NCBI GenBank assembly: GCA_030625885.1
Contig: DAOUPZ010000004.1
Coordinates: forward strand, 1-64,000
Direction: 5' to 3'
Origin: Clostridia bacterium
Lineage (GTDB): Bacteria; Bacillota; DAOUPZ01
Length of the DNA: 64,000 nt
Position numbers and translations under genes: made by a program. Each line of letters opens with the position of its first letter. Positions within the stretch are counted from its first letter, which is position 1. The notes beneath the pieces are model-generated. The model did not search any database, was not told the origin of the DNA, and worked only from the letters and a program-made list of their open reading frames with translations. This document shows, piece after piece, positions 1 through 64,000 of this stretch.

Positions 1-59
1 CTCGAACCTGTGACCCCCTGCTTGTAAGGCAGGTGCTCTCCCAGCTGAGCTATGCGCCC
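1..59 (-). tRNA. tRNA-Val(UAC), 3' part beyond the window
   Basis: Read on the minus strand, the acceptor 5' strand GGGCGCA begins at 59. A D-arm with AGCTCAGCTGGGAGAGC follows, then an anticodon stem CCTGC/GCAGG around loop CTTACAA, so the anticodon is TAC (Val). The T-arm begins before the window edge; the 3' acceptor strand is not visible. It is the most distal of three tRNAs that lie downstream of purA on the same strand. Confidence 0.93.
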
Positions 60-66
60 ACTTAAA

Positions 67-141
67 TGGTGACCCTAGGGGGACTTGAACCCCCGTTACC
101 GCCGTGAAAGGGCGGTGTCTTAACCGCTTGACCATAGGGCC
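67..141 (-). tRNA. tRNA-Glu(UUC)
   Basis: A complete 75-nt cloverleaf on the minus strand with an encoded CCA end at 67-69. The anticodon stem CCGCC/GGCGG encloses CTTTCAC (anticodon TTC, Glu). The T-loop GTTCAAG and the acceptor GGCCCTA/TAGGGTC pairing are visible. Only 6-8 nt separate it from each neighbour, so the three tRNAs are probably cotranscribed. Confidence 0.96.
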
Positions 142-147
142 GTAAAT

Positions 148-223
148 TGGTGAGCCATCCGCGACTCGAACGCGGGACACCCTGATTAAAAGTCAGGTGC
201 TCTGCCGACTGAGCTAATGGCCC
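148..223 (-). tRNA. tRNA-Lys(UUU)
   Basis: A 76-nt minus-strand tRNA with encoded CCA at 148-150. The anticodon stem CCTGA/TCAGG encloses CTTTTAA (anticodon TTT, Lys). The T-arm CGCG-TTCGAGT-CGCG and the acceptor GGGCCAT/ATGGCTC are visible. It is the first of the cluster in transcription order, after the purA 3' end. Confidence 0.96.
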
Positions 224-315
224 ACAAAAGTGCCTCACAAGTAAACATTTTATCAGATTAGCATAAGCTTGTCAACACTTTTGCATTTATTTTTTCAAAA
301 TATTATTGATAACCC

Positions 316-1848
<1,533 letters not shown>

Positions 1849-1891
1849 AAAAAAAACTCAAACAGACGGGCTTCCCTGCTCTATTTGAGTT
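1849..1891 (-). terminator. Intrinsic terminator downstream of dnaB
   Basis: On the minus strand a hairpin with arms AACTCAAATAGA and TCTGTTTGAGTT, extended inside by a short GGG/CCC pairing, is followed by eight T residues. It lies 45 nt after the dnaB stop codon and separates dnaB from purA. Confidence 0.85.
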
Positions 1892-1935
1892 CGTCCACGG
1901 ATATGATAGCAAACAGCATATTATTTGTCAAGTAT

Positions 1936-3270
1936 TTACGCTTCACTTCTTTGCTCCTCTAAATTTTTAAAGGCTGTGAATTCTTTAAAGAAACGCAAGC
2001 GCACGGTATCAACCGGACCATTACGCTGCTTGGCAATAATAATTTCTGCAATATTTTTTTCCTCAGAATCAGGTTCATAATACTCATCCCGATAAATAAA
2101 TGCTACAAGATCCGCATCCTGCTCTAAAGCCCCACTCTCGCGCAAATCACTGAGCATAGGCCGTTTATTCGTTCGTTGTTCCACCGCCCGTGAAAGCTGG
2201 GACAAAGCAATAACCGGTACATCCAACTCCCGAGCCAATCCTTTAAGCGAACGGGAAATGTCAGATATTTCCTGTTGCCGGTTCTCGGTCCGCTTAGACC
2301 CTTGCATCAATTGCAAATAGTCAACGATAATTAACCCTAATCCATGTTCTGCTTTGAGGCGTCGCGCTCTAGCCCGCATCTCCATAACCGTAATACCCGG
2401 CGTATCATCAATATAAATCTGCCCCTCCGCTAATGGTCCTGCTGCCTGGGCCAGATTACGCCAATCGTCTTCTTGCATATATCCCGTCCTCACGCGCTGA
2501 GCATTAACCTGAGCTTCAGCACACAGCATACGCGTTACCAATTGTTCCTTAGACATTTCCAAACTAAAAATTGCAGTGGGTACTTGTTCATAAATAGCGA
2601 CATGCTGCGCAATATTTAAACAAAAAGTCGTTTTACCCATAGCCGGACGAGCAGCAATAATAATTAACTCTGAGGGATGAAAACCGGATGTCAGCCGATC
2701 CAGGTCATCAAATCCTGTTGCAACCCCGGTGATACCCCCCTTTTCACTGCGCAGCTTGTCCAATTCTTTGAATGTATCTAAAAGTACATCCCTGACTTTC
2801 GCAAAGGTGCGCGCGGATTTTCTTTGTGAAATAGAGAAAATCAATTGTTCCGCTTCATCTAATATTTCATCTACATCCTGGCTGCCTTGAAAGCCGCTTT
2901 CCACAATTTTAGTTGCATTAGAAATCATAAAGCGTAGAGTTGCTTTCTCTACTACGATTTTCCCATGATATTCCACGTTGGCTGCCGTTGCTACACAATT
3001 AGACAAAAAAGCAAGATAAGACGCGCCCCCTATTTTATCGAGTTGTCCTTTTTGCCGAAGTGCTTCTGTTAAGGTAATTAGATCAACCGGTTCTCCTTTA
3101 TCAAAAAGCTCAATAATGGTATCAAAAATCACTCGATGCGCCTCTTTATAAAAATCGTCTCCCGTCAGAAACTCTGTTACACGAACAATCGCTTCTCTTT
3201 CCAGTAACATAGCGCCCAAAGTTGATTGCTCCGCTTCAATATTCTGCGGCGGCACTTTTGTCATATCCAT
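1936..3270 (-). CDS. dnaB: Replicative DNA helicase DnaB
   Basis: Hexameric 5'-3' helicase of the replication fork. The N-terminal DnaB domain (about residues 7-110) starts with the characteristic PPQNIEAEQSTLGAML. The RecA-like ATPase domain has Walker A ARPAMGKTT (about residue 205), Walker B IIIVDYLQLM and a C-terminal DLRESGALEQDAD segment. The 444-aa length is normal and no intein is present. ATG is preceded by AGGAGG at 7 nt. It lies between relA and purA, with a 379-bp repeat-bearing spacer behind it. In many Firmicutes dnaB follows rplI; that gene is not in this window. Confidence 0.98.
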   Translation of the reverse strand: MDMTKVPPQNIEAEQSTLGAMLLEREAIVRVTEFLTGDDFYKEAHRVIFDTIIELFDKGEPVDLITLTEALRQKGQLDKIGGASYLAFLSNCVATAANVEYHGKIVVEKATLRFMISNATKIVESGFQGSQDVDEILDEAEQLIFSISQRKSARTFAKVRDVLLDTFKELDKLRSEKGGITGVATGFDDLDRLTSGFHPSELIIIAARPAMGKTTFCLNIAQHVAIYEQVPTAIFSLEMSKEQLVTRMLCAEAQVNAQRVRTGYMQEDDWRNLAQAAGPLAEGQIYIDDTPGITVMEMRARARRLKAEHGLGLIIVDYLQLMQGSKRTENRQQEISDISRSLKGLARELDVPVIALSQLSRAVEQRTNKRPMLSDLRESGALEQDADLVAFIYRDEYYEPDSEEKNIAEIIIAKQRNGPVDTVRLRFFKEFTAFKNLEEQRSEA

Positions 3271-3290
3271 CTTTGTACCTCCTCTCTCAG

Positions 3291-3465
3291 TTAATTCATA
3301 ATTATTAATTCATAATTCATAATTATGGTAGCTTTACAAATGTAAAGCTATATTGCAAAAACTTTAGATAATTATCCATACGTAGTTACTGCTAAAATTT
3401 AATTTTGCCAACGGCAAAATATCCATAATTGTGAATTGTGAATTGTGAATTGTAAATTGTCAATT
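3291..3465. repeat. Heptamer AATTCAT tracts and two hairpins upstream of dnaB
   Basis: Near 3292-3325 there are several AATTCAT units. At 3426-3465 the inverted form occurs as a run of about five TGAATTG-type heptamers. Between them lie a perfect hairpin TAGCTTTACA/TGTAAAGCTA (3329-3350) and ATTTTGCC-AAC-GGCAAAAT (3402-3420). The second hairpin could act as the relA terminator. The same heptamer recurs after the transporter gene near 55250. Confidence 0.6.
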
Positions 3466-3480
3466 AATCTTTTATCTTTC

Positions 3481-3645
3481 CCTACCTGCTACAGCGAGCC
3501 AGGCGAGCGTGCTACCTGCTTCTTTCATATTTTCCTTTAAGCTGATAGCTAACTGTCTTTTTCTTCCCTCTTCATCCTTTATCGTTCAGCGACCAAAGGG
3601 AGCGGTCTTTCCTCTTTCAGCGAACGCAGAGAGCGATCTTCCCTC
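3481..3645. repeat. Mosaic intergenic repeat zone (relA-dnaB spacer)
   Basis: Contains TACCTGCT words, the hairpin-like word AGCGAGCCAGGCGAGCG, and two successive TTCAGCGA...GAGCG(A/G)TC modules at 3582-3645. Near-identical blocks occur on one or other strand at about 13316, 15128, 34430, 38230, 38845, 40165, 46026 and 55290. No open frame with a ribosome-binding site covers the zone. Confidence 0.7.
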
Positions 3646-3649
3646 TATC

Positions 3650-5824
3650 TTACGACGGCGTCGCTCTACGGATTGAAAAGACATCTTTTACTTGCTTTAG
3701 TTTTTGAATGACACGGTCTAAATGCTGCAAGTCATTCACAACAATACCTAGCGCAATAATACCTACACGGTTTCTTACTGTTCGAACCGTTGCGCTTCGA
3801 ATATAAACTTTCATATCTGCTAAGACTTGTGTAATGTCTTTAAGCAATGCAGAACGATCCATCGCCATGACCTCAATATCAACCACATATGAACCGTCCT
3901 CTTCTTCTTCCCATACAACCTCCATAAAGCGTTCCGGATTATCTAATAATGCTGTAACATTGGGACAGTCCTTACGATGAACGGAAACGCCCCTGCCGCG
4001 GGTAATATACCCTACAATATCATCCCCGGGAACAGGATTACAGCACCGGGCTAATTTTACCAGCGCATCATCCACACCTTTAACAACAACCCCTTTGCTG
4101 CTCCGCTCTTTTGGCTTAGGCTGTACTTTAACGGTTTCAGGGTGCATAACCGTTTCTGGTATTTCATTTTTCTTTTCTTTTTTCTTCCATGTATCTGCCA
4201 AACGATTTGTTACCTGATGAGGCGTTAATCCCCCATAGCCGATGGCAGCAAATACGTCCTCTTCCGTTTGCAGGTTAAACCGTTTTGTAACTTTATTCAT
4301 TTCCTCCGGAACGATCAAGTCTTTCGGCTTAAAACCCATCCGATTAATCTCTTTTTCAAGTAGTTCCCGCCCATTAATAATGTTTTCTTCCCGTTTCTTA
4401 CGTTTAAACCACTGTTTAATACGGCTGCGAGCTTGCGATGTCTTCACAATCCCCAACCAATCACGGCTAGGTCCTTTACTTTGTTTCGAAGTTAATACTT
4501 CTACAATATCGCCATTCTGCAATTTATAGTTAAGAGAAACCATTTTCCCGTTTACTTTGGAACCTACGCAATAGTTCCCAATATCCGTATGAATTCGATA
4601 GGCAAAGTCAATCGCGGTAGAACCTGTAGGCAAGTCAATGACCTTCCCTTTAGGCGTAAATACAAATACTTCATCCACAAACAGATCTATTTTAAGGGCT
4701 TCCATATACTCATGTGCATCTCGCAAATCCTGTTGCCATTCTAAAAGCTGTCGAAGCCATGAAAGTCTTTCCGCATATTCAACTTGCTTATTCCCTTCTT
4801 TATACGTCCAATGGGCGGCAATCCCGTACTCTGCTATATAATGCATTTCCCATGTACGTATTTGAATCTCCACCGGTTCTCCCTGTGGGCCAATGACAGT
4901 TGTATGCAAGGATTGATAAAGATTCGTTTTCGGCATCGCAATATAATCCTTAAACCGACCGGGAATCGGCTTCCATAAATTATGCACCAACCCTAAAACG
5001 GCATAACAATCATGAATCGTTCCCACAATCACCCTGACTGCTGTCAGATCATAAATTTCTTCAAAACTCTTCCCTTGGCGAATCATCTTATGATAAATAC
5101 TATAAAAGTGTTTGGGCCGTCCACTGATTTCCGCTTCAATTTTGGCTTCTTTAATCTTATCATCAATGGCTCCAATGACTTTTTCAATATAGGCTTCTCT
5201 TTCATCCCGTTTCTTAGCAATTTTTCCTAATAACTCCTTGTACTTGACGGGTTTTAAAATGCCAAAAGCCAGATCTTCCATCTCCCACTGAATACGAGAA
5301 ATCCCAAGGCGGTGCGCTAATGGCGCAAAAATTTCCATCGTCTCTTCCGCAATCTCCTTTTGCTTTGCAGGAGAAAGATGGCTAAGCGTACGCATATTAT
5401 GAAGACGATCGGCTAATTTAATGAGAATCACTCGAATATCTTTCGCCATCGCGAGAAACATTTTACGAAAACTCTCCGCTTGCTGTTCTTCTTTAGAAGT
5501 GAACTCAATACGACTTAATTTCGTTACACCATCGACCAGCAATACCACTTCTTCACCAAAAGCTTTTTTAATATCTTCTGTCGTAATTTCCGTATCTTCA
5601 ACCACATCATGAAGCAAGCTGGCCACGATACTAACCTCATCCATATGCAATCTAGTCAAGATATTCGCTACTTCTAAAGGATGAACGATGTAGGGTTCAC
5701 CAGAAACCCGCTTCTGCCCCTCGTGCGCTTTTGCCGCATATTGGTACGCATGGAGAATCACATCAACATTTGCATTGCTGTTATACTTTTTTACATTTTC
5801 AATAATTTGATTAATGGTTGACAT
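3650..5824 (-). CDS. relA: Bifunctional (p)ppGpp synthetase/hydrolase RelA/SpoT
   Basis: Long RelA-SpoT homologue that makes and degrades the stringent-response alarmone. At 724 aa it has the full architecture. The HD hydrolase domain has His48 and His72-Asp73 in LLHDVVEDT, so the hydrolase should be active. The synthetase domain has RPKHFYSIYHKM, YQSLHTTV and EIQIRTWEMH. A TGS domain (about 390-450), a helical/zinc-finger region with RCCNPVPGDDIVG, and a C-terminal ACT domain (about 650-724) follow. The start ATG has only a weak GGTAGG site close by. In many Firmicutes apt lies between recJ and relA; here a 364-bp AT-rich spacer takes its place. Confidence 0.97.
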   Translation of the reverse strand: MSTINQIIENVKKYNSNANVDVILHAYQYAAKAHEGQKRVSGEPYIVHPLEVANILTRLHMDEVSIVASLLHDVVEDTEITTEDIKKAFGEEVVLLVDGVTKLSRIEFTSKEEQQAESFRKMFLAMAKDIRVILIKLADRLHNMRTLSHLSPAKQKEIAEETMEIFAPLAHRLGISRIQWEMEDLAFGILKPVKYKELLGKIAKKRDEREAYIEKVIGAIDDKIKEAKIEAEISGRPKHFYSIYHKMIRQGKSFEEIYDLTAVRVIVGTIHDCYAVLGLVHNLWKPIPGRFKDYIAMPKTNLYQSLHTTVIGPQGEPVEIQIRTWEMHYIAEYGIAAHWTYKEGNKQVEYAERLSWLRQLLEWQQDLRDAHEYMEALKIDLFVDEVFVFTPKGKVIDLPTGSTAIDFAYRIHTDIGNYCVGSKVNGKMVSLNYKLQNGDIVEVLTSKQSKGPSRDWLGIVKTSQARSRIKQWFKRKKREENIINGRELLEKEINRMGFKPKDLIVPEEMNKVTKRFNLQTEEDVFAAIGYGGLTPHQVTNRLADTWKKKEKKNEIPETVMHPETVKVQPKPKERSSKGVVVKGVDDALVKLARCCNPVPGDDIVGYITRGRGVSVHRKDCPNVTALLDNPERFMEVVWEEEEDGSYVVDIEVMAMDRSALLKDITQVLADMKVYIRSATVRTVRNRVGIIALGIVVNDLQHLDRVIQKLKQVKDVFSIRRATPS

Positions 5825-6188
5825 CCTACCGCCGCTTTCTAAACAGTCATATTTTATATTTAAGGTAACACATACACTTTAATTCTGCCTATAGTCTATT
5901 ATTAACGATAACCTTAGAAATATTTTAGATAGACATTAGGATTTCTTTTTAATATATAGAAATTCCTTTTTTATAAGAACATTTTTTTAATATCTTGAAG
6001 TGTAACTTATCCCAAAAATGCGTATATATAGCAAGCGTAATCAATATATAACATAAACTTTATCGGAAAAAATAATCCAGGTAAATTTTCCAACTTTCCA
6101 ACTAACCAACTTTACCCTTAAATATTTTTCATATATGATTCGCAATAAAGGTTTTGTATTTAACATTGCTCTTTCAAACCGTATGATC
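5825..6188. other. AT-rich spacer between recJ and relA
   Basis: 364 bp without a supportable gene. I see only AT-rich sequence and a short CCAACTTTCCAACTAACC stretch, part of which recurs near 28685. It presumably carries the relA promoter. No terminator with a clean stem and T-run after recJ was recognised. Confidence 0.35.
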
Positions 6189-8180
6189 TTATTCTTTTAA
6201 GCCCTTTACATAATAGGGCGAATCTGTTAAGTTAATCTTTTTCTTATGCTCGGGGTTCAATCTTATCGCTTTACCTCTCCCACTTGTTTCTTCAAAAACA
6301 ATCCCTAATTCAATAAATATTTTCACGGCATGAGAAACCATCGTCTTATCTACAACCACAGCACCCGCTTTGCCTAATCGTTTTACCAACTGATCATTCG
6401 ATAACAAGCCACGATTATCTTGCTGATAACACTGTTTCAACAAACAATAAAGTGATGCTAAAAATTCACGTGTAGGAAACCCAACAGATTGATCACGATA
6501 ATCAACAAGTTGCATTTGAGGCTTTGTAGATCCATTCCACTCATTAATCCCTAGATTAAATGCTAAATCAATCTGCTCCGCCTGCTGAATCTCTCCTAAG
6601 TATTCACCTAAACCAAAGCCAATGCCGTCTATATGATCAGCAACAATTTTCAAATGCTTGCCTCCGCCTACCGGAATGGCCTTGTCCAAAACAATATCTC
6701 GGGCGATAAAAGTGGGTACAGGATTCCCATTCCCAAAAGGAGCAAGGCTTTTTATCTCCTCTACCAAATTAAGGGTGATTTGTTTTAAATGAACAGAGGC
6801 ATCAATTTCTAATCGACGTATTAAGTCAGCTTCCGTCAACCAATGATCGGCTAAACGATTAATCATACGACGAAAATCTTTAACGTTAGAATTTAAAAGG
6901 GACAGGCCCGCTGCCTGTTCATGGCCTCCGTAACTCTGTAATACGTCACCACATGATTCTAGTGCTTTAAACAAATGGAAGCCAACAATACTGCGAGCTG
7001 ATCCGCGACAAATTTGACCTTCATCACATAATAGAATAACAGGTCGGTAAAAATGTTCTAACAAACGCGAAGCAACGATACCGATTGTGCCATGATGCCA
7101 TCCGGCTCCTGCCAGCACAATAACCTTTTCATTTTCTAGATCTACTTGCTCATCCATCAATAGTAACGCCTCTTGATAAATAGATGAACATATTGCCTGT
7201 CGCTCGGTATTTAAACGATTTAATTCGTTCCCAATCGCCTCTGCTTCCTCTAAGTCTTGCGTTTTGAGCAGTTTTATCCCCCACTGGGCTGTATCAATAC
7301 GCCCTGCCGAATTAAGTCGGGGGCTTAGATAAAAACCAACCGTTTCTTCTGTTAATTCCTTTTTACCCCACCCGGCTTTTTCCCGCAATACCTTAATACC
7401 CAATCGTTTATCCTGATTGAGGATCTTCAATCCTTCTTTGACTAAAATCCGGTTTTCTTCCACAAGGGGTACAATATCTGCTACGGTCCCTAAAGCCACC
7501 AGGTCTAACCACTGTATGCCCAGGTACGGGTAATCTGTTTGCTTGTATACACGCGCTAACAGTGCTTGTGCTAATTTATAGGCCACACCCACGCCGGCCA
7601 GCCCCTTAAATGGGTACGCATCATCATGACGTTTAGGATTAATGACAGCAATACCTTCAGGAAGATGCGTACCCGGCTCATGATGGTCCGTAATAATCAT
7701 TCCCATACCCATCTCTTGAGCCGCTTTAACTTCTTTTTGAGCACTAATACCACAGTCAACCGTAATAATGAGCTTTGTACCCCTTTGGGCAATTACCTTC
7801 AATGCCTCAGTATGAACCCCGTAGCCTTCATCTAAGCGATGAGGAATATAATAGTCTGCCTGTGCACCCAACGTTTCCAAAACTTCTAATAACAAAGTTG
7901 TACTGGTCATCCCGTCCACGTCGTAATCCCCATAAATAGTAATGGGAAGTTTTTGATCTATGACATTCAATATATGTTCAACAGCCTTTTCCATATCACA
8001 TAACAAAAAAGGGTCATGGATACTTTCAAGGCTTACATTAAGAAATGATCGTGCTGCCTTGGGATCATTTAATCCACGATTTATAAGCAATTGTGCTACC
8101 AAAGGCGAAACACCCAGTTCCTCAGTTAATGACACACATTCTTTTTTCTTCTTCTCACTTACAATCCATTCCTGTTTCAT
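6189..8180 (-). CDS. recJ: Single-stranded-DNA-specific exonuclease RecJ
   Basis: 5'-3' ssDNA exonuclease of recombination and mismatch repair. The N-terminal DHH domain has GDYDVDGMTST (about residues 82-92, motif I) and ITDHHEP (about 158, motif III). The DHHA1 domain has the GGHEQAAGL motif. An OB-fold region follows, and then about 100 C-terminal residues typical of Firmicute RecJ. At 663 aa it is somewhat shorter than versions with a long C-terminal extension. The AGAGGAGG site is an unusually long 14 nt from ATG, but no closer in-frame start is available. Confidence 0.95.
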   Translation of the reverse strand: MKQEWIVSEKKKKECVSLTEELGVSPLVAQLLINRGLNDPKAARSFLNVSLESIHDPFLLCDMEKAVEHILNVIDQKLPITIYGDYDVDGMTSTTLLLEVLETLGAQADYYIPHRLDEGYGVHTEALKVIAQRGTKLIITVDCGISAQKEVKAAQEMGMGMIITDHHEPGTHLPEGIAVINPKRHDDAYPFKGLAGVGVAYKLAQALLARVYKQTDYPYLGIQWLDLVALGTVADIVPLVEENRILVKEGLKILNQDKRLGIKVLREKAGWGKKELTEETVGFYLSPRLNSAGRIDTAQWGIKLLKTQDLEEAEAIGNELNRLNTERQAICSSIYQEALLLMDEQVDLENEKVIVLAGAGWHHGTIGIVASRLLEHFYRPVILLCDEGQICRGSARSIVGFHLFKALESCGDVLQSYGGHEQAAGLSLLNSNVKDFRRMINRLADHWLTEADLIRRLEIDASVHLKQITLNLVEEIKSLAPFGNGNPVPTFIARDIVLDKAIPVGGGKHLKIVADHIDGIGFGLGEYLGEIQQAEQIDLAFNLGINEWNGSTKPQMQLVDYRDQSVGFPTREFLASLYCLLKQCYQQDNRGLLSNDQLVKRLGKAGAVVVDKTMVSHAVKIFIELGIVFEETSGRGKAIRLNPEHKKKINLTDSPYYVKGLKE

Positions 8181-8263
8181 TAAGTGTCAAGATACCTCCT
8201 CTTTAGGCATAATCACTTCACTTCATTTTATTATACATGATTTGCATGTATTACGAAAACAAA

Positions 8264-8287
8264 TAAACACAGCATAGGCTGTGTTTA
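8264..8287 (-). terminator. Hairpin after the LapA-like gene
   Basis: Perfect 10-bp stem TAAACACAGC/GCTGTGTTTA with loop ATAG, starting 10 nt after the stop codon. The T-run is short, so it may be a weak terminator or an mRNA 3' stabiliser. Confidence 0.5.
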
Positions 8288-8296
8288 TACCGTTCA

Positions 8297-8689
8297 TTAC
8301 ATCTCTTTTTTCTGCTCTTCTGAAAACTTAGGTACTTTTTCCAATTGCACGGTTTTTAATTCTCCCGATACATTTTGTTGCTGTGATTGCAACTCATCCA
8401 GCTTGTCTTTCGTCTTCTTAAACTCGTCCTCTTTTTGTGCCAACGCCCTTTCCAGCTGTTTGACATCCTGCTTTGCTTTACTTACTTCTGTTCGCCTGCT
8501 AATCTGTTTACTCACGCCCAAAAGCATTGCAAAAATAACGCCAACAACTGCAGAACCCAATATCACTAAAACCAAAGGCATCCGCCATTCCCATAAGAAA
8601 AAACTAAAGAGAATCGCAGTAGGATTTTGAATGGCAAAGACAGCAATCCCCATAGCAAAAATGAGGGCAATCACTAAAAAAACTTGCAT
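8297..8689 (-). CDS. LapA family (DUF1049) membrane protein
   Basis: Small inner-membrane protein with two transmembrane helices (about residues 1-20 and 35-60) separated by the FAIQNPTAILFSFFLWEW segment typical of the LapA/DUF1049 family, followed by a long charged coiled coil (about 75-130). The best start is ATG at 8689: GGGAGGTG lies 6 nt upstream, whereas the upstream in-frame ATG (8728) has no good site. The family is linked with envelope or lipopolysaccharide assembly in other bacteria; its role in Firmicutes is unknown. It lies upstream of recJ in the same direction and may be cotranscribed with it. Confidence 0.8.
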   Translation of the reverse strand: MQVFLVIALIFAMGIAVFAIQNPTAILFSFFLWEWRMPLVLVILGSAVVGVIFAMLLGVSKQISRRTEVSKAKQDVKQLERALAQKEDEFKKTKDKLDELQSQQQNVSGELKTVQLEKVPKFSEEQKKEM

Positions 8690-8772
8690 TCGTTCCACCT
8701 CCCTTTTCCTCTTCATTCTATTCGCCATATTGTAATATTTTCCTTCATAAATATAACAAAATAATCGTTCCT

Positions 8773-9375
8773 TTAAGAAGCGGCTGCTCCCTGTAAAAAC
8801 AAATCAACTATAAAACGAGCACAATCTTGGGGAGAAAACGCATCATCCTTTGCTTCAGGATGAAAAAATTTAAATACAAAAAATGAATGAAGGGTTCCCC
8901 AAAAAAAAAGTGCTGTCTTTTTAACATCCATATCTTTAATAGTGCCTTCTTTCATACCTTCTTGCATAAGCATTTCAATTAAGCAATGATATCTCTCTTC
9001 TAATTCCCAAAAAGATTTTTGTAACTCAGAATCAAAATTCCCTTGTTCCCGAGTTAGGATATTTGCCAAATCACGATGATTATCAAAGAAGGCAACCTGC
9101 AAAATCACAAATTCATAGAGCTTGTCCAGCAAGGTCTCTTTCTGACTTAGCCTTGTATCCATTTCCTCAAAAAGCTTCAAGAACCCTTCAAAGACAACCC
9201 CGCGAAACAGCTCTTGTTTACTGGAAAAGTACAAATAAACCGTTCCCTTGCCAATATGAGCCTTCTCGGCAATTTGCTCAACAGTTGCTTTATGAAAGCC
9301 ATACTGTGAAAATATTTCCGTTGCCGCCTGTAAGATGTGTTCTCTTTTTTCTTCCCTATGATCACGTTGCGCCAT
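8773..9375 (-). CDS. TetR/AcrR family transcriptional regulator
   Basis: DNA-binding repressor of about 200 aa. The N-terminal helix-turn-helix is clear: ATVEQIAEKAHIGKGTVYLYF, with the TetR hallmark continuing SSKQELF. The C-terminal ligand domain is a helical bundle with no recognisable ligand signature. Start ATG at 9375 is preceded by GAGGGGG at 6 nt; the longer frame starting at 9405 is less likely. The target is unknown. The adjacent LapA-like gene and secDF are candidates only by proximity, and no efflux pump is adjacent. Confidence 0.9.
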   Translation of the reverse strand: MAQRDHREEKREHILQAATEIFSQYGFHKATVEQIAEKAHIGKGTVYLYFSSKQELFRGVVFEGFLKLFEEMDTRLSQKETLLDKLYEFVILQVAFFDNHRDLANILTREQGNFDSELQKSFWELEERYHCLIEMLMQEGMKEGTIKDMDVKKTALFFWGTLHSFFVFKFFHPEAKDDAFSPQDCARFIVDLFLQGAAAS

Positions 9376-9449
9376 ATAGATCCCCCTCATCAACTGACTG
9401 ACCATCCATTGCTTTTATTTTATATTTGAATAACCTTTATGTCAAACAT

Positions 9450-9480
9450 AAAAAAAGCTGAAGGGATAGTTCCCTTCAGC
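9450..9480 (-). terminator. Terminator of the secDF operon
   Basis: On the minus strand GCTGAAGGGA/TCCCTTCAGC is followed by seven T residues, 13 nt after the secF stop codon. Confidence 0.88.
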
Positions 9481-9492
9481 CATATATACTGC

Positions 9493-10365
9493 TTACGCTG
9501 CAACAGATGTTCCTTTTTTGCGGTTTTTAATCCATACCCACATGGGGCTGGCCACAAAGATGGAAGAATATGTTCCCACAAAAACACCAATCAGTAAAGT
9601 AAATGTAAAAGATTTAATCGTTAGTCCACCGAAAAATAAAATGGTAGCCAAAGTAAGTAAGGTCGTAACAGAAGTATTTAAAGAACGCACAATGGTTTGA
9701 GAAATACTTGTATTAACCACTACACCAAAACCTTCTTTACGGCTGCGTTTTTTCATATTTTCACGAACACGGTCAAAAATAACAATCGTATCATTGATGG
9801 AATAACCAATCAAAGTTAAAATAGCTGCAACGAAAGGTGCACTAATCTCCAATTGCAAAATAGAAAGGACACCCACAACAACCAACACATCATGTAATAG
9901 CGTCAGAATTGCGGAAATGGCAAAAGAAAGTTCAAATCGCCAGGTAATATAAATAACCATACCAATACTTGCAATTAACAGCGCTAACAGTGCCTTTTGC
10001 GTTAATTCCTTCCCAATCGTAGGTCCTACCTTCTCATCACGCAAGAGTTCATATGATCCCACTTTTTCTTTTACATCTTTTAACAATGCCATCTTTTCAG
10101 TATTGTCTTCAATGACCTTAGTACGAATCAATTTAATATTATTTTCTGCATTCTGCACACTGCTTCCCTGAAGCAAATCATGTTCTTCTAAAACACTATT
10201 AATTTGTTCTTCCGTTATCTGTTTTTCAAATTGCAACTCTAATAAATTTCCACTCGTAAAATCTATTCCTAGGTTTAAACCCTGAACTGCAAGAGAAATC
10301 AATCCTGCCAAAATGACAATAGCAGAAATTGTGACCCACAATTTGGATCTTTCCACAATTTTCAT
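9493..10365 (-). CDS. secF: Protein translocase subunit SecF
   Basis: RND-type membrane protein that, with SecD, uses ion flow to assist Sec-dependent export. Its 290 residues fit a six-helix SecF: helix 1 at about residues 11-30, a periplasmic domain (35-120) opening with GIDFTSGNLLELQF, and a membrane domain with the TLIGYSINDTIVIFDRVREN motif. It lies 18 bp downstream of secD with no terminator between. SecD and SecF are separate here, unlike the fused SecDF of Bacillus subtilis. Confidence 0.96.
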   Translation of the reverse strand: MKIVERSKLWVTISAIVILAGLISLAVQGLNLGIDFTSGNLLELQFEKQITEEQINSVLEEHDLLQGSSVQNAENNIKLIRTKVIEDNTEKMALLKDVKEKVGSYELLRDEKVGPTIGKELTQKALLALLIASIGMVIYITWRFELSFAISAILTLLHDVLVVVGVLSILQLEISAPFVAAILTLIGYSINDTIVIFDRVRENMKKRSRKEGFGVVVNTSISQTIVRSLNTSVTTLLTLATILFFGGLTIKSFTFTLLIGVFVGTYSSIFVASPMWVWIKNRKKGTSVAA

Positions 10366-10383
10366 TATCTTCCCTCCCCTATA

Positions 10384-11637
10384 CTAAACCGTTTCCTTGA
10401 CTTTGACATTAAACAACTTCGGATTACGTAAAGCTTTAACACTTGTAATTAAATCTAAAAAGGTTTTAGTTACGAATACTGCCGTAAACATACTGCAAAT
10501 AATCCCTAAGCTCAACGTTACAGCAAATCCACGAACAGCGCCCGTTCCGAAGTAAAATAAAACAACGGCTGCAATAAAGGTGGTAATATTGGAATCTATG
10601 ATCGCTGTCAAAGCGCGTTTAAACCCACCATCAATAGCTGCTCCCAAAGATCTTCCATTACGAATCTCTTCTTTAATTCGTTCAAAAATGATAACGTTGG
10701 CATCTACCGCCATCCCAATCGATAAAACAAATCCAGCGATACCAGGAAGGGTTAAAACAGCCCCCATTGCAGCATGAGCTCCCAAAAGAATAATGACATA
10801 ACAAGCCAATGCGGTAACAGCCACTAATCCCGGGAGGCGATAGAAGAAAATCATAAATAAAGCAACCAGGCATAAACCAATCAAGCCTGCTTTAATACTT
10901 TTATCGATAGAATCCTGTCCCAAAGTCGGACCTACGGTTCTAACTTCCGCAATTTCAACTTTTAGCGGCAAAGCACCGGAACGTAATAAAACAGCTAGAT
11001 TTTCTGCTTCTTCTAATGTTTCACTTCCGCTGATTTGTGCTTTCCCATCTGTAATAGCGACTTGTACAGTCGGCATCTGAATCGGCTTTCCATCTAAAAA
11101 GATCGGTGCGATCTGCCCTACGCTTCGAGATGTCATTTCAGCAAACTTTTTCGTTCCCTCTTTATCGAGTTCAAATGTAACAATCGGTCTATTCGTTTGC
11201 GAATCAATCACTGCCCGTGCCTCTTCAAGCTCGGCACCTGTCAATACTGTATTGCCTTGCGGATCTTTAAACTCTAGATAAGCCGGCTTGTCCAAAAGTT
11301 CAATGGCTTCATCTGGATCCTTAACATCCGGTAATTCAATAATGATGCGATCCGTTCCCTGTTTCTGCAGCGTTGCTTCTGCTACACCCAGTTCATTGAC
11401 ACGGTTTTCTAATACTTCTTTTAAACTTAACATAGATTTATTATCAACCTTGGCTTGTTCGGTAGGTAACCCTTGTACCAAAATATGTGCCCCACCCCGC
11501 AAGTCTAATCCTAAGTTAATGTTCGGTTTGATATTACCATCCTCGTCTTTCTGATTGATCGGATACACCGCATACGCTGCAAGTGCCAAAATCAGTACAA
11601 TGAGTACTAATTTTAACCAAGTCTTCTTTTTCATCAT
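10384..11637 (-). CDS. secD: Protein translocase subunit SecD
   Basis: Partner of SecF in the SecDF export accessory complex. Features in order: an N-terminal helix (about residues 5-25), NLGLDLRGGAHILVQ at about 40-54, a periplasmic P1 domain reduced in size compared with Gram-negative SecD (417 aa against about 615), then five helices. The latter include the GMAVDANVIIFERIKEE motif carrying the conserved Asp implicated in proton or sodium coupling. It is first in a two-gene operon with secF. The start is one of two tandem ATG codons. Confidence 0.96.
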   Translation of the reverse strand: MMKKKTWLKLVLIVLILALAAYAVYPINQKDEDGNIKPNINLGLDLRGGAHILVQGLPTEQAKVDNKSMLSLKEVLENRVNELGVAEATLQKQGTDRIIIELPDVKDPDEAIELLDKPAYLEFKDPQGNTVLTGAELEEARAVIDSQTNRPIVTFELDKEGTKKFAEMTSRSVGQIAPIFLDGKPIQMPTVQVAITDGKAQISGSETLEEAENLAVLLRSGALPLKVEIAEVRTVGPTLGQDSIDKSIKAGLIGLCLVALFMIFFYRLPGLVAVTALACYVIILLGAHAAMGAVLTLPGIAGFVLSIGMAVDANVIIFERIKEEIRNGRSLGAAIDGGFKRALTAIIDSNITTFIAAVVLFYFGTGAVRGFAVTLSLGIICSMFTAVFVTKTFLDLITSVKALRNPKLFNVKVKETV

Positions 11638-11724
11638 CCATCCTCCCTTATTAATTAGCCTAAAACTTCTTTCCTAATTATAGCTCTGTGCCATAGGCTT
11701 GTCAATGCAACATCATATGTCCCA

Positions 11725-11749
11725 TAAGAAAATGCGGCATAAGCCGCAA
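11725..11749 (-). terminator. Terminator after the small basic membrane protein gene
   Basis: Minus-strand hairpin TTGCGGC/GCCGCAT followed by TTTTCTTAT, starting about 10 nt beyond the stop codon. Confidence 0.7.
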
Positions 11750-11758
11750 TGGTAATTT

Positions 11759-11995
11759 CTATTTCTTTTTACGCTTTTTGGGATGGTATTTTTTCTTGGT
11801 TCCTTTGTCAAAATTATGCTGAATGCGCGGCGGCCTTTTTGGTGGTTGCATTTTTGGCCCTCGCCATGCTGCAAATACAAAAAACGCAAAAATAAAGGCC
11901 ATAAACAAATAAAGCATCTTATGTTCTTTAATGTAAACTGCAAAATTTAACATCGCTAAAATAACAGAACCGATTATGAAAAACTTTTTTTGCAT
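11759..11995 (-). CDS. Small membrane protein with basic C-terminal tail
   Basis: A 78-aa protein I do not recognise. Two predicted transmembrane helices (about residues 4-22 and 28-45) are followed by a strongly basic tail ending KKKYHPKKRKKK. ATG is preceded by GGAGGGG at 7 nt and a terminator follows directly, so it is likely expressed. The tail could contact phospholipid head groups or nucleic acid, but nothing in the sequence settles this. It lies between the multidrug export gene and secD, all on the minus strand. Confidence 0.7.
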   Translation of the reverse strand: MQKKFFIIGSVILAMLNFAVYIKEHKMLYLFMAFIFAFFVFAAWRGPKMQPPKRPPRIQHNFDKGTKKKYHPKKRKKK

Positions 11996-12036
11996 CTCTC
12001 AACCCCTCCATTCATTAATAGATTATCCTGATAACA

Positions 12037-12603
12037 TCAAAATGATTGACCAAACACGCTAACGCCCATTTCCAATACGCTGATACCAATCCCCAAAAAG
12101 GTCATGATCACACCTGCTATCACAATACCTCCCATAATTGCAGGAAAAGCAAATTTAATAGGAATCCCGAAAAGACTAGCCGCAATAGCTGCTGTCCATG
12201 CGCCAGTCATCGGTAAGGGTATTGCCGTAAAAAAGATCAACCCTAATGGTCCATACTTTTTTATTTGCCTGCTCCGTCGCCGCGTTCGCTCGTAAAGCCA
12301 GCCAAAAAAACGGTAAAAAAATGGCGAACGTTTTAAATAAACATCCAGCGGCTCTAGCAAAATCAAAGCGGGTAATATGGGCATTAGGTTCCCTAATACA
12401 GCAAGCAAAAAGGTTTTGGTTGGATCAATACCCAGATATAATCCTAAGGGGATAGCGCCCCTTAATTCTGTAACAGGTATCGAAGCTGCTAAAAGTACCG
12501 TAATTTCTTTGGGCAGCAAAAAATAGTTTTCCAGTATTTCTACAATCACTACAAATATAATAATGAGCATAATACCCAGCCATAATCTTTTCTTAATTTC
12601 CAT
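12037..12603 (-). CDS. Putative small multidrug export protein (COG2426 family)
   Basis: Membrane protein of about 188 aa with four or five helices and the family signature VTELRGAIPLGLYLGIDP near residue 45, then GPLGLIFFTAIPLPMTGAWTA. The family is annotated as small multidrug export mainly by early bioinformatic assignment; the substrate is unknown. Start ATG at 12603 has GGAG 8 nt upstream; a GTG three codons earlier is less likely. It is followed 41 bp later by the small basic membrane protein gene. Confidence 0.85.
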   Translation of the reverse strand: MEIKKRLWLGIMLIIIFVVIVEILENYFLLPKEITVLLAASIPVTELRGAIPLGLYLGIDPTKTFLLAVLGNLMPILPALILLEPLDVYLKRSPFFYRFFGWLYERTRRRSRQIKKYGPLGLIFFTAIPLPMTGAWTAAIAASLFGIPIKFAFPAIMGGIVIAGVIMTFLGIGISVLEMGVSVFGQSF

Positions 12604-12642
12604 CCCATCCACTCCATTGAGTATGATTGTCTTCCTAATTAT

Positions 12643-12728
12643 TTAGGCATGTCCAAGAAAATAACCAGTCAGTATAGCTCAAAATATTTCTACAATCTTC
12701 GACTCGTTATTTTATTTACGATGCCTAA
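12643..12728. repeat. TTAGGCAT-ended palindromic element, copy 1
   Basis: An 86-bp element whose 28-bp ends are inverted repeats matching at 22 of 28 positions (TTAGGCAT outermost, then AAAATAAC and AGTC). The interior (AAAATATTTCTACAATCTTC) is a diverged form of the interior of the copies at 41399-41563 and 53699-53832. No coding capacity. It lies between divergent genes, so it could overlap promoters. Confidence 0.75.
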
Positions 12729-12940
12729 ATCAATTCGTTAAATGTATGTTATTTTCCTGCAGAAGGATTTGAAATTTTTTTCACGAATATGTCATTATAA
12801 AAAACAAAGATTAAAAAACGTTTAACGAGGAACGAATAACGAGCAATGAATAAAAAAAATGAGTAAAGAGGGAAACTGAGAATAACTTTAAGTCTAATAG
12901 TTATACTTTAAAATATGATACAAACATAAGGAGTCATACA

Positions 12941-13315
12941 ATGATTAAAGGAATTGGAATTGACATCATAGAAATTGAGCGAATTGAACATGCTATCAAT
13001 AAAAATGGTGATACCTTTATCTCACGTATTTTCACGAAGCAGGAAATCGCTTACTGTCAGAAAAAGAATGATGCCTGTCCTTTCTTTGCAGGGCATTTCG
13101 CTGCCAAAGAAGCCATTCTTAAAGCATTAGGAACAGGCCTTCGCCAAATTTCCTGGCAGGATATAGAAATCAATCATGATGCGTTAGGTAAGCCCTATGC
13201 TGTTTTTTCGACAACGATACAGCAGAACTTGAAAAACAGCGCCATTACGACCGTACATATTAGTATTTCTCACAGCCGCAATTATGCTGTGGCACAGGCA
13301 GTTATTGAAGGGTAG
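12941..13315 (+). CDS. acpS: Holo-[acyl-carrier-protein] synthase AcpS
   Basis: Transfers 4'-phosphopantetheine from CoA to acyl carrier protein. At 124 aa it matches the trimeric AcpS family. Magnesium ligand Asp8 lies in GIGIDIIEI and Glu57 in FAAKEAILKALGTG; ISISHSRNYAVAQAV forms the C-terminal strand-helix. An AAGGAG site precedes ATG by 8 nt. It is first of a plus-strand run with nnrD/nnrE; the acpS-nnrD adjacency is common in Firmicutes. Confidence 0.97.
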   Translation: MIKGIGIDIIEIERIEHAINKNGDTFISRIFTKQEIAYCQKKNDACPFFAGHFAAKEAILKALGTGLRQISWQDIEINHDALGKPYAVFSTTIQQNLKNSAITTVHISISHSRNYAVAQAVIEG

Positions 13316-13410
13316 GAAAGAAAGAGCCTGCGGCTCTTTCGGCAGGTAGCAGGTAGCACGCTCGCCTGGCTCGCTGTAGCAGGTAGGAAAAGATTAAAAC
13401 ACGAGGAATG
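13316..13410. repeat. Mosaic repeat zone after acpS
   Basis: Starts with hairpin AGAGCC-TGC-GGCTCT, which may terminate acpS transcription. It continues with GGCAGGTAGCAGGTAGCACG and CGCTCGCCTGGCTCGCTG, the reverse complement of the block at about 3489-3515. An ACACGAGGAATGA word links it to the zones near 25190, 38270, 38905 and 55360. Confidence 0.65.
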
Positions 13411-13421
13411 ATAAAACCCTA

Positions 13422-13476
13422 ATGCAAGAATGGGGACATTCCGTAAGGTACGCACGGTGTGTCCCCGTTATTGCAT
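13422..13476. repeat. 55-bp GGGGACA palindrome, copy 1
   Basis: Imperfect palindrome running from ATGCAAGAATGGGGACA to TGTCCCCGTTATTGCAT. Compared with the four other copies (25095, 34236, 38987, 48077) it is in the opposite orientation. The size, GC-rich core and scattered location resemble REP-type elements mobilised by Y1 (RAYT) transposases. No such gene is in this window. Confidence 0.8.
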
Positions 13477-13566
13477 GGAGGAAAAAGCAGGAAATATCAG
13501 CTAGAGACCTACCTCCTACCTGCTGTTCGCTACCTGCTTTTAATTTAATATAAGGAGATGGTACCC

Positions 13567-15126
13567 ATGAAGGTGCTTACTGGAGAAGAAATGCGCGGTG
13601 TTGATCGGACAGCTATTCAGGATCTTGGTATTCCTGGTCCGGTCCTTATGGAAAATGCCGGGGTACAAGTTGTTAAAGCCATTCAGGAAAATTTAGGTTC
13701 AATTCGCGACAAGCATATTGCCATCTTTATTGGCAGGGGTAACAATGGCGGGGATGGTTTTGTTGTGGCCAGACATATTGATAATCTCGGCGGTCATGCA
13801 CGAATCTATCTCCTCTCTCACCCAGATACCATTGAAGGAGATGCCAAGGTTAATCTTGATATTATTTCAAAAATGAATATTGAAATCATACCAGTCTACG
13901 ACGAAGAAAGCATTGATCAGATTGAACAAGAATTATTAGGCTTTGATATCATAATAGATGCTATTTTAGGCACAGGGATCAAAGGAACCGTTAAAGGTCA
14001 TTTTGCAGCTGTTATTGAAGTAATTAATAAAACACCTCGTTTTGTTATTGCTGTAGATATTCCATCTGGATTATCTACCGATACAGGACAAATCTGCGGT
14101 TGTTGCATACATGCGCAAAAAACCGTTACCTTTGCCCGTCCAAAGCTAGGTTTATTGCTTTATCCTGGCGTAGATTATGTGGGTGAATTGATCATAGCGG
14201 ACATTGGCATCCCGCCGGCAATTGAAGAAAACGACCAATTTAAAACAAGCCTCATAACACCCAAAATGCTCTCTCCTCAACTAGAAAAGCGCACTGGAGA
14301 TACCCATAAAGGCACCTATGGAAAAGCATTTATCTTAGCCGGTTCTCCCGGTTTTACCGGCGCAGCTGCCTTAGCAAGTCAAGCTGCCCTATTGAGCGGT
14401 GCTGGATTGGTCACAGCGGGTGTGCCAAAAAGTCTTAATCCGATACTGGAAACCAAACTAACAGAAGTCATGACATTACCATTACCTGAAACATCAGACG
14501 GCACGCTGGCACTCAGCGCTTTAGATACGATTCTTTCCTTTGCAAAATCCGCTCAATCACTTGCTTTTGGGCCCGGTGTCTCCTTGCATGAAGAACTTTT
14601 TGTATTGTTAAAAGAACTGATTAAACAAACACCCGTTCCTATGGTCATTGATGCGGATGGTTTGAACCTGATCGCCAAAAATCCTGATATTTTAAAGGAA
14701 GCCAATGCACCGATCATTTTAACACCTCATCCGGGAGAAATGGCACGGCTCGTAGGAACCACCATTCCTGAAATTCAAAGTAACCGCCTAACCATTGCTC
14801 GAAATTTTGCCAAAAACTATCAGGTTATATTGGTTTTAAAAGGTGCTCACACCTTAATCGCCAGACCAGATGGACAAATCTTTATCAATACAACGGGTAA
14901 CCCTGGCATGTCATCTGGTGGAACCGGAGATGTTCTGACGGGATTGATGGCAGGGCTTATAGCACAAAAGTTTGAGCCTGCTTTTGCAGCAATTACCAGT
15001 GTTTATCTGCACGGCCTTGCCGGGGACCAAGCTGCAGTAAAAAAAGGAGAACGCAGCTTAATTGCTTCAGATCTGCTGGAGCAACTACCAGACATAATAC
15101 AGGAAATGGAGAAAATTGATGGTTGA
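13567..15126 (+). CDS. nnrD: Bifunctional NAD(P)H-hydrate epimerase / ADP-dependent dehydratase
   Basis: Repairs hydrated NAD(P)H. The N-terminal YjeF_N/NnrE domain (about residues 1-210) carries GRGNNGGDGFVVARH, a DAILGTG motif and the VAVDIPSGLSTDTG segment. The C-terminal ribokinase-like NnrD domain (about 225-515) ends with NTTGNPGMSSGGTGDVLTG, the ADP/ATP-binding and catalytic Asp motif. Start ATG at 13567 has AAGGAG 9 nt upstream; the ATG at 13558 directly abuts the Shine-Dalgarno sequence and is unlikely. The fused form of about 519 aa is the usual one. Repeat modules flank both sides. Confidence 0.95.
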   Translation: MKVLTGEEMRGVDRTAIQDLGIPGPVLMENAGVQVVKAIQENLGSIRDKHIAIFIGRGNNGGDGFVVARHIDNLGGHARIYLLSHPDTIEGDAKVNLDIISKMNIEIIPVYDEESIDQIEQELLGFDIIIDAILGTGIKGTVKGHFAAVIEVINKTPRFVIAVDIPSGLSTDTGQICGCCIHAQKTVTFARPKLGLLLYPGVDYVGELIIADIGIPPAIEENDQFKTSLITPKMLSPQLEKRTGDTHKGTYGKAFILAGSPGFTGAAALASQAALLSGAGLVTAGVPKSLNPILETKLTEVMTLPLPETSDGTLALSALDTILSFAKSAQSLAFGPGVSLHEELFVLLKELIKQTPVPMVIDADGLNLIAKNPDILKEANAPIILTPHPGEMARLVGTTIPEIQSNRLTIARNFAKNYQVILVLKGAHTLIARPDGQIFINTTGNPGMSSGGTGDVLTGLMAGLIAQKFEPAFAAITSVYLHGLAGDQAAVKKGERSLIASDLLEQLPDIIQEMEKIDG

Positions 15127-15127
15127 A

Positions 15128-15255
15128 AGATGGAAGATCGCTCTCTGCGTTCGCTGAAAGAGGAACGATCGCTCCCTTTAGTCGCTGAACGATAAAAGAT
15201 AAAAGCTGAAGGCTAAAGGCTGAAAGCTTAAGGCTAAAAGATAAAGGATAACGAA
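15128..15255. repeat. Mosaic repeat zone between nnrD and the HgdB-like gene
   Basis: GATCGCTCTCTGCGTTCGCT and GATCGCTCCCTTTAGTCGCT are the reverse complements of the two modules found at 3582-3645. They are followed by a purine-rich run of AAGGCTAAAGGCTGAAAG-type words. No ORF. The zone ends shortly before the AAAGGAGATGAG ribosome-binding site of the next gene. Confidence 0.65.
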
Positions 15256-15275
15256 TACAGAAAGGAGATGAGTTT

Positions 15276-16259
15276 ATGAAAAAATATATTGGTCTTACAA
15301 CTACTGTACCCATTGAAGTACTCTTCGCTGCCGGAGATATTCCGGTAGACATTAATAATATATTTATTAACGATCAGGACGCATCAAAACGGGTGGAAGA
15401 AGCAGAACTTGCAGGCTATCCCCGCAACGTATGCGGGTGGATTAAAGGGTTGTATGCCACTGTCTTGCAAAAAGAAAAAATTAAGAAAGTGATTGCTGTT
15501 ACCCAAGGAGATTGCAGCAATACACATGCCTTAATGGAAACATGGCAACTCAAAGGAATCGAAATTATTCCCTTTGATTTTCCCTATAATCGTGATCCTG
15601 ATTTGCTAAAAATGCAAATTGATAAGCTGATCACACATTTTAATACAACTTGGAAAAAAGTCCTTGAAACCAAAAATGAATTGGATAAAATCCGTTCGCT
15701 TGTACATGAAATTGACCGGCTTACCTGGGAAACCAATCAAGTCAGTGGTTTTCATAATCATTTGTACCAAGTCAGTTGCAGCGATTTTAACCATAACCCA
15801 CAAACCTTTAAAACCCAGGCTCAATCATTCATTGAAAAAGCAAAAGCACAACAACCTTATCCAAATGACGAAATCCGTTTGGGATTTATCGGTGTCCCAC
15901 CCATCATTAGCAATCTCTATGAATACCTAGAGAAAAAAGATGCCCGGGTTATTTTCAATGAAGTACAACGCCAATTCAGTATGCCCAATAAAACAGATGA
16001 TATTATAGAACAATATCGTCTTTATACTTACCCTTATGACGTATTTGCCCGTATTGAAGATATTCAGCAAGAAATCAAACGGCGAAACATTCATGGTATT
16101 ATCCATTATGCCCAAAGCTTCTGTTTCCGCCAAATTGAAGACCTGATTTTCCGGCAAAAATTAAATGTACCGATCTTAACCCTGGAAGGGGATAAACCTG
16201 GTCCATTAGATGCCCGCAGTACCATGCGTATAGATAGCTTTCTTGAAATGTTGAGGTGA
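15276..16259 (+). CDS. 2-hydroxyacyl-CoA dehydratase (HgdB/FldC/BcrB) family protein
   Basis: A 327-aa member of the family that includes 2-hydroxyglutaryl-CoA dehydratase, benzoyl-CoA reductase subunits and double-cubane cluster proteins (DCCP). Visible cysteines likely to hold an iron-sulfur cluster are Cys53 (NVCGW), Cys80 (QGDCSNTH) and one in YAQSFCFRQIE near residue 285. It is shorter than typical HgdB/DCCP subunits (about 370-430 aa) and has no second dehydratase subunit beside it. It is followed after 4 bp by its putative ATP-dependent activase. The substrate is unknown; low-potential reduction of a small molecule, as proposed for DCCP, fits better than amino-acid fermentation because no CoA-transferase or dehydrogenase genes are nearby. 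Confidence 0.8.
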   Translation: MKKYIGLTTTVPIEVLFAAGDIPVDINNIFINDQDASKRVEEAELAGYPRNVCGWIKGLYATVLQKEKIKKVIAVTQGDCSNTHALMETWQLKGIEIIPFDFPYNRDPDLLKMQIDKLITHFNTTWKKVLETKNELDKIRSLVHEIDRLTWETNQVSGFHNHLYQVSCSDFNHNPQTFKTQAQSFIEKAKAQQPYPNDEIRLGFIGVPPIISNLYEYLEKKDARVIFNEVQRQFSMPNKTDDIIEQYRLYTYPYDVFARIEDIQQEIKRRNIHGIIHYAQSFCFRQIEDLIFRQKLNVPILTLEGDKPGPLDARSTMRIDSFLEMLR

Positions 16260-16263
16260 TAAA

Positions 16264-17031
16264 ATGAAATGCGGCATTGACTTAGGCAGTCGTTATGTAA
16301 AAATTGTCTGTATACAAGATAAGACTGTTGCTTTTACACAAAAATATAGTACTATAGAATTCTATCGACATTATGGAAAATTAATTAACCATGAGTTGAA
16401 CATTGATTTTGGAAAACTTGGTCTACCAGCAGAAGTTTCACCCCAAAACATAACTTCTACAGGTTACGGACGTAATACCCTAAAAATTCACGATGCCAAT
16501 ATGATCTCCGAATTAAAAGCCCATACGCTGGGCGCCTGTTTTCAAACCGGATTAACCGATTTTACGCTTCTTGACTTGGGCGGCCAGGATAGCAAAGTCA
16601 TTAAAGTCAGACAGGGAAAAATGGTTGATTTTCAAACCAATGATAAATGCGCGGCCAGTTCGGGGCGATTTTTAGAAAATATGGCTCATGTATTGGATGT
16701 TGATCTCACTGAGCTCAGTCAGCATTATGAACATCCGGTAGATATCAGTACGACTTGTGCCATCTTTGCTGAATCAGAGCTCATTGGCAAAGTCATCGAA
16801 GGCCACCCTCTGGATCAATTATGCGCCGGTGTAAACTACTCCATCATTAAGCGCATTAAGCCTATGCTGCAAAGTTTAATGAGTCCGATCCTCGTCTTTA
16901 CAGGCGGGGTCGCGAAAAACCAGGCCATTCAAACCCTATTGAAGCAAGAGCTGGCTATTGAAGAACTGATCATCCCGCCTCATCCTCAATATAATGGAGC
17001 AATTGGATGCTGTTTTTCAGTTGACAGTTGA
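16264..17031 (+). CDS. HgdC/BadF-type ATP-dependent activase
   Basis: A 255-aa ASKHA-fold ATPase that injects electrons into the partner dehydratase through a [4Fe-4S] cluster at its dimer interface. The N-terminal phosphate loop is GIDLGSRYVK (4-13) and the second ATP motif is LLDLGGQDSKVIKV. Cys129 (NDKCAASSGRF) and Cys165 (TTCAIFAESE) correspond to the two cluster cysteines of the family. GGVAKN is present near the C-terminus. Start ATG lies 4 nt after the upstream stop, with a TTGAGGTG site inside that gene. The last codons and the stop lie in an intergenic repeat (17019-17043), so the C-terminal tail may have been changed by repeat insertion. Confidence 0.92.
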   Translation: MKCGIDLGSRYVKIVCIQDKTVAFTQKYSTIEFYRHYGKLINHELNIDFGKLGLPAEVSPQNITSTGYGRNTLKIHDANMISELKAHTLGACFQTGLTDFTLLDLGGQDSKVIKVRQGKMVDFQTNDKCAASSGRFLENMAHVLDVDLTELSQHYEHPVDISTTCAIFAESELIGKVIEGHPLDQLCAGVNYSIIKRIKPMLQSLMSPILVFTGGVAKNQAIQTLLKQELAIEELIIPPHPQYNGAIGCCFSVDS

Positions 17032-17043
17032 TAGTGGACAGTT
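17019..17043. repeat. 25-bp AGTTGACAG...GGACAGTT repeat, copy 1
   Basis: The 25-bp string at 17019-17043 is identical to 40125-40149. Its first part overlaps the activase reading frame and supplies the stop codon TGA (17029-17031). Each copy lies about 100-150 bp before a copy of the 148-bp inverted-repeat element. Confidence 0.7.
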
Positions 17044-17141
17044 GACAGTTAAATGATTAAGAAATCCTTCAGAAAAGAAATAAGTTGGCAGCGTGAAGCT
17101 ACTAAAAGGGAAAAGCAAAAAAACTTAAGTAGTAAAATATG

Positions 17142-17308
17142 ACATTAGGTATGGTTATGCTGGAAGGCAGCTTATCGCGTCGATGACCTCAGTAATATCA
17201 CATATTATCCCGTCATACTTCATGAGTACCACCTTACTATATTGTACAAACTTTTTCAGCTTAAAAGATAACTGGAAGCATAACCATACCTAAGTACAAA
17301 CCTAACAT
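17142..17308 (+). repeat. 148-bp inverted-repeat element, copy A
   Basis: Core 17145-17293 is bounded by a perfect 17-bp inverted repeat (TTAGGTATGGTTATGCT at 17145-17161; complement at 17277-17293). Inside each arm lies a GGA triplet facing a GGA triplet, then an inner helix region. The single-stranded-looking interior TTATCGCGTCG and ACTTCATGAGTA is conserved in copies B (40292) and C (46128). Conservation extends outward to ACATTAGG and GTACAAACCT. No ORF. All three close copies have the same orientation. Confidence 0.85.
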
Positions 17309-17323
17309 AAAAACAATTTTATT

Positions 17324-17349
17324 AAAAAGGCCAGGCAATTATGCCTGGT
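17324..17349 (-). terminator. trp operon terminator overlapping the trpA stop
   Basis: Minus-strand hairpin CCAGGCAT/TTGCCTGG followed by CCTTTTT. The trpA stop codon lies in the loop side of the hairpin, so translation to the end of trpA would enter the terminator stem. Confidence 0.85.
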
Positions 17350-18139
17350 CTAATGCTTTTCTGAGCGACAACACAAAATCATAAACCTTCTCTCGCATCT
17401 CCTCAACACGCTTACTGCTTTCCATTTGTTTTACAATCGCACTCCCCACAATAAACCCTTCTGCTAAATGCTTGAGTTTCTTGATGGATTCCGGCCCGGA
17501 TATCCCAAAACCAATGGCGCGAGGCAAAGCCGTGGCTTCTTTGACTTCATCCATAAAATCTTGTAATTTATTATGAAAAGTTTGGCGCATACCGGTCACA
17601 CCCATAGAAGAAACACAATAAACAAATCCCTGCGCCTCGTTGACAATCCTTGCAATTCGCTCACCGGAAGTGGGTGCCGCCAGTGGAATCATATTGATCC
17701 CGTAATGCTTAGCTAATGCTGCCAATTCGGTCCGCTCTTCCAAAGGCAGGTCGGGAACAATGATGCCATCTACCCCTGCGGCAACAATATTCTTGATAAA
17801 CCGCGCCTGACCGTACTTAAATATGGAATTGAAATAAACCAGCAATATCAGGGGAATCTCTGTATCCTGGCGGATAGCAGCTGCCAGTTCAAGAACTGTC
17901 TGAATACATGTTCCTGCTGCCAGTGACCGCTGCGCAGCAGCTTGAATAATCGTTCCATCCGCCAAAGGATCCGCATAGGGAATCCCCAGTTCTATAATAT
18001 CTGCCCCGCCATCTACCATTGCCAGAACGATATCTTTTGTCGCCTCCGGGTTAGGATCCCCTGCTACCACAAAAGGAATCAACGCTTGACGCTTCGCAGC
18101 TTGCAACGCTTGAAACTTCTTATCTATTCTATTTTCCAT
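17339..18139 (-). CDS. trpA: Tryptophan synthase alpha subunit
   Basis: Cleaves indole-3-glycerol phosphate to indole and glyceraldehyde-3-phosphate and channels indole to TrpB. The catalytic Glu is in [10 protein letters not shown] and the catalytic Asp in the following [17 protein letters not shown] and GFGISG (phosphate binding) are intact. Start ATG at 18139 gives 266 aa, the normal length, has GGGGAGAAG upstream and overlaps trpB by 11 bp, implying translational coupling. A longer frame from 18208 lies within trpB. It is the last gene of the trp operon. Confidence 0.97.
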
Positions 18140-19328
18140 TTTCTTCTCCCCCCAATACTTTAGCAACCGTTTCCACATCTTTGTCGCCTCGACCCGATAG
18201 ATTGACAATTATGATTTCTTCTTTAGCCGTTTGCGGTGCAAACTTCATAGCATAAGCAATAGCATGGGCACTTTCCAAAGCCGGAATAATACCTTCGATT
18301 TCCGCCAGCGTTTGAAAACCCGCAATGGCTTCATCATCTGTAACAGCCACATATTCTGCCCGCCCTGATTGATGATAATACGCATGCTCGGGACCAATAC
18401 CAGGATAATCCAAACCAGCGGATATAGAGTAAACCGGATCAATTTGTCCCTCTTCATTCTGCAGCAAATAGGTCATCATGCCATGCAGCACCCCGACTGT
18501 GCCGCCATTAATAGATGCGGCATGAAGTGGTGTATCGATCCCTTTGCCAGCTGCTTCCACACCGATCATCCTAACCGTTTTATCCTCATAGAAAGGATAA
18601 AATAGTCCCATGGCATTACTGCCCCCGCCGACACAGGCAATCAAATACTCCGGCAGCCTTCCTTCCTGCTCTAATATTTGCGCTTTCGCTTCCTGGCCGA
18701 TAATTTTCTGAAAATCACGTACCATTGATGGATAAGGATGCGGCCCGACAACCGAACCAATAACATAAAACGTATCTTCCACCCGCGCGACCCATGTCCT
18801 GATCGCTTCACTCGTTGCGTCTTTTAACGTACCTGTCCCTGCTTCCACAACCTTTACTTTTGCCCCCAGCAGCTTCATCCGAAAAACATTTAAACGCTGC
18901 CGCTCGACATCTTCCTTCCCCATATATACTTCACATTCCAGACCGAACATGGCACAAACCGTAGCCGTCGCCACCCCATGCTGGCCGGCTCCCGTTTCCG
19001 CAATAATTCTTTTTTTACCCATGCGCCTGGCCAAGATCACCTGTCCCAATACGTTATTTATTTTATGCGCGCCGGTATGGTTCAAATCTTCTCTTTTTAA
19101 ATATATTTTTGCCCCGCCCAGTTTCTCTGTCAATCGTTTGGCATAATACAAGGGTGATGGTCTGCCCGTATATTCTCTTAAATACATCATATACTCATCA
19201 TAAAACTTATTGTCTTTTACACATTTTTGATATTCTCTTTCTAATTCCAGCAAAGCATTCATGACGGTCTCCGGTACATACTGCCCCCCGAAAACACCAA
19301 ATCGCCCCTGTTTTTGTGCTATAGACAT
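18129..19328 (-). CDS. trpB: Tryptophan synthase beta subunit
   Basis: PLP enzyme that condenses indole with serine. The 399-aa TrpB1-type protein has the PLP lysine in [11 protein letters not shown], the GQHGVATA segment, and the C-terminal GGGSNAMG phosphate cradle. It lies 19 bp after the DAHP synthase gene and overlaps trpA by 11 bp. The trpB-trpA pair ends the operon. Confidence 0.98.
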
Positions 19329-19347
19329 TCGATCTCCACCTTTCTAA

Positions 19348-20160
19348 TTATCCTATATGCTTCAGCATCACGTTTGCAGCACTCATTTGCTCCATTAAGC
19401 GGCTAAATTCCATAAAATCCAGTGATTGCGCCCCGTCAGACAATGCCTCCTCCGGATTAGGATGGACTTCTACCATAATCCCGTCCGCTCCAGCAGCCAA
19501 AGCCGCTTTGGCAAGGGGCGCTACCAGTTCACGCCGCCCGCCAGCGTGACTGGGGTCAACGATAATTGGCAAATGACTGAGGTTTTTTACAGCCGGTATC
19601 GCACTGATATCCATCGTATTCCGGGTATAGGTTTCAAACGTTCTAATCCCTCTTTCACAGAGGATCACATTAGAATTTCCCTCGAGCAGTATGTACTCTG
19701 CAGCACATAACCATTCTTCTATGGTTGCACAAAGGCCCCTTTTCAAAACAACCGGCTTCTTGCTTTTCCCTACTTCGGTAAGCAAGGAGAAATTATGCAT
19801 ATTGCGAGAACCAATTTGTAAAGCATCCGCATATCGGACTACCCGTTCAACATCTCTGACATTCATGACTTCCGTTATGACGCTAAGACCCGTTTCTTTC
19901 CCCACGCTTTGCAGGATCTTCAGTCCTTCCAACCCCAGGCCTTTAAAACTATAGGGTGAAGTCCGCGGCTTGAAAGCACCACCGCGCAATATTTGTACAC
20001 CCAGTTTTTTGATATGGCAAGCCGTTTGATAAAGCTGCATCTCGCTTTCCACAGCACACGGCCCCGCAACCACCGTTAATTCACCGTTTCCGATCAGAGA
20101 ATTACCAATTTTTACGATGCTATTTTCTGATTCAGATTTTCTATCCACCCGTTTCATCAT
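19348..20160 (-). CDS. aroF: 3-deoxy-7-phosphoheptulonate (DAHP) synthase
   Basis: First enzyme of the shikimate pathway (phosphoenolpyruvate plus erythrose-4-phosphate). The 270-aa type I-beta (KDO8P-synthase-like) form has GPCAVES at about 36-42, [17 protein letters not shown] and [20 protein letters not shown]. It lacks the N-terminal ACT-like or chorismate mutase regulatory domains seen in some relatives, so feedback control is not expected from sequence. It starts inside the 3' end of trpF (20-bp overlap) and sits between trpF and trpB, which places entry into the aromatic pathway under tryptophan-responsive T-box control. Confidence 0.94.
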
Positions 20161-20767
20161 ATTCCCTCACTTTCTCCACAAAATGCAGCATTTTATTAAA
20201 ATCCTTGCTGCCATCTTCCTCTACGCCGCTGCTCACATCTACAGCAAAAGGCCTCACTTTAATGATTGCTTTCTGCACATTTTCTTCATTTAGTCCCCCT
20301 GCTAAAATAATCTTGTGCTGCATACTGACTGAATGCAGTAAATCCCAGTCAAATGCCATCCCTGTTCCCCCATAAGATACAGGATGATAGCGATCCACTA
20401 CGAATCCATCTACATGATATTTCGTCATTGCTTTTAGACTGTCTTTATCCTTAATCCGCAGCGCTTTCCACACCACAGGCCCTGCTTTTAAGCAATAATC
20501 AGGTGATTCTTCGCCATGCAGCTGCACAATATCCAGATGGCAGTAAGACGCAATCTCTTTTAACTCATTTAATGGATGATTCACAAACACACCCACCTTT
20601 TTAATCGCCGGTGATAAATTCGCAGCCGCTTCCTTTACCCAGTCAGGAGAAACCTTACGGGAGCTTTCCGCAAAAACAAAGCCCGCATAGGCTATTTGTA
20701 GTTTATTTGCCCATAATATATCCTGCTGGTGCTTTAAACCGCATATTTTAATGGCTGTCAAGGTCAA
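20141..20767 (-). CDS. trpF: Phosphoribosylanthranilate isomerase
   Basis: Converts phosphoribosylanthranilate to CdRP. The 208-aa TIM barrel has IKICGL at the N-terminus (catalytic Cys), VQLHGEE, and DVSSGVEE near the C-terminus. The start appears to be TTG at 20767 (AAAGG 5 nt upstream, inside trpC) or a second TTG two codons later; no ATG is available. It overlaps trpC by 20 bp and the DAHP synthase gene by 20 bp. Confidence 0.95.
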   Translation of the reverse strand: MTLTAIKICGLKHQQDILWANKLQIAYAGFVFAESSRKVSPDWVKEAAANLSPAIKKVGVFVNHPLNELKEIASYCHLDIVQLHGEESPDYCLKAGPVVWKALRIKDKDSLKAMTKYHVDGFVVDRYHPVSYGGTGMAFDWDLLHSVSMQHKIILAGGLNEENVQKAIIKVRPFAVDVSSGVEEDGSKDFNKMLHFVEKVREYDETGG

Positions 20768-21539
20768 CGCATCCTTTCAATTCTCTTACTTTTTCTCTGA
20801 TGGAAGGCGCTCTCATAAAGGCTTCCCCAATCAGTACCGCCTTGACACCCAGTTTTTGCAGAAAGACAATATCTTCCCGCTGATTGATCCCGCTTTCACT
20901 GACAACCAATACTTCCCTGGGAATATATGAAATAAGTTTTTCCGTCGTTTGGAGTGAAGTAGAAAAAGTTTTTAAGTCCCGGTTATTAATACCCATTATT
21001 TTAGCGCCTGCAGACACGGCCCTGTCAATTTCTTCTTTTGAATGAACTTCGACCAGCGAACTCATCCCTAATTGATGGGAAAGCTGAATAAGCTGTGACA
21101 GCATTTTGTCATCAAGAATTCTTGCAATGAGCAAAATAGCATCCGCTCTTAATACTCGTGCCTGGTACACTTGATAAGGTTCTAAGATAAAGTCTTTACG
21201 CAAAAGGGGCAGTGATACCGCCTTATGAATATCCGACAAATAGCGCTTTTGTCCCTGAAAAAACCTTTCTTCAGTCAATACTGAAACAGCGTTAACATGA
21301 CACACTTCGTACGTTTGGGCAAGTTCTACGGGATTAAAATCTGCTTTAATAAGTCCCTTTGATGGTGACGCCTTTTTTACCTCACCAATCATAGCCATTT
21401 CCACTGTTGTTGAAAGACTATGATAAAAGTCTCTGGGAACAGGTACATCATCCAGTCGCTTTATGAGTTCAGCCAAAGGCTGCTGTGACTCTTCTATAAT
21501 AATTTGTTTTTTCTGGTGCGCAACAATATTAGCTAACAT
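20748..21539 (-). CDS. trpC: Indole-3-glycerol phosphate synthase
   Basis: Closes the indole ring from CdRP. The 263-aa TIM barrel has IGEVKKASPSKGLI near residue 52 (catalytic Lys), LLRKDFILEPYQV, MGINNRDLKTF and VVSESGI. ATG is preceded by GAGGAAGG and overlaps the trpD end by 11 bp. The following trpF is a separate gene, not a trpC-trpF fusion. Confidence 0.97.
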   Translation of the reverse strand: MLANIVAHQKKQIIIEESQQPLAELIKRLDDVPVPRDFYHSLSTTVEMAMIGEVKKASPSKGLIKADFNPVELAQTYEVCHVNAVSVLTEERFFQGQKRYLSDIHKAVSLPLLRKDFILEPYQVYQARVLRADAILLIARILDDKMLSQLIQLSHQLGMSSLVEVHSKEEIDRAVSAGAKIMGINNRDLKTFSTSLQTTEKLISYIPREVLVVSESGINQREDIVFLQKLGVKAVLIGEAFMRAPSIREKVRELKGCVDLDSH

Positions 21540-22557
21540 CCTTCCTCACCCCCTGACTATATACAATCAGTTCCTCCAACTTGGTCTTTGCTCTACCTGA
21601 ATCAATCATTGCCGCAGCTAATTTTACACCTGCAGACAGCGAATCAACTTTTTTCCCTACATATAAAACAGCGGCGCTGTTGAGAAGAACAATATCCCGC
21701 GCTGCGCCTCGTTCTCCCTCTAAAACACGGTTAATTATTCTCGCATTCTCCTGTGGTAACCCCCCCGCTAGCTGGTGTGGTTTGACAAACGAAATCCCTA
21801 ATTCAACCGGGTTGAGTTGATACGTTTTCAACTTCCCATCACGTAATTCTGTTACCTTGGTACATGTTGTCGTCGTGATTTCATCCATACCGTCCCGCCC
21901 GTGAACAACCATTGCTCTTTCCAGCCCGATATTCTTTAATACCTCAGCCATAATTTCCGTCAATGCCGGATCAAAAACACCCAGTAAATGCCCCTGAATA
22001 TCAACCGGATTAATTAACGGACCTAACATATTAAAAATGGTACGAAAACCCATTTCCTTACGCGGCAAACCAACATGCTTCATGGCACAGTGAAAACTAG
22101 GCGCAAATAAAAAGCAAATATTAATTTCCGTAAGACATCGCTTCACTTCATGGGGTTCAAGGTAGATATTGATCCCCAGTTCTTCCAATACATCCGCACT
22201 CCCGCTGCTGCTGGACACCGAACGGTTACCGTGTTTAGCAACAGATACCCCTGCAGCTGCTGCCACAAAGGAACAGGCGGTGGAAATATTAAAACTGTTG
22301 CTGCAATCTCCCCCTGTGCCGCAGGTATCCACAACATAGCGATTTTCAAGTACCATTCGCTCTGTTTTCTGCCGTAAAACAGATACCGCTGCTGTTATTT
22401 CTTCAATCGTCTCCCCTTTCATCTTTAATGCTGTCAGGAATGCGGCAATCTGAGCCGGTGTACTTTCCCCCGTCATAATCATTTCCATGGCGTTTTCCAT
22501 TTCATCGCTCTGCAAACTAACTTGTTTTATTAATTTTTCAGTGAATTCTCTCAGCAT
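21529..22557 (-). CDS. trpD: Anthranilate phosphoribosyltransferase
   Basis: Transfers phosphoribose from PRPP to anthranilate. The 342-aa protein has the VDTCGTGGD glycine-rich loop (about residue 80), NISTACSFV, KHGNRSVSSSSGSADVLE and GRDGMDEIT magnesium and PRPP motifs. Its ATG shares a nucleotide with the trpG stop (TAATG), a typical translational coupling site. It is not fused to trpG. Confidence 0.97.
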   Translation of the reverse strand: MLREFTEKLIKQVSLQSDEMENAMEMIMTGESTPAQIAAFLTALKMKGETIEEITAAVSVLRQKTERMVLENRYVVDTCGTGGDCSNSFNISTACSFVAAAAGVSVAKHGNRSVSSSSGSADVLEELGINIYLEPHEVKRCLTEINICFLFAPSFHCAMKHVGLPRKEMGFRTIFNMLGPLINPVDIQGHLLGVFDPALTEIMAEVLKNIGLERAMVVHGRDGMDEITTTTCTKVTELRDGKLKTYQLNPVELGISFVKPHQLAGGLPQENARIINRVLEGERGAARDIVLLNSAAVLYVGKKVDSLSAGVKLAAAMIDSGRAKTKLEELIVYSQGVRKDVS

Positions 22558-23135
22558 TAATTCTCATCTCCTTTTATCTCCAAAAAGTTTTTTATAATCA
22601 TTATTCCCTCTTCAGTCATAATGGACTCCGGATGAAACTGCACCCCATAGATCGGTAACTTTTTATGTTTTAATCCCATTATTTCCCCTTGCTGCGTCTG
22701 AGCCGTAATCTCCAAAACCTCAGGCAACGATTGCTGATCCACTATGAGAGAATGATATCGCGCCCCACGAAAAGGATTAGGGAGCCCAGCAAAAATACCT
22801 TGTCCATTGTGAATAATGGGAGATGTTTTGCCATGATACAGGTTCTGAGCCTGGACAACCCGGCCGCCAAACACGTCACCAATACATTGGTGCCCCAGGC
22901 AAACACCTAAAATGGGTATCTCTTGTCCAAAACGTTGAATGGTCTCCCTGCTGATGCCCGCATCTTTGGGATAACAAGGGCCAGGAGAAATAATGATCTT
23001 TCCCGGTTGCAACTGAGTAATTTCAGCAGTGGTTATCTCATTGTTCCTTACTACTTTTACCTCCGGATTTATTTGCCCTACAAATTGGTACAGATTATAA
23101 GTAAATGAATCATAATTATCAATGATTAAGATCAT
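22557..23135 (-). CDS. trpG: Anthranilate synthase glutamine amidotransferase component
   Basis: Class I glutaminase that supplies ammonia to TrpE. The nucleophile is Cys in PILGVCLGHQCIG and the catalytic pair lies in VQFHPESI. N-terminal LIIDNYDSFTYNL is diagnostic. Start ATG at 23135 has AAAGGAG at 8 nt; a GTG three codons upstream overlaps the Shine-Dalgarno. At 192 aa the length is usual. Such subunits are often shared with aminodeoxychorismate synthase (PabA); no pabB is in the window. Confidence 0.96.
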   Translation of the reverse strand: MILIIDNYDSFTYNLYQFVGQINPEVKVVRNNEITTAEITQLQPGKIIISPGPCYPKDAGISRETIQRFGQEIPILGVCLGHQCIGDVFGGRVVQAQNLYHGKTSPIIHNGQGIFAGLPNPFRGARYHSLIVDQQSLPEVLEITAQTQQGEIMGLKHKKLPIYGVQFHPESIMTEEGIMIIKNFLEIKGDEN

Positions 23136-23151
23136 TCCTATCACTCCTTTC

Positions 23152-24609
23152 TTACAAAACCTTTAATAACGCAGTGGCTTTACGCAATGTTTCCTGATAT
23201 TCATTTTCCGGGATGGAATCTGCTACAATTCCCGCTCCTGCCTGAATATGAGCAATCCCTTCCTTAAAGACAATGGTTCGAATCGCAATACACAAATCCA
23301 TCTCTCCCGTAAAACTCATATGACCTACTGCTCCACCATAAACCCCGCGCTTGTCCTGCTCCAATTCTTCAATAATTTCCATCGCCCGTACTTTGGGTGC
23401 CCCTGATACCGTTCCCGCTGGAAAGCAAGCCGCTAAAGCATCAAAAGATGTAGCATCAGCCTTTAATTTACCTTTCACCCGGGAGACAATATGCATCACA
23501 TGAGAATACTTTTCAATCTGGAGATAATCAGGAACCTGAACACTGCCAAATTCCGCTACCCGACCGATATCATTCCTGCCTAAATCTAACAGCATCATAT
23601 GTTCCGCAATTTCTTTCGGGTCCTCGATTAAATCCTTGGCCAAAGCCTGATCTTCTTCAATGCTGTTCCCGCGGGGCCTTGTTCCCGCAATTGGATTGGT
23701 CTCTACATAGCCGTCCATTGATCTAACCAACATTTCGGGTGAAGAACCAACCACTTGATAATCACCAAAATCAATATAGAACATATAAGGTGACGGATTG
23801 ATATACCGCAAACGGCGATAGACCTCAAAAGGATTGGAATCCGTAGCAGCCTCAAGCCGTTGGGAAAGCACTACCTGGAAAACATCACCATCTTTAATAT
23901 ATTGTTTGGCCCGGCATACTTTTTCGCAATAATCCTTCTCCTCCATATTGCTTGTTAGCTCCGTCGTATTTTGCGCAGCTTCATCATGAAATTGTTCAGG
24001 TTCATCAACCACTGTATTGGCTAAAAACTCAGCCATTATCGCTTCTAATTCCTGTAATCCTTCCTCATATGCTTCAGCCGCATTTTCATCTACCTTTACA
24101 TTGGTAATAAACAGGATACTGTTTTTAACATGGTCATAAACGATTGTTTCTTTAAAGAAAAGCAAATGAATATCTGGCAGCCCCAATACATCTGTTGTTT
24201 GCTCTGGCAATTTTTCAATATACCGAACCGTATCATAACCGAAATAACCCACAGCCCCACCGCAAAAAGGCGGTAACCCCTTTATTTTAGCTGCTTTATA
24301 TTCAGTCAATTTTTTTGCAATTAATTCCAGAGGACAACCGTTCTGCTCGATACATTCTCCTTTCTGAATGGTCAGGATACGATTGCCATATGCTTTTAGT
24401 TCCAAAAAAGGATGCCTGCCTAACAAAGAATAGCGCCCCACATTCTCACCCTTCTCCACACTTTCCAGCAAAAAATTCCCTTTCTCTTTTGCGAATCTGC
24501 TAAATATACTGACGGGCGTATGCAAATCCGCACGAACCTCCCGACAAACAGGAATGACATTAAACGCCTGTGCTAAATCATTAAACGCTTCAAATGATGG
24601 AAAAATCAT
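23152..24609 (-). CDS. trpE: Anthranilate synthase component I
   Basis: Converts chorismate to anthranilate with ammonia from TrpG. The 485-aa protein has LLES (residues 47-50), the tryptophan feedback-binding signature, GAVGYFGYD, the KAKQYI..GDVFQVVLSQR region, IAGTRPRG, HMMLLDLGRND and CFPAGTVSGAPK chorismate-site motifs, and GAGIVADS near the C-terminus. ATG is preceded by GAGGAGGGG. It is first of eight operon genes behind a T-box leader, so it is controlled both by charged tRNA-Trp at RNA level and probably by tryptophan allosterically. Confidence 0.98.
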   Translation of the reverse strand: MIFPSFEAFNDLAQAFNVIPVCREVRADLHTPVSIFSRFAKEKGNFLLESVEKGENVGRYSLLGRHPFLELKAYGNRILTIQKGECIEQNGCPLELIAKKLTEYKAAKIKGLPPFCGGAVGYFGYDTVRYIEKLPEQTTDVLGLPDIHLLFFKETIVYDHVKNSILFITNVKVDENAAEAYEEGLQELEAIMAEFLANTVVDEPEQFHDEAAQNTTELTSNMEEKDYCEKVCRAKQYIKDGDVFQVVLSQRLEAATDSNPFEVYRRLRYINPSPYMFYIDFGDYQVVGSSPEMLVRSMDGYVETNPIAGTRPRGNSIEEDQALAKDLIEDPKEIAEHMMLLDLGRNDIGRVAEFGSVQVPDYLQIEKYSHVMHIVSRVKGKLKADATSFDALAACFPAGTVSGAPKVRAMEIIEELEQDKRGVYGGAVGHMSFTGEMDLCIAIRTIVFKEGIAHIQAGAGIVADSIPENEYQETLRKATALLKVL

Positions 24610-24642
24610 CTCTACCCCTCCTCGTAGTTAGAAAATAGTTAT

Positions 24643-24688
24643 AAAAAAAATCCAGACATCTCCCCATATTGAGGCGAAATGTCTGGAC
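24643..24688 (-). terminator. trp leader terminator 2 (proximal to trpE)
   Basis: Minus-strand stem TCCAGACATTTC/GAGATGTCTGGA followed by eight T residues, 34 nt before trpE. The T-box core GTGGTACCGCG (24691-24703) lies immediately upstream and can form the competing antiterminator. Confidence 0.9.
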
Positions 24689-24726
24689 TTCGCGGTACCA
24701 CTCATATTTGACATTATGATTTCAAT

Positions 24727-24764
24727 AAAAAAAGCACTTCTCCCCTTATGGGGCGAAATGCTTC
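24727..24764 (-). terminator. trp leader terminator 1 (distal)
   Basis: Minus-strand stem AAGCATTTC/GAAGTGCTT with inner CCCC/GGGG and seven T residues. It is preceded by its own T-box core GGGTGGCACAGCG (24769-24784), so the leader carries two complete antiterminator/terminator choices in series. Confidence 0.9.
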
Positions 24765-25034
24765 ATTTCGCTGTGCCACCCATCTATAAATAACACAAAA
24801 ATCATAACTAGTCAATCTCTTTCAGGTACAGAAAAGATAAACCCTTTCGATACCCTATCTTTTTAACGTCAGAATCACGTCCACAGGTACTCTCGTAGAT
24901 TTCCCCTGGCTTCTCACGGGACCATTCAACATTCTCGCGTGTATTGGGTTCCCACCATCCCCAACTCTCTGAAACGTACTCAAATGCTTACTCTCCCCGG
25001 TCACAGAATTTATATGCTTTTGATATTGTTATTG

Positions 25035-25063
25035 ATTATAACTAAAATATTATATTCTGTCAA
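25035..25063 (-). promoter_or_regulatory. trp operon promoter
   Basis: A perfect sigma-A-type consensus on the minus strand: TTGACA (25058-25063), 17-bp spacer, TATAAT (25035-25040). Start of transcription is expected near 25028, just upstream of the T-box stem I. Confidence 0.9.
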
Positions 25064-25094
25064 TGATATGTTATTATTTTTCATCTTACAATTT

Positions 25095-25149
25095 ATGGAA
25101 CAACGGGGACACACCGCTCGTACCTCACGGAATGTCCCCATTTTTGCAT
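25095..25149. repeat. 55-bp GGGGACA palindrome, copy 2
   Basis: Palindrome with arms around ACGGGGACACACCG and CGGAATGTCCCCAT, ending TTTTTGCAT. It lies about 30 bp upstream of the trp -35 box, followed by a mosaic zone. Confidence 0.8.
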
Positions 25150-25265
25150 TAAGGTTTTTATCTTTTTCGTTCCTCGTTCAGCAGCCATAGGCTGCGTTCT
25201 TTCCTCATTCCTCGTCTTTTAATCTTTTCCCACCTTCTACCTTCTACCTGCTACCTGCTGCTATC
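25150..25265. repeat. Mosaic repeat zone upstream of the trp promoter
   Basis: Contains TTCGTTCCTCGTTCAGCAG, the perfect hairpin GCAGCC-ATA-GGCTGC, TTTCCTCATTCCTCG, and CTACCTGCTACCTGCTG words. The same word order occurs at 38229-38310 and 38860-38960, and in reverse at 46026-46090 and 55345-55425. Confidence 0.65.
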
Positions 25266-25272
25266 CTTTAAC

Positions 25273-25911
25273 CTACTTATAATCTAATACCAACAATTGT
25301 TGTTTATCAGGTAAAGTATCCAACATCACATCAAGTGTATGCACATTCGCTCGCACACCATGACCTACAATCCTTAAAAAGTCATCTACCAAAGCAATCT
25401 CGAAACTTAAATCCGGGGTTTTAAAATGCATGGGGATAACCAGTTTGGGTTTAATTTGTTTAACCACTTCAGAGGCCCCTTGAGCATCAAGCGTAAATGT
25501 CCCCCCTACCGGAATCAGTAAAACATCCACAGCTCCAATCTCCTGTATTTGCTCCTGACTTAAAATGTGCCCTAAATCACCTAAATGGCAAACATTAAGC
25601 CCATCTATAGAAAAAACATATACCGTATTGGGTCCGCGTTTAGCCCCTCTCACTTCATCATGATACGTATCAATCCCTCTAATTTGAACGCCCCTCATAT
25701 CATGAACCTGATTATCCCGTATGACTTCTGGTTCTCCCTTTATCAAATGAACCGCATTATGATCCCAATGGTCATGGCTTACAGTCACCATATCAGGCTT
25801 TACATCAGGTACTTCATAACCCGCTTTTTCTTCAAAAGGATCCGTCAATACTTTAGTTCCTTTTTCACTTTCTAGCAAAAAACAAGCATGTCCAAACCAC
25901 GTTATCTTCAT
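25273..25911 (-). CDS. UPF0173-type metal-dependent hydrolase
   Basis: Metallo-beta-lactamase-fold protein of 212 aa. Metal-binding motif TVSHDHWDHNAV (HxHxDH variant) lies near residue 50; GIDTYHDEVRGAKRGPN and VLLIPVGGTFTLD are family features, and MHFKTP carries a further His. Start ATG at 25911 has GGAGGTG at 5 nt; the frame continues upstream to 25998 without a better start. The biological substrate of UPF0173 proteins is not established. It follows fabZ by 37 bp and may be cotranscribed. Confidence 0.9.
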   Translation of the reverse strand: MKITWFGHACFLLESEKGTKVLTDPFEEKAGYEVPDVKPDMVTVSHDHWDHNAVHLIKGEPEVIRDNQVHDMRGVQIRGIDTYHDEVRGAKRGPNTVYVFSIDGLNVCHLGDLGHILSQEQIQEIGAVDVLLIPVGGTFTLDAQGASEVVKQIKPKLVIPMHFKTPDLSFEIALVDDFLRIVGHGVRANVHTLDVMLDTLPDKQQLLVLDYK

Positions 25912-25948
25912 ACGGACACCTCCATTTATCCTTTCTCCCTCTTCCCCC

Positions 25949-26374
25949 TTATTTCTCAACCGCAAACATAAGTTCACCCTGCGCCGCAATTTCACCATTC
26001 ACTAAAGCTTTACCTTGTCCTTTGCCAATATTGCCCCTCATTTTCGTAATTTCAACTTCCATTATCAGTTGATCGCCTGGAACAACAGGGCGGCGAAAAC
26101 GCACTTTATCTAATCCTGCAAACAACGCTATTTTCCCTTTGTTTTCCTCCATACCCAAAATCGCTACAGCACCTACCTGTGCTAATGCTTCCATAATGAG
26201 GACACCCGGCATTACAGGGTGACCAGGAAAATGGCCCTGAAAAAAAGGTTCGTTCATCGTTACATTTTTAAGACCCACAGCTCGCTTTCCAAACTCGACT
26301 TCTTCAATACGATCCACTAGAAGAAATGGATAACGATGTGGCAAAATCTCTTGTATTTGCTTAATATCTAACAT
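25949..26374 (-). CDS. fabZ: 3-hydroxyacyl-ACP dehydratase FabZ
   Basis: Dehydrates 3-hydroxyacyl-ACP in fatty-acid elongation. The hot-dog fold of 141 aa has [13 protein letters not shown] at the N-terminus and the active-site [17 protein letters not shown], with catalytic His, and Glu in IMEALAQ. Start ATG at 26374 is preceded by GGAGGTG 6 nt upstream; an ATG five codons earlier overlaps this site. Its place after flhO-flhP corresponds to ywpB of Bacillus subtilis. Confidence 0.97.
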
Positions 26375-26455
26375 AAAAAACACCTCCACTTATTGTATTC
26401 TCCTTTTGAAATAATTTTCCCTTCAATCCATTTTATACTGTTAGAAAAGACTAAA

Positions 26456-26493
26456 AAAAAATGCCCTTATAGAAGGATATCCTATAAGGGATA
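26456..26493 (-). terminator. Terminator of the flhO-flhP-flgJ run
   Basis: Minus-strand stem CCCTTATAGGA/TTCTATAAGGG followed by CATTTTTTTT, 11 nt after the flgJ-like stop codon. It isolates fabZ transcription from the flagellar genes. Confidence 0.85.
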
Positions 26494-26503
26494 GAATCAT
26501 GTC

Positions 26504-26872
26504 TTATTTTTCAAATTTTGTCATTTGTTCGTAAAGTGTCTTTGCAAGTCCTATACTATGATCTGATTGAGACATTTGTTTGGCCATTTCCTGATCAAAC
26601 ATCCCCTCAAACATAGTCTTCCCGGTGTTATTTGGCATAAAATCTGATTGCGGAATCGTTTTGCGCATTCCTTTTAACATTTGTAAAATAAACAAAGATT
26701 CGAATTCTTCACACGCTTTGTGCAGCTTTAGCTTTTCTGATTCTGATATCCCTTTTGTATCATTTGCTTCTTCTGCAGCTTTCAATGCCGTATCAAACAC
26801 ATTAGATTGATTTGGCATCTGCCCTTGATTCAGCATAGACGTTGGCGTCATATCATTCGAAGATATTCTCAT
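26504..26872 (-). CDS. FlgJ N-terminal-type rod-binding protein
   Basis: A 122-aa protein corresponding to the rod-binding domain of FlgJ without the C-terminal glucosaminidase domain. The central LHKACEEFESLFILQMLKGM and the C-terminal FEGMFDQEMAKQM are characteristic. It would act as a scaffold for flagellar rod assembly in the periplasm-equivalent space. It lies 12 bp after flhP, so it belongs to the same transcript. The muramidase function must come from elsewhere, as in other organisms with short FlgJ. Confidence 0.88.
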   Translation of the reverse strand: MRISSNDMTPTSMLNQGQMPNQSNVFDTALKAAEEANDTKGISESEKLKLHKACEEFESLFILQMLKGMRKTIPQSDFMPNNTGKTMFEGMFDQEMAKQMSQSDHSIGLAKTLYEQMTKFEK

Positions 26873-26884
26873 ATTGTCACCTCA

Positions 26885-27664
26885 TTAACGCCGTAAATTA
26901 TTAGCAATTCCCAGCATTTCATCAGAAGTTTGAATTGCTTTTGAATTAATTTCATAGGCCCTTTGAGCTACGATCATATTGACCATTTCTTCTACAACCT
27001 GTACATTAGATCCTTCAACAAATCCCTGTTCTATCTCATATTGTCCTTCATCCATCAAAATGGATTCCCCTGATGCCTGAGTAGCCATAAAAAGATTTCC
27101 GCCTTTACTCTCCAATCCTGCAGCGTTAACAAAACGGTAAACTTCTATCATATCCCCTGATTCTTCCAATTCACCCGTATCTCGGTTACGATAACTAACA
27201 GAACCATTGGTTCCAACAACTATTTCACTGGCTTCCTCATCAATCTGTATCCCTGGACTCAAAAAATAACCACTCGTATTCACTAAATTGCCTTCCCCAT
27301 CAATTTTAAAAGAACCATCACGGGTAAAAGCTTCGCCAAAAGGTGTTTCCACCATAAAGAATCCTTCTCCTCTTATCGCTAAATTATAAGGATTGCCCGT
27401 TTCATTCAAAGGACCGGTCTTAAATATCCGCTGAGTTGCTGAAGAACGAACACCCTGTCCCACCTGAATCCCGATCGGATTTTGTCCTTCTGCTGCTTGT
27501 GTGTTACCCGCAGACCGAATCGTTTCGTAAAGCAAATCCTGAAACTCCAACCGATTCTTTTTATACCCGGCTGTATTCACATTAGCTAGGTTATTGGAAA
27601 TATTATCAATGTTTAATTGTTGCGCATTCATGCCTGTACTTGCTGACCATAATGCACGCATCAT
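26885..27664 (-). CDS. flhP: Flagellar basal-body rod protein FlhP (FlgG-like)
   Basis: A 259-aa distal-rod protein. The N-terminal rod domain has SGMNAQQLNIDNISNNLANV with the ANVNTAGYKK motif; a FlgE/F/G domain follows with GEGFFMV; the C-terminal domain has SNVQVVEEMVNMIVAQRAYE. Two tandem ATG codons start the frame. The FlgG length and the C-terminal IQTSDEMLGIANNLRR match FlgG/FlhP. It follows flhO by 77 bp. Confidence 0.93.
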   Translation of the reverse strand: MMRALWSASTGMNAQQLNIDNISNNLANVNTAGYKKNRLEFQDLLYETIRSAGNTQAAEGQNPIGIQVGQGVRSSATQRIFKTGPLNETGNPYNLAIRGEGFFMVETPFGEAFTRDGSFKIDGEGNLVNTSGYFLSPGIQIDEEASEIVVGTNGSVSYRNRDTGELEESGDMIEVYRFVNAAGLESKGGNLFMATQASGESILMDEGQYEIEQGFVEGSNVQVVEEMVNMIVAQRAYEINSKAIQTSDEMLGIANNLRR

Positions 27665-27741
27665 ATCAATCGCCCCTTTCTCTATAAAGTTACGTCAATC
27701 ATTCCGTAACTTTTCGGGCTTCCGCCAAGCGGTCCAGCCCT

Positions 27742-28542
27742 TTAGCCTAATCGTCCCACTTCATTCACTGCTTTTTCAAGTGTTTCATCCTGTGCTTGAA
27801 TGACTTTCTGATTCGCTTCATAAGAACGCAAACTTGTAATCATCTTTACCATTTCCTCTATAGATTTAACATTGGAAGCTTCTAAAAATCCCTGACGTAT
27901 ATTCCCAGAAAACATGGTTTCTTGAGCTTGCGCATCGTTTTTTATACGTAATAAACCATCACCTATTTTTTCTAATTGGTCTGTATTGCCAACATCTACG
28001 ACGTCCAATTGTCCCACATAGGCGCCATCAGCAAATATTTCTCCATTCGTACTAATCACAGTCTCTTGGGAGTCTTGGGGGATAACAATTACACCGTCTA
28101 CCCCTAGAACTTTATTCCCACGCTTATCGCATAAAAACCCCTCATCATTTATTTTAAAAGCACCATCTCGAGTATAATATCTTTCTGCCTCTGGCGCATC
28201 CGGATTAGGGCTGATTACAAAAAAACCATTCCCATCAACCGCTAAATCTAAAGGATGATCGGTTTCCTTCAAGGAACCTTGCTCAAAGGAGGTATATAAG
28301 CTGCTTGCCTGAACCCCCGTTCCCAATTTACCAATATATGGCTTTTGGCTAATGGGGGAATTCTTTTGCTCATAGGCTGAATCATTAATCCGATGAATAA
28401 GCATTTCAGAAAAACTACGGTTTATCGTAATGTCTTTTTTATAACCCACTGTATCCACATTGGCCAGATTATTCGCTGAAACATTATTTTGCATCATCTC
28501 TGTTGTCATGCCTGATACAGCTGTATATAATCCTCTTATCAA
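27742..28542 (-). CDS. flhO: Flagellar rod protein FlhO (FlgF-like)
   Basis: FlgF/FlgG family rod component of about 266 aa with IRGLYTAVSGM at the start, NNLANVDTVGYKKD, DGNGFFVISP and EASNVKSIEEMVKMITSLRSYE. The start is inferred as TTG at 28542: it begins at the canonical family N-terminus and has AGGGGG 9 nt upstream. No ATG gives a sensible N-terminus. An intrinsic-terminator-like hairpin lies directly before the ribosome-binding site. It heads the run flhO-flhP-flgJ. Confidence 0.9.
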   Translation of the reverse strand: MIRGLYTAVSGMTTEMMQNNVSANNLANVDTVGYKKDITINRSFSEMLIHRINDSAYEQKNSPISQKPYIGKLGTGVQASSLYTSFEQGSLKETDHPLDLAVDGNGFFVISPNPDAPEAERYYTRDGAFKINDEGFLCDKRGNKVLGVDGVIVIPQDSQETVISTNGEIFADGAYVGQLDVVDVGNTDQLEKIGDGLLRIKNDAQAQETMFSGNIRQGFLEASNVKSIEEMVKMITSLRSYEANQKVIQAQDETLEKAVNEVGRLG

Positions 28543-28555
28543 ATCATTCAACCCC

Positions 28556-28581
28556 CTAAAAAAACAGCCGCGGCTGTTTTT
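28556..28581 (-). promoter_or_regulatory. Terminator-like hairpin in the flhO leader
   Basis: On the minus strand AAACAGCC-GC-GGCTGTTTTTTT forms a stem with a T-run that ends just before the AGGGGG ribosome-binding site of flhO. Since mbl has its own terminator at 28784-28818, and no promoter can fit between this hairpin and the start codon, flhO transcripts should pass through it. An attenuator role is possible. Confidence 0.6.
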
Positions 28582-28783
28582 TAATTCACAATGCACAATT
28601 AAAAATTAAAAGACTAAAGAAAATAATAAAAAAATATATATTTTTCCAAGCTGATAACTCAAATTATAGATTTTTTTATCTTTTGTTTCCAACTAACCAA
28701 CTTTCTCCTAATATTAAAACCAATGAAAAACATTTAATGCGTTCTATATTATTATCGTCACAAATACCATTCTTCTTTAGAAA

Positions 28784-28818
28784 AAAATAATACAAAACAG
28801 GTTAGACCTGTTGTGTAT
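28784..28818 (-). terminator. Terminator overlapping the mbl stop
   Basis: Minus-strand ACAACAGGT/ACCTGTTTTGT hairpin followed by ATTATTTTTTT. The TAA stop of mbl lies in the loop. Confidence 0.75.
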
Positions 28819-29836
28819 TATTTGTCAATGAAAAGATACTGCTTTGCAATTTATCTATAAACTCAATAGCTTGTCCGGTTCCTAATGCAACACATGCCAA
28901 TGGATCTTCTGCGACATGTACGGGTATGCCCGTTATTTCGCTGATTAATTGATTAAACCCATTTAGAAGTGCGCCGCCGCCAGTCATAACAATTCCTCTA
29001 TCCATAACATCAGAAGCTAATTCAGGCGGTGTCACTTCTAGCACTTCTTTTACGCCACTGACAATGAGATGAATCGGTTCTGATAAAGCATCATAGGTTT
29101 CCCGGGCACTGATCGTAACATTCTTCGGCAAACCTTTTACCAGATCCCGTCCACGAATCTCTATTGTTTTATTTTCCTCTAATCCTTTTGGATAAGCTGT
29201 CCCAATTTGCATTTTAATCTCTTCAGCCGTTCTTTCACCAATCATTAGGTTATATTCTTTACGGATATATCTAATAATTGCATCGTCAAACTTATCTCCT
29301 GCTATACGAAGTGATTTACTGACGACGATACCCCCTAAAGATAGAACGGCAATATCTGTCGTGCCACCGCCAATATCAATAACCATATTCCCAGCCGGCT
29401 CAGATATCACCAATCCAGCACCTAAAGCTGCCGCCACCGGTTCTTCAATTAAATATGTTTTTTTTGCACCCGCAGCCATAGCTGCTTCTAATACAGCTCT
29501 TTTCTCTACACCTGTAACACCTGAAGGTACACAAACCATGACTCTGGGCCTCATAAATGTTTGCCTGCCGCATACTTTAGAAATAAAGTTTTTCAACATG
29601 GTTTCAGTAATATTATAATCTGCAATGACCCCATCTTTCATGGGACGGATAGCTTTTATCGTCCCTGGCGTACGTCCAATCATCCGGCGTGCTTCAGAAC
29701 CTACCGCCAATACTCTTTTCGTATTCTCTTCGATAGCTACTACTGATGGCTCTTTTAATACAATGCCTTTGCCTTTAATATAAATGTATACATTTGCTGT
29801 TCCCAAATCAATCCCGATATCCAAGGTACCAAACAT
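28802..29836 (-). CDS. mbl: MreB/Mbl rod-shape actin homologue
   Basis: Actin-like cytoskeletal protein of 344 aa that guides cell-wall elongation at the membrane. Phosphate-1 motif [21 protein letters not shown] (begins at residue 7), phosphate-2 [12 protein letters not shown], and the adenosine motif [10 protein letters not shown] are intact. The location between spoIIID and flhO is that of mbl in Bacillus subtilis, so I call it Mbl rather than MreB. No mreC or mreD is adjacent, which supports the paralogue call. Confidence 0.92.
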
Positions 29837-29958
29837 CCTAATCCCCTTCCCAATCCTTTATAATATAATGCCTTATATGTAAGTATGATTATAACATGCT
29901 AACTATGCTTTGTTCAATTTTTAGCCCTGGATATCCTTTTTTTATACTAATTTTTATA

Positions 29959-30207
29959 CTAATTTTTTTGGTATTTCCTTTTGGTAGCTTCCCCCCCGCG
30001 AAGATGCCGTTCCGCTTTATTACGTTCTAAGACATCTTTAATTTGGGTGGCTAAATTTTTATTTATCTTTGGTAGTCTTTCTGTCAAATCTTTGTGAATC
30101 GTGCTTTTGGAGACCCCAAAAACCTTTGCTGCTTGCCGTACGGTATTATTAGTTTGAGAAATATATTCGCCTACTTCAAGTGCTCTTTTTCTGATATGAT
30201 CTTTCAT
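29959..30207 (-). CDS. spoIIID: Sporulation transcriptional regulator SpoIIID
   Basis: Small mother-cell DNA-binding regulator (82 aa) that acts after sigma-E. A single helix-turn-helix, VRQAAKVFGVSKSTIHKDL (about residues 22-40), is followed by a basic C-terminal tail RHLRGGEATKRKYQKN, as in known SpoIIID. Start at ATG 30207 (MKDHIRKRALEVGEYI) matches the family N-terminus; upstream AAAGGGG is at 11 nt. Position next to mbl and spoIIQ is conserved. Confidence 0.95.
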   Translation of the reverse strand: MKDHIRKRALEVGEYISQTNNTVRQAAKVFGVSKSTIHKDLTERLPKINKNLATQIKDVLERNKAERHLRGGEATKRKYQKN

Positions 30208-30290
30208 AAGATCAGTCGCCCCTTTCCCTCCACAAAAAATACTTAATAATTTATATGTGTGAAGGAAAAGAATCATGCCTTATTTGTATA

Positions 30291-30317
30291 AAAAAAGTGC
30301 CTCTAAGAGACACTTTT
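30291..30317 (-). terminator. Terminator after the spoIIQ-like gene
   Basis: AAAAGTGTCTC/GAGGCACTTTTTTT hairpin on the minus strand, overlapping the stop region of the preceding gene. Confidence 0.85.
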
Positions 30318-31164
30318 AATGACTATTCAAAAACTCACTAGGATCTATTGCCTGCCCTTTTTCATAAACTTCAAAATGCAAGTAACCGTTTTGGGAAATA
30401 GGACTTTTGGCAACTGTTGCAATCTCTTTACCACCATTTACCCATTGTCCCGTCTTTACCTTTATATTTTCACAACAGCTGTAAACAGTGATAATATCAT
30501 GATCATGCTGAATTTCAATCGCCTTTCCAAAGTCATTCGTTTCATAAATTTTGATAATTGCCCCTGGAAGTATTGCTTTAACAGTTGTGCCCTGTATGGA
30601 TTGAATATTTATCCCCGTGTTAAAACGATAGTCTTCATAAATGGGATTCATTCCCCAACCAAATGCGACAACCACTTCTCCGTTAGGAACAGGGGTAATT
30701 GCTTTGACTTGTTTTTCCTTAATAACTGTTGGTTTTGCAGGTTTTGGTTTAACGGGTTCTGGCTTAGCAGGTTCTAACTTAATTGCTTCCTTCGCAACAG
30801 CTTGTTTGGGTACAACTGGCGGCACTTCAGCTGCTTGAGTATAATCCTGTATTGTTTCTTCATCCTTCAAAACAGCCTTTTCTACTTTTATTTCTTCTTT
30901 AACTTCTTGTTTTATTTCTTCTGTTACTGTGTCATTCATATTTTCATTGGTTGTTAGAGGGGTGACCTTCAAATCCGTATTCTTTAGTTCCTTATCAGAA
31001 GGAATGGTAATAACAATTTCCCCGCTATCCATGTCTGTAGGCAGTTTACGTGCCGTAAAAGGCATCCCAAGCATCACTATAAAAATCAATACATAGACCA
31101 TTAAAACGTCATATTTTTTTGCCTGTCTCCAAAAAGAATTAAGTAGACTCAGCTTTTTTCTCAT
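30316..31164 (-). CDS. SpoIIQ-like M23 (LytM) domain protein
   Basis: Membrane-anchored protein of 282 aa with one N-terminal helix (about residues 20-38), an acidic/lysine-rich linker including repeated KPEPVKPKPAKP, and a C-terminal LytM domain. The first metal motif, normally HxxxD, reads FNTGIN (Asn replaces both the His and the Asp), while HFE in GYLHFEV is kept. This suggests loss of endopeptidase activity and a structural role, as for Bacillus subtilis SpoIIQ in the forespore-mother-cell channel. Start ATG 31164 has GAGGTG at 6 nt. Position between spoIIID and spoIID supports the SpoIIQ assignment. Confidence 0.85.
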   Translation of the reverse strand: MRKKLSLLNSFWRQAKKYDVLMVYVLIFIVMLGMPFTARKLPTDMDSGEIVITIPSDKELKNTDLKVTPLTTNENMNDTVTEEIKQEVKEEIKVEKAVLKDEETIQDYTQAAEVPPVVPKQAVAKEAIKLEPAKPEPVKPKPAKPTVIKEKQVKAITPVPNGEVVVAFGWGMNPIYEDYRFNTGINIQSIQGTTVKAILPGAIIKIYETNDFGKAIEIQHDHDIITVYSCCENIKVKTGQWVNGGKEIATVAKSPISQNGYLHFEVYEKGQAIDPSEFLNSH

Positions 31165-31215
31165 TTCCATCACCTCAAGCCATATTCTACCCATTTTTTT
31201 CCTAAGCTATACATA

Positions 31216-31246
31216 AAAAAAACAGTACATGTACTGTTTTTTTCAG
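31216..31246 (-). terminator. Bidirectional hairpin after spoIID
   Basis: AAAAACAGTACATGTACTGTTTTT is a perfect palindrome with T-runs on both strands, about 40 nt downstream of the spoIID stop. Confidence 0.85.
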
Positions 31247-31280
31247 GCAGCAATCAGCAAGCCGAAAAAAATTACGCCCG

Positions 31281-32282
31281 CTAATATGCTTTCTCAACTT
31301 TAACATCTGTATAGTAATGGGTTAAGATTGTTTTATAATCCTTCCCCTCTTTTGCCATCCCATTAGCTCCATACTGACATAATCCAACACCATGACCATA
31401 TCCCTTGGTTGTAAATACAAATGATTCATCTTGCTGTTTAAAAGTAAATTTTGTAGAACGCAAACCTAGCTTAAAACGAAAATCATTTGCAGCGAACACT
31501 TTTTCGCCAACTTTTATATTTTTCACACGTCCCGTTTCTGTCATTTGCTCAATCATAATCGCCTTTTTTCCCTCATCTAACGATAGTGCTGCCAAATCTT
31601 TAGTTTCTTCTTCACTGAGCTCTAATTTTTCCTCTAATTCTTGCATGGTAAACTTATGTTCTTCTGTAAAACGAGAGTAATCATTACAATAACCACATTC
31701 GACCCCTCGCAAATAGGGAATGGTATTAGACCACACATCTTCCGAATTCTCCGTATGACCGCCACACGTAGAATGAAAAACCGGGTCAATTAATTCACCC
31801 TCATATGTCAAAACTTCACCATAGGTTGCTTTAACTGCCTCCGTAATCTTTTGCCAGTATAGATCACCTTCACCCGCTTTCCAACGTGCCCTAGCTGTCT
31901 TTTCTGATATCCAATCCTGACAATGCGTATGATCTGTACAAATATCGGCACCTGGATGCGCATCGCATCCACTACCTCCGATCATACACATTTTCTTGGC
32001 TGCATACGTTCGTGCTGCTATAGCTTGGGATTTTAAAGCTTCTAATTCAAAGGAAGCTGGCATCTCAGCTGCAACAACACCCTCAATATAAGTTTCCAGA
32101 AGCATTTTCTTAATCTTTTTTTCTTCTGTTACATATACTTTTATAACCTGTTCCGGTTCAAGGTTCTCAGGCCGCGGCGTCAACTGTTCTTTTCGCTCAC
32201 ATCCTTTTCCAATGACAGCGGGAATAATAATAATAACCACAAAAAGAATAGTAAAGATTGAGAAAACCAATCGTCGCATCAT
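31281..32282 (-). CDS. spoIID: Stage II sporulation protein D (lytic transglycosylase)
   Basis: Cell-wall transglycosylase needed for engulfment with SpoIIM and SpoIIP. The 333-aa protein has an N-terminal membrane anchor (about 7-26), then YIEGVVAAEMPASFELEALKSQAIAARTYA, whose Glu in AAEMP is the catalytic residue, and the SpoIID core FHSTCGGHTENSEDVW and GYGHGVGLCQYGANGMA. Cysteine-rich MIGGSGCDAHPGADIC is typical of clostridial forms. Start at ATG 32282 with GGAGG 5 nt upstream; TTG one codon earlier is also open. It is divergent from the SIMPL gene. Confidence 0.96.
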   Translation of the reverse strand: MMRRLVFSIFTILFVVIIIIPAVIGKGCERKEQLTPRPENLEPEQVIKVYVTEEKKIKKMLLETYIEGVVAAEMPASFELEALKSQAIAARTYAAKKMCMIGGSGCDAHPGADICTDHTHCQDWISEKTARARWKAGEGDLYWQKITEAVKATYGEVLTYEGELIDPVFHSTCGGHTENSEDVWSNTIPYLRGVECGYCNDYSRFTEEHKFTMQELEEKLELSEEETKDLAALSLDEGKKAIMIEQMTETGRVKNIKVGEKVFAANDFRFKLGLRSTKFTFKQQDESFVFTTKGYGHGVGLCQYGANGMAKEGKDYKTILTHYYTDVKVEKAY

Positions 32283-32416
32283 CAAATCCTCCCTATATAT
32301 AAACTTGTCTATCAGATATATATGAATACCTGAAATTTTTTAGAACCGTGTGTAACATTTTCCAAAGCGATCCGTTTCATATGATAGATAACAAAAACAT
32401 AAAGGAGCTGAAAAAA

Positions 32417-33196
32417 ATGTATTCAAGAAAGAAAGCACTTTCCACATTGTTAGTTTTAACTTTAATTATGGTAAGCTTTGGTTCAACCTTTGCTTTTGCA
32501 GGTCAAGAACCCATGCTCATCACAAGCACAAATGACAGCAATCTGATTCCACCTTCGCAATTAGTTGTATCCGGTCACGGCACTGTAACCAGTATCCCTG
32601 ATCAGGCAATTATTAATTTGGGTACCGTTACAGTAGCCAAAACAGCATTAGAAGCACAACAAGAAAACAATAAGATTATGAATAATTTTAGGCAGAAACT
32701 CAATGCTCTAGGAATTTCCAAAGAAAATATCACCACCAGCAATTTTAACGTATGGCCGGAATATGTCCGTCCAGAACCGTTAGCAAAAGAAGCGGATACT
32801 GAGCCAAAAATCTCTGGCTACCGCTTGAGCAACAACCTTCGGGTAACCGTAAATAATCTTAATCTTGTCGGTAAAGTTATTGATACGGCTATTGGCGAAG
32901 GGATAAACAATATCAATGGTCTTCAATTCACCAAACAAGATACAAGTACTATTAAAAATGAGGTTCTGACACAAGCTGTCCAAGATGCTCAGCGCAAAGC
33001 AAATCTACTAGCCAACCTGTTAAATGTTAAATTAGTAAGGGTACTCAATTTTTCTGAAAACGGCGCAGCCGTTCCCTATAACTATATGGATTACAGGATG
33101 AAAGAAGCCTCCTTTGCTAATGATGTTGCTATTGAACCCGGTCAATTGGAAACTTCCGGATCCGTGCAAATTGTTTATGAGATAGCACCCAAATAA
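32417..33196 (+). CDS. SIMPL (DUF541) domain exported protein
   Basis: A 259-aa secreted or surface protein. It has a signal peptide (about residues 1-27, ending FAFAG), then a DUF541/SIMPL domain with LVVSGHGTVTSIPDQAIINLG, INNINGLQFTKQD and a C-terminal beta strand. Family members occur as periplasmic or outer-membrane proteins of uncertain role, some linked with oxidative stress. Start ATG 32417 has AAAGGAG at 9 nt; longer frames lack a site. It interrupts the murA-spoIID adjacency found in Bacillus and is monocistronic, with a terminator at 33197. Confidence 0.88.
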   Translation: MYSRKKALSTLLVLTLIMVSFGSTFAFAGQEPMLITSTNDSNLIPPSQLVVSGHGTVTSIPDQAIINLGTVTVAKTALEAQQENNKIMNNFRQKLNALGISKENITTSNFNVWPEYVRPEPLAKEADTEPKISGYRLSNNLRVTVNNLNLVGKVIDTAIGEGINNINGLQFTKQDTSTIKNEVLTQAVQDAQRKANLLANLLNVKLVRVLNFSENGAAVPYNYMDYRMKEASFANDVAIEPGQLETSGSVQIVYEIAPK

Positions 33197-33222
33197 AAAA
33201 ACGGCTTTTGCCGTTTTTTTAT
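33197..33222 (+). terminator. Terminator of the SIMPL gene
   Basis: AAAAAACGGC-TTTT-GCCGTTTTTTT immediately after the stop codon; works on either strand. Confidence 0.88.
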
Positions 33223-33302
33223 TTGGGAAATTTTCCCCTGATTGTACAATAAAAAGATGAGTGCTATAATGAATGAATCTTAAATAGAAAAGAAGGGATA
33301 TC

Positions 33303-34235
33303 ATGTTACGCATTCTAGAACTCATCTTTCCACTGTATATTGTCATGTTTGTCGGTTATTATTTCAGACAATCCGGTCATTATACGAATGAAGCCGATAA
33401 ATTTCTGAATTACTTTGCTTATCATTTGCTGTTGCCGGCAACTATTTTTCTTAAAGTTGCACAGCCACAAGAAGGTACATCCACATTAAATAGTCATATT
33501 TTTATCCTTTACATTTTATCGCTGCTCTTAATATCCATTGTAGGGATCATCATACTGGCTGTCCAAAAGAAACAGATTGCCCCTAATATTATCTTTGTTG
33601 TTAATATGCTAAGGGGAAATATTATCTATATGGGCTTTCCTTTAATTCTCTATGGTCTAGGCGAAGAAAGCTTTGCAATTGGTGGTATTCTCGGCGCGCT
33701 TTTTTCTCCCCTTAACATTATCATTGCCACCAGCGTCATTTTGCTTTTCAATAAAAATGAACAAGAAACAACTGGATTTACGAAAATTTTAAAGAAAATT
33801 ATCCGTGATCCTCTCTTTCTTGCGACTGTTTTAGGCATCATCATTGGCAAATTACATATTCCTTTATTTATATTAGATAACGCGTTAGGCCTTTTTGCCA
33901 AAATATCTATGCCACTGTCTTTACTGATCATCGGCGGCAACTTAAAATTAAACTACTTTTATCGCATGAATCTGGATACTTTTCTCATATGTTTGGGAAA
34001 ATTAGTTGTCCTCCCTTTAATTTTCATAGGCTTCTCTTTCATATTCCCGGTAGAGCCTCAATTACTAAAAATCGGTATTCTTCTAAGCGCTATGCCTTCT
34101 GGTGTCTCCAATCTGGTATTAGCTAAACAATATCAGCTGAATGAAAAGGCTGCAGTGGAAGGCATCATTGCCACCACAAACTTATCGCTTATTACCCTTC
34201 CTCTATGGCTCTATGTACTGGAAAATTTTATTTAA
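33303..34235 (+). CDS. AEC (auxin efflux carrier) family transporter
   Basis: A 310-aa membrane protein with about ten helices in two halves. Family features are the N-terminal FPLYIVMFVGYYFRQSG, the inter-half loop, and NLVLAKQYQLNEKAAVEGIIATTNLSLITLPLW near the C-terminus. Bacterial AEC proteins export or import dicarboxylates and related anions; the substrate cannot be read from sequence. ATG follows an AAGAAGGGA site. The gene is alone, with the SIMPL gene upstream and a repeat zone downstream. Confidence 0.9.
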   Translation: MLRILELIFPLYIVMFVGYYFRQSGHYTNEADKFLNYFAYHLLLPATIFLKVAQPQEGTSTLNSHIFILYILSLLLISIVGIIILAVQKKQIAPNIIFVVNMLRGNIIYMGFPLILYGLGEESFAIGGILGALFSPLNIIIATSVILLFNKNEQETTGFTKILKKIIRDPLFLATVLGIIIGKLHIPLFILDNALGLFAKISMPLSLLIIGGNLKLNYFYRMNLDTFLICLGKLVVLPLIFIGFSFIFPVEPQLLKIGILLSAMPSGVSNLVLAKQYQLNEKAAVEGIIATTNLSLITLPLWLYVLENFI

Positions 34236-34290
34236 GAGCAAGAACGGGGACACACCGCTCGTTCCTCACGGAATGTCCCCATTTTTGCAT
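34236..34290. repeat. 55-bp GGGGACA palindrome, copy 3
   Basis: Begins at the stop codon of the AEC transporter (GAGCAAGAACGGGGACA) and ends TGTCCCCATTTTTGCAT. It is followed by the conserved tail module. Confidence 0.8.
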
Positions 34291-34376
34291 ACATTTCTAT
34301 AACTCCTTTTTTAACGATAGTTTAACCATCGCTCAACTATCGTTTAACAATGGTTAAACAACCACTTAACCACTTA
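34291..34376. repeat. Tail module with AACGATAGTT inverted repeats, copy 1
   Basis: About 80 bp nearly identical to 39042-39120 and 48132-48205. It contains AACGATAGTT/AACTATCGTT (10-bp inverted repeat) and AACCAT/ATGGTT. It always follows a copy of the 55-bp palindrome, so the two form one composite repeat. Confidence 0.75.
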
Positions 34377-34399
34377 CCTCTTTTTGCATCCTTTATCTT

Positions 34400-34495
34400 T
34401 TCCTACCTGCTACCTGCTTCTTTTATTATCTTTCAGCGACCAAAGGAAGCGTTCGTTCCTCTTTCAGCGAACGCAGAGAGCGATCTTCCCTCTTA
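34400..34495. repeat. Mosaic repeat zone upstream of the murA 3' end
   Basis: CCTACCTGCTACCTGCTTC words followed by the two TTCAGCGA modules ending GAGAGCGATCTTCCCTC, the same pair and order as at 3582-3645. It reaches the murA stop codon. Confidence 0.65.
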
Positions 34496-34496
34496 T

Positions 34497-35756
34497 TTAT
34501 GAATTTATAAGTTCAATATCCACGCCTACATTTTTCAATTTCTGTTCAATATGATCATAGCCGCGCCGAATATGATAAATATCGTTAATCTCTGTTTCCC
34601 CTTCAGCTAGCAGCCCCGCAATAATCAGTGAAGCCCCCGCCCTTAAATCGGTCGCTTTAACACGGGTACCCGATAATTTATTAGTTCCCTTTATAATAGC
34701 GCTTCGTCCTTCAATGGTGATCATGCTCCCCATTCGTTTAAGTTCTGGAACATGCATAAACCTATTTTCAAAAACTGTTTCTGTTACAATACTTGTTCCT
34801 GCAATCTGTGTTAAAAACACCATCATTTGAGCTTGCATATCAGTAGGAAACCCAGGATAAGGAAGTGTCTTAATATCTACAGGATGCAATTTCCCCTGCC
34901 CAATAACACGAATATTAGAGCCTTCTTCTTTAATTCCAACGCCCGCCTCTTTCAATTTAGCAATCACTGGCTTTAATGTTTCAGGCAATACATTCTCAAT
35001 TAAAACATTCCCTCTTGTAGCTGCTGCGGCCACCATATAAGTTCCCGCTTCAATCCGATCCGGAATCACACGATAATGCGTGCCTTTCAGTTTTTTGACA
35101 CCTTCAATATAAATAGCGCCTGTACCTGCCCCTTCAATTTTTGCACCCATCTTTTTAAGGAAACGAGCCAAATCAACGATTTCAGGCTCTTCCGCACAGT
35201 TTTCTATCAGTGTTTCTCCTTTAGCAAGAACTGCTGCCATCATGATATTTTCTGTCGCTCCCACACTCGGGAAGTCCAAATAAATACGGTTTCCCTTTAG
35301 CCGTTTCGCGCGTGCTTCTACACACCCATGACCAATGACGACTTTAGTACCTAAATTCATAAATCCTTTCAGATGCAAATCAATCGGTCTAGTGCCTATC
35401 GCACATCCACCCGGTAGAGGAATTGTGGCTTTTCCCATACGTCCTAAAAGGGGGCCCATTGTCAAAAATGAAGCCCGCATTTTTCGAACATACTCATATG
35501 GCGCCTCAAAGTTATTTAACAATTGGGCATTGATCCTCAAGCCATCAGTACCAATTTTTTCTATTCTTGCGCCTAGATGACGTAATACTTCACAAATAAT
35601 ATCTACATCATCAAATCCAGGAACTTCTTCCAAAATGGTTTCCCCTTCTTCTGCTAGTAAGCTGGCAGTTAAAATGGGTAGAATAGCATTTTTAGCACCA
35701 CTAATACGAATCGTTCCTTCTAACTTGTTACCGCCTCTAATTAAAATTTTTTCCAA
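34497..35756 (-). CDS. murA: UDP-N-acetylglucosamine 1-carboxyvinyltransferase MurA
   Basis: First committed step of peptidoglycan synthesis. The 419-aa protein begins with [21 protein letters not shown] (substrate-binding Lys and Asn), has the fosfomycin-reactive Cys in [17 protein letters not shown] near residue 117, the catalytic region [13 protein letters not shown] and [15 protein letters not shown]. Located after ywmB as in Bacillus subtilis murAA. It lies 54 bp downstream of ywmB with no terminator, so the two are likely cotranscribed. Confidence 0.97.
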
Positions 35757-35810
35757 TAAAATCCACCTCTTAAACTATTGTTGTTGCTTTTATTATGCGT
35801 CGTTTAGTGT

Positions 35811-36572
35811 CTAATATTCTGTAGTTATAAGTGGAGAAGCAACCATAACATGGGTTTGTTGGTCATCATTATTAACTCGAAGCGCAATATTCATATTCAT
35901 ACGCTCGTCTCCAAGCTCAATGAAATTTTTCATTTGTTTGGTATATCCTGTCATGCTTACTAGGTTTTCTTCTGCAATCCCTTCAATTTCTTTTGCTTGT
36001 GTAATTTGCCATGCTTTTTGGACACATGATTTCATTTCTTCCATATTTAAACTTTTTGATATGACACCAGAATAAAGCGTACTAATATTTTCTTCACTGC
36101 CAAATTCATTTAATACTTTTTTAATTTTCCCCCGCCAATTATTGTTATTTTTCTGGCCCATTTCCACTGTGTTAATCATTAAGTAAGTTTCTGCAAATTT
36201 TTGTTCTTCTTCATCATAGCCCATAGTTTGGCATGCAACTTCAATAAACGTATTTTTATCTGTTTTTACTTTCGTTCTACCGGAACAAAATCCAGGGTAT
36301 TTTTCAATTTCAATTCCTTCATGTGGCAGCCCTAATGTCTGTACTGCATTGTAAATCACGCCTTGCACCTGTTCTTCCGTTAAAAATGTTTCATTAATCA
36401 TTGCCCAACCATTGTGATTGATTTCCATTAAATCTGCCCCGGTAGCTAAAAATGCGGCCTTAACAGGTGTATCTTCTTGTACATCATCATCCCCAAAACT
36501 AATATCAACCATTTGTACACTTGCTAAAACCACCATAGTGATTACCAATAATTTAAATACTGTTTTTTTCAT
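35811..36572 (-). CDS. ywmB: YwmB family protein
   Basis: A 253-aa exported protein of the YwmB (TATA-box-binding-like fold) family. A signal peptide or anchor occupies about residues 5-22. The remainder has no catalytic motif I can identify. The assignment rests on length, N-terminal signal, the EEQVQGVIYNAVQTLG region and above all position directly before murA, which matches ywmB in Bacilli and many Clostridia. ATG is preceded by AAGGAGGAG. Function is unknown; a link with envelope or sporulation is suggested only by context. Confidence 0.75.
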   Translation of the reverse strand: MKKTVFKLLVITMVVLASVQMVDISFGDDDVQEDTPVKAAFLATGADLMEINHNGWAMINETFLTEEQVQGVIYNAVQTLGLPHEGIEIEKYPGFCSGRTKVKTDKNTFIEVACQTMGYDEEEQKFAETYLMINTVEMGQKNNNNWRGKIKKVLNEFGSEENISTLYSGVISKSLNMEEMKSCVQKAWQITQAKEIEGIAEENLVSMTGYTKQMKNFIELGDERMNMNIALRVNNDDQQTHVMVASPLITTEY

Positions 36573-36651
36573 CTTTTATCTCCTCCTTGTCTCTCTCTAA
36601 AAACAGTATTGACAGTAAAAATGCATTTTAATCAAGGAGAAGATAAAAATG

Positions 36652-36684
36652 TAAAAAAAAAAAGAAAGCTCGAAAGCTTTCTTA
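36652..36684 (-). terminator. Terminator of the dipeptidase gene
   Basis: Minus-strand AAGAAAGCTTTCGAGCTTTCTTTTTTTTTTT: an AGAAAGCT/AGCTTTCT stem with a long T-run overlapping the stop codon region. Confidence 0.85.
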
Positions 36685-38079
36685 TTTTCCCAATTCAATC
36701 ATCGTATACATATATATTTTTGTAATCCCAATCAAATCATCGAGCGCCATACACTCATTCGGCTCATGAGCCAGTGAAGGCTGCCCGGGGAAAAGCGGTC
36801 CAAAGGCAACAGCATTATCAATCGCTCTCGCATAAGTCCCACCGCCGATCGAAATTAATTCCGCTTCTTCCCCCATCATTAAACTATATATATATTGCAG
36901 CTTTTTAATCAGTTCATTCTCAGGGGAAACATAAAGCGGGGGTTGATTGCGAACATCCTGTAACATAATAGATGCCGGCTGTATCTTTCGTTCCATCCGT
37001 GAAATAATCTCTTCCTCCGAAAATGAGATGGGGTAACGGATATTAAGAACCGCATTTCCCTCATGCTCATTAATATCAATCATTCCCACATTTAGCGTTA
37101 AAACCCCCGAAATATCATCTTTCAAGGCCATGTCAAAACCACGCCCATCGCAATGGCCGCCAATATATTCTGCTAAAAAACGAACAAATGAGGCAGAAGC
37201 AGAAGCACTTATATCAAAGTAATTCAATAATTGTACCAAATTCATAATGGCATTTTTACCTTTTTCGGGGGTACTGCCATGTGCAGAGATCCCCGTTGAT
37301 TTTATCGTAAACATATTGTCCTCTTTTTCTTCTATGTCTAATGAAAAACCCTTTTCTTCTTTAATACGATAATATTTTTGCTTAAAAGCACCTGGGTCTT
37401 GCACTTGAACTTCTGCCAAGCAAAAATCAGGTACCATATTAGGTCGGCTTCCTCCCTGTATTCGATGGATCACCATCTCCCCGTCTTTGGATCCCATTAC
37501 AAATGACTGGGCAAGCGTACACGTCAAAATTCCTTTTTCACTATTGATAATTGGGAAATCTGCATCGGGTGTAAACCCACAGCATGGCTTCTCTTCATGG
37601 TCTAAATAATACTTGATACCGCCCCAACTGCTTTCTTCATCCGTACCAAAAATAATACGAATCCGTTTATTGAGAGGCACATCCGCATCTTTTATCGCCT
37701 TTAATGCATATAAAACAGCAATACCCGGTCCTTTATCATCCAGAATACCACGGCCATATAACTTTCCTTCATGAATTTGGGCATCATAGGGAGGATACTG
37801 CCATCCTGTCCCTTCCGGTACGACATCTAAATGGCAGAGAATTCCGACCAGTTCTTCTCCTTCGCCCCATTCTACATAACCCGCATACCCATCTACATTC
37901 TTCGTTCGCAGACCCATTTTATCTCCTAAATCTAAAACATATTCCAAAGCCTCATTGACCCCTTGACCAAAAGGCATACCGGGTTTTGCTTCCCCTTTAA
38001 CACTTTTAATACGCACAATATTTTGAGTTGAAGCAATGATTTCATCTTTCATCTTATCAATAACCGGATCTAATCCCAT
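36682..38079 (-). CDS. pepV: PepV-type M20 dipeptidase
   Basis: Cytosolic dizinc dipeptidase of 465 aa. M20 metal-site motifs are ILCHLDVVPEG (about residue 82), GRGILDDKGPG (bridging Asp) and FGTDEESSWGG (catalytic Glu pair). A long lid domain lies at about 190-350, and the C-terminal AFGPLFPGQPSLAHEPNE supplies the last His. Length and motif spacing match PepV/Sapep rather than ArgE or DapE. It is transcribed alone. An AAGGAGGA site precedes ATG. Confidence 0.92.
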   Translation of the reverse strand: MGLDPVIDKMKDEIIASTQNIVRIKSVKGEAKPGMPFGQGVNEALEYVLDLGDKMGLRTKNVDGYAGYVEWGEGEELVGILCHLDVVPEGTGWQYPPYDAQIHEGKLYGRGILDDKGPGIAVLYALKAIKDADVPLNKRIRIIFGTDEESSWGGIKYYLDHEEKPCCGFTPDADFPIINSEKGILTCTLAQSFVMGSKDGEMVIHRIQGGSRPNMVPDFCLAEVQVQDPGAFKQKYYRIKEEKGFSLDIEEKEDNMFTIKSTGISAHGSTPEKGKNAIMNLVQLLNYFDISASASASFVRFLAEYIGGHCDGRGFDMALKDDISGVLTLNVGMIDINEHEGNAVLNIRYPISFSEEEIISRMERKIQPASIMLQDVRNQPPLYVSPENELIKKLQYIYSLMMGEEAELISIGGGTYARAIDNAVAFGPLFPGQPSLAHEPNECMALDDLIGITKIYMYTMIELGK

Positions 38080-38099
38080 TTTAGTTCCTCCTTTATGTA

Positions 38100-38345
38100 A
38101 GTTATTTACAGCTTCGCTGTATTAGAGCAGGTAGCAACCAGCAGGTAGCAGGTAGGTCTCTAACTGATATTTCCTGATTTTTTCTTCTGCATTCTACCTT
38201 CTACGTCTTTTATATTTTGTTTTTTCATTCCTCGTTCAGCAGCTATAGGCTGCGCTCTTTCCTCATTCCTCGTGTTTTAATCTTTTCCTACCTGCTACCT
38301 GCTTCTATCATCTTTCCCTTTAAGCTGATAACTAATAGCTGATAG
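38100..38345. repeat. Mosaic repeat zone upstream of pepV
   Basis: Contains CAGGTAGCAACCAGCAGGTAG, TCTAACTGATATTTCCTG (shared with about 13495 in reverse), CGTTCAGCAGCTATAGGCTGCG, TTTCCTCATTCCTCGTG, CTACCTGCTACCTGCTT and AGCTGATAACTAATAGCTGATAGCTAA. No gene is supportable here. Confidence 0.6.
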
Positions 38346-38499
38346 CTAAAATATTATCCAAAAATCATAAAAAACCTGCAACTTTTTCATTTTACTAGGA
38401 AATATTACATCATTTTTGTCTGTTACCATAATATACTAACAATAAAAATATGTTTTTTAATATTTTTAGGTTTCAAGTGTTTTAAACAGGGTAAATATT

Positions 38500-38787
38500 T
38501 AACAAGAAGATAATAGATAACCGTCTTGACCCATCGCAAGAAAGTCCCGATTTCTGTTATTGCTTGACCGAAAAGAAGTAACTGAAAGTAAGTAATTAAA
38601 TGCTTTACAGAAAGTTGCAAGAAAAGCAAATCATCAACTGAAAGTTGGTTTTCTGGTAAGACTGGAAAAGAATGAGAGGATCTATTCAAGTCGTTTATGA
38701 AGGAAGAAACAAACGGGTCAAGAGCTTATATTAAGGACGGTTATCTATATCGATAAAGGGTGTACCAAATGGTACACCCCTTTTATT
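38500..38787 (+). ncRNA. Candidate structured non-coding RNA, class unknown
   Basis: The plus strand forms a closed multibranched structure. Outer stem: 38513-38525 with 38736-38748 (13 bp, ATAGATAACCGTC). Coaxial stem: 38526-38532 with 38715-38721 (TTGACCC). Inside are a stem 38608-38613/38650-38655 holding two hairpins (38615-38629 and 38635-38647), a two-part hairpin 38660-38692, and smaller helices in the 5' part. An intrinsic terminator (GGGTGTACC/GGTACACCC plus TTTT, 38758-38784) follows 10 nt after the outer stem. No coding frame with a ribosome-binding site is present on this strand. I could not match it to RNase P, tmRNA, 6S, SRP or a known riboswitch. Confidence 0.6.
38758..38787 (+). 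terminator. Terminator of the candidate ncRNA
   Basis: Perfect 9-bp stem GGGTGTACC/GGTACACCC, loop AAAT, followed by CTTTTATTT. Confidence 0.85.
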
Positions 38788-38799
38788 TGAGTCTTTTGC

Positions 38800-38986
38800 T
38801 TTCAGCCTTTAGCTTTGAATCTTCAGCCAATCTTTTGTTTTTCATCGTTCAGCGACCAAAGGGAGCGCTCGTTCCTCGTTCAGCAGCCATAGGCTGCGTT
38901 CTTTCCTCATTCCTCGTGTTTTAATCTTTCCCTACCTGCTACCTGCTGTTCGCTACCTGCTATTTTATCTTTCTACTTTCACCGAT
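38800..38986. repeat. Mosaic repeat zone after the candidate ncRNA
   Basis: Contains CTTTCAGCCTTTAGCTTTGAATC, TTCAGCGACCAAAGGGAGCG, the perfect hairpin GCAGCC-ATA-GGCTGC, TTTCCTCATTCCTCGTG and CTACCTGCTACCTGCTG, in the same order as in other zones. Confidence 0.65.
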
Positions 38987-39041
38987 ATGCAACAACGGGG
39001 ACACACCGCCTGTACCTCACGGAATGTCCCCGTTCTTGCAT
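38987..39041. repeat. 55-bp GGGGACA palindrome, copy 4
   Basis: The most symmetrical copy: starts ATGCAACAACGGGGACA and ends TGTCCCCGTTCTTGCAT. Confidence 0.82.
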
Positions 39042-39120
39042 ACATTTCTATAACTCCTTTTTTAACGATAGTTAAACCATCGCTCAACTATCGTTTAACA
39101 ATGGTTAAACAACCACTAGC
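39042..39120. repeat. Tail module with AACGATAGTT inverted repeats, copy 2
   Basis: Same tail as at 34291 and 48132, with the AACGATAGTT/AACTATCGTT inverted repeat. The following 90 bp are TTTATCTTTTCC and TACCTGCT words up to the SDR stop codon. Confidence 0.75.
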
Positions 39121-39211
39121 CACTTGCATCTTTTAATCCTTTATCTTTTCCTAACTACTAACTACTGTCTTTTATTCTTTCCCTACCTGCTAATGCCTGC
39201 CTGCTGCTTTC

Positions 39212-39991
39212 TTATGGCCCAGCTGTTACGCCACCATCAACTGACCATGATGCACCTAATACAAATGATGCCATATCCGATGCTAAAAAACAAATGACAG
39301 CGGCAACCTCTTCCGCTTTTCCCATCCTATCAATCGGGTAATCTTTGAGAAGCGCCTGTAAATATACTTCCTTGGTTTCACCTTTTTTGACCGCCGCCTC
39401 AATTTTCCGCTCAACCATAGGCGTATGAATCTCGCCTGGACAAACGCAATTAACACGAATATTATCTCTAGCGAGATCTAATGCCAACGCTTTGGTAAAC
39501 AGGGTAATTGCCCCTTTTGATGCACAATAGGTGGTACAATTGTAATTACCTTGTAATCCGGCATCAGACGAAATATTAATAATAGCCCCCCCTTCTGCTT
39601 TACGCATCTGAGGGATAGCATACTTGCACATGAAAAAGGTTCCTTTAACATTCACATCCATGATCCGATCGTATACGACCTCTTCTACTTCATCAATCGT
39701 ATGCTCAATGAAAACACCAGCACAATTAATCAAAATATCTAATCTCCCAAATTCTGATAACAGCGTTTGTACAACCCTGTTACATTCCGACGGATATGAA
39801 ATATCTGCGGTTACCAATGTAAGCTGTTGATCCCAATCTTCTAATTCCATCAACGCCTGACGTCCTTCATTTTCAGACACACCAACAATTAGCACTTCTG
39901 CCCCACCTTTTAAAAGCATCTTTGTCGCTTCCAGTCCAATCCCCGAGGTTCCCCCTGTCACCAAAGCTACCTTACCTTTAAAATCATACAT
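39212..39991 (-). CDS. Short-chain dehydrogenase/reductase (SDR)
   Basis: A 259-aa classical SDR. The Rossmann motif is VTGGTSGIG near residue 12, NCAG lies near 85, and the active site has NISSDAG (Ser) with YCASKGA (Tyr and Lys). The C-terminal CFLASDMASFVLGASWSVDGG is the family standard. Start ATG 39991 has AAGGGGGG at 6 nt. The GTG seven codons upstream is less likely. The substrate is not predictable: FabG-like and sugar or hydroxysteroid dehydrogenase relatives share these motifs. It is isolated between repeat zones with no pathway context. Confidence 0.9.
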   Translation of the reverse strand: MYDFKGKVALVTGGTSGIGLEATKMLLKGGAEVLIVGVSENEGRQALMELEDWDQQLTLVTADISYPSECNRVVQTLLSEFGRLDILINCAGVFIEHTIDEVEEVVYDRIMDVNVKGTFFMCKYAIPQMRKAEGGAIINISSDAGLQGNYNCTTYCASKGAITLFTKALALDLARDNIRVNCVCPGEIHTPMVERKIEAAVKKGETKEVYLQALLKDYPIDRMGKAEEVAAVICFLASDMASFVLGASWSVDGGVTAGP

Positions 39992-40106
39992 GATATTCCC
40001 CCCTTTTTTCACCTACCACTTAACTAAACACTATGCGTATAGTCCCACTATAAGACCTAAAAAACGCCTTAATAGTTATTTGTACAATTTCAATACCATA
40101 ATCTAT

Positions 40107-40235
40107 TCAGTTGACAGCTTATTCAGTTGACAGTTGATAGTGGACAGTTAAAGGATAGGGATAAGATCGCTCTCTGCGTTCGCTGAAAGAGGAACGACCT
40201 CTCCCTTTGGTCGCTGAACGATAAAAGATTAAGAA
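40107..40235. repeat. Mosaic repeat zone upstream of the SDR gene
   Basis: Includes CAGTTGACAGCTTATTCAGTTGACAG, the 25-bp repeat also found at 17019-17043 (here 40125-40149), and the two modules GATCGCTCTCTGCGTTCGCT and CTCCCTTTGGTCGCTGAACG, as at 15128-15199. Confidence 0.65.
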
Positions 40236-40291
40236 TAGAAGGAAGAGGGAAGGAAAAAAATGATTTAGCTATCAGCTTAAAGAAAAACATT

Positions 40292-40455
40292 ACATTAGGT
40301 ATGGTTATGTTGGAAGACATCTTATCGCGTCGCTGGCATCAGTAATATCTTATATCAACCATCATACTTCATGAGTAAAAACTTTCAATATTGTACAAAC
40401 TTCTTTAGCTTAGAAGATGACTGGAAGCATAACCATACCTAAGTACAAACCTCAC
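40292..40455 (+). repeat. 148-bp inverted-repeat element, copy B
   Basis: Core 40295-40442 (148 bp). The left arm has TTAGGTATGGTTATGTT, where copy A has ...GCT; the right arm keeps AGCATAACC, so the change is a wobble-compatible G-U pair at RNA level. The inner helix reads CATCTT/AAGATG. Interior TTATCGCGTCG and ACTTCATGAGTA are conserved. Confidence 0.85.
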
Positions 40456-40509
40456 GAAAAATTTATACTCTCTATAATCTAAAGACTGTTTTATGATATT
40501 ACAACAAAA

Positions 40510-40534
40510 ATACCTGGCATAACTTTGCCAGGTA
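40510..40534 (-). terminator. Terminator of the unknown secreted protein gene
   Basis: Minus-strand stem ACCTGGC/GCCAGGT followed by ATTTTTG, 13 nt after the stop codon. Confidence 0.8.
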
Positions 40535-40546
40535 CCCTTCATCCCA

Positions 40547-41374
40547 TTATTCTGTCACTTTCTCATACCTAAAATCCCTTGGATTCCAAACATACACATC
40601 TTCTCTCATCCTTCGTTTAACTATCTCAAACCCTTCTAAAGGCGGCAATGCCAGCGTCTGTTTTTTACTAACTACCTCTGTCGTCTCTTCGTTTACAACG
40701 ATACTTCCATCCGGCTCAATGGTATATTCTCTTTTCGTAATCTCTCCCCGCCACCGTGAAGGATTGTCAGGATTCTCCCACTTTTCATTCCAATAGCTTT
40801 GTTCGAAAGTTACCACCATAAAAACGTCATCTATTCTCTTTTTCTTGTCATTCCAAGCATATAAATATTCTGTACGACTTTCGAAAAAAGCACCCAACCG
40901 TTCTTGATAGTCCTCTTTTACCACCAGTACAGGCACATCCAGTGTCGGTATCTTCACCACTTCTAATCCGGACACATTAACAAAATACAAGGTGCGGATT
41001 AACCTGTAACCTTCTTTCATACGCGCAAAAATAGCCACCATACCACGATCGGGCGGTAAAGAAATCCCCACGATCAATTCTTCATCTCCCACGGGTAATA
41101 AATCTGCAAACAAAAATTGTGTTGTCAAGGGCTGTAGTTCATACCACTCTGAATGATAGGTCATTTTAAGTACAGCCTTCACGATCTCGTCCTCAGCCGA
41201 TTTCTTTATAGGGCCTTGATCACTTTTTAGCTGTTGGACAAGGCGTTCATTCAACACATCACTCCCCAACCCGCTGTCAGCCAACGTTTTGGCTTCCTGC
41301 CAATCCATACCAAACAGCATGACAACGATAAACGACAAACTCAAGATAAATATATGATACCATTTGTATTTCAT
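40547..41374 (-). CDS. Uncharacterised membrane-anchored protein
   Basis: A 275-aa protein I do not recognise. It has one N-terminal hydrophobic segment (about residues 5-23, no lipobox cysteine), a mainly beta-rich extracytoplasmic region with LLPVGDEELIVGISLPP and many aromatic residues near the C-terminus (SYWNEKWENPDNPSRWRGE). Start ATG 41374 was chosen because the hydrophobic segment follows directly; AAAGGGGG lies 11 nt upstream. A terminator follows it. It is separated from the L,D-transpeptidase gene by a palindromic repeat element. Confidence 0.65.
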   Translation of the reverse strand: MKYKWYHIFILSLSFIVVMLFGMDWQEAKTLADSGLGSDVLNERLVQQLKSDQGPIKKSAEDEIVKAVLKMTYHSEWYELQPLTTQFLFADLLPVGDEELIVGISLPPDRGMVAIFARMKEGYRLIRTLYFVNVSGLEVVKIPTLDVPVLVVKEDYQERLGAFFESRTEYLYAWNDKKKRIDDVFMVVTFEQSYWNEKWENPDNPSRWRGEITKREYTIEPDGSIVVNEETTEVVSKKQTLALPPLEGFEIVKRRMREDVYVWNPRDFRYEKVTE

Positions 41375-41398
41375 ACCTCGCCTTTCCCCCTTTCTACA

Positions 41399-41563
41399 TA
41401 AGGCATATGAAAGAAAATAACAAGTCAAAGATACGACGGATATTTTGTGTCAGACAAAGAAACAGGTTCCGTTGATAGTTGGTTCTATCAGCGGGTTCTG
41501 TTGATGCAGTATGGCGCAAAATAGACTAGCATACTGACTTATTATTTTTTTGAAGATGCCTAA
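41399..41563. repeat. TTAGGCAT-ended palindromic element, copy 2
   Basis: A 165-bp element with inverted ends TAAGGCAT...AAAATAACAAGTC and GACTTATTATTTTTTTG...ATGCCTAA. The interior TTTTGTGTCAGACAAAGAAA and CAGGTTCCGTTGAT is the reverse complement of copy 3 (53699). Compared with that copy it carries about 29 extra bp containing GATAG-AACCAA-CTATC. Confidence 0.75.
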
Positions 41564-41642
41564 TCCCTTCAACAACATTATACGATCTTGTTGTAGTAAA
41601 TTATGTTATCCAGCAACTAGAGAATGGGTGGAAATAACGGCG

Positions 41643-42404
41643 TTATTTTCTAATTTGTACGGTCGTTCCTACCTGCACCCATTCATAAAGCTCTTCTACC
41701 GCTTCATTTCTCATTCTTACACATCCCCCCGAAGCATGCTTACCAATAGATTCAGGCTCATTTGTACCATGAATACCATATTTCAATCCCTTAGGCGCCC
41801 GTTCATCCGGCTTATTGACACGTTGATCTCGCTCATTAGGAACCTTCAACCCCATCCAGCGAACCCCTAACTGAGCATCCTCAGCCTTTTCCAGGGGTGT
41901 TTTAGTTTTATTCGCAATCGCAAATACCCCTTCCGGCGTATAATGTGGTTTTTCTCCCGTAGCCACATCATAGACTTTAACAATATCCCCATTTTGATAA
42001 AAAAAGAGTTGATTCTCACTTTTGTCAATAACGATACGATCTGACTGACTCACGGGAGCAGGACAAACTGTCAGAATTTTAAAAACAGGCTCTAACTGAA
42101 CAAAATAAAGATCATTCTTCCCTTTCAGACGAAGACCTTTTTGAATCATTGTTCCAACTAAAGGCGGTTGCGTCTTTACTTTATTTTGTAATGTTTCAAC
42201 TACCTCTAAGTTTCGTTCTGGCAGTTTGATTTTTTGTCTATTATTGGAATCACTGTTCTGATAAACCATACGCCCTCTATTAAAATAAATCTCATGTGTT
42301 TCATCCTGAAAGATGGCCTCACCTAAAGCCATATTTTGATCGTAATAGCCGAAACCAATAAACCCCAATAATAAAATAATCCCAATCAAAATGATTTTCT
42401 TCAT
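41643..42404 (-). CDS. L,D-transpeptidase (YkuD domain)
   Basis: A 253-aa exported enzyme that forms 3-3 cross-links or anchors in peptidoglycan. N-terminal membrane segment (about residues 3-20), a variable region of about 115 aa without LysM or peptidoglycan-binding repeats, and a C-terminal YkuD domain with the catalytic signature HGTNEPESIGKHASGGCVRM (His, Ser-Gly-Gly-Cys-Val-Arg). VIDKSENQLFFYQNGDIVKVY opens the domain. It lies upstream of a palindromic element and 50 bp from the hairpin that ends the ABC operon. Confidence 0.93.
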   Translation of the reverse strand: MKKIILIGIILLLGFIGFGYYDQNMALGEAIFQDETHEIYFNRGRMVYQNSDSNNRQKIKLPERNLEVVETLQNKVKTQPPLVGTMIQKGLRLKGKNDLYFVQLEPVFKILTVCPAPVSQSDRIVIDKSENQLFFYQNGDIVKVYDVATGEKPHYTPEGVFAIANKTKTPLEKAEDAQLGVRWMGLKVPNERDQRVNKPDERAPKGLKYGIHGTNEPESIGKHASGGCVRMRNEAVEELYEWVQVGTTVQIRK

Positions 42405-42455
42405 TTTATTTCACCCTCTTGATTTATTTTCCCACTTACTACTTACCTTTTGCCA

Positions 42456-42494
42456 CATACTAAAAAACAGCCAAAGGCTGTTTTTTAGTATGTA
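42456..42494. terminator. Long perfect palindrome: bidirectional terminator
   Basis: ACATACTAAAAAACAGCC-AAA-GGCTGTTTTTTAGTATGT is a perfect palindrome with T-runs on both strands, 26 nt after the ABC permease stop. It ends the sigma/anti-sigma/ABC operon. It has the same AACAGCC/GGCTGTT stem as the flhO leader hairpin. Confidence 0.88.
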
Positions 42495-42519
42495 TCATTT
42501 TGACAGGGTTATTCGATGT

Positions 42520-43353
42520 TTATATTTCTTTTGCTTTAAAAATACGCGTTGCCATAAAAACACACCCTAGAACATATATCAAGACATAAACCATCATCCA
42601 ATGGCTGGGCTGTTTTAGACTCATAAAAGGCCCCATTGTATTTAAGATGCTCAGTGAAGGGGTTTGCGAAAAAATGACATTAATCATTTGACGAAAGATG
42701 GTATCCACAGGCATAATCAGACTCGACACAATCCCAACATTAACAGCCGCTGTTTTTTCAATGGCATAACCAATCTGCTCGATCATGCCCCCAATCATTC
42801 CAAACATATAGAGAATAAACACCGCTACCCCATTAGCAACTGTCGGCAAAAATGTCGTTCCCCAAAAAGTAACTGCCAGCAAAACAAGAGGCTGCAGAGT
42901 AAATAACAAATACCCGGATACCATTCCCCCTAATCTTAAATCCAACATGATATCCACCAAAAAGTAAATGCTATAATATATAAATGCTGAATATAACATG
43001 AGCATGACCGCATAACCCATAAACTTACCAACAATGATCTCCCCACGACGAACCGGCTTCGAGATAATAGATATCATCACCCCATTATCCACCTCACTGG
43101 AAATGGCGCCAACGCCGGCAAAAACAGCAAACAGACAAACGATGAAACTGGCAAAATATAAACCCATAGAAATTAATTGGGAATAAGCCATCAATTTTAC
43201 TATCTGCTCTGTCATATCACCCATTCCTTTAGCATTAATAAAATGAAGTCCTGTTCCATAGAGGACTAAGTAAATGACCGTCAAAATAAAGCTCACCAGC
43301 AATATTTTTTTACTCAAAAGTTCCTTCAGTGTTAAACGAAAGATCGGCCCCAT
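42520..43353 (-). CDS. ABC-2 type transporter permease
   Basis: A 277-aa integral membrane protein with about six helices. The family feature GAISSEVDNGVMISIISKPVRRGEIIVGKF lies near residue 85. It follows the ATPase gene by 3 bp and must form the transporter with it. Last gene of a four-gene operon that begins with a sigma factor. The exported substrate is unknown; peptide, drug or lipid export is typical of this class. Confidence 0.9.
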   Translation of the reverse strand: MGPIFRLTLKELLSKKILLVSFILTVIYLVLYGTGLHFINAKGMGDMTEQIVKLMAYSQLISMGLYFASFIVCLFAVFAGVGAISSEVDNGVMISIISKPVRRGEIIVGKFMGYAVMLMLYSAFIYYSIYFLVDIMLDLRLGGMVSGYLLFTLQPLVLLAVTFWGTTFLPTVANGVAVFILYMFGMIGGMIEQIGYAIEKTAAVNVGIVSSLIMPVDTIFRQMINVIFSQTPSLSILNTMGPFMSLKQPSHWMMVYVLIYVLGCVFMATRIFKAKEI

Positions 43354-43356
43354 CTC

Positions 43357-44259
43357 TTACGCCTCCTTCATAAATCGAATAAACAGCTCTTCTAAACTCT
43401 GCTGTTTATAAGATACTTCATAGATCTGTACGCCGCCTTCTACCAGCGTTTCTACCAGGGGCGGAACCTCAACTGGATTGTCAATCAACGCCGTTATTCG
43501 TGTTCCCTCAAGATGAACGGTCTCATTCATCTTTCTTAAAATGGCTATCAATGGCTCCCTGATATCATTCACTCGAATGGTAACTTCCGTACCACTGCAA
43601 AGCAATTCCTGCAAATTGCCGTTGGCAACAACCTGTCCCTCTTTTATGATCGCAACTTCATCACAGACCATTTCCACTTCTGACAGAAGATGGCTGTTCA
43701 AAAAAATAGTCTTGCCTTCATGTTTTAAATCGGCAATAATTTCACGTACTTCCCGTCTGCCTACCGGATCCAAGGCTGAAGTAGGCTCATCTAAAAAAAT
43801 CAGATCCGGATTGGGGAGCAGCGCACTGGCTAATCCTAAACGCTGCTGCATCCCTTTACTGTACGTTTTAATCCGATATTTCCCTTTTCCCGACAATCCC
43901 ACCCGTTCCAACACGTTTTCAACCTGCATTTTAAGTTGTTTACCGCTCATTTTATACAATGAAGCATGAAATTCCAACAGTCCGCAGCCCGTCATCCATT
44001 CCTGATAACGAAATAACTCCGGCAAATAGCCAATACGGTGCCTGACATTCAAATCACCCAGGGGCTTTCCTAAGAGAAAAGCGCGGCCGCCTGTGGGATA
44101 TAGCAATCCCATTAATGTTTTAACAAAGGTGCTTTTTCCGGCTCCATTGGGTCCTAAAAAGCCAAACACTTGCCCCTCGGAAACCGAGAGGCAAATGTCT
44201 TTACAACCTGCATTATTATGATATACTTTCGTCAAGTTATGTGTTTCTATAGCCGGCAT
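43357..44259 (-). CDS. ABC transporter ATP-binding protein
   Basis: ATPase of about 300 aa. Walker A GPNGAGKST at residues 36-44, a Q-loop region, signature YSKGMQQRLGLASALL (in place of LSGGQ, as in ABC-2 exporters), Walker B DLIFLDEPTSALD and H-loop NSHLL. A C-terminal extension of about 80 aa ends in the EELFIRFMKEA helix. Start ATG 44259 lies 4 nt after the anti-sigma stop codon with GGAG 8 nt upstream, so translation is coupled. Confidence 0.93.
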   Translation of the reverse strand: MPAIETHNLTKVYHNNAGCKDICLSVSEGQVFGFLGPNGAGKSTFVKTLMGLLYPTGGRAFLLGKPLGDLNVRHRIGYLPELFRYQEWMTGCGLLEFHASLYKMSGKQLKMQVENVLERVGLSGKGKYRIKTYSKGMQQRLGLASALLPNPDLIFLDEPTSALDPVGRREVREIIADLKHEGKTIFLNSHLLSEVEMVCDEVAIIKEGQVVANGNLQELLCSGTEVTIRVNDIREPLIAILRKMNETVHLEGTRITALIDNPVEVPPLVETLVEGGVQIYEVSYKQQSLEELFIRFMKEA

Positions 44260-44263
44260 TCTA

Positions 44264-45376
44264 TCACTCCATTTCACTTGCAATATTCAGCGCTTTCTGC
44301 AATGTTAATTTCCCGCCGTTAATAACGCGAATCACACCATCATCCAGCCACATCAAACTGCCATAACTCCCATTATTATCTTCCATAAATACACCTTGCT
44401 TGCCGTTAACAGATACTTCCCGGGCATTACCATTAGTATCCGGTATCAGTAAAGTATGTTCTAAATCCGTCACACCCCGTAATTGTTTTTTCAAAGAAGG
44501 TGGTAAAATCGGAATATCCAAAAGCGCATCGCGTACTTCAATAATATCAACATCCTTCGGAACCCGAATTTCCGGTGCTTTAGTCTGCATCACATCTAAA
44601 TAATCATTTTCATTGGAATAACAAGCTTGAATACTGTCTCCAATACTCACTGAAAACGTCTTATTGTCAATTTCCTGAGGTAGTAAATGATTACTGCCTA
44701 AAGCTGTCAGCATTTCATTGGCTTTCTCCACATCCAGCGTAAAATCAATAGTTGTTCCCGATACTTTGGAAAAATCATCTTTCCATCCTTTAATGCTTTC
44801 GTCAGGCAGCTTAACTGGCAATGTGCTTACACTTAATGCTTCTTCCCGGGTAATATCCTTATATTCCGTCTCATTGCTCACATTGATCTTACCCATTTCT
44901 TCTAAATCAATTTCACCGACACCATCTCTTATTTTTTGCGAAAGATCATACATATCATGTTCATTAAAAGCAATCGTCTGTACTTTTTCCGCTCTAAAGA
45001 TGGTCAATAATTCGGCAGCTGCGGAACGTACCGGGCTAAAACTTAAGGAACCGATCAATATAACTGCCACTGATGCCGCACCTATCCATTTTTTAAATTT
45101 ATTATTCATTCTTATACCTTCTTTCCTATTTTCTTTTTCTGCTGTATGATGCGATTGAAAATGCGCCCATGCCTTTTCACTATCAAAATTGGTTTTCTCT
45201 ATACCGCACTGGTATTTTCCCAAACACTCATGGACTAACGATTGGTTTTTTCTTAATTCTTCTAATTTCTGTTGGCATGGTATGCAGGATGCTAAATGAT
45301 TTTCTATCTCTTTTCGTTCTTCTTCTCCTAACGCACCGTCTAAATAGGCTTGGAGTATTCCTTCATCATAACACAT
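44264..45376 (-). CDS. Zinc-finger anti-sigma factor-like membrane protein
   Basis: A 370-aa protein. N-terminal zinc-binding anti-sigma motif H27-x3-C31-x2-C34 (ENHLASCIPCQQK), one transmembrane helix (about 98-115), then a large extracytoplasmic region rich in polar beta structure with no enzyme motif that I can identify. Its ATG overlaps the sigma gene stop by one base (TAATG). The pairing strongly suggests it sequesters that sigma factor and senses an envelope signal. The long outer domain distinguishes it from minimal anti-sigma proteins of about 100-200 aa. Confidence 0.85.
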   Translation of the reverse strand: MCYDEGILQAYLDGALGEEERKEIENHLASCIPCQQKLEELRKNQSLVHECLGKYQCGIEKTNFDSEKAWAHFQSHHTAEKENRKEGIRMNNKFKKWIGAASVAVILIGSLSFSPVRSAAAELLTIFRAEKVQTIAFNEHDMYDLSQKIRDGVGEIDLEEMGKINVSNETEYKDITREEALSVSTLPVKLPDESIKGWKDDFSKVSGTTIDFTLDVEKANEMLTALGSNHLLPQEIDNKTFSVSIGDSIQACYSNENDYLDVMQTKAPEIRVPKDVDIIEVRDALLDIPILPPSLKKQLRGVTDLEHTLLIPDTNGNAREVSVNGKQGVFMEDNNGSYGSLMWLDDGVIRVINGGKLTLQKALNIASEME

Positions 45377-45909
45377 TAACTTTCTCCTCCTCTCTGCTCC
45401 AGATATATCTTTTTGAATTTATCCTGAGCACGTGCCAAAATGGTACCGACAGAGTTAACATTCATCCCAGTTACTGTGGCAATTTCTTGATACTGATAAC
45501 CGGAAAATTTCAGGAGTAAGCAGGTACGATCTCTTGCGGATAATTGCTTGAGGATACTTCTCACTTCCCGCACTTCCTGATTGCGTACGACCACTTCTTC
45601 AAAGGAAATCATTTTAGCCATTCGCTCCATCTCACAGTGATCTTCTCTTTTTTGCCTGCTTTTTTCACTACGCAAATGGTTGTAAGCTAAGTTAGTTGCC
45701 ACCTTAGCAAGCCATCCTCCGATATTTGAAAAATCAGCAGGCGGCAACTGGTATAATTTCAAGAAAGCTTCCTGTGCCATGTCTTCTGCTAAAGATTGAT
45801 TCCCTACTAAATAATAAAGCTGACGGCATACAAAGGGATAGTAATTGTGAAATATTTGTTCAAAAGATTGTGATTCCGTTTTAATCATTGATTTGAGCTC
45901 AACGGCCAT
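45376..45909 (-). CDS. ECF-type RNA polymerase sigma factor
   Basis: A 177-aa extracytoplasmic-function sigma factor. Region 2 has FEQIFHNYYPFVCRQLYYLVG and DMAQEAFLKLY; region 4 has LSARDRTCLLLKFSGYQYQEIATVTGMNVNSVGTILARA (helix-turn-helix). Start ATG 45909 has a GGCAGGTGG site at 8 nt; a GTG four codons upstream is less likely. It is first of an operon with its anti-sigma factor and an ABC exporter, which may be its regulon. The target promoter was not identified. Confidence 0.93.
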   Translation of the reverse strand: MAVELKSMIKTESQSFEQIFHNYYPFVCRQLYYLVGNQSLAEDMAQEAFLKLYQLPPADFSNIGGWLAKVATNLAYNHLRSEKSRQKREDHCEMERMAKMISFEEVVVRNQEVREVRSILKQLSARDRTCLLLKFSGYQYQEIATVTGMNVNSVGTILARAQDKFKKIYLEQRGGES

Positions 45910-46019
45910 GGAAATTTCCACCTGCCTTCCTTCTAGCGTATCAACAGGCCCTGTTGACTGACTTCACATATATAACACAGTCTTTTGCATTTCTGTGACA
46001 TGATTTTTAAAAAAATTAA

Positions 46020-46095
46020 AAAATAGAGGGAAGAACGCAGCCTATGGCTGCTGAAAGATCGCTCCCTTTGGTCGCTGAACGAGGAACGATACAAA
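46020..46095. repeat. Mosaic repeat zone between the two sigma operons
   Basis: GAACGCAGCC-TAT-GGCTGCTG hairpin, GATCGCTCCCTTTGGTCGCT and GAACGAGGAACGAT words, directly before element copy C. Confidence 0.65.
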
Positions 46096-46127
46096 TATAA
46101 ACAAATAAAATATTAAGTAAAAACATG

Positions 46128-46292
46128 ACATTAGGTATGGTTATGCTGGAAGGAATCTTATCGCGTCGATGGTCTCAGGCACATCATATATCCACCATCA
46201 GACTTCATGAGTACTACATTTCTATATGCACAAACTTCTTTAGCTTAGAAGATTCCTGTAAGCATAACCATACCTAAGCATAAACCTTACAT
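46128..46292 (+). repeat. 148-bp inverted-repeat element, copy C
   Basis: Core 46131-46277 (147 bp) with the perfect 17-bp arms TTAGGTATGGTTATGCT and complement. The inner helix AGGAATCTT pairs perfectly with AAGATTCCT; compared with copy B (CATCTT/AAGATG) both strands have changed while pairing is kept. GATGG/CCATC forms a further inner stem. The right-arm GGA of copies A and B is TGT here. Confidence 0.85.
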
Positions 46293-46319
46293 CAAGGTTA
46301 TACCTGCTAATCATATAAA

Positions 46320-46344
46320 AAAGGGCACCGCTTGGATGCCCTAA
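46320..46344 (-). terminator. Terminator of the second sigma/anti-sigma-like operon
   Basis: Minus-strand GGGCATC/GGTGCCC hairpin followed by TTTTTTAT, overlapping the stop codon. Confidence 0.85.
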
Positions 46345-47417
46345 TTGCTCTCTGTTTCAGCTTCTTCATTGTTTGTCGTTGCATTTGGAGATCCTTCTTG
46401 CTCTTCCTCTAGGGCAAGTTTGACATAAATGGTAACACGCTCCGGTGACGCTTTAGATGAATCACTTTCCATTTCTTCGTTACTTGCACACAGTGCTTCT
46501 GCTTCTATTGTAACAAACGTTCCGATCTCTGACAACTCATCCCATAAAGCAGGTTGTTTCTCGCTTGAAACTTGTAATACAAAAACATTTTCTTCTACTT
46601 TCTCTGCCTCTATTTCCAAACCATCCAAAGACGTCATCAATCTGTCTGCATCTTTCTCAATATCCTGTACTATGAGTGTATATTCTTCAGAGAAGGGCAT
46701 ATGATTACGCATTAAGGTTAAAGGCCTACTTTCTTCCACCATACCGTCTGTCATGCCCTGTCCCATACCCTCTGCTGAAAATTGACTCATCTCCGGACTT
46801 TCCGCTTCATTTCCAAAATCAGATTGATCCTTTATATCTAATGCTGCTATTTCAGGCAGCTCCGTTATTCGGTTTGCCCCATTCGCTTCTTTTGCAAAAT
46901 GATCCGCCACAGGCGTTGAGGCATCAGCCACCATCATCTCTTTTTGAAGCAAGCTATCTCCAAGATCTCCTCCCGTTCCCGACGGTGCACTCATCTCATA
47001 TTGGATCTCTGCATCTGATCCCCCCTGGCTTAAGCTTTGTGTTTCTTCGTCCAGTTCAAACGCTTGTTCCAACGAGGACGTTGCCAATGGATCTCCTGGC
47101 TGTTCCAACACAGAAAAACCATCCATACTATATAATAATCCACTTATTGCTACGCCTAATGTCAACATAGCTGCTACAGCAAACGAGGGTCTTCTAAAAA
47201 GGTTTTTCTTTTGTGACATCTTTGCTAATTCCCGATCACTTTGTTCTATAATTTTTTGTTCTAAATGCTCAGGATAAGAAATTGTATCGTCTTTTAAAAT
47301 GGACAATTGCTCTAAAACGTCAAGATACTCCTGTTCTTCCGATTCCAAATCACTACTCTCCGTTATTAGCCCATCATTAAAGCTATCAATAAACTCTGAT
47401 AACTCTTTTTCTTTCAT
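46341..47417 (-). CDS. Putative anti-sigma-like single-pass membrane protein
   Basis: A 358-aa protein with an acidic N-terminal cytoplasmic part (about 1-70), one transmembrane helix (77-97) and a low-complexity extracytoplasmic region rich in Ser, Glu and Met, followed by a folded segment from about 235 (EEYTLIVQDIEKDADRLMTSL). No zinc-binding HxxxCxxC motif is present. The role as anti-sigma factor is inferred from its position: its ATG directly follows the stop of a sigma factor gene. The C-terminal part resembles in style the DUF4349-like domains of such proteins, but I cannot confirm this. Confidence 0.65.
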   Translation of the reverse strand: MKEKELSEFIDSFNDGLITESSDLESEEQEYLDVLEQLSILKDDTISYPEHLEQKIIEQSDRELAKMSQKKNLFRRPSFAVAAMLTLGVAISGLLYSMDGFSVLEQPGDPLATSSLEQAFELDEETQSLSQGGSDAEIQYEMSAPSGTGGDLGDSLLQKEMMVADASTPVADHFAKEANGANRITELPEIAALDIKDQSDFGNEAESPEMSQFSAEGMGQGMTDGMVEESRPLTLMRNHMPFSEEYTLIVQDIEKDADRLMTSLDGLEIEAEKVEENVFVLQVSSEKQPALWDELSEIGTFVTIEAEALCASNEEMESDSSKASPERVTIYVKLALEEEQEGSPNATTNNEEAETESN

Positions 47418-47981
47418 TTATACAATTCCCTCCTTTCTCATCAATTCCTTAAGCTGAACTACGGCACGATGTTGTGCTGTTCGAACAGCACTTTCACTTT
47501 TACCCATCATTTGAGACGTTTCCCGTACTGAATAACCTTCTAGCAGGCGATAACTAATGATCTGCTGTTGCTCATCAGATAACTGTTGTAAGCAATGCCG
47601 AATTTCCTGCTTTTTTTCCTCTAACATATAAAACGCCTCGGGACCCTTTTTAAGATCAGGTATATACTTTAAGACTTCTTCATGCCCCATCACTGTTATT
47701 TTCTTCTTACGATATCCATCAATAATTAGGTTATTGGCAATGGTCATTAAATAACTTTTAAAACGTGTATCACGAATGGTATATCTAGCCATAGATGAAA
47801 CTGCCCGACAGTAAGTGTCCTGTGTAATTTCCTCCGCTAAATGCGTATCTTTTGTCTTAAAAAAAACAAATTTATAAATATCTTGCCATGTATACGAGCA
47901 AAGCGTTTCCAGAGCCGCTTTATTCCCCTTTTTCACCTTCTTTAAGAGGGATTGTTCCTCAGCCAAGGATATCTCCTGCAC
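47418..47981 (-). CDS. ECF-type RNA polymerase sigma factor
   Basis: A 187-aa sigma-70 family protein. Region 2: FVFFKTKDTHLAEEITQDTYCRAV; region 4: LSDEQQQIISYRLLEGYSVRETSQMMGKSESAVRTAQHRA. The start is taken as GTG 47981 because GGAGGTG lies 6 nt upstream. The ATG at 47996 is itself part of that ribosome-binding site. It is followed immediately by a membrane protein likely to be its anti-sigma factor. It differs in sequence from the sigma factor at 45376, so the two are not a recent duplication. Confidence 0.92.
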   Translation of the reverse strand: MQEISLAEEQSLLKKVKKGNKAALETLCSYTWQDIYKFVFFKTKDTHLAEEITQDTYCRAVSSMARYTIRDTRFKSYLMTIANNLIIDGYRKKKITVMGHEEVLKYIPDLKKGPEAFYMLEEKKQEIRHCLQQLSDEQQQIISYRLLEGYSVRETSQMMGKSESAVRTAQHRAVVQLKELMRKEGIV

Positions 47982-48076
47982 AGGTGTCACCTCCATAATT
48001 AGAAACGATTATGTCTACTAAATGTTACAAAGATTCTTATTTATAAAAGTATAGCATAAAAAGGGAAAAGAAAAAA

Positions 48077-48131
48077 ACAAAAAAACGGGGACACACCGCT
48101 CGTACCTCTCGGAATGTCCCCATTTTTGCAT
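48077..48131. repeat. 55-bp GGGGACA palindrome, copy 5
   Basis: Starts in an A-rich stretch, AACGGGGACACACCG, and ends TGTCCCCATTTTTGCAT. The central word is CGTACCTCTCGG where other copies have CGTACCTCACGG. Confidence 0.8.
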
Positions 48132-48205
48132 ACATTTCTATAACTCCTTTTTTAACGATAGTTAAACCATCGCTCAGCTATCGTTTAACAATGGTTAAAC
48201 AACCA
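48132..48205. repeat. Tail module with AACGATAGTT inverted repeats, copy 3
   Basis: Same tail as at 34291 and 39042, here with AACCATCGCTCAGCTATCG. It is followed by CTTTTTGCATCCTTTATC and a CCTGCTACCTGCC word. Confidence 0.75.
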
Positions 48206-48252
48206 CTTACCTCTTTTTGCATCCTTTATCTTTCCCTGCCTGCTACCTGCCA

Positions 48253-48276
48253 AAAGACAGCAAAGCTGTCTATACT
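48253..48276 (-). terminator. Hairpin after the GerMN lipoprotein gene
   Basis: AGACAGC-TTT-GCTGTCT followed by TTTGG at the stop codon; a short T-run, so moderate strength. Confidence 0.55.
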
Positions 48277-48829
48277 AGTCCGTCTTCTTAATCACTTGTT
48301 CATTCCGTTCAAAGGGCTCATTTAGCGCGTAATGACCGGCAATTGATTCATCTTTGCTTCCCTCAATCAAAAGTTGTACTTTATTGATATCTTTAAGCTC
48401 GGTTAGGGTATTAACAATCGAATAAATGGTAAATGTTTCTCCGGCACTCCCACCCCAATGCTCGGTTTCAATCTCTCTAGAAAAATCGACATATACCGTA
48501 TCATTTTTCTTAACGACGGACAGTACCTTAGTTTCAGCAGGTAAGGCAAGACCCAAATCTTCTTTCCCCGATCCCTTAATTAAAACCTCTAAAATTGCCT
48601 TTTCTATGGACTCTGTTCCTTTTGAAATTTCTACTTCAACGGGAACCAAAAACTCTGCGTTACCATCTGGAAAATATAACGTGGCTTTCACTATTTCAGG
48701 CGCCTGATTCGACTGTGCTGGATTACCATTTGTTTCTGATGGTTTTTTATCACCACATCCCATCACAAAAATCGTAATCCATACGATTAAAATACCTGTT
48801 AATAGCCTAGTATAACTTTTGTGTTTCAT
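48275..48829 (-). CDS. GerMN domain lipoprotein
   Basis: A 184-aa exported lipoprotein with a hydrophobic signal and lipobox VMGC near residue 25, followed by a Ser/Asn-rich spacer and a GerMN (sporulation/spore germination) domain: VKATLYFPDGNAEFLVPV, EKAILEVLIKG, DTVYVDFSREI and GETFTIYSIVNTLTEL. Start ATG 48829 fits AGGGGG at 7 nt better than the ATG two codons earlier. GerM-type domains act in spore engulfment or germination. The downstream gene order gives no further clue. Confidence 0.9.
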   Translation of the reverse strand: MKHKSYTRLLTGILIVWITIFVMGCGDKKPSETNGNPAQSNQAPEIVKATLYFPDGNAEFLVPVEVEISKGTESIEKAILEVLIKGSGKEDLGLALPAETKVLSVVKKNDTVYVDFSREIETEHWGGSAGETFTIYSIVNTLTELKDINKVQLLIEGSKDESIAGHYALNEPFERNEQVIKKTD

Positions 48830-48840
48830 GCTCATTCCCC

Positions 48841-49188
48841 CTATATCTTTTTCGCAATACCTTCAATTAATTTAAACCCTTGTATCGAAGCATTCTGCTG
48901 CATCATATCATAAATAGCTGAACCTACTAAGAATGCAATCAAAGGCGCTAAAATAGATGCACTTATAATGGCCCACATATATCCTTTTTTAGTAATCTCA
49001 TTATCACTGCGTCGAAATAAAACGCATACAATATAAGATATACTCAAACCCACCAAAGGACTCCAAATTAACTTTCTTTGAATCACACTTAATTGAAAGG
49101 TTTGGGGCTGAACGAACGCCCATATCACATAGACTAACAAAACACTCCCCAAACTCATTAACATAACATGATAATTTTTATATTTCAT
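48841..49188 (-). CDS. Small membrane protein of unknown function
   Basis: A 115-aa protein with three predicted transmembrane helices (about residues 8-26, 40-57 and 71-92). ATG 49188 follows GAGGTG; a GTG three codons upstream overlaps that site. It is followed 12 bp later by the GerMN lipoprotein gene, so the two form an operon. Both proteins begin with a similar MKxK...Y segment ahead of the first helix. I do not recognise a family. Confidence 0.7.
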   Translation of the reverse strand: MKYKNYHVMLMSLGSVLLVYVIWAFVQPQTFQLSVIQRKLIWSPLVGLSISYIVCVLFRRSDNEITKKGYMWAIISASILAPLIAFLVGSAIYDMMQQNASIQGFKLIEGIAKKI

Positions 49189-49306
49189 TGAATCCACCTC
49201 AAATTTTAATTGTTTTAATATTTTCCCTGCTATTGCCTTATTCTCATTTATATTTCTCTTACAAATAAAAATCCCCTGCTTAAAATAAAATTTTCTTATA
49301 AAGTTT

Positions 49307-49348
49307 AAAGCGAGCGGTTTGAGAATACCATCCCAAACCCCTCGCTTT
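49307..49348 (-). terminator. Hairpin after the GNAT gene
   Basis: Minus-strand AAAGCGAGGGGTTTG with CAAACCGCTCGCTTT forms a long stem with one mismatch, followed by an AAACTTTAT tail. Either a weak terminator or a 3' stabiliser. Confidence 0.6.
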
Positions 49349-49371
49349 ATATTTCGTTTCCCCTGTCTTTC

Positions 49372-49863
49372 TTATAACTGCTTTTGCATCACAAACATAT
49401 CATGCCACTGACCAAACTTATAGGCGACCTCCTTGTAATGTCCTACCTCTTTAAAACCAAATTTTTGGTGTAACCCCAAGCTTTTTACATTTTGAGCAGC
49501 AATCAATGACATCATCGCATGATAATTTTGTTCTTTTCCTAATTCTATTAATTCACTGAGAATCTTTGTACCAATACCTTTTCCCCGGCTTCCGCCTTTC
49601 ACATAAATGGATATTTCACCTGTAAAACGATAAGAGGAGCGCATTTGAAATTGTGATAGGGTCCCCCAGCCCATCACCACACCCTCTTCCACTGCTACAA
49701 CTAGGGGGAATTTAGGATCCTGGTGCATTTGAAACCACTCTATACGATCAGCCATTGATTTTGGTTCTTCATCAAAGGGTGCTGTAGAATTGATAATCGC
49801 ATGATTATATATTTCTCGAATTTGGGGAAGATGCTGTACCCCAGCCTTAACTATTCGTATCAT
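49372..49863 (-). CDS. GNAT family N-acetyltransferase (phosphinothricin acetyltransferase-like)
   Basis: A 163-aa acetyl-CoA-dependent acetyltransferase. The N-terminal IRIVKAGVQHLPQIREIYNHAI and STAPFDEEP resemble the PAT/YwnH group. The acetyl-CoA loop is SRGKGIGTKIL (motif A, R-x2-G-x-G), and the C-terminal LHQKFGFKEVGHYKEVAYKFGQW with DM is typical. Members acetylate methionine sulfone or sulfoximine and phosphinothricin; the physiological substrate is uncertain. It is monocistronic with AGGAGGAAC before ATG. Confidence 0.88.
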   Translation of the reverse strand: MIRIVKAGVQHLPQIREIYNHAIINSTAPFDEEPKSMADRIEWFQMHQDPKFPLVVAVEEGVVMGWGTLSQFQMRSSYRFTGEISIYVKGGSRGKGIGTKILSELIELGKEQNYHAMMSLIAAQNVKSLGLHQKFGFKEVGHYKEVAYKFGQWHDMFVMQKQL

Positions 49864-49967
49864 CCTTGTTCCTCCTATTTCTTGTTAATTAAAAGTCTAT
49901 CGCCGATAAATATTCCGTTTTAGAATATTTATTCATTATTGTCGAATATTTATGTATATATATAATA

Positions 49968-50002
49968 AAATAAGTTCTTGCAAAATGCAAGAACTTATTT
50001 TA
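49968..50002. terminator. Palindromic hairpin between the DnaJ-like and GNAT genes
   Basis: AATAAGTTCTTGCA-AAA-TGCAAGAACTTATT is a perfect 14-bp stem with TTT on one side. It lies 150 bp beyond the DnaJ-like gene and 105 bp upstream of the GNAT gene, so it most likely stops DnaJ-like transcription. Confidence 0.65.
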
Positions 50003-50151
50003 ATTTTAAAGCAATATTTTCTTATATGGATTACATTAAAGTTTAAATATTTAGAATGGCTCTTGGCTCTTGCCTCTTTCCTTCTCTTTTCCTGCAAATC
50101 TGCAATGTAAGTTCTTTATTACATTACATGACGTATATTAATATCGTTGCC

Positions 50152-51138
50152 TTAATCTTGACGTGGATCAAATTTAGAATGCTCTGCCAATGCTTCAAAT
50201 AGCTCCCTCTCTTTAAGACTCAGCTGCTTAGGTACTTTAATTTCTACTACTGCATAAAGATTTCCTCGCTGCTCTTTACTTTTAGGTAACCCTAATGCCT
50301 TCAACCGAAAACGCTGTCCACTCTGAGTTCCCTCAGGTATATTTAATTTTACAGAACCGTCAAGGGTAGATACCGGAACTTTTGTTCCCAAAGCCGCTTC
50401 CCACGGTGTAAGCGATATTTCTACAATTAAGTCATGGCCTTCCAGCTTGAATATCTTATGAGCGGCAATATGCACACTTAAATATAAGTCACCTGCTTTA
50501 CCGCCCCCCTTTCCCGGGTATCCTAATCCCGCCAAACGAATACGCATTCCTTCTATAATACCTGCTGGAATATTCACATTGACTTCATGGGGTTTTCCTG
50601 CCATTCTCCCGGTGGCATTACGCTCGGTATTTTGCAGCATTAAACGTTTACGCCCTCCTTTATATGCCTCTTCCAGCGTAATCGTAATCTCTTCTTCCCG
50701 ATCCTGCCCTTTCATTCTTTGCTGTTGGTGTGATGTAAACCCCCTATGGCCGCCTGCCCTAGAAGGTCCCCCCATCCCCTTACCAAAGAGTGCTTCAAAA
50801 AAGCTGCTGAATCCACTGTCATCCATTCCACTAAAATCGAATCCTTGAGCCCCATTACCACTACGAAATTCATAGTGCTTATTATCCCAACCTGGTGGTG
50901 GTGAAAAGTCCTGTCCAGCGTTCCAATTAGAACCTAACGTATCATATTTCTTCCTTTTTTCCGGTTCTTTTAATACTTCATAGGCTTCACTTATTTGTTT
51001 AAACTTTCCCTCAGCCCCCTTATCCTGATTCACATCTGGATGATATTTACGAGCCAACTCTCTATACGCTTTCTGGATTTCACGTTGTGTGGCATTTCGT
51101 GGTACGCCCAATACTTTATAATAGTCCTGAAATTTCAT
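50152..51138 (-). CDS. CbpA-type DnaJ co-chaperone without zinc finger
   Basis: A 328-aa J-domain protein that should stimulate a DnaK ATPase. J domain about 5-70 with HPD at 33-35 ([10 protein letters not shown]), a Gly/Phe-rich linker (about 75-150), then the two DnaJ C-terminal peptide-binding domains (GRKRLMLQN..., [19 protein letters not shown] and [18 protein letters not shown]). The four CxxCxGxG zinc repeats of canonical DnaJ are absent, so it is CbpA-like. No CIRCE operator is visible upstream and dnaK-grpE are not adjacent. Confidence 0.93.
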
Positions 51139-51334
51139 AATCTTTTCCCACTCTCCCTTCCGATTAGATGATGATTAAAGGGTATTATATAATAAAGAAT
51201 ATTTTAGTCTATTAGGATTCATTTTTCAATAACAAGTATTTACTTTTTGGTACTAATAAAAATGATTTATCTATCGCTAACACTGCTTCCTCTATTATCA
51301 TATTATACCCCGTAAAAATGCTTAAAATAAATAA

Positions 51335-51363
51335 TTGCTTTTCCTTTTATTTTATTTTAGAAT
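51335..51363 (+). promoter_or_regulatory. Putative promoter of the radical SAM gene
   Basis: TTGCTT (51335-51340), 17-bp spacer, TAGAAT (51358-51363), about 38 bp before the start codon. Good spacing, moderate match to consensus. Confidence 0.45.
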
Positions 51364-51401
51364 CTATGATAATGATAGTTTTTAAAGAAAGGTGATCTAA
51401 T

Positions 51402-52301
51402 ATGCTACAGTCTTTATCTAACTGCCAATTATGCCCTCACTGCTGTCAGGTTAACCGTTTAGCTGGTGAAATAGGGCAATGTGGTGGTTCTGACAGCATC
51501 AAACTGGCGTTAGCTTCCCTCCATCATTGGGAGGAACCTTGCATTAGCGGAGATCAAGGCTCAGGAACCATCTTTTTCTCCGGTTGTAATCTTCATTGTG
51601 TTTATTGTCAAAATCATGAAATCAGCCAGGAACTCAAAGGAAAAACCGTGTCTGTAGATCAACTTGTAGAGATTTTATTAAATCAACAGAAAAAAGGTGC
51701 ACATAATATTAACCTTGTTTCCCCTACGCCTTATATTCCCCTGATAGCAGCCGCCTTAAAAATTGCTAAAGCGCAGGGGCTACATATTCCTATTATTTAT
51801 AATACCAGTTCCTATGAAAATGTCCATTCCTTGCACGCTTTAGAAGGGTTGATTGATATTTATCTTCCTGATCTTAAGTATGCTGATCATCAGTTATCTG
51901 TAAACTATTCTGGAGCGCCAAAATATTTTTACCATGCCACACGAGCTATTCTAGAAATGTATCGTCAAGTCGGTTCTCCTTGTTTCAATAAAAACGGCTT
52001 ACTGGAAAGCGGCTTAATGATTCGTCATCTCATATTACCCGGACAACTTGATAATACTCAAAGAATTCTGGATTGGATTAAAGAAAATCTCCCTCTAGAT
52101 GTTTTTATCAGTTTAATGGGTCAATATGTGCCACTCTACCATGCTGATCAATTTACTGAAATCAACCGAGTGCTGACTGAAAAGGAATATAATCAAGCCA
52201 TTGACTATTTCTTTGCCATCGGACTTGAAAATGGTTATGTTCAAGAATTAGATGCTGCAAGCAGCGATTACGTTCCAAATTTTGATTTTAGTGGTATATA
52301 A
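51402..52301 (+). CDS. Radical SAM protein, PflA-like (COG1313)
   Basis: A 299-aa radical S-adenosylmethionine protein. The 4Fe-4S motif is C62-x3-C66-x2-C69 in FFSGCNLHCVYCQNHEIS. N-terminal cysteines CQLCPHCC (8-15) and Cys27 may bind a second metal centre. IYLPDLKYAD is shared with PflX/COG1313 proteins. ATG follows AAAGGTGATC at 8 nt. These proteins are similar to pyruvate formate-lyase activating enzyme but their targets are mostly unknown. No glycyl radical enzyme is adjacent. Confidence 0.9.
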   Translation: MLQSLSNCQLCPHCCQVNRLAGEIGQCGGSDSIKLALASLHHWEEPCISGDQGSGTIFFSGCNLHCVYCQNHEISQELKGKTVSVDQLVEILLNQQKKGAHNINLVSPTPYIPLIAAALKIAKAQGLHIPIIYNTSSYENVHSLHALEGLIDIYLPDLKYADHQLSVNYSGAPKYFYHATRAILEMYRQVGSPCFNKNGLLESGLMIRHLILPGQLDNTQRILDWIKENLPLDVFISLMGQYVPLYHADQFTEINRVLTEKEYNQAIDYFFAIGLENGYVQELDAASSDYVPNFDFSGI

Positions 52302-52572
52302 CCATAATCTCTAAAATAATCATAATATATCTGTATTGTTAACAATTATAAATAATATACGGTTCATAATCTATATTAGCTGAAGGCTTAAGGCCTAAAA
52401 CTGAAAACTAAAGAAAGAAGAAAAAAATTATGCATATCTAATTTTATTGAAGAATAAGACAACATGCTCATATAATAAGTATAATTAATGCCAATAAGCA
52501 TTTATTTACCTCTTTTTTGTGATAAAATATTACCATTATAAGGATTATTTTCTTTTCAAGGGGATGTATACT

Positions 52573-53445
52573 ATGCAAGATGAAGTACGTTATCAAGCCG
52601 CCAGAAAAATATCCATTCAAACCATGATGGGCAACTTATTTCTGACAGTGCTCAAACTACTGATTGGATTCTTCTCCGGTAGTAAAGCAACTATAGCGGA
52701 CGGATTTCATTCATTATCTGATGTATTAACAACCCTGCTTGTCCTATTTTGTATTCGAATTTCACGAAAGCCTGCAGATGAAGACCACCCCTATGGTCAT
52801 TATCGTATTGAAACCATTTTAGCACTTATTATGGCAATTTCTCTAGGATTTGTAGGCTTGGAAATTGCCAAAACAAGTATCAAAACCGTTCAATCAGGCT
52901 CTTATAAATCAGCAGGTGTTTTACCCATCGTCTCAGCTTTATTATCCATTATTATTAAAGAAGTCATGTTCCGCTATACATACCGGGTCGGTAAACAGAT
53001 CGACAATAAAGCACTTATGGCTGACGCCTTTCATCATCGTTCGGATGCGTACTCTTCTATCGCTGCATTATTTGGAACCACGGGGGCCTATTTAGGTCTT
53101 GCTATTTTAGATCCTTTGACCGGATTATTTGTGTCTCTTTTTGTTATAAAAGCGGGTTACGATATCGGCAGACCTACCTTTGATGAGTTGATGGAAAAAA
53201 ATGATGAAGCACTCGCCCTTAAAATTGCAACCCTTTCAGAGCGTGTTAATAATGTCATTAATGCTCACCATATTAGAACGAGAAAAAACGGCTCAAAAAT
53301 TTTTGTTGAATTACATCTTGTCGTTGATCATGATTTAACCGTTCTAGAGAGTCACGAAATTACTGAAAATGTTGAAAGTATGTTAAAAAATGAATTGCCT
53401 TCGATTGAAGAAGTATTAGTTCACGTTGAACCTTCCCATCAATAG
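52573..53445 (+). CDS. Cation diffusion facilitator (CDF) family transporter
   Basis: Divalent metal/proton antiporter of 290 aa. Six helices; metal sites ADGFHSLSDVLTT in helix 2 and ADAFHHRSDAYSS in helix 5 (HxxxD pairs), and a C-terminal cytoplasmic domain (about 205-290) with HHIRTRKNGSKIFVELHLVVD. The HxxxD-HxxxD set suggests zinc, iron or manganese. Start ATG 52573 has AAGGGG 9 nt upstream; longer frames begin in the untranslated region. Terminator at 53491. Confidence 0.94.
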   Translation: MQDEVRYQAARKISIQTMMGNLFLTVLKLLIGFFSGSKATIADGFHSLSDVLTTLLVLFCIRISRKPADEDHPYGHYRIETILALIMAISLGFVGLEIAKTSIKTVQSGSYKSAGVLPIVSALLSIIIKEVMFRYTYRVGKQIDNKALMADAFHHRSDAYSSIAALFGTTGAYLGLAILDPLTGLFVSLFVIKAGYDIGRPTFDELMEKNDEALALKIATLSERVNNVINAHHIRTRKNGSKIFVELHLVVDHDLTVLESHEITENVESMLKNELPSIEEVLVHVEPSHQ

Positions 53446-53490
53446 TACTTTAATCAATCTAAAATGGCATACTAAATATATAAATAAAGC

Positions 53491-53532
53491 AACTGAGACA
53501 GACACAGTTCATCCTGTCTCAGTTGCCTTTTA
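53491..53532 (+). terminator. Terminator of the CDF gene
   Basis: GCAACTGAGACAG/CTGTCTCAGTTGC stem with CTTTTAG tail, 45 nt after the stop codon. Confidence 0.85.
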
Positions 53533-53698
53533 GTAATCATAAAAAATCACCCCATTACGTTATTTTAAAACCTAAAACAATTTTATAAAAACCTCTTGCT
53601 TATTTATATAAGCAGTGATATCATTACTTCTCGGATGGCGATTTGTTCTTTTAAAAAGCAAATATAAAATATAGCGATTGATGATAGTCATATCGCTT

Positions 53699-53832
53699 AA
53701 AGGCATATTCAAAGAAATAAAAACCCAGTATGCTCTTCTATTTTGCGTCATACTGCATCAATGGAACCTGTTTCTTTGTCTGACACAAAATATCTGTCGC
53801 ATCTTTGACTTGTTATTTTTTCATAAGCCTAA
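53699..53832. repeat. TTAGGCAT-ended palindromic element, copy 3
   Basis: A 134-bp element in inverse orientation to copy 2. Ends AAAGGCATATTCAAAGAAATAA and GACTTGTTATTTTTTCATAAGCCTAA. The interior has CAGTATG/CATACTG and the shared GAACCTGTTTCTTTGTCTGA. An apparent short open frame across it is not a gene. Confidence 0.75.
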
Positions 53833-53942
53833 GGCTGATACCTTGCATTCGTATTTATACGAATATGAAGTATGAGTCTTTTTGTTTTCAATAATTTGCT
53901 TTTAAAGCTACTTATTCTACGCTTTTGAAAGGAGTCTTTCAC

Positions 53943-55217
53943 ATGACGAATCAAATGATTCTGGCTTCTGTTATTTTTATTTCTACTTATGGTCTAATCA
54001 TCAGCGGAAAAATATCCGATATGGTTGCCGCTTTTATGGGCGCTATTCTTATGCTTCTTCTTGGCATGACCAATCAAGAATTAGCAATAAACGCCATCGA
54101 TTTTAATACCATTGGCCTTCTCATAGGTATGATGATTATTGTTAATATTACAAAAAGGACCGGTGTTTTTCAGTATATTTCTATTCTACTTGCAAAAAAA
54201 GCCAGAGGCAATGCATGGATGATTATGGTCTTTTTAGGCATCTTTACTGCCGTTGCCTCTGCCATTCTTGATAACGTAACAACCGTTCTGTTAGTGGTTC
54301 CCGTTACTTTAGCCATTACGGAAACTTTAGAAATTACCCCCATTCCATTTCTTATGTTAGAAATATTGCTTTCAAATATTGGTGGAACAGCGTCGCTGAT
54401 AGGCGATCCCCCTAACATTATGATCGGAAGCAGCAACAATTTAGGTTTTATGGATTTTATTTTCAACCTCGGCCCCATTGTCATTATTATATTTATCGTA
54501 ACCATGATTATATACTATTTTTTATATGGAAAGAAACTGAAAGTAGACCCAAAGTTAGCTCAAAAAATATTATCATTTGACGAAAAAAAGGCGATTAGTG
54601 ATAAAAAGCTTTTGCTTAAATCTCTCTTAATACTTTTTCTCACCATTTCAGGGTTTATTGTTCATCAATTTCTCCAGTTGGAAGCTGCTACAATTGCTAT
54701 AAGCGGTGCTATGCTTTTACTCCTTATCAGTGGTGTAGAACCCGAAACAATTTTACAGGAAATTGAGTGGTCCACCATCTTTTTCTTTGCAGGACTCTTC
54801 ATCCTTGTTGGTGCTTTAGATCATCTTGGTATCATCGAACTCATCGCTAAATGGGTATTGAATTGTACAAAAGGTGACATTGCTATGACGGCACTCATGA
54901 TCTTATGGGTATCTGCTTTCGCCTCGTCTTTCATAAACAATATTCCGTATGTTGCGACCATGATACCTCTAATTCAAACCCTTGGCAGGTTAACAGACAT
55001 GAATATTACACCGATATGGTGGGCACTCGCCTTAGGTGCCTGTCTGGGAGGCAATGGCACATTAGTTGGTGCTTCTGCTAACGTAATCGTCGCTGGAATC
55101 GCAGAAAAGGATAACAATAGTATTGGTTTTCTGAACTATATGTTGCTAGGCATGCCAATGATGGTTATTTCAATGATTCTTTCGAGTATTTATATCTACG
55201 TACGGTACTTAAAGTAA
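53943..55217 (+). CDS. ArsB/NhaD (SLC13-like ion transporter) family permease
   Basis: A 424-aa membrane protein with about eleven helices. Diagnostic segments are LTVLLVVPVTLAITE-type helix 4 with NVTTVLLVVPV, SNIGGTASLIGDPPNIMIGSS in the first half, and SSFINNIPYVATMIPL with GGNGTLVGASANVIVAGIA in the second. These are the paired substrate and sodium-binding loops of the ion transporter superfamily. The substrate is uncertain (arsenite, sodium/proton or dicarboxylate). Start ATG 53943 has AAAGGAG at 8 nt. No arsR or arsA is nearby. Confidence 0.9.
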   Translation: MTNQMILASVIFISTYGLIISGKISDMVAAFMGAILMLLLGMTNQELAINAIDFNTIGLLIGMMIIVNITKRTGVFQYISILLAKKARGNAWMIMVFLGIFTAVASAILDNVTTVLLVVPVTLAITETLEITPIPFLMLEILLSNIGGTASLIGDPPNIMIGSSNNLGFMDFIFNLGPIVIIIFIVTMIIYYFLYGKKLKVDPKLAQKILSFDEKKAISDKKLLLKSLLILFLTISGFIVHQFLQLEAATIAISGAMLLLLISGVEPETILQEIEWSTIFFFAGLFILVGALDHLGIIELIAKWVLNCTKGDIAMTALMILWVSAFASSFINNIPYVATMIPLIQTLGRLTDMNITPIWWALALGACLGGNGTLVGASANVIVAGIAEKDNNSIGFLNYMLLGMPMMVISMILSSIYIYVRYLK

Positions 55218-55219
55218 TA

Positions 55220-55246
55220 AAGACGGCTGAACGCCGTCTTTATTAC
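55220..55246 (+). terminator. Terminator of the ArsB/NhaD-type gene
   Basis: AAGACGGC-TGAAC-GCCGTCTT followed by TATT, directly after the stop codon. Confidence 0.85.
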
Positions 55247-55445
55247 AATTCATAATTCATAATTCATAATTCACAATTAAAAGATAGAGGAACGAGCACT
55301 CCCTTTGGTCGCTGAACGAGAAAAGAAGCAGGTAGGCGTTAGCAAGTAGGAAAAGATTAAAACACGAGGAATGAGGAAAGAACGCAGCCTATGGCTGCTG
55401 AACGAGTAACGAAAAAGATAAAGAATAGAGTAACGAAGAAAGAGA
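55247..55445. repeat. Mosaic repeat zone between the permease and atp operons
   Basis: Begins with three AATTCAT heptamers and AATTCAC, then GAGCACTCCCTTTGGTCGCT, AAGCAGGTAGGCGTTAGCAA, ACACGAGGAATGAGGAAAGA and the perfect hairpin GCAGCC-TAT-GGCTGC. It is followed by diverged element copy D. Confidence 0.65.
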
Positions 55446-55472
55446 AAAGACGAGGAATAATAAAAACCTAAA

Positions 55473-55621
55473 TATGGAATAGGTATACTGGAGAAAAATA
55501 TTTGGCGAGTTCGAGCTGGGAGCTACTCATTTCCGTTAACTTTATACGCTGTGCTCATCCTTTACACCTTATTACAACCTTTTTAGCATTCAAAGTTTTT
55601 CGGAAGTATACCTATTCCATA
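55473..55621 (+). repeat. 149-bp inverted-repeat element, diverged copy D
   Basis: Perfect 17-bp arms TATGGAATAGGTATACT (55473-55489) and complement (55605-55621). Arm sequence differs from copies A-C, but total length, the GGA facing GGA triplets inside the arms, an inner helix (GAAAAA..TTTG with CAAAG..TTTTTC) and a TTATTACAACCTTTTTAGC interior resembling TATTGTACAAACTTTTTCAGC of copy A are preserved. Confidence 0.75.
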
Positions 55622-55644
55622 TACTCTAACAATACAAAAACAAC

Positions 55645-55685
55645 AAAAAAGTAACAGGGCATCAGCCCTGTTACTTTTTGTTGTT
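55645..55685 (-). terminator. atp operon terminator
   Basis: Minus-strand AAAGTAACAGGGC/GCCCTGTTACTTTTTTG hairpin with T-rich tail, at the atpC stop codon. Confidence 0.9.
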
Positions 55686-56099
55686 TTATTCGTCTTTCCC
55701 AACCGCTTTCAAACGAGCCACAGCACGTCTGAGGGAAATCTCTGCCAGGAGTATATCTTCTTCGTTCTTATTTGCTCTAATTTGCTCAAGCGCTTTTTCT
55801 TTAGCACGATAAGCTCTTTCAACATCGATTTCAAAGTCTTTTTCAGCAGTATCAGTTAATAGAGCAACACTAGTTGGCGTAATTTCGATAAAACCCCCGC
55901 TAATCGCCATTCTAAGTTCCGTACGATCTTTGGTGATACGAATGACACCGACCTGTAAACCTGTTACGAGATGCGTATGGCCTGGCAGAACCCCCAAGTC
56001 CCCATCCGTTGTACGAACGATCAGTCTTTCGACCTCTTCGGAATATACAACCTCTTTCGGGGTTACAACTTCTAATTTAAAGGTCTTTTTATCGGCCAT
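55686..56099 (-). CDS. atpC: ATP synthase epsilon subunit
   Basis: Central-stalk subunit of 137 aa. N-terminal beta sandwich with FKLEVVTPKEVVYSEEVERLIVRTTDGDLGVLPGHTHLVTGL and a C-terminal two-helix domain EKDFEIDVERAYRAKEKALEQI...RRAVARLKAVGK that may inhibit ATP hydrolysis. It is last of the operon, 6 bp after atpD. Confidence 0.97.
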   Translation of the reverse strand: MADKKTFKLEVVTPKEVVYSEEVERLIVRTTDGDLGVLPGHTHLVTGLQVGVIRITKDRTELRMAISGGFIEITPTSVALLTDTAEKDFEIDVERAYRAKEKALEQIRANKNEEDILLAEISLRRAVARLKAVGKDE

Positions 56100-56105
56100 G
56101 GGCTA

Positions 56106-57509
<1,404 letters not shown>

Positions 57510-57573
57510 TCAGTTTCCCTCCTTCAATTTCTTCCTTACAATCCGCGGAAAAGAAGGATTGCTTCTTAACTTA

Positions 57574-58470
57574 TTATTCTAATGCGTTTGCTCCAGCAAC
57601 AATTTCTGACAATTCTTGTGTAATGGCTGCCTGACGGGCCCGGTTAAATGACAAGGTCAACTTAGCAATCATTTCATCTGCATTCTTAGTTGCTGATTCC
57701 ATTGCCGTCATCCTTGACCCTTGTTCACTGGCTTTTGATTCAATTAATGCACCATAAACCATTGTTTCAATATACTTAGGCAGCAATTCTTCTAATACTT
57801 CTTCAGCAGACGGTTCGTATAAATAACTAATGCTTTTGGGTTTTTTGCTTTCCGTATTAACATCATGTTCGTTATGGTCTGCATCTTCAGGTTCAGTCAT
57901 TTCAACTGAAAATGGAAGTAATTTGATCTTCATCACTTGCTGCTGCATCACGGTAATAAACTTTGTATAATACAAGTAGATCTCTTTAAAGGTCCCTTCC
58001 TTGTATAATTCAATAATTTTATCAGCTATTTCTTCGGCAGTTTCATAATTAGGCTCATCACCTAATCCAGTAAACTTAGCAGTGATATTTGCGCCGCGTC
58101 CTTCAAAAAAGCTGGAAGCCTTATTACCAATCGTCAGCATTGTGTAATCAGATTTTTTTTCTTGATCATGTTGCGCTGTACGAATGATGTTGGTGTTAAA
58201 TCCACCACACAATCCTCGATCAGCTGCCACAACAATCATTCCGGTTTTACCCTCTGTATATTCTTTTAGCAACGGATGTTGAACACCCCCGGCTGTAGAA
58301 GCAATTCGGTTCAAAACTTCATACACTTTTTGGGAATAGGGACGTGCTGCAACAACCTTTTCCTGTGCTTTACGCAACTTTGCTGCCGCAACCATCTTCA
58401 TTGCCCGTGTAATTTGTTGTGTATTCTTAACACTTTTTATTCGTCGTTTTATTTCACGAGTCGTTGCCAC
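57574..58470 (-). CDS. atpG: ATP synthase gamma subunit
   Basis: Rotary shaft of F1, 298 aa. The N-terminal TREIKRRIKSVKNTQQITRAMKMVAAAKLRKAQ and C-terminal SRMTAMESATKNADEMI..LTLSFNRARQAAITQELSEIV helices form the coiled-coil shaft. An acidic/lysine stretch of about 20 residues (EDADHNEHDVNTESKKPKS, near residue 195) makes it slightly longer than many homologues. Gap of 64 bp to atpD. Confidence 0.97.
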   Translation of the reverse strand: MATTREIKRRIKSVKNTQQITRAMKMVAAAKLRKAQEKVVAARPYSQKVYEVLNRIASTAGGVQHPLLKEYTEGKTGMIVVAADRGLCGGFNTNIIRTAQHDQEKKSDYTMLTIGNKASSFFEGRGANITAKFTGLGDEPNYETAEEIADKIIELYKEGTFKEIYLYYTKFITVMQQQVMKIKLLPFSVEMTEPEDADHNEHDVNTESKKPKSISYLYEPSAEEVLEELLPKYIETMVYGALIESKASEQGSRMTAMESATKNADEMIAKLTLSFNRARQAAITQELSEIVAGANALE

Positions 58471-58515
58471 TCTTTTTCACCACCTTTTCTATAACATTCT
58501 TTGTACAGGTGTGCT

Positions 58516-60027
<1,512 letters not shown>

Positions 60028-60594
60028 CTAATTACTCACCCCTATCTCACTAACTTGAATTTCTTTAAGACCTGCCTGCAACCGTTCTAGATGACGTGCA
60101 ATACTGCCATCCATTACTTTATCGCCCAATCGGATAACTACGCCACCCATAATTGCTGGGTCAACCTTAGTGGAAACACGGATATCTTTTCCGGTTTTCT
60201 TCTCCAAGTTGGCTTTGATTTGACTGACCTCTACATCTGTAATAGGTACTGCAGTGGTTACATCAGCTCTTACTATATTACGCGTCTCGTTTGCTAAGTT
60301 CGTATATTCATCTACAATTACTATGACTTCTCGTTCTCTTCCTTTATCAATGATAAAAGAAATGAAATTCATAATATAAAGGGAAAGTTTATCAGCAAAA
60401 ACTTTTTCAATAAGTTCTTTCTTTTCACTTTCCAAAATGTATGGATGATAAAATACTTCACGGAATTTCTTTTCTTGTTTTAGTATTTTTGCAAGAAATT
60501 GCAATTCATTCTCCATGCTTTCCAATATATCATTTTCGACAGCAATAGCATGAAGCGCTTTCGCATATCTTCTTGCAGCTGCGCCACTAATCAT
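60028..60594 (-). CDS. atpH: ATP synthase delta subunit
   Basis: Peripheral stalk subunit of 188 aa linking F1 to the b subunits. The N-terminal AAARRYAKALHAIA helix and the C-terminal PAIMGGVVIRLGDKVMDGSIARHLERL motif are characteristic. It shares one base with the atpF stop, so translation is coupled. Confidence 0.97.
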   Translation of the reverse strand: MISGAAARRYAKALHAIAVENDILESMENELQFLAKILKQEKKFREVFYHPYILESEKKELIEKVFADKLSLYIMNFISFIIDKGREREVIVIVDEYTNLANETRNIVRADVTTAVPITDVEVSQIKANLEKKTGKDIRVSTKVDPAIMGGVVIRLGDKVMDGSIARHLERLQAGLKEIQVSEIGVSN

Positions 60595-61088
60595 TAATTA
60601 TCCCCCATCTCTTCGATAAAGTTATTGATTAAACTTTGATGGGTTGCCTGATCAAGATTTTTATCAATTACTTTTCCAGCTGCTAGTACAGCCAGTGTTG
60701 CCACTTCATCACGTAATTCTGCCAAAGCTTTTTCTTTTTCGCGTTTAATTTCTGCTTGAGCTCTCTCTAATAATCTATTAGATTCCTTTTGCGCATTAGC
60801 AACAATTTCATCTCGGCTATCCTGTCCCTGTCGAGCAGCTTGCTGTAAAATATCCTGTGCTTCCTTACGCGCTTGAGCCATTTGCTCTTGATATTCTTCT
60901 TTTAATTTCTTTGCTTCCGCTTCCCATGTCTCAGCTTGGCGAATAGAATTCTCAATGTATTCGCTTCTTTCTTTCAGGAATTGGGAAACCGGTTTATATA
61001 AAAGTTTATTTAGCAACCACATTAAAATTAGGAAGTTGATAATCTGTATGACTAGTGTCCAGTCAATAGTAATCAAAGGTGTATTCAA
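60594..61088 (-). CDS. atpF: ATP synthase b subunit
   Basis: Peripheral stalk subunit of 164 aa with one N-terminal transmembrane helix (about residues 7-26, VIQIINFLILMWLLNKLLY) followed by a long amphipathic coiled coil. A single b gene (no b') implies a homodimer. The stop overlaps atpH; the distance to atpE is 107 bp, a larger gap that is common before atpE. Confidence 0.96.
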   Translation of the reverse strand: MNTPLITIDWTLVIQIINFLILMWLLNKLLYKPVSQFLKERSEYIENSIRQAETWEAEAKKLKEEYQEQMAQARKEAQDILQQAARQGQDSRDEIVANAQKESNRLLERAQAEIKREKEKALAELRDEVATLAVLAAGKVIDKNLDQATHQSLINNFIEEMGDN

Positions 61089-61195
61089 CCTAATTCCTCC
61101 TTCCTTACCCAGTAATAACTACAGCATAAATAAGGAAAGGGCAATTAAATTACCCTTTCACAATTATGCACTTCTTTGGGAAATTTTCCATTAGA

Positions 61196-61495
<300 letters not shown>

Positions 61496-61527
61496 TCATA
61501 ACAAAAGCAAGTTTTAAAATTTTACTG

Positions 61528-62193
61528 CTACTTTGCTACTGCAATGTAGGCAACCGCTAACATTGTAAATACAAATGCTTGTATCATTCCCTGGGCAATA
61601 TCAAACCACAAACTTAATCCTGAAGGTATAACCCATGGCACAAACATAAACATGATACCAATAATAAAGATTCCCCCAACCATGTTCCCAAATAAACGGA
61701 AAGCGTGAGATACAGGCTTAGCTAGTTCTCCAACAAGGTTAATGGGAAACATCAAAAAGAACGGCTCAAAAAAACTTTTAACATACTTTATAACACCTTT
61801 GGAACGGATACCTGCAGCATTAGATACAATATATACAAGCAAAGCAATCGCAATATCTGTATTTAAATCAGCTGTAGGTGCACGAAATCCGGGTACCGTA
61901 CCAATTAAATTAGAACAAGTAACATAGATCATAATTGTCCCAATAAAGGGTACATAATGACGATTTCCCGGTCCCATTAAATTATCAATTAGATAACCGC
62001 CAACACCCTCTACTATAATCTCAGCCATATGTTGTGATCCCTTAGGAACACGTCTTAGGTTGCGTGTAACAATGACAGCAAAAATGACTAAAGCAATCAT
62101 AATAATCCATGTTACAACAATTGTTTCGGTAATTGGTACAGGTCCTAACTGAAAAAATATTCTTGGTCCATCACCACTCATTTCTTCTTTCAC
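61528..62193 (-). CDS. atpB: ATP synthase a subunit
   Basis: Membrane stator subunit of 221 aa forming the ion half-channels against the c ring. The conserved essential Arg lies in KPVSHAFRLFGNMVGG, and YIAVAK ends the C-terminal helix. Its N-terminus is short. Its start overlaps the atpI end by 4 bp. The likely sodium specificity is inferred from atpE, not from this sequence. Confidence 0.97.
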   Translation of the reverse strand: MKEEMSGDGPRIFFQLGPVPITETIVVTWIIMIALVIFAVIVTRNLRRVPKGSQHMAEIIVEGVGGYLIDNLMGPGNRHYVPFIGTIMIYVTCSNLIGTVPGFRAPTADLNTDIAIALLVYIVSNAAGIRSKGVIKYVKSFFEPFFLMFPINLVGELAKPVSHAFRLFGNMVGGIFIIGIMFMFVPWVIPSGLSLWFDIAQGMIQAFVFTMLAVAYIAVAK

Positions 62194-62624
62194 TCCCTTC
62201 CTCTTTTTTTGATTAGTTTGGGCTTTTTAAGTACATCTGCAAAGCCTTTAAAATAACTAGCAAGCATATGCTTACTAAAAATAATTATTTTAAGCAACAT
62301 GATCCCCAATAAAGCGGATACAAAACATTTCTGACTGACCCGCATGGAAAAGATAAAAACCAAAAATGTAATAAAATATCGAATCAGATAACTGCGTCTC
62401 ATATATCCCATAGCAGTACTTGAATCCATATATGTACTACGTTCAACAGCAATAGCCAAAAGACGAAATTTAAGAATGCTAACGGCTACCCCCAAGAGGA
62501 ACCCAGCTAATGGCCAAAAGTCTCTTTCTAATATTCCCATCAAAATTAAACTAATAGACATCAAAGCAGCTACATAAAAAGTCAGACTAATTATTTCTTT
62601 TTGGATACGATTATATTGTGACAA
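62190..62624 (-). CDS. atpI: ATP synthase subunit I (AtpI-like)
   Basis: A 144-aa membrane protein with four predicted helices and a basic C-terminus (KPKLIKKRGRE). AtpI proteins assist c-ring assembly. It overlaps atpB by 4 bp and follows the small atpZ gene by 5 bp, so it belongs to the operon. Confidence 0.85.
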   Translation of the reverse strand: MSQYNRIQKEIISLTFYVAALMSISLILMGILERDFWPLAGFLLGVAVSILKFRLLAIAVERSTYMDSSTAMGYMRRSYLIRYFITFLVFIFSMRVSQKCFVSALLGIMLLKIIIFSKHMLASYFKGFADVLKKPKLIKKRGRE

Positions 62625-62629
62625 CAGCT

Positions 62630-62860
62630 CTATCCTTTCTTTTTACCTTCCATATTATTAATCATCCGATAAACATTCAAAAATCCTGCTATAACACCAA
62701 AAATCAAAAAAATTATAGTCATTATAAAGCCACTATGAAACACTCGGTCTAAATAATATCCTACAATAACACCTACAAAAATTGATGCTATAATCGTAAT
62801 ACCAAGTTGAGTTAAAAATCCTAAGTATTTAAGTACTTTAAAGCTTAAGAAACTTTTCAT
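62630..62860 (-). CDS. atpZ: AtpZ/AtpI-family small membrane protein
   Basis: A 76-aa protein with two helices (about 12-34 and 44-65). The LGITIIASIFVGVIVGYYLDR and FLIFGVIAGFLNVYRMI segments are typical of AtpZ, the small gene 1 product often present at the start of atp operons. A role with AtpI in divalent cation supply or c-ring assembly has been proposed for the family. It is first in the operon, preceded by AAAGGGG. Confidence 0.85.
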   Translation of the reverse strand: MKSFLSFKVLKYLGFLTQLGITIIASIFVGVIVGYYLDRVFHSGFIMTIIFLIFGVIAGFLNVYRMINNMEGKKKG

Positions 62861-62926
62861 ATTACCAAACCCCTTTATGAAGGTTTCGGTACTTATTTTC
62901 CTGTCTTGGTTAAAACTTCTAGATAT

Positions 62927-62954
62927 ATTTTAACACAACTATTAATTTTGACAA
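62927..62954 (-). promoter_or_regulatory. Putative atp operon promoter
   Basis: Minus-strand TTGTCA (62949-62954), 16-bp spacer, TAAAAT (62927-62932), about 65 bp before the first operon gene. A reasonable sigma-A-like match. Nothing else is recognised in the 62861-63103 spacer. Confidence 0.5.
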
Positions 62955-63103
62955 GGTTTTTAAGCAAATAAACTTACAAATTGTATAGAAATAGCTCATA
63001 TTTTTGCAATTTTACTGCTATTTAGCGTTTAAACTAGTTTACTTCATCTAAACGTGATTATAATCTTCTTTACGTCTTAATTTGGTTCAATGAAATAAAT
63101 TTC

Positions 63104-64000
63104 CTAGTGCCAATCAGGTGGTTGTTGTTCTATTAGACCCATCCAGTATTTTAAACCTTCAACAATATAATATGATGCTTTTCCATCCCCATAAGGGTTT
63201 GTTGCATGTGCCATTTTTTCATACAATGATTGATCCGTAAGCAACCGTAATCCGATCTGATAAATCTCAGATGCATTTGTTCCCCCAATACAAACCGTTC
63301 CTGCCGTTACCGCTTCTTGTCTTTCTGTTACATCCCGTAAAACAACAACAGGAATGCCTTTAGCAGGTGCCTCTTCCTGAATACCACCTGAATCTGTCAT
63401 GATTAGAGTTGCCTGACTTAACAAAGCAACGAATTCAGCATATTCTAAGGGCTCCAGTAAATGAATGCCTGGCTTCCCGTCTAATAAATTATAGACGGTT
63501 TCTCGTACAACAGGATTGCGATGAACGGGAAAAATAATCTCACAATCCGGAACCGTTAGGGAAAGCTTGAGTAATGCACGGCAGATATTAGCCAACGGCT
63601 CTCCTAGATTTTCCCGGCGATGTGCTTCCACAACAATGACCTTTTTATTGACAAAATCAATAGCTTGCAGCTCGGGGTTTTTAAATTGATGAACACGAGA
63701 AGCCACATCTAAAAATGCATCAATCACCGTATTTCCTGTAACTAATATTTTTTCTGGTTTTACGTTTTCTTGTAAAAGGTTATTCCTGCAAAGGGTGGTA
63801 GGCGCAAAATGCCATTCAGTAAGAACCCCTGTTAACTGGCGGTTAATTTCTTCTGGAAAAGGTGCATATTTATGATAGGTACGCAACCCTGCCTCCACAT
63901 GTCCCACTGGTATTTGTTGATAAAATGCTGCCAATGAAGCTGCAAAAGTAGTTGTCGTATCTCCATGTACCAACAATACATCTGGTTTTTCCTTTTCTAA
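63104..64000 (-). CDS. mnaA: UDP-N-acetylglucosamine 2-epimerase, N-terminus beyond the window
   Basis: Interconverts UDP-GlcNAc and UDP-ManNAc for teichoic acid or capsule linkage units. The open frame continues to the last base of the window, so the first 70 or so residues are missing. Visible motifs: LVHGDTTTTFAASLAAFYQQ, GHVEAGLRTY, EAHRRENLGEP, DSGGIQEEAPAKGIPVVVLRD and TERQEA. Position upstream of atp matches mnaA (yvyH) in Bacillus subtilis. Confidence 0.95.
   Translation of the reverse strand, partial: LEKEKPDVLLVHGDTTTTFAASLAAFYQQIPVGHVEAGLRTYHKYAPFPEEINRQLTGVLTEWHFAPTTLCRNNLLQENVKPEKILVTGNTVIDAFLDVASRVHQFKNPELQAIDFVNKKVIVVEAHRRENLGEPLANICRALLKLSLTVPDCEIIFPVHRNPVVRETVYNLLDGKPGIHLLEPLEYAEFVALLSQATLIMTDSGGIQEEAPAKGIPVVVLRDVTERQEAVTAGTVCIGGTNASEIYQIGLRLLTDQSLYEKMAHATNPYGDGKASYYIVEGLKYWMGLIEQQPPDWH

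Follow-up and report, generated by a model that had tools for sequence, protein, structure and literature searches.

An intergenic family of long hairpin repeats with replication-fixed orientation in a Clostridia genome

A family of hairpin-forming repeats, each ~165 to 180 bp long, was found between the genes of a Clostridia bacterium, where it amounts to about 46 copies or fragments. The two ends of the element pair into one long hairpin whose outer helix covaries strongly among copies, the length is nearly constant across at least three subtypes with different loops, and the orientation is fixed relative to replication while the type of intergenic gap is chosen at random. We give an even chance to the reading that the element is a non-autonomous mobile repeat, similar to REPIN and BOX sequences, that propagated in hairpin form on the lagging-strand template. 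The analysis started from a 64,000-nucleotide stretch of contig DAOUPZ010000004.1 (assembly GCA_030625885.1), referred to as the window.

A first-pass annotation of the window had described three copies (A, B, and C), whose coordinates, arms, interior words, and lengths proved correct. The paired change from CATCTT/AAGATG to AATCTT/AAGATT that it had reported is real, as is the T-G pair in copy B. The inventory was too small, however, as a fourth copy lies in the same window (Table 1) and the family occupies about 46 places. The copies do point in the same direction, but the strand that is consistent with the biology is the opposite one, the reverse complement of what was written; the element is described here on that strand, termed the sense strand. 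The genome (3.1 Mb in 39 contigs, 98% complete, from a sporulating, Firmicutes-like organism) was searched with copy A by BLAST, giving 37 matching places; copy B matched with an E value of 6e-49 and copy C with an E value of 8.5e-41. A covariance model was built from 21 type-1 copies, as the first-pass annotation had proposed, and its search of the genome returned 35 copies with strong scores. The six type-3 copies, which are much more divergent, were located by reading intergenic DNA and by a shape search for the hairpin, and five truncated or deletion-derived copies complete the family. All sequence matches in the genome were the short element or its fragments.

Table 1. Coordinates of repeat copies and other features (window positions unless a locus and contig are named)
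Feature	Coordinates	Strand	Type	Parts and remarks
Copy A	17140..17307	minus (sense strand)	1	hairpin 17145-17293 (149 bp); P1 arms 17145-17161 / 17277-17293; GGA loops 17162-17164 / 17274-17276; P2 17165-17173 / 17265-17273
Copy B	40290..40456	minus	1	hairpin 40295-40442 (148 bp); P1 arms 40295-40311 / 40426-40442
Copy C	46126..46291	minus	1	hairpin 46131-46277 (147 bp); P1 arms 46131-46147 / 46261-46277; 3' internal-loop triplet GTA in place of GGA
Fourth copy (missed in the first pass)	55473..55621	minus	3	P1 GGAATAGGTATACT / AGTATACCTATTCC; TCC/TCC loop; core words AATGCTAAAAA and ACTCGCC
Type-1 copy with insertion (L065, contig C23)	79267-79560	minus	1	insertion contains CTCCGTAAAACTCTCACATTAATATGTGA
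Copy between direct repeats (L055, contig C25)	87031-87196			direct repeats CTAAGAAATATAAACAAATGnGTnAGCATTCAAAG
Second Y1 homologue (L076, contig C4)	1486-1941			151 aa; HUH motif replaced (ILPIGFILLIEP)
REPIN-like repeat, ~55 nt	13421-13476, 25094-25149, 34235-34290, 38986-39041, 48076-48131			AACGGGGACACACCG ... CGGAATGTCCCCGTT
Other hairpin-like family	12650-12900, 41429-41650, 53446-53930			TTTAGGCAT ... ATGCCTAAA; inner hairpin CAGTATG ... CATACTG
Short-word mosaics	3293-3655, 13316-13560, 25157-25262, 38080-38420, 38690-39215, 55218-55470			words ACCTGCTACCTGC, GAACGAGGAACGA, CAACTGTCAACTG, AATTCATAATTC, CAAAGGGAGCG
T-box leader	24746-25013	minus		Rfam RF00230, 99.5 bits

On the sense strand, the outer arms (P1) form 14 to 17 bp, with the sequence TTAGGCATGGTTATGCT in type 1 and AATGGAATAGATATACT in type 3. 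A symmetrical TCC/TCC mismatch comes next, followed by a second helix (P2) of nine positions, of which two in type 1 are usually pyrimidine-pyrimidine (Y.Y) mismatches. The loop starts with a near-invariant AAGCTAAAGAA and ends with CGACGC or ACTCGCC; its conservation exceeds that of the flanks. The two TCC triplets of intact copies lie 108 to 113 nt apart in each of the three types despite the unlike loops, and perfect pairing of the arms extends about equally far although their sequences differ. Copies of type 1 are on average 72% identical to one another, those of type 2 67%, and those of type 3 73%; mean identity between types is 45 to 59%, and the best pair overall reaches 85%. Deletion derivatives and half copies are present, and one type-3 copy has a deletion in its loop.

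The covariation check that the first-pass annotation had called for was carried out with column-pair counts and shuffles, and covariation of the outer hairpin was very strong, for one helix only. Among the 21 type-1 copies, read in the orientation of that annotation, both sides of a pair had changed in 47 cells, compared with 16.6 in shuffles, and sliding the partners by one to three columns left only 6 to 10 such cells. Across 35 copies there were 83 double-changed cells compared with 25.5 after shuffling, in an alignment that was fitted to the structure and hence leans towards it. An independent, gap-free count over the inner 14 P1 pairs of 39 copies gave 66 double changes; the expectation was 14.0 from shuffles and 28.8 when shuffling was restricted to within subtypes. 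When all column pairs were scanned, the strongest consistent signals lay along one anti-diagonal, which is that of P1 and P2. The inner helices P3 and P4 in the loop showed little or no covariation, and no inner helix was supported.

Nearest copies differ by 10 to 35% in the loop, and the arms change almost as fast but in pairs, with 63 double and 32 single-sided differences; the hairpin is kept in diverged copies. Because most copies thus look old, present activity of the family is probably low. Uncompensated P1 mismatches occur at ~2.5% per site, a rate similar to that of private mutations in the rest of the element (~2.6%), which are evenly distributed over its length (dispersion P = 0.48). 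These even rates fit copies that have been decaying since insertion and whose source lineages were under selection for the hairpin. Since private mutations are evenly spread, selection in situ is not proven, and the loop divergence together with the near-invariant words leaves room for it.

In a helix selected as RNA, G-U pairs should far outnumber A-C pairs. The inner 14 P1 pairs of 39 copies, read on the sense strand, comprised 519 Watson-Crick, 12 G-U, 9 A-C, and 6 other combinations. Under a fourfold excess of G-U over A-C, the probability of at least 9 A-C among these 21 cells, which are all that the comparison has, would be ~0.014. The tRNA stems in the same stretches had 52 G-U and no A-C, a contrast that may be inflated by the preference of ARAGORN for paired stems. 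Rfam searches at gathering and permissive thresholds gave no family match to the element, in line with the first-pass impression that it fits no RNA family. Because there is no clear G-U excess, no consistent promoter (see below), an orientation fixed by replication, and a set of unrelated housekeeping neighbors, the evidence leans towards DNA. We regard the pairing counts as moderate, not conclusive, evidence that the helix pairs as DNA.

Orientation was assessed in ~20 kb fetched around each copy for the first 40 places. In all 40, the sense strand was the leading-strand side, defined by most of the coding (a share of 0.54 to 1.00) and by an intergenic GC skew above zero. Six added type-3 places agreed with the strand of their contigs, bringing the count to 46 of 46. 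Ten copies lie between oppositely directed genes, and all ten follow the leading strand. Classed by the directions of the flanking genes, 30 of the occupied gaps were same/same, 5 same/anti, 5 anti/same, and none anti/anti, and the background gaps of at least 200 nt numbered 145, 15, 32, and 7, respectively. Gap use thus matches the background, which indicates that gene context (5' or 3' ends) was not chosen, yet orientation is fixed. Both orientations are seen for other repeats of these stretches (13:23, 7:10, 5:6, and 2:3, with 2:9 for the GGGGACACACCG repeat). The leading strand holds ~92% of the coding sequence here, so that an element selected to be transcribed along with genes would have a probability of ~2% of reaching 46 of 46 by co-orientation alone.

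The neighboring genes are unrelated to one another and have varied housekeeping functions (e.g., trpB, ftsZ, spoIIE, sigH, glnS, typA, and folD), and no transposase appeared among the top 25 neighbor families listed per set. Many copies start a few to ~45 nt after the T-run of the upstream gene's terminator, many precede a second terminator-like hairpin, and AAAGTATAA-like boxes lie upstream of some. No consistent -35/-10 promoter was seen by eye upstream of the copies, and a small RNA (sRNA) with its own promoter was set aside on that basis. A general riboswitch or attenuator role for the next gene was also rejected, since five copies have no downstream sense gene and the neighbors are unrelated. 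A T-box leader in the window (Table 1) was recognized by Rfam.

Candidates for a mobilizing enzyme were sought in the genome. It has two Y1 transposase genes, and neither is near any copy, so neither was accepted as the cognate HUH transposase. One, a REP-associated transposase (RAYT) on contig C10 (L075), has its own flanking GGGACAGTCCC repeats and no element nearby. The other, a REP-type homologue (Table 1), stands alone, unlinked to repeats, and is probably not catalytic because its HUH motif is replaced. Tyrosine-recombinase searches gave four matches. No transposase gene or autonomous element carrying the element's ends was found in this 98% complete genome. No shared target duplication was visible by eye in the flanks of 40 copies, whose borders are not sharp. 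A simple recent MITE, with identical copies, target duplications, and a transposase with matching ends, was the case that the first-pass annotation had named as contrary to its reading; it is not what is seen here, where even the best pair is 85% identical, no target duplication was recognized, and no transposase has these ends. A separate REPIN-like repeat of ~55 nt (Table 1) is similar to the GGGGACAGTCCCC repeats that adjoin the RAYT gene on C10 and, judged by this sequence likeness, is probably the cognate REPIN of that RAYT.

The search of related genomes that had also been proposed yielded no copies, either in the 60 nearest genomes or in a draw of 399 genomes from the phylum, under stricter filters, by which weak matches could be lost; in this comparison the class is represented by this genome alone. 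An exact-pattern scan of genome contigs gave four isolated matches, in proteobacteria and a myxococcote, which were judged to be chance. Viral contigs, plasmids, and phages gave no match.

Several known systems were compared with the element. The ERIC (IRU) sequences of enterobacteria are imperfect palindromes of ~127 bp with a conserved core between genes; the likeness in palindrome, core, and intergenic position is by description, and the host is unrelated. Integron attC sites have outer boxes of the form 5' RYYYAAC ... GTTRRRY 3' and accompany gene cassettes; they were rejected as candidates because the element's arms, GTTATGC ... GCATAAC, have the inverse order and the copies stand alone among housekeeping genes. 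IS200/IS605 elements and their non-autonomous derivatives form single-stranded DNA (ssDNA) hairpins with mismatches, as the element would, but they have a small hairpin near each end, whereas the two ends of the element pair together with no transposase inside. The orientation of IS200/IS605 elements, too, follows replication, because they leave and enter the lagging-strand template as single strands (PMC5371812). REPINs are REP doublets that form hairpins and are mobilized by RAYT transposases, and what counts in their spacer is how long it is and that it can fold into a hairpin, with compensatory changes common (PMC3116915). Like them, the element is intergenic and non-autonomous, numbers tens of copies or more, and has conserved ends in inverted order that form a single long ssDNA hairpin, with compensatory changes and a spacer of constrained length. 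It differs in its length (~165 bp, compared with ~80 bp for excised GI REPINs [PMC3116915]), its conserved loop words, and its absolute replication orientation. Because its ends lack a GTAG tag beside a short palindrome (alignments checked) and because no RAYT carries its ends, neither Y1 gene being flanked by copies, the element is filed apart from REPINs proper, although it would work like one. CGTC, the alternative REP tag, occurs within the loop side in type 1 and in most type-2 copies and is absent from type 3. The BOX, RUP, and SPRITE repeats of Streptococcus pneumoniae are likewise mostly under 200 bp, intergenic, in a member of the Firmicutes, predicted to form stem-loops, and present in tens to more than 100 copies (PMC3049150). 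Only 61 to 63% of them lie on the leading strand, mirroring the coding bias (PMC3049150), compared with 46 of 46 here. BOX and RUP both have target duplications, and BOX, compared by description, is modular (boxA/boxB/boxC), with a varying number of boxB units and a length that varies from copy to copy, unlike the near-constant spacing of the element.

According to the mobile-repeat reading, a strand that becomes single would fold, one end pairing with the other, into a long hairpin with mismatches, and the hairpin on the strand exposed in the lagging-strand template, the sense strand, would be recognized. The TCC/TCC loop, the Y.Y mismatches of P2, and the core words AAGCTAAAGAA ... CGACGC are the candidate features for protein recognition. 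Copying or movement of the element into other single-stranded stretches between genes at replication forks would then fix its orientation. Taken with the precedent of REPIN hairpins (PMC3116915) and the tie of IS200/IS605 orientation to replication (PMC5371812), such spread is the most economical account. From this we infer single-strand transposition, recognition of mismatches, and a putative trans-acting transposase that may since have been lost. Against it, the loop with its near-invariant words is more conserved than expected of a mere spacer, no transposase shares the element's ends, the ~2% chance of full co-orientation by transcription stands, and the pairing comparison has 21 cells. 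The first-pass annotation had favored selection for a fold over spread. The fold is indeed conserved while the sequence changes, with copies that are not identical and double changes well above shuffles, but the choice was a false one, since a hairpin, a constrained length, and compensatory changes belong to REPINs, which are mobile (PMC3116915).

That the covariation, the near-invariant words, and the constant length instead reflect a structured RNA, either a multicopy sRNA or a read-through RNA element whose hairpin and core words AAGCUAAAGAA / CGACGC are selected in a sense-strand transcript, is in our view doubtful. Co-orientation with most neighboring genes, the placement between an upstream terminator and a second terminator-like hairpin, and the AAAGTATAA-like boxes speak for a transcript, whereas the count of 12 G-U to 9 A-C, the lack of a consistent promoter, the unrelated neighbors, and the empty Rfam search speak against one; in addition, the same/anti gaps exclude a 5' untranslated region (UTR) role for five copies and the anti/same gaps a 3' UTR role for five others. 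Perfect replication orientation, DNA-like pairing statistics, a hairpin kept in diverged copies, and backbone gaps beside housekeeping genes would also suit a signal in the host's DNA, either a hairpin or a site bound by protein, that needs fork orientation, having spread long ago and been kept as useful, perhaps in lagging-strand initiation, fork restart, chromosome segregation, or nucleoid organization. Known oriented signals such as Chi and KOPS are short words, not 165-bp hairpins. With several copies truncated or deletion-derived, subtypes with different loops coexisting, and no copy in the other genomes searched, a host signal seems improbable. Covariation could also arise mainly from templated (quasi-palindrome) repair during replication, in which one arm is copied onto the other without selection. 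The paired pace of arm change and the lack of a clear G-U preference agree with this, but such repair would erase the TCC/TCC and Y.Y mismatches, which persist, and the arms are perfect up to a similar boundary in unlike sequences; we consider it highly unlikely as the main source.

Short palindromic repeats are commonly dismissed as junk or taken for RNA structures. The present family combines perfect replication orientation with DNA-like arm evolution, unlike other repeats in the same stretches, and so offers a testable case of a hairpin selected for ssDNA at the replication fork and not for RNA, one that points to a missing mobilizing enzyme. We suggest, tentatively and as a long shot, that it represents a class of long-hairpin repeats strictly tied to replication direction, either through a new form of ssDNA transposition, with an end-to-end mismatched hairpin and a non-RAYT enzyme acting in trans, or as a host signal of the lagging-strand template. 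The comparison of G-U with A-C and the orientation counts provide a cheap test for other repeat families.

Two copies outside the window have unusual surroundings or contents (Table 1). The type-1 copy at L065 carries an insertion of ~120 bp that itself looks palindromic, and at L055 a pair of imperfect direct repeats of ~45 nt encloses a copy together with the short repeats next to it; these direct repeats contain, on the other strand, a word like the type-3 core AAAACTTTGAATGCT. Within the window, another hairpin-like family was noted, two copies of which are 85 to 95% complementary to each other. Intergenic mosaics of short near-tandem words often adjoin the element, most of them in both orientations; they are reminiscent of the short tandem repetitive sequences of cyanobacteria.

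Follow-up and report, generated by a model that had tools for sequence, protein, structure and literature searches.

A candidate stand-alone structured RNA gene with its own terminator in a repeat-rich spacer of a Clostridia genome

Does the spacer between pepV and an SDR gene in this Clostridia genome hold an RNA gene of its own? Within the stretch of 64,000 nucleotides analysed here (the 64-kb window), a first-pass annotation had proposed that this spacer encodes an unassigned, stand-alone structured RNA ending at its own terminator. The candidate reads on the + strand, divergent from pepV and convergent with the SDR gene. Since the SDR gene lies on the - strand and no + strand gene follows the candidate, it is not the leader of a downstream gene, and a cis-regulatory role of that kind was rejected.

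The two outer stems that had been described, P1 of 13 bp and P2 of 7 bp, are both present (Table 1), and an ensemble prediction gave most of their pairs a probability above 0.9. The intrinsic terminator said to follow the structure is there as well, reading GGGTGTACC-AAAT-GGTACACCC-CTTTTATTTG, with a hairpin at 38758-38779 that begins 9 nt past the last pair of P1 and with CTTTTATTTG as its T-run tail; on the - strand, the T-run at this site is weaker and no terminator was called. Promoter-like sites numbered four, versus 2.6 expected by chance, so that the weak site upstream of the stems is no evidence when taken alone. Between the stems, the nested inner hairpins of the first-pass annotation found no support: positions 38533-38714 fold with a z of about 0, inner pair probabilities in the ensemble range from 0.4 to 0.85, and alternative interior folds lie within 2 kcal/mol. 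The CAGAAA/TTTCTG helix thought to enclose two of these hairpins can form, but at a cost of 2 kcal/mol relative to the best fold. Two short interior segments, GUCC (38544-38547) and GACCGAA (38566-38572), are predicted to be mostly unpaired.

Table 1. Features of the candidate RNA locus and its neighbours (positions in the window)
Feature	Position	Strand	Remark
pepV (dipeptidase)	start 38079	-	left neighbour of the candidate RNA
Single-copy island containing the RNA	38350..38790	+	1 match in 400 kb of genome
Weak promoter-like site ATTACA-17-CATAAT	38404..38432	+	tentative
P1 5' arm, outer stem, 13 bp	38513..38525	+	pairs with 38736-38748
P2 5' arm, 7 bp, stacked on P1	38526..38532	+	pairs with 38715-38721
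Purine-rich interior, local hairpins possible	38533..38714	+	z -0.02 and -0.01, no better than shuffles
AAGAAAGTCCC, stretch likened to RNase P	38538..38548	+	mostly unpaired in ensemble
P2 3' arm	38715..38721	+	pairs with 38526-38532
14-nt 3' bulge GAGCTTATATTAAG (GAGCUUAUAUUAAG)	38722..38735	+	small CUUA/UAAG hairpin possible
P1 3' arm	38736..38748	+	pairs with 38513-38525
Intrinsic terminator, 9-bp stem, AAAT loop, CTTTTATT tail	38758..38785	+	terminator prediction
SDR gene	end 39212	-	right neighbour of the candidate RNA

To place this architecture among others, we looked for enclosing stems spanning 100-350 nt at 93 terminator-like sites in a 400-kb portion of this genome. The longest belonged to the candidate, whose 15-bp run contains 14 Watson-Crick pairs, and the next best site reached 11. 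When the 351 nt preceding the terminator were shuffled with dinucleotide content preserved, stems of at least 13 bp arose in just 73 of 219,856 trials (about 3 in 10,000). The region 38511-38750 folds with a z of -3.3 to -3.5, as good a value being reached by none of 200 shuffles, but 19% of the 240-nt window-strands in long intergenic regions of this genome, where repeats and hairpins are many, attain a z of -3.3, showing that folding energy by itself proves nothing. Read on the - strand, the stretch gives an equally good fold (z -3.9). Among known RNAs of the same genome, the z is -3.9 for RNase P RNA and -2.3 and -2.8 for the 6S RNAs, and it is weak for the SRP RNA (-1.3) and a T-box leader (-1.5), so that a flat interior is compatible with a structured RNA. 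The second-best long stem beside a terminator in the 400 kb was found at L025:9647-9806, in a 240-nt window with a z of -5.6; it matched neither Rfam nor R1, a single-sequence covariance model that we built from the candidate RNA.

The candidate exists in a single copy in the genome, and the flanks of its island (38100-38350 and 38788-39211) consist of dispersed repeats, with 6-31 matches per piece in 400 kb. One copy of a 79-nt direct repeat lies on each side of the RNA (38225-38303 and 38869-38947, 95% identical); this repeat, of which full or partial copies occur across the genome, belongs to the GCAGC/CTACCTG intergenic repeat family. Downstream of the SDR gene, positions 38986-39042 hold a 23-nt inverted repeat with an 11-nt loop (TATGCAACAACGGGGACACACCG / CGGAATGTCCCCGTTCTTGCATA, 87% complementary). 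GC and AT skews are positive only over about 38500-38740 and mostly negative on either side. This purine-rich + strand agrees with a + strand transcript and, together with the single-copy island, with a + strand transcription unit retained in a repeat-derived spacer. GC enrichment is frequent among structured RNAs of AT-rich genomes; the GC content of the candidate is 0.35, versus 0.40 for the window.

On a larger scale, the candidate lies inside a segment of about 19 kb that runs from atpC (55686) to ywmB (36572). In 14 of 20 regions from relatives, atpD (with atpC where detected), ywmB and murA cluster within a few kb on a shared strand. The RNA thus sits in a lineage-specific insertion or rearrangement, which leaves a search for homologous spacers in those relatives without a syntenic target. 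Besides pepV, the RNA and the SDR gene, the segment carries genes for an L,D-transpeptidase, an ABC transporter, two ECF-type sigma factors, a Germane-domain protein, DnaJ, a radical SAM protein and a cation efflux protein.

Homologous spacers in relatives, a check that the first-pass annotation had suggested, were sought, and none was found in the twenty murA/ywmB regions searched. Overall, searches of about 435 genomes of the phylum, together with phages, plasmids and viral contigs, detected no homolog, a negative result that is weak because R1 rests on one sequence and the source genome is the sole member of its class searched. BLAST gave none in 40 phylum relatives, plasmids or phages, and exact core patterns gave none in viral contigs; three viral matches to a two-core pattern (L007-L009) were taken as chance, none matching R1 at the pattern site and L007 being coding-like DNA without the stems. 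With R1, no credible homolog was seen in 399 phylum genomes, for which few candidates per genome were scored, and the two weak matches were rejected, one lying within a long reading frame and the other lacking the outer stem. R1 likewise gave no credible homolog in the one-genome class of G002, in the 37-genome class of G084 or in the twenty murA/ywmB regions of relatives, and its local terminator-like matches covered only the ends of P1. When contigs were scanned with PepV, the only matches were unrelated loci from archaea and Pedobacter, and no near relatives came up.

The Rfam comparison that had also been suggested left the candidate without a family: over 38380-38850, a permissive scan (E<=10) returned nothing beyond chance scores far under the cut-offs. 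The best of these, potC, lies on the other strand with 22 bits, versus a gathering score of 44, and was dismissed as chance. The immediate neighbours, pepV and the SDR gene, had no PADLOC match, the one PADLOC-matching neighbour of the RNA being an ABC-transporter ATPase, and a retron or other defence-linked ncRNA was rejected since no reverse transcriptase or defence gene adjoins. Elsewhere in the window, a T-box leader at 24746-25013 on the - strand scores above the Rfam gathering score.

Could the same features arise without an RNA gene? An inverted match over a long range, devoid of RNA function, might by chance have arisen in AT-rich intergenic DNA beside a real terminator, which would belong to another transcript or to none. 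The interior without folding signal, the abundance of windows with equal z and the lack of homologs in the genomes searched would all be expected of such a coincidence, and a 13-bp stem by itself is expected about 0.03 times per 400 kb, or about 0.2 times per genome. We nevertheless hold it to be unlikely, considering that the directly stacked 7-bp stem cuts this expectation to about 0.001 per genome (a rough estimate from pairing frequency) and that the stem coincides with a single-copy island and a purine switch. The perfect 13-bp inverted ends, in repeat-rich and lineage-specific DNA, could also be read as the terminal inverted repeats of a decayed or one-off MITE-like mobile element. That origin is very improbable: several copies are expected of a dispersed element and only one exists in the genome, neither P1 arm recurs within one mismatch in 400 kb, no clear target duplication is seen, and the terminator lies just outside the repeat.

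Two further readings accept a transcript and give it another function. A short mRNA might encode a small peptide, for instance at 38697-38756 (MKEETNGSRAYIKDGYLYR), with the terminator just after the stop; the stop codon lies 1 nt before the terminator stem and an in-frame open stretch covers 38676-38753, but the frame has only 19 codons and starts within the fold, no ribosome-binding site is found at the proper distance and no small frame of the stretch matches Pfam, making this improbable. Alternatively, the stretch might belong to a cis-regulatory 5' leader of pepV, whose - strand orientation, together with the equally good fold of that strand and a promoter-like TTGCGA-18-TATTAT on it within the stretch, would suit this role. 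The stretch is separated from pepV by some 430 nt, a good part of which is repeat-derived, no - strand terminator lies in between, and both the tail of the terminator and the purine skew point to the + strand, so that we give a pepV leader very little credence.

Altogether, the balance tips modestly towards a stand-alone ncRNA gene on the + strand, present once in the genome and restricted to its lineage, whose product acts in trans. The stem, the terminator, the island, the purine bias and the absence of a downstream + strand gene agree with such a gene outside Rfam, so that the stand-alone ncRNA of the first-pass annotation holds in part, shorn of its inner hairpins and its RNase P echo. An enclosing stem unique among the 93 terminators and rare in shuffles, the + strand T-run, a folding z comparable with those of the genome's own RNase P and 6S RNAs and the lack of Pfam matches in small frames speak for it; the lack of homologs in our searches, the interior without folding signal, the weak promoter, the frequency of equal z in long intergenic regions and the low GC content speak against it. 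We infer transcription, action in trans and any partner from these features. The transcript would measure about 280 nt if it started near 38500 and about 345 nt if near 38440, and would end at its own intrinsic terminator. Its 20-bp bulged terminal stem would close and stabilise it, protecting the ends together with the terminator, and would leave a purine-rich interior, mostly free of pairing, exposed to a partner in trans. This partner might be a protein or mRNAs, contacted through the interior segments GUCC, which is predicted to be accessible, and GACCGAA. Much more tentatively, the candidate may be the first member of a new class of structured ncRNA restricted to an undersampled class-level lineage of its phylum, combining the bulged stem and purine-rich core with a protein partner in trans. 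Many such rare RNA classes are expected by the literature (PMC11109978). If real, the candidate provides an unassigned stand-alone RNA from a lineage in which hardly any relatives have been sequenced; its value depends on finding homologs, without which it is a further orphan among small-RNA candidates.

How does the candidate compare with known RNAs? A faint resemblance to the P4 strands of RNase P RNA (RF00010) had been pointed out, and AAGAAAGTCCC is indeed short and resembles such a strand. However, the RNase P models (RF00010/RF00011), including the P4 core, gave no match over 38380-38850 at E<=10, and the full RNase P RNA gene lies elsewhere in the genome (C33:20216-20567, 312.9 bits). 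The best alignment of the candidate to this gene involves another stretch than AAGAAAGTCCC and is equalled by 3% of mononucleotide shuffles, so the likeness is not significant; since the genome carries its RNase P, SRP, tmRNA and two 6S genes elsewhere, it is put down to chance. Divergent versions of these four RNAs were rejected because the locus matches none of their models and the genome has its own genes. This applies to the SRP RNA (RF01854), whose large version is found at C36:40102-40368 (210.6 bits), and to tmRNA (RF00023), found at C29:65006-65361, of which a tRNA-like domain is the hallmark. The raiA motif, or ModT, is a stand-alone structured ncRNA of Bacillota of about 200 nt; in some species an intrinsic terminator follows it, and many of the known cases are linked to comFC/raiA genes (PMC11706538). 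The candidate would likewise be a stand-alone RNA and has an intrinsic terminator, but the comFC/raiA linkage is absent at its locus, and a search with the raiA model (RF03072), which the first-pass annotation had listed, found no match at the locus or across the whole genome even at E<=10, leading us to reject a divergent raiA. The hallmark of 6S RNA (RF00013) is a long hairpin with a central bubble. Its model does not match 38380-38850, and a local alignment of the candidate with the genome's own 6S_1 is marginal, being equalled by 2% of mononucleotide shuffles and without support from Rfam. The genome's two distinct, good 6S genes (L005 and L006; 81.7 and 58.6 bits) both lie elsewhere; in its size and its long closing stem, the candidate is similar to them.
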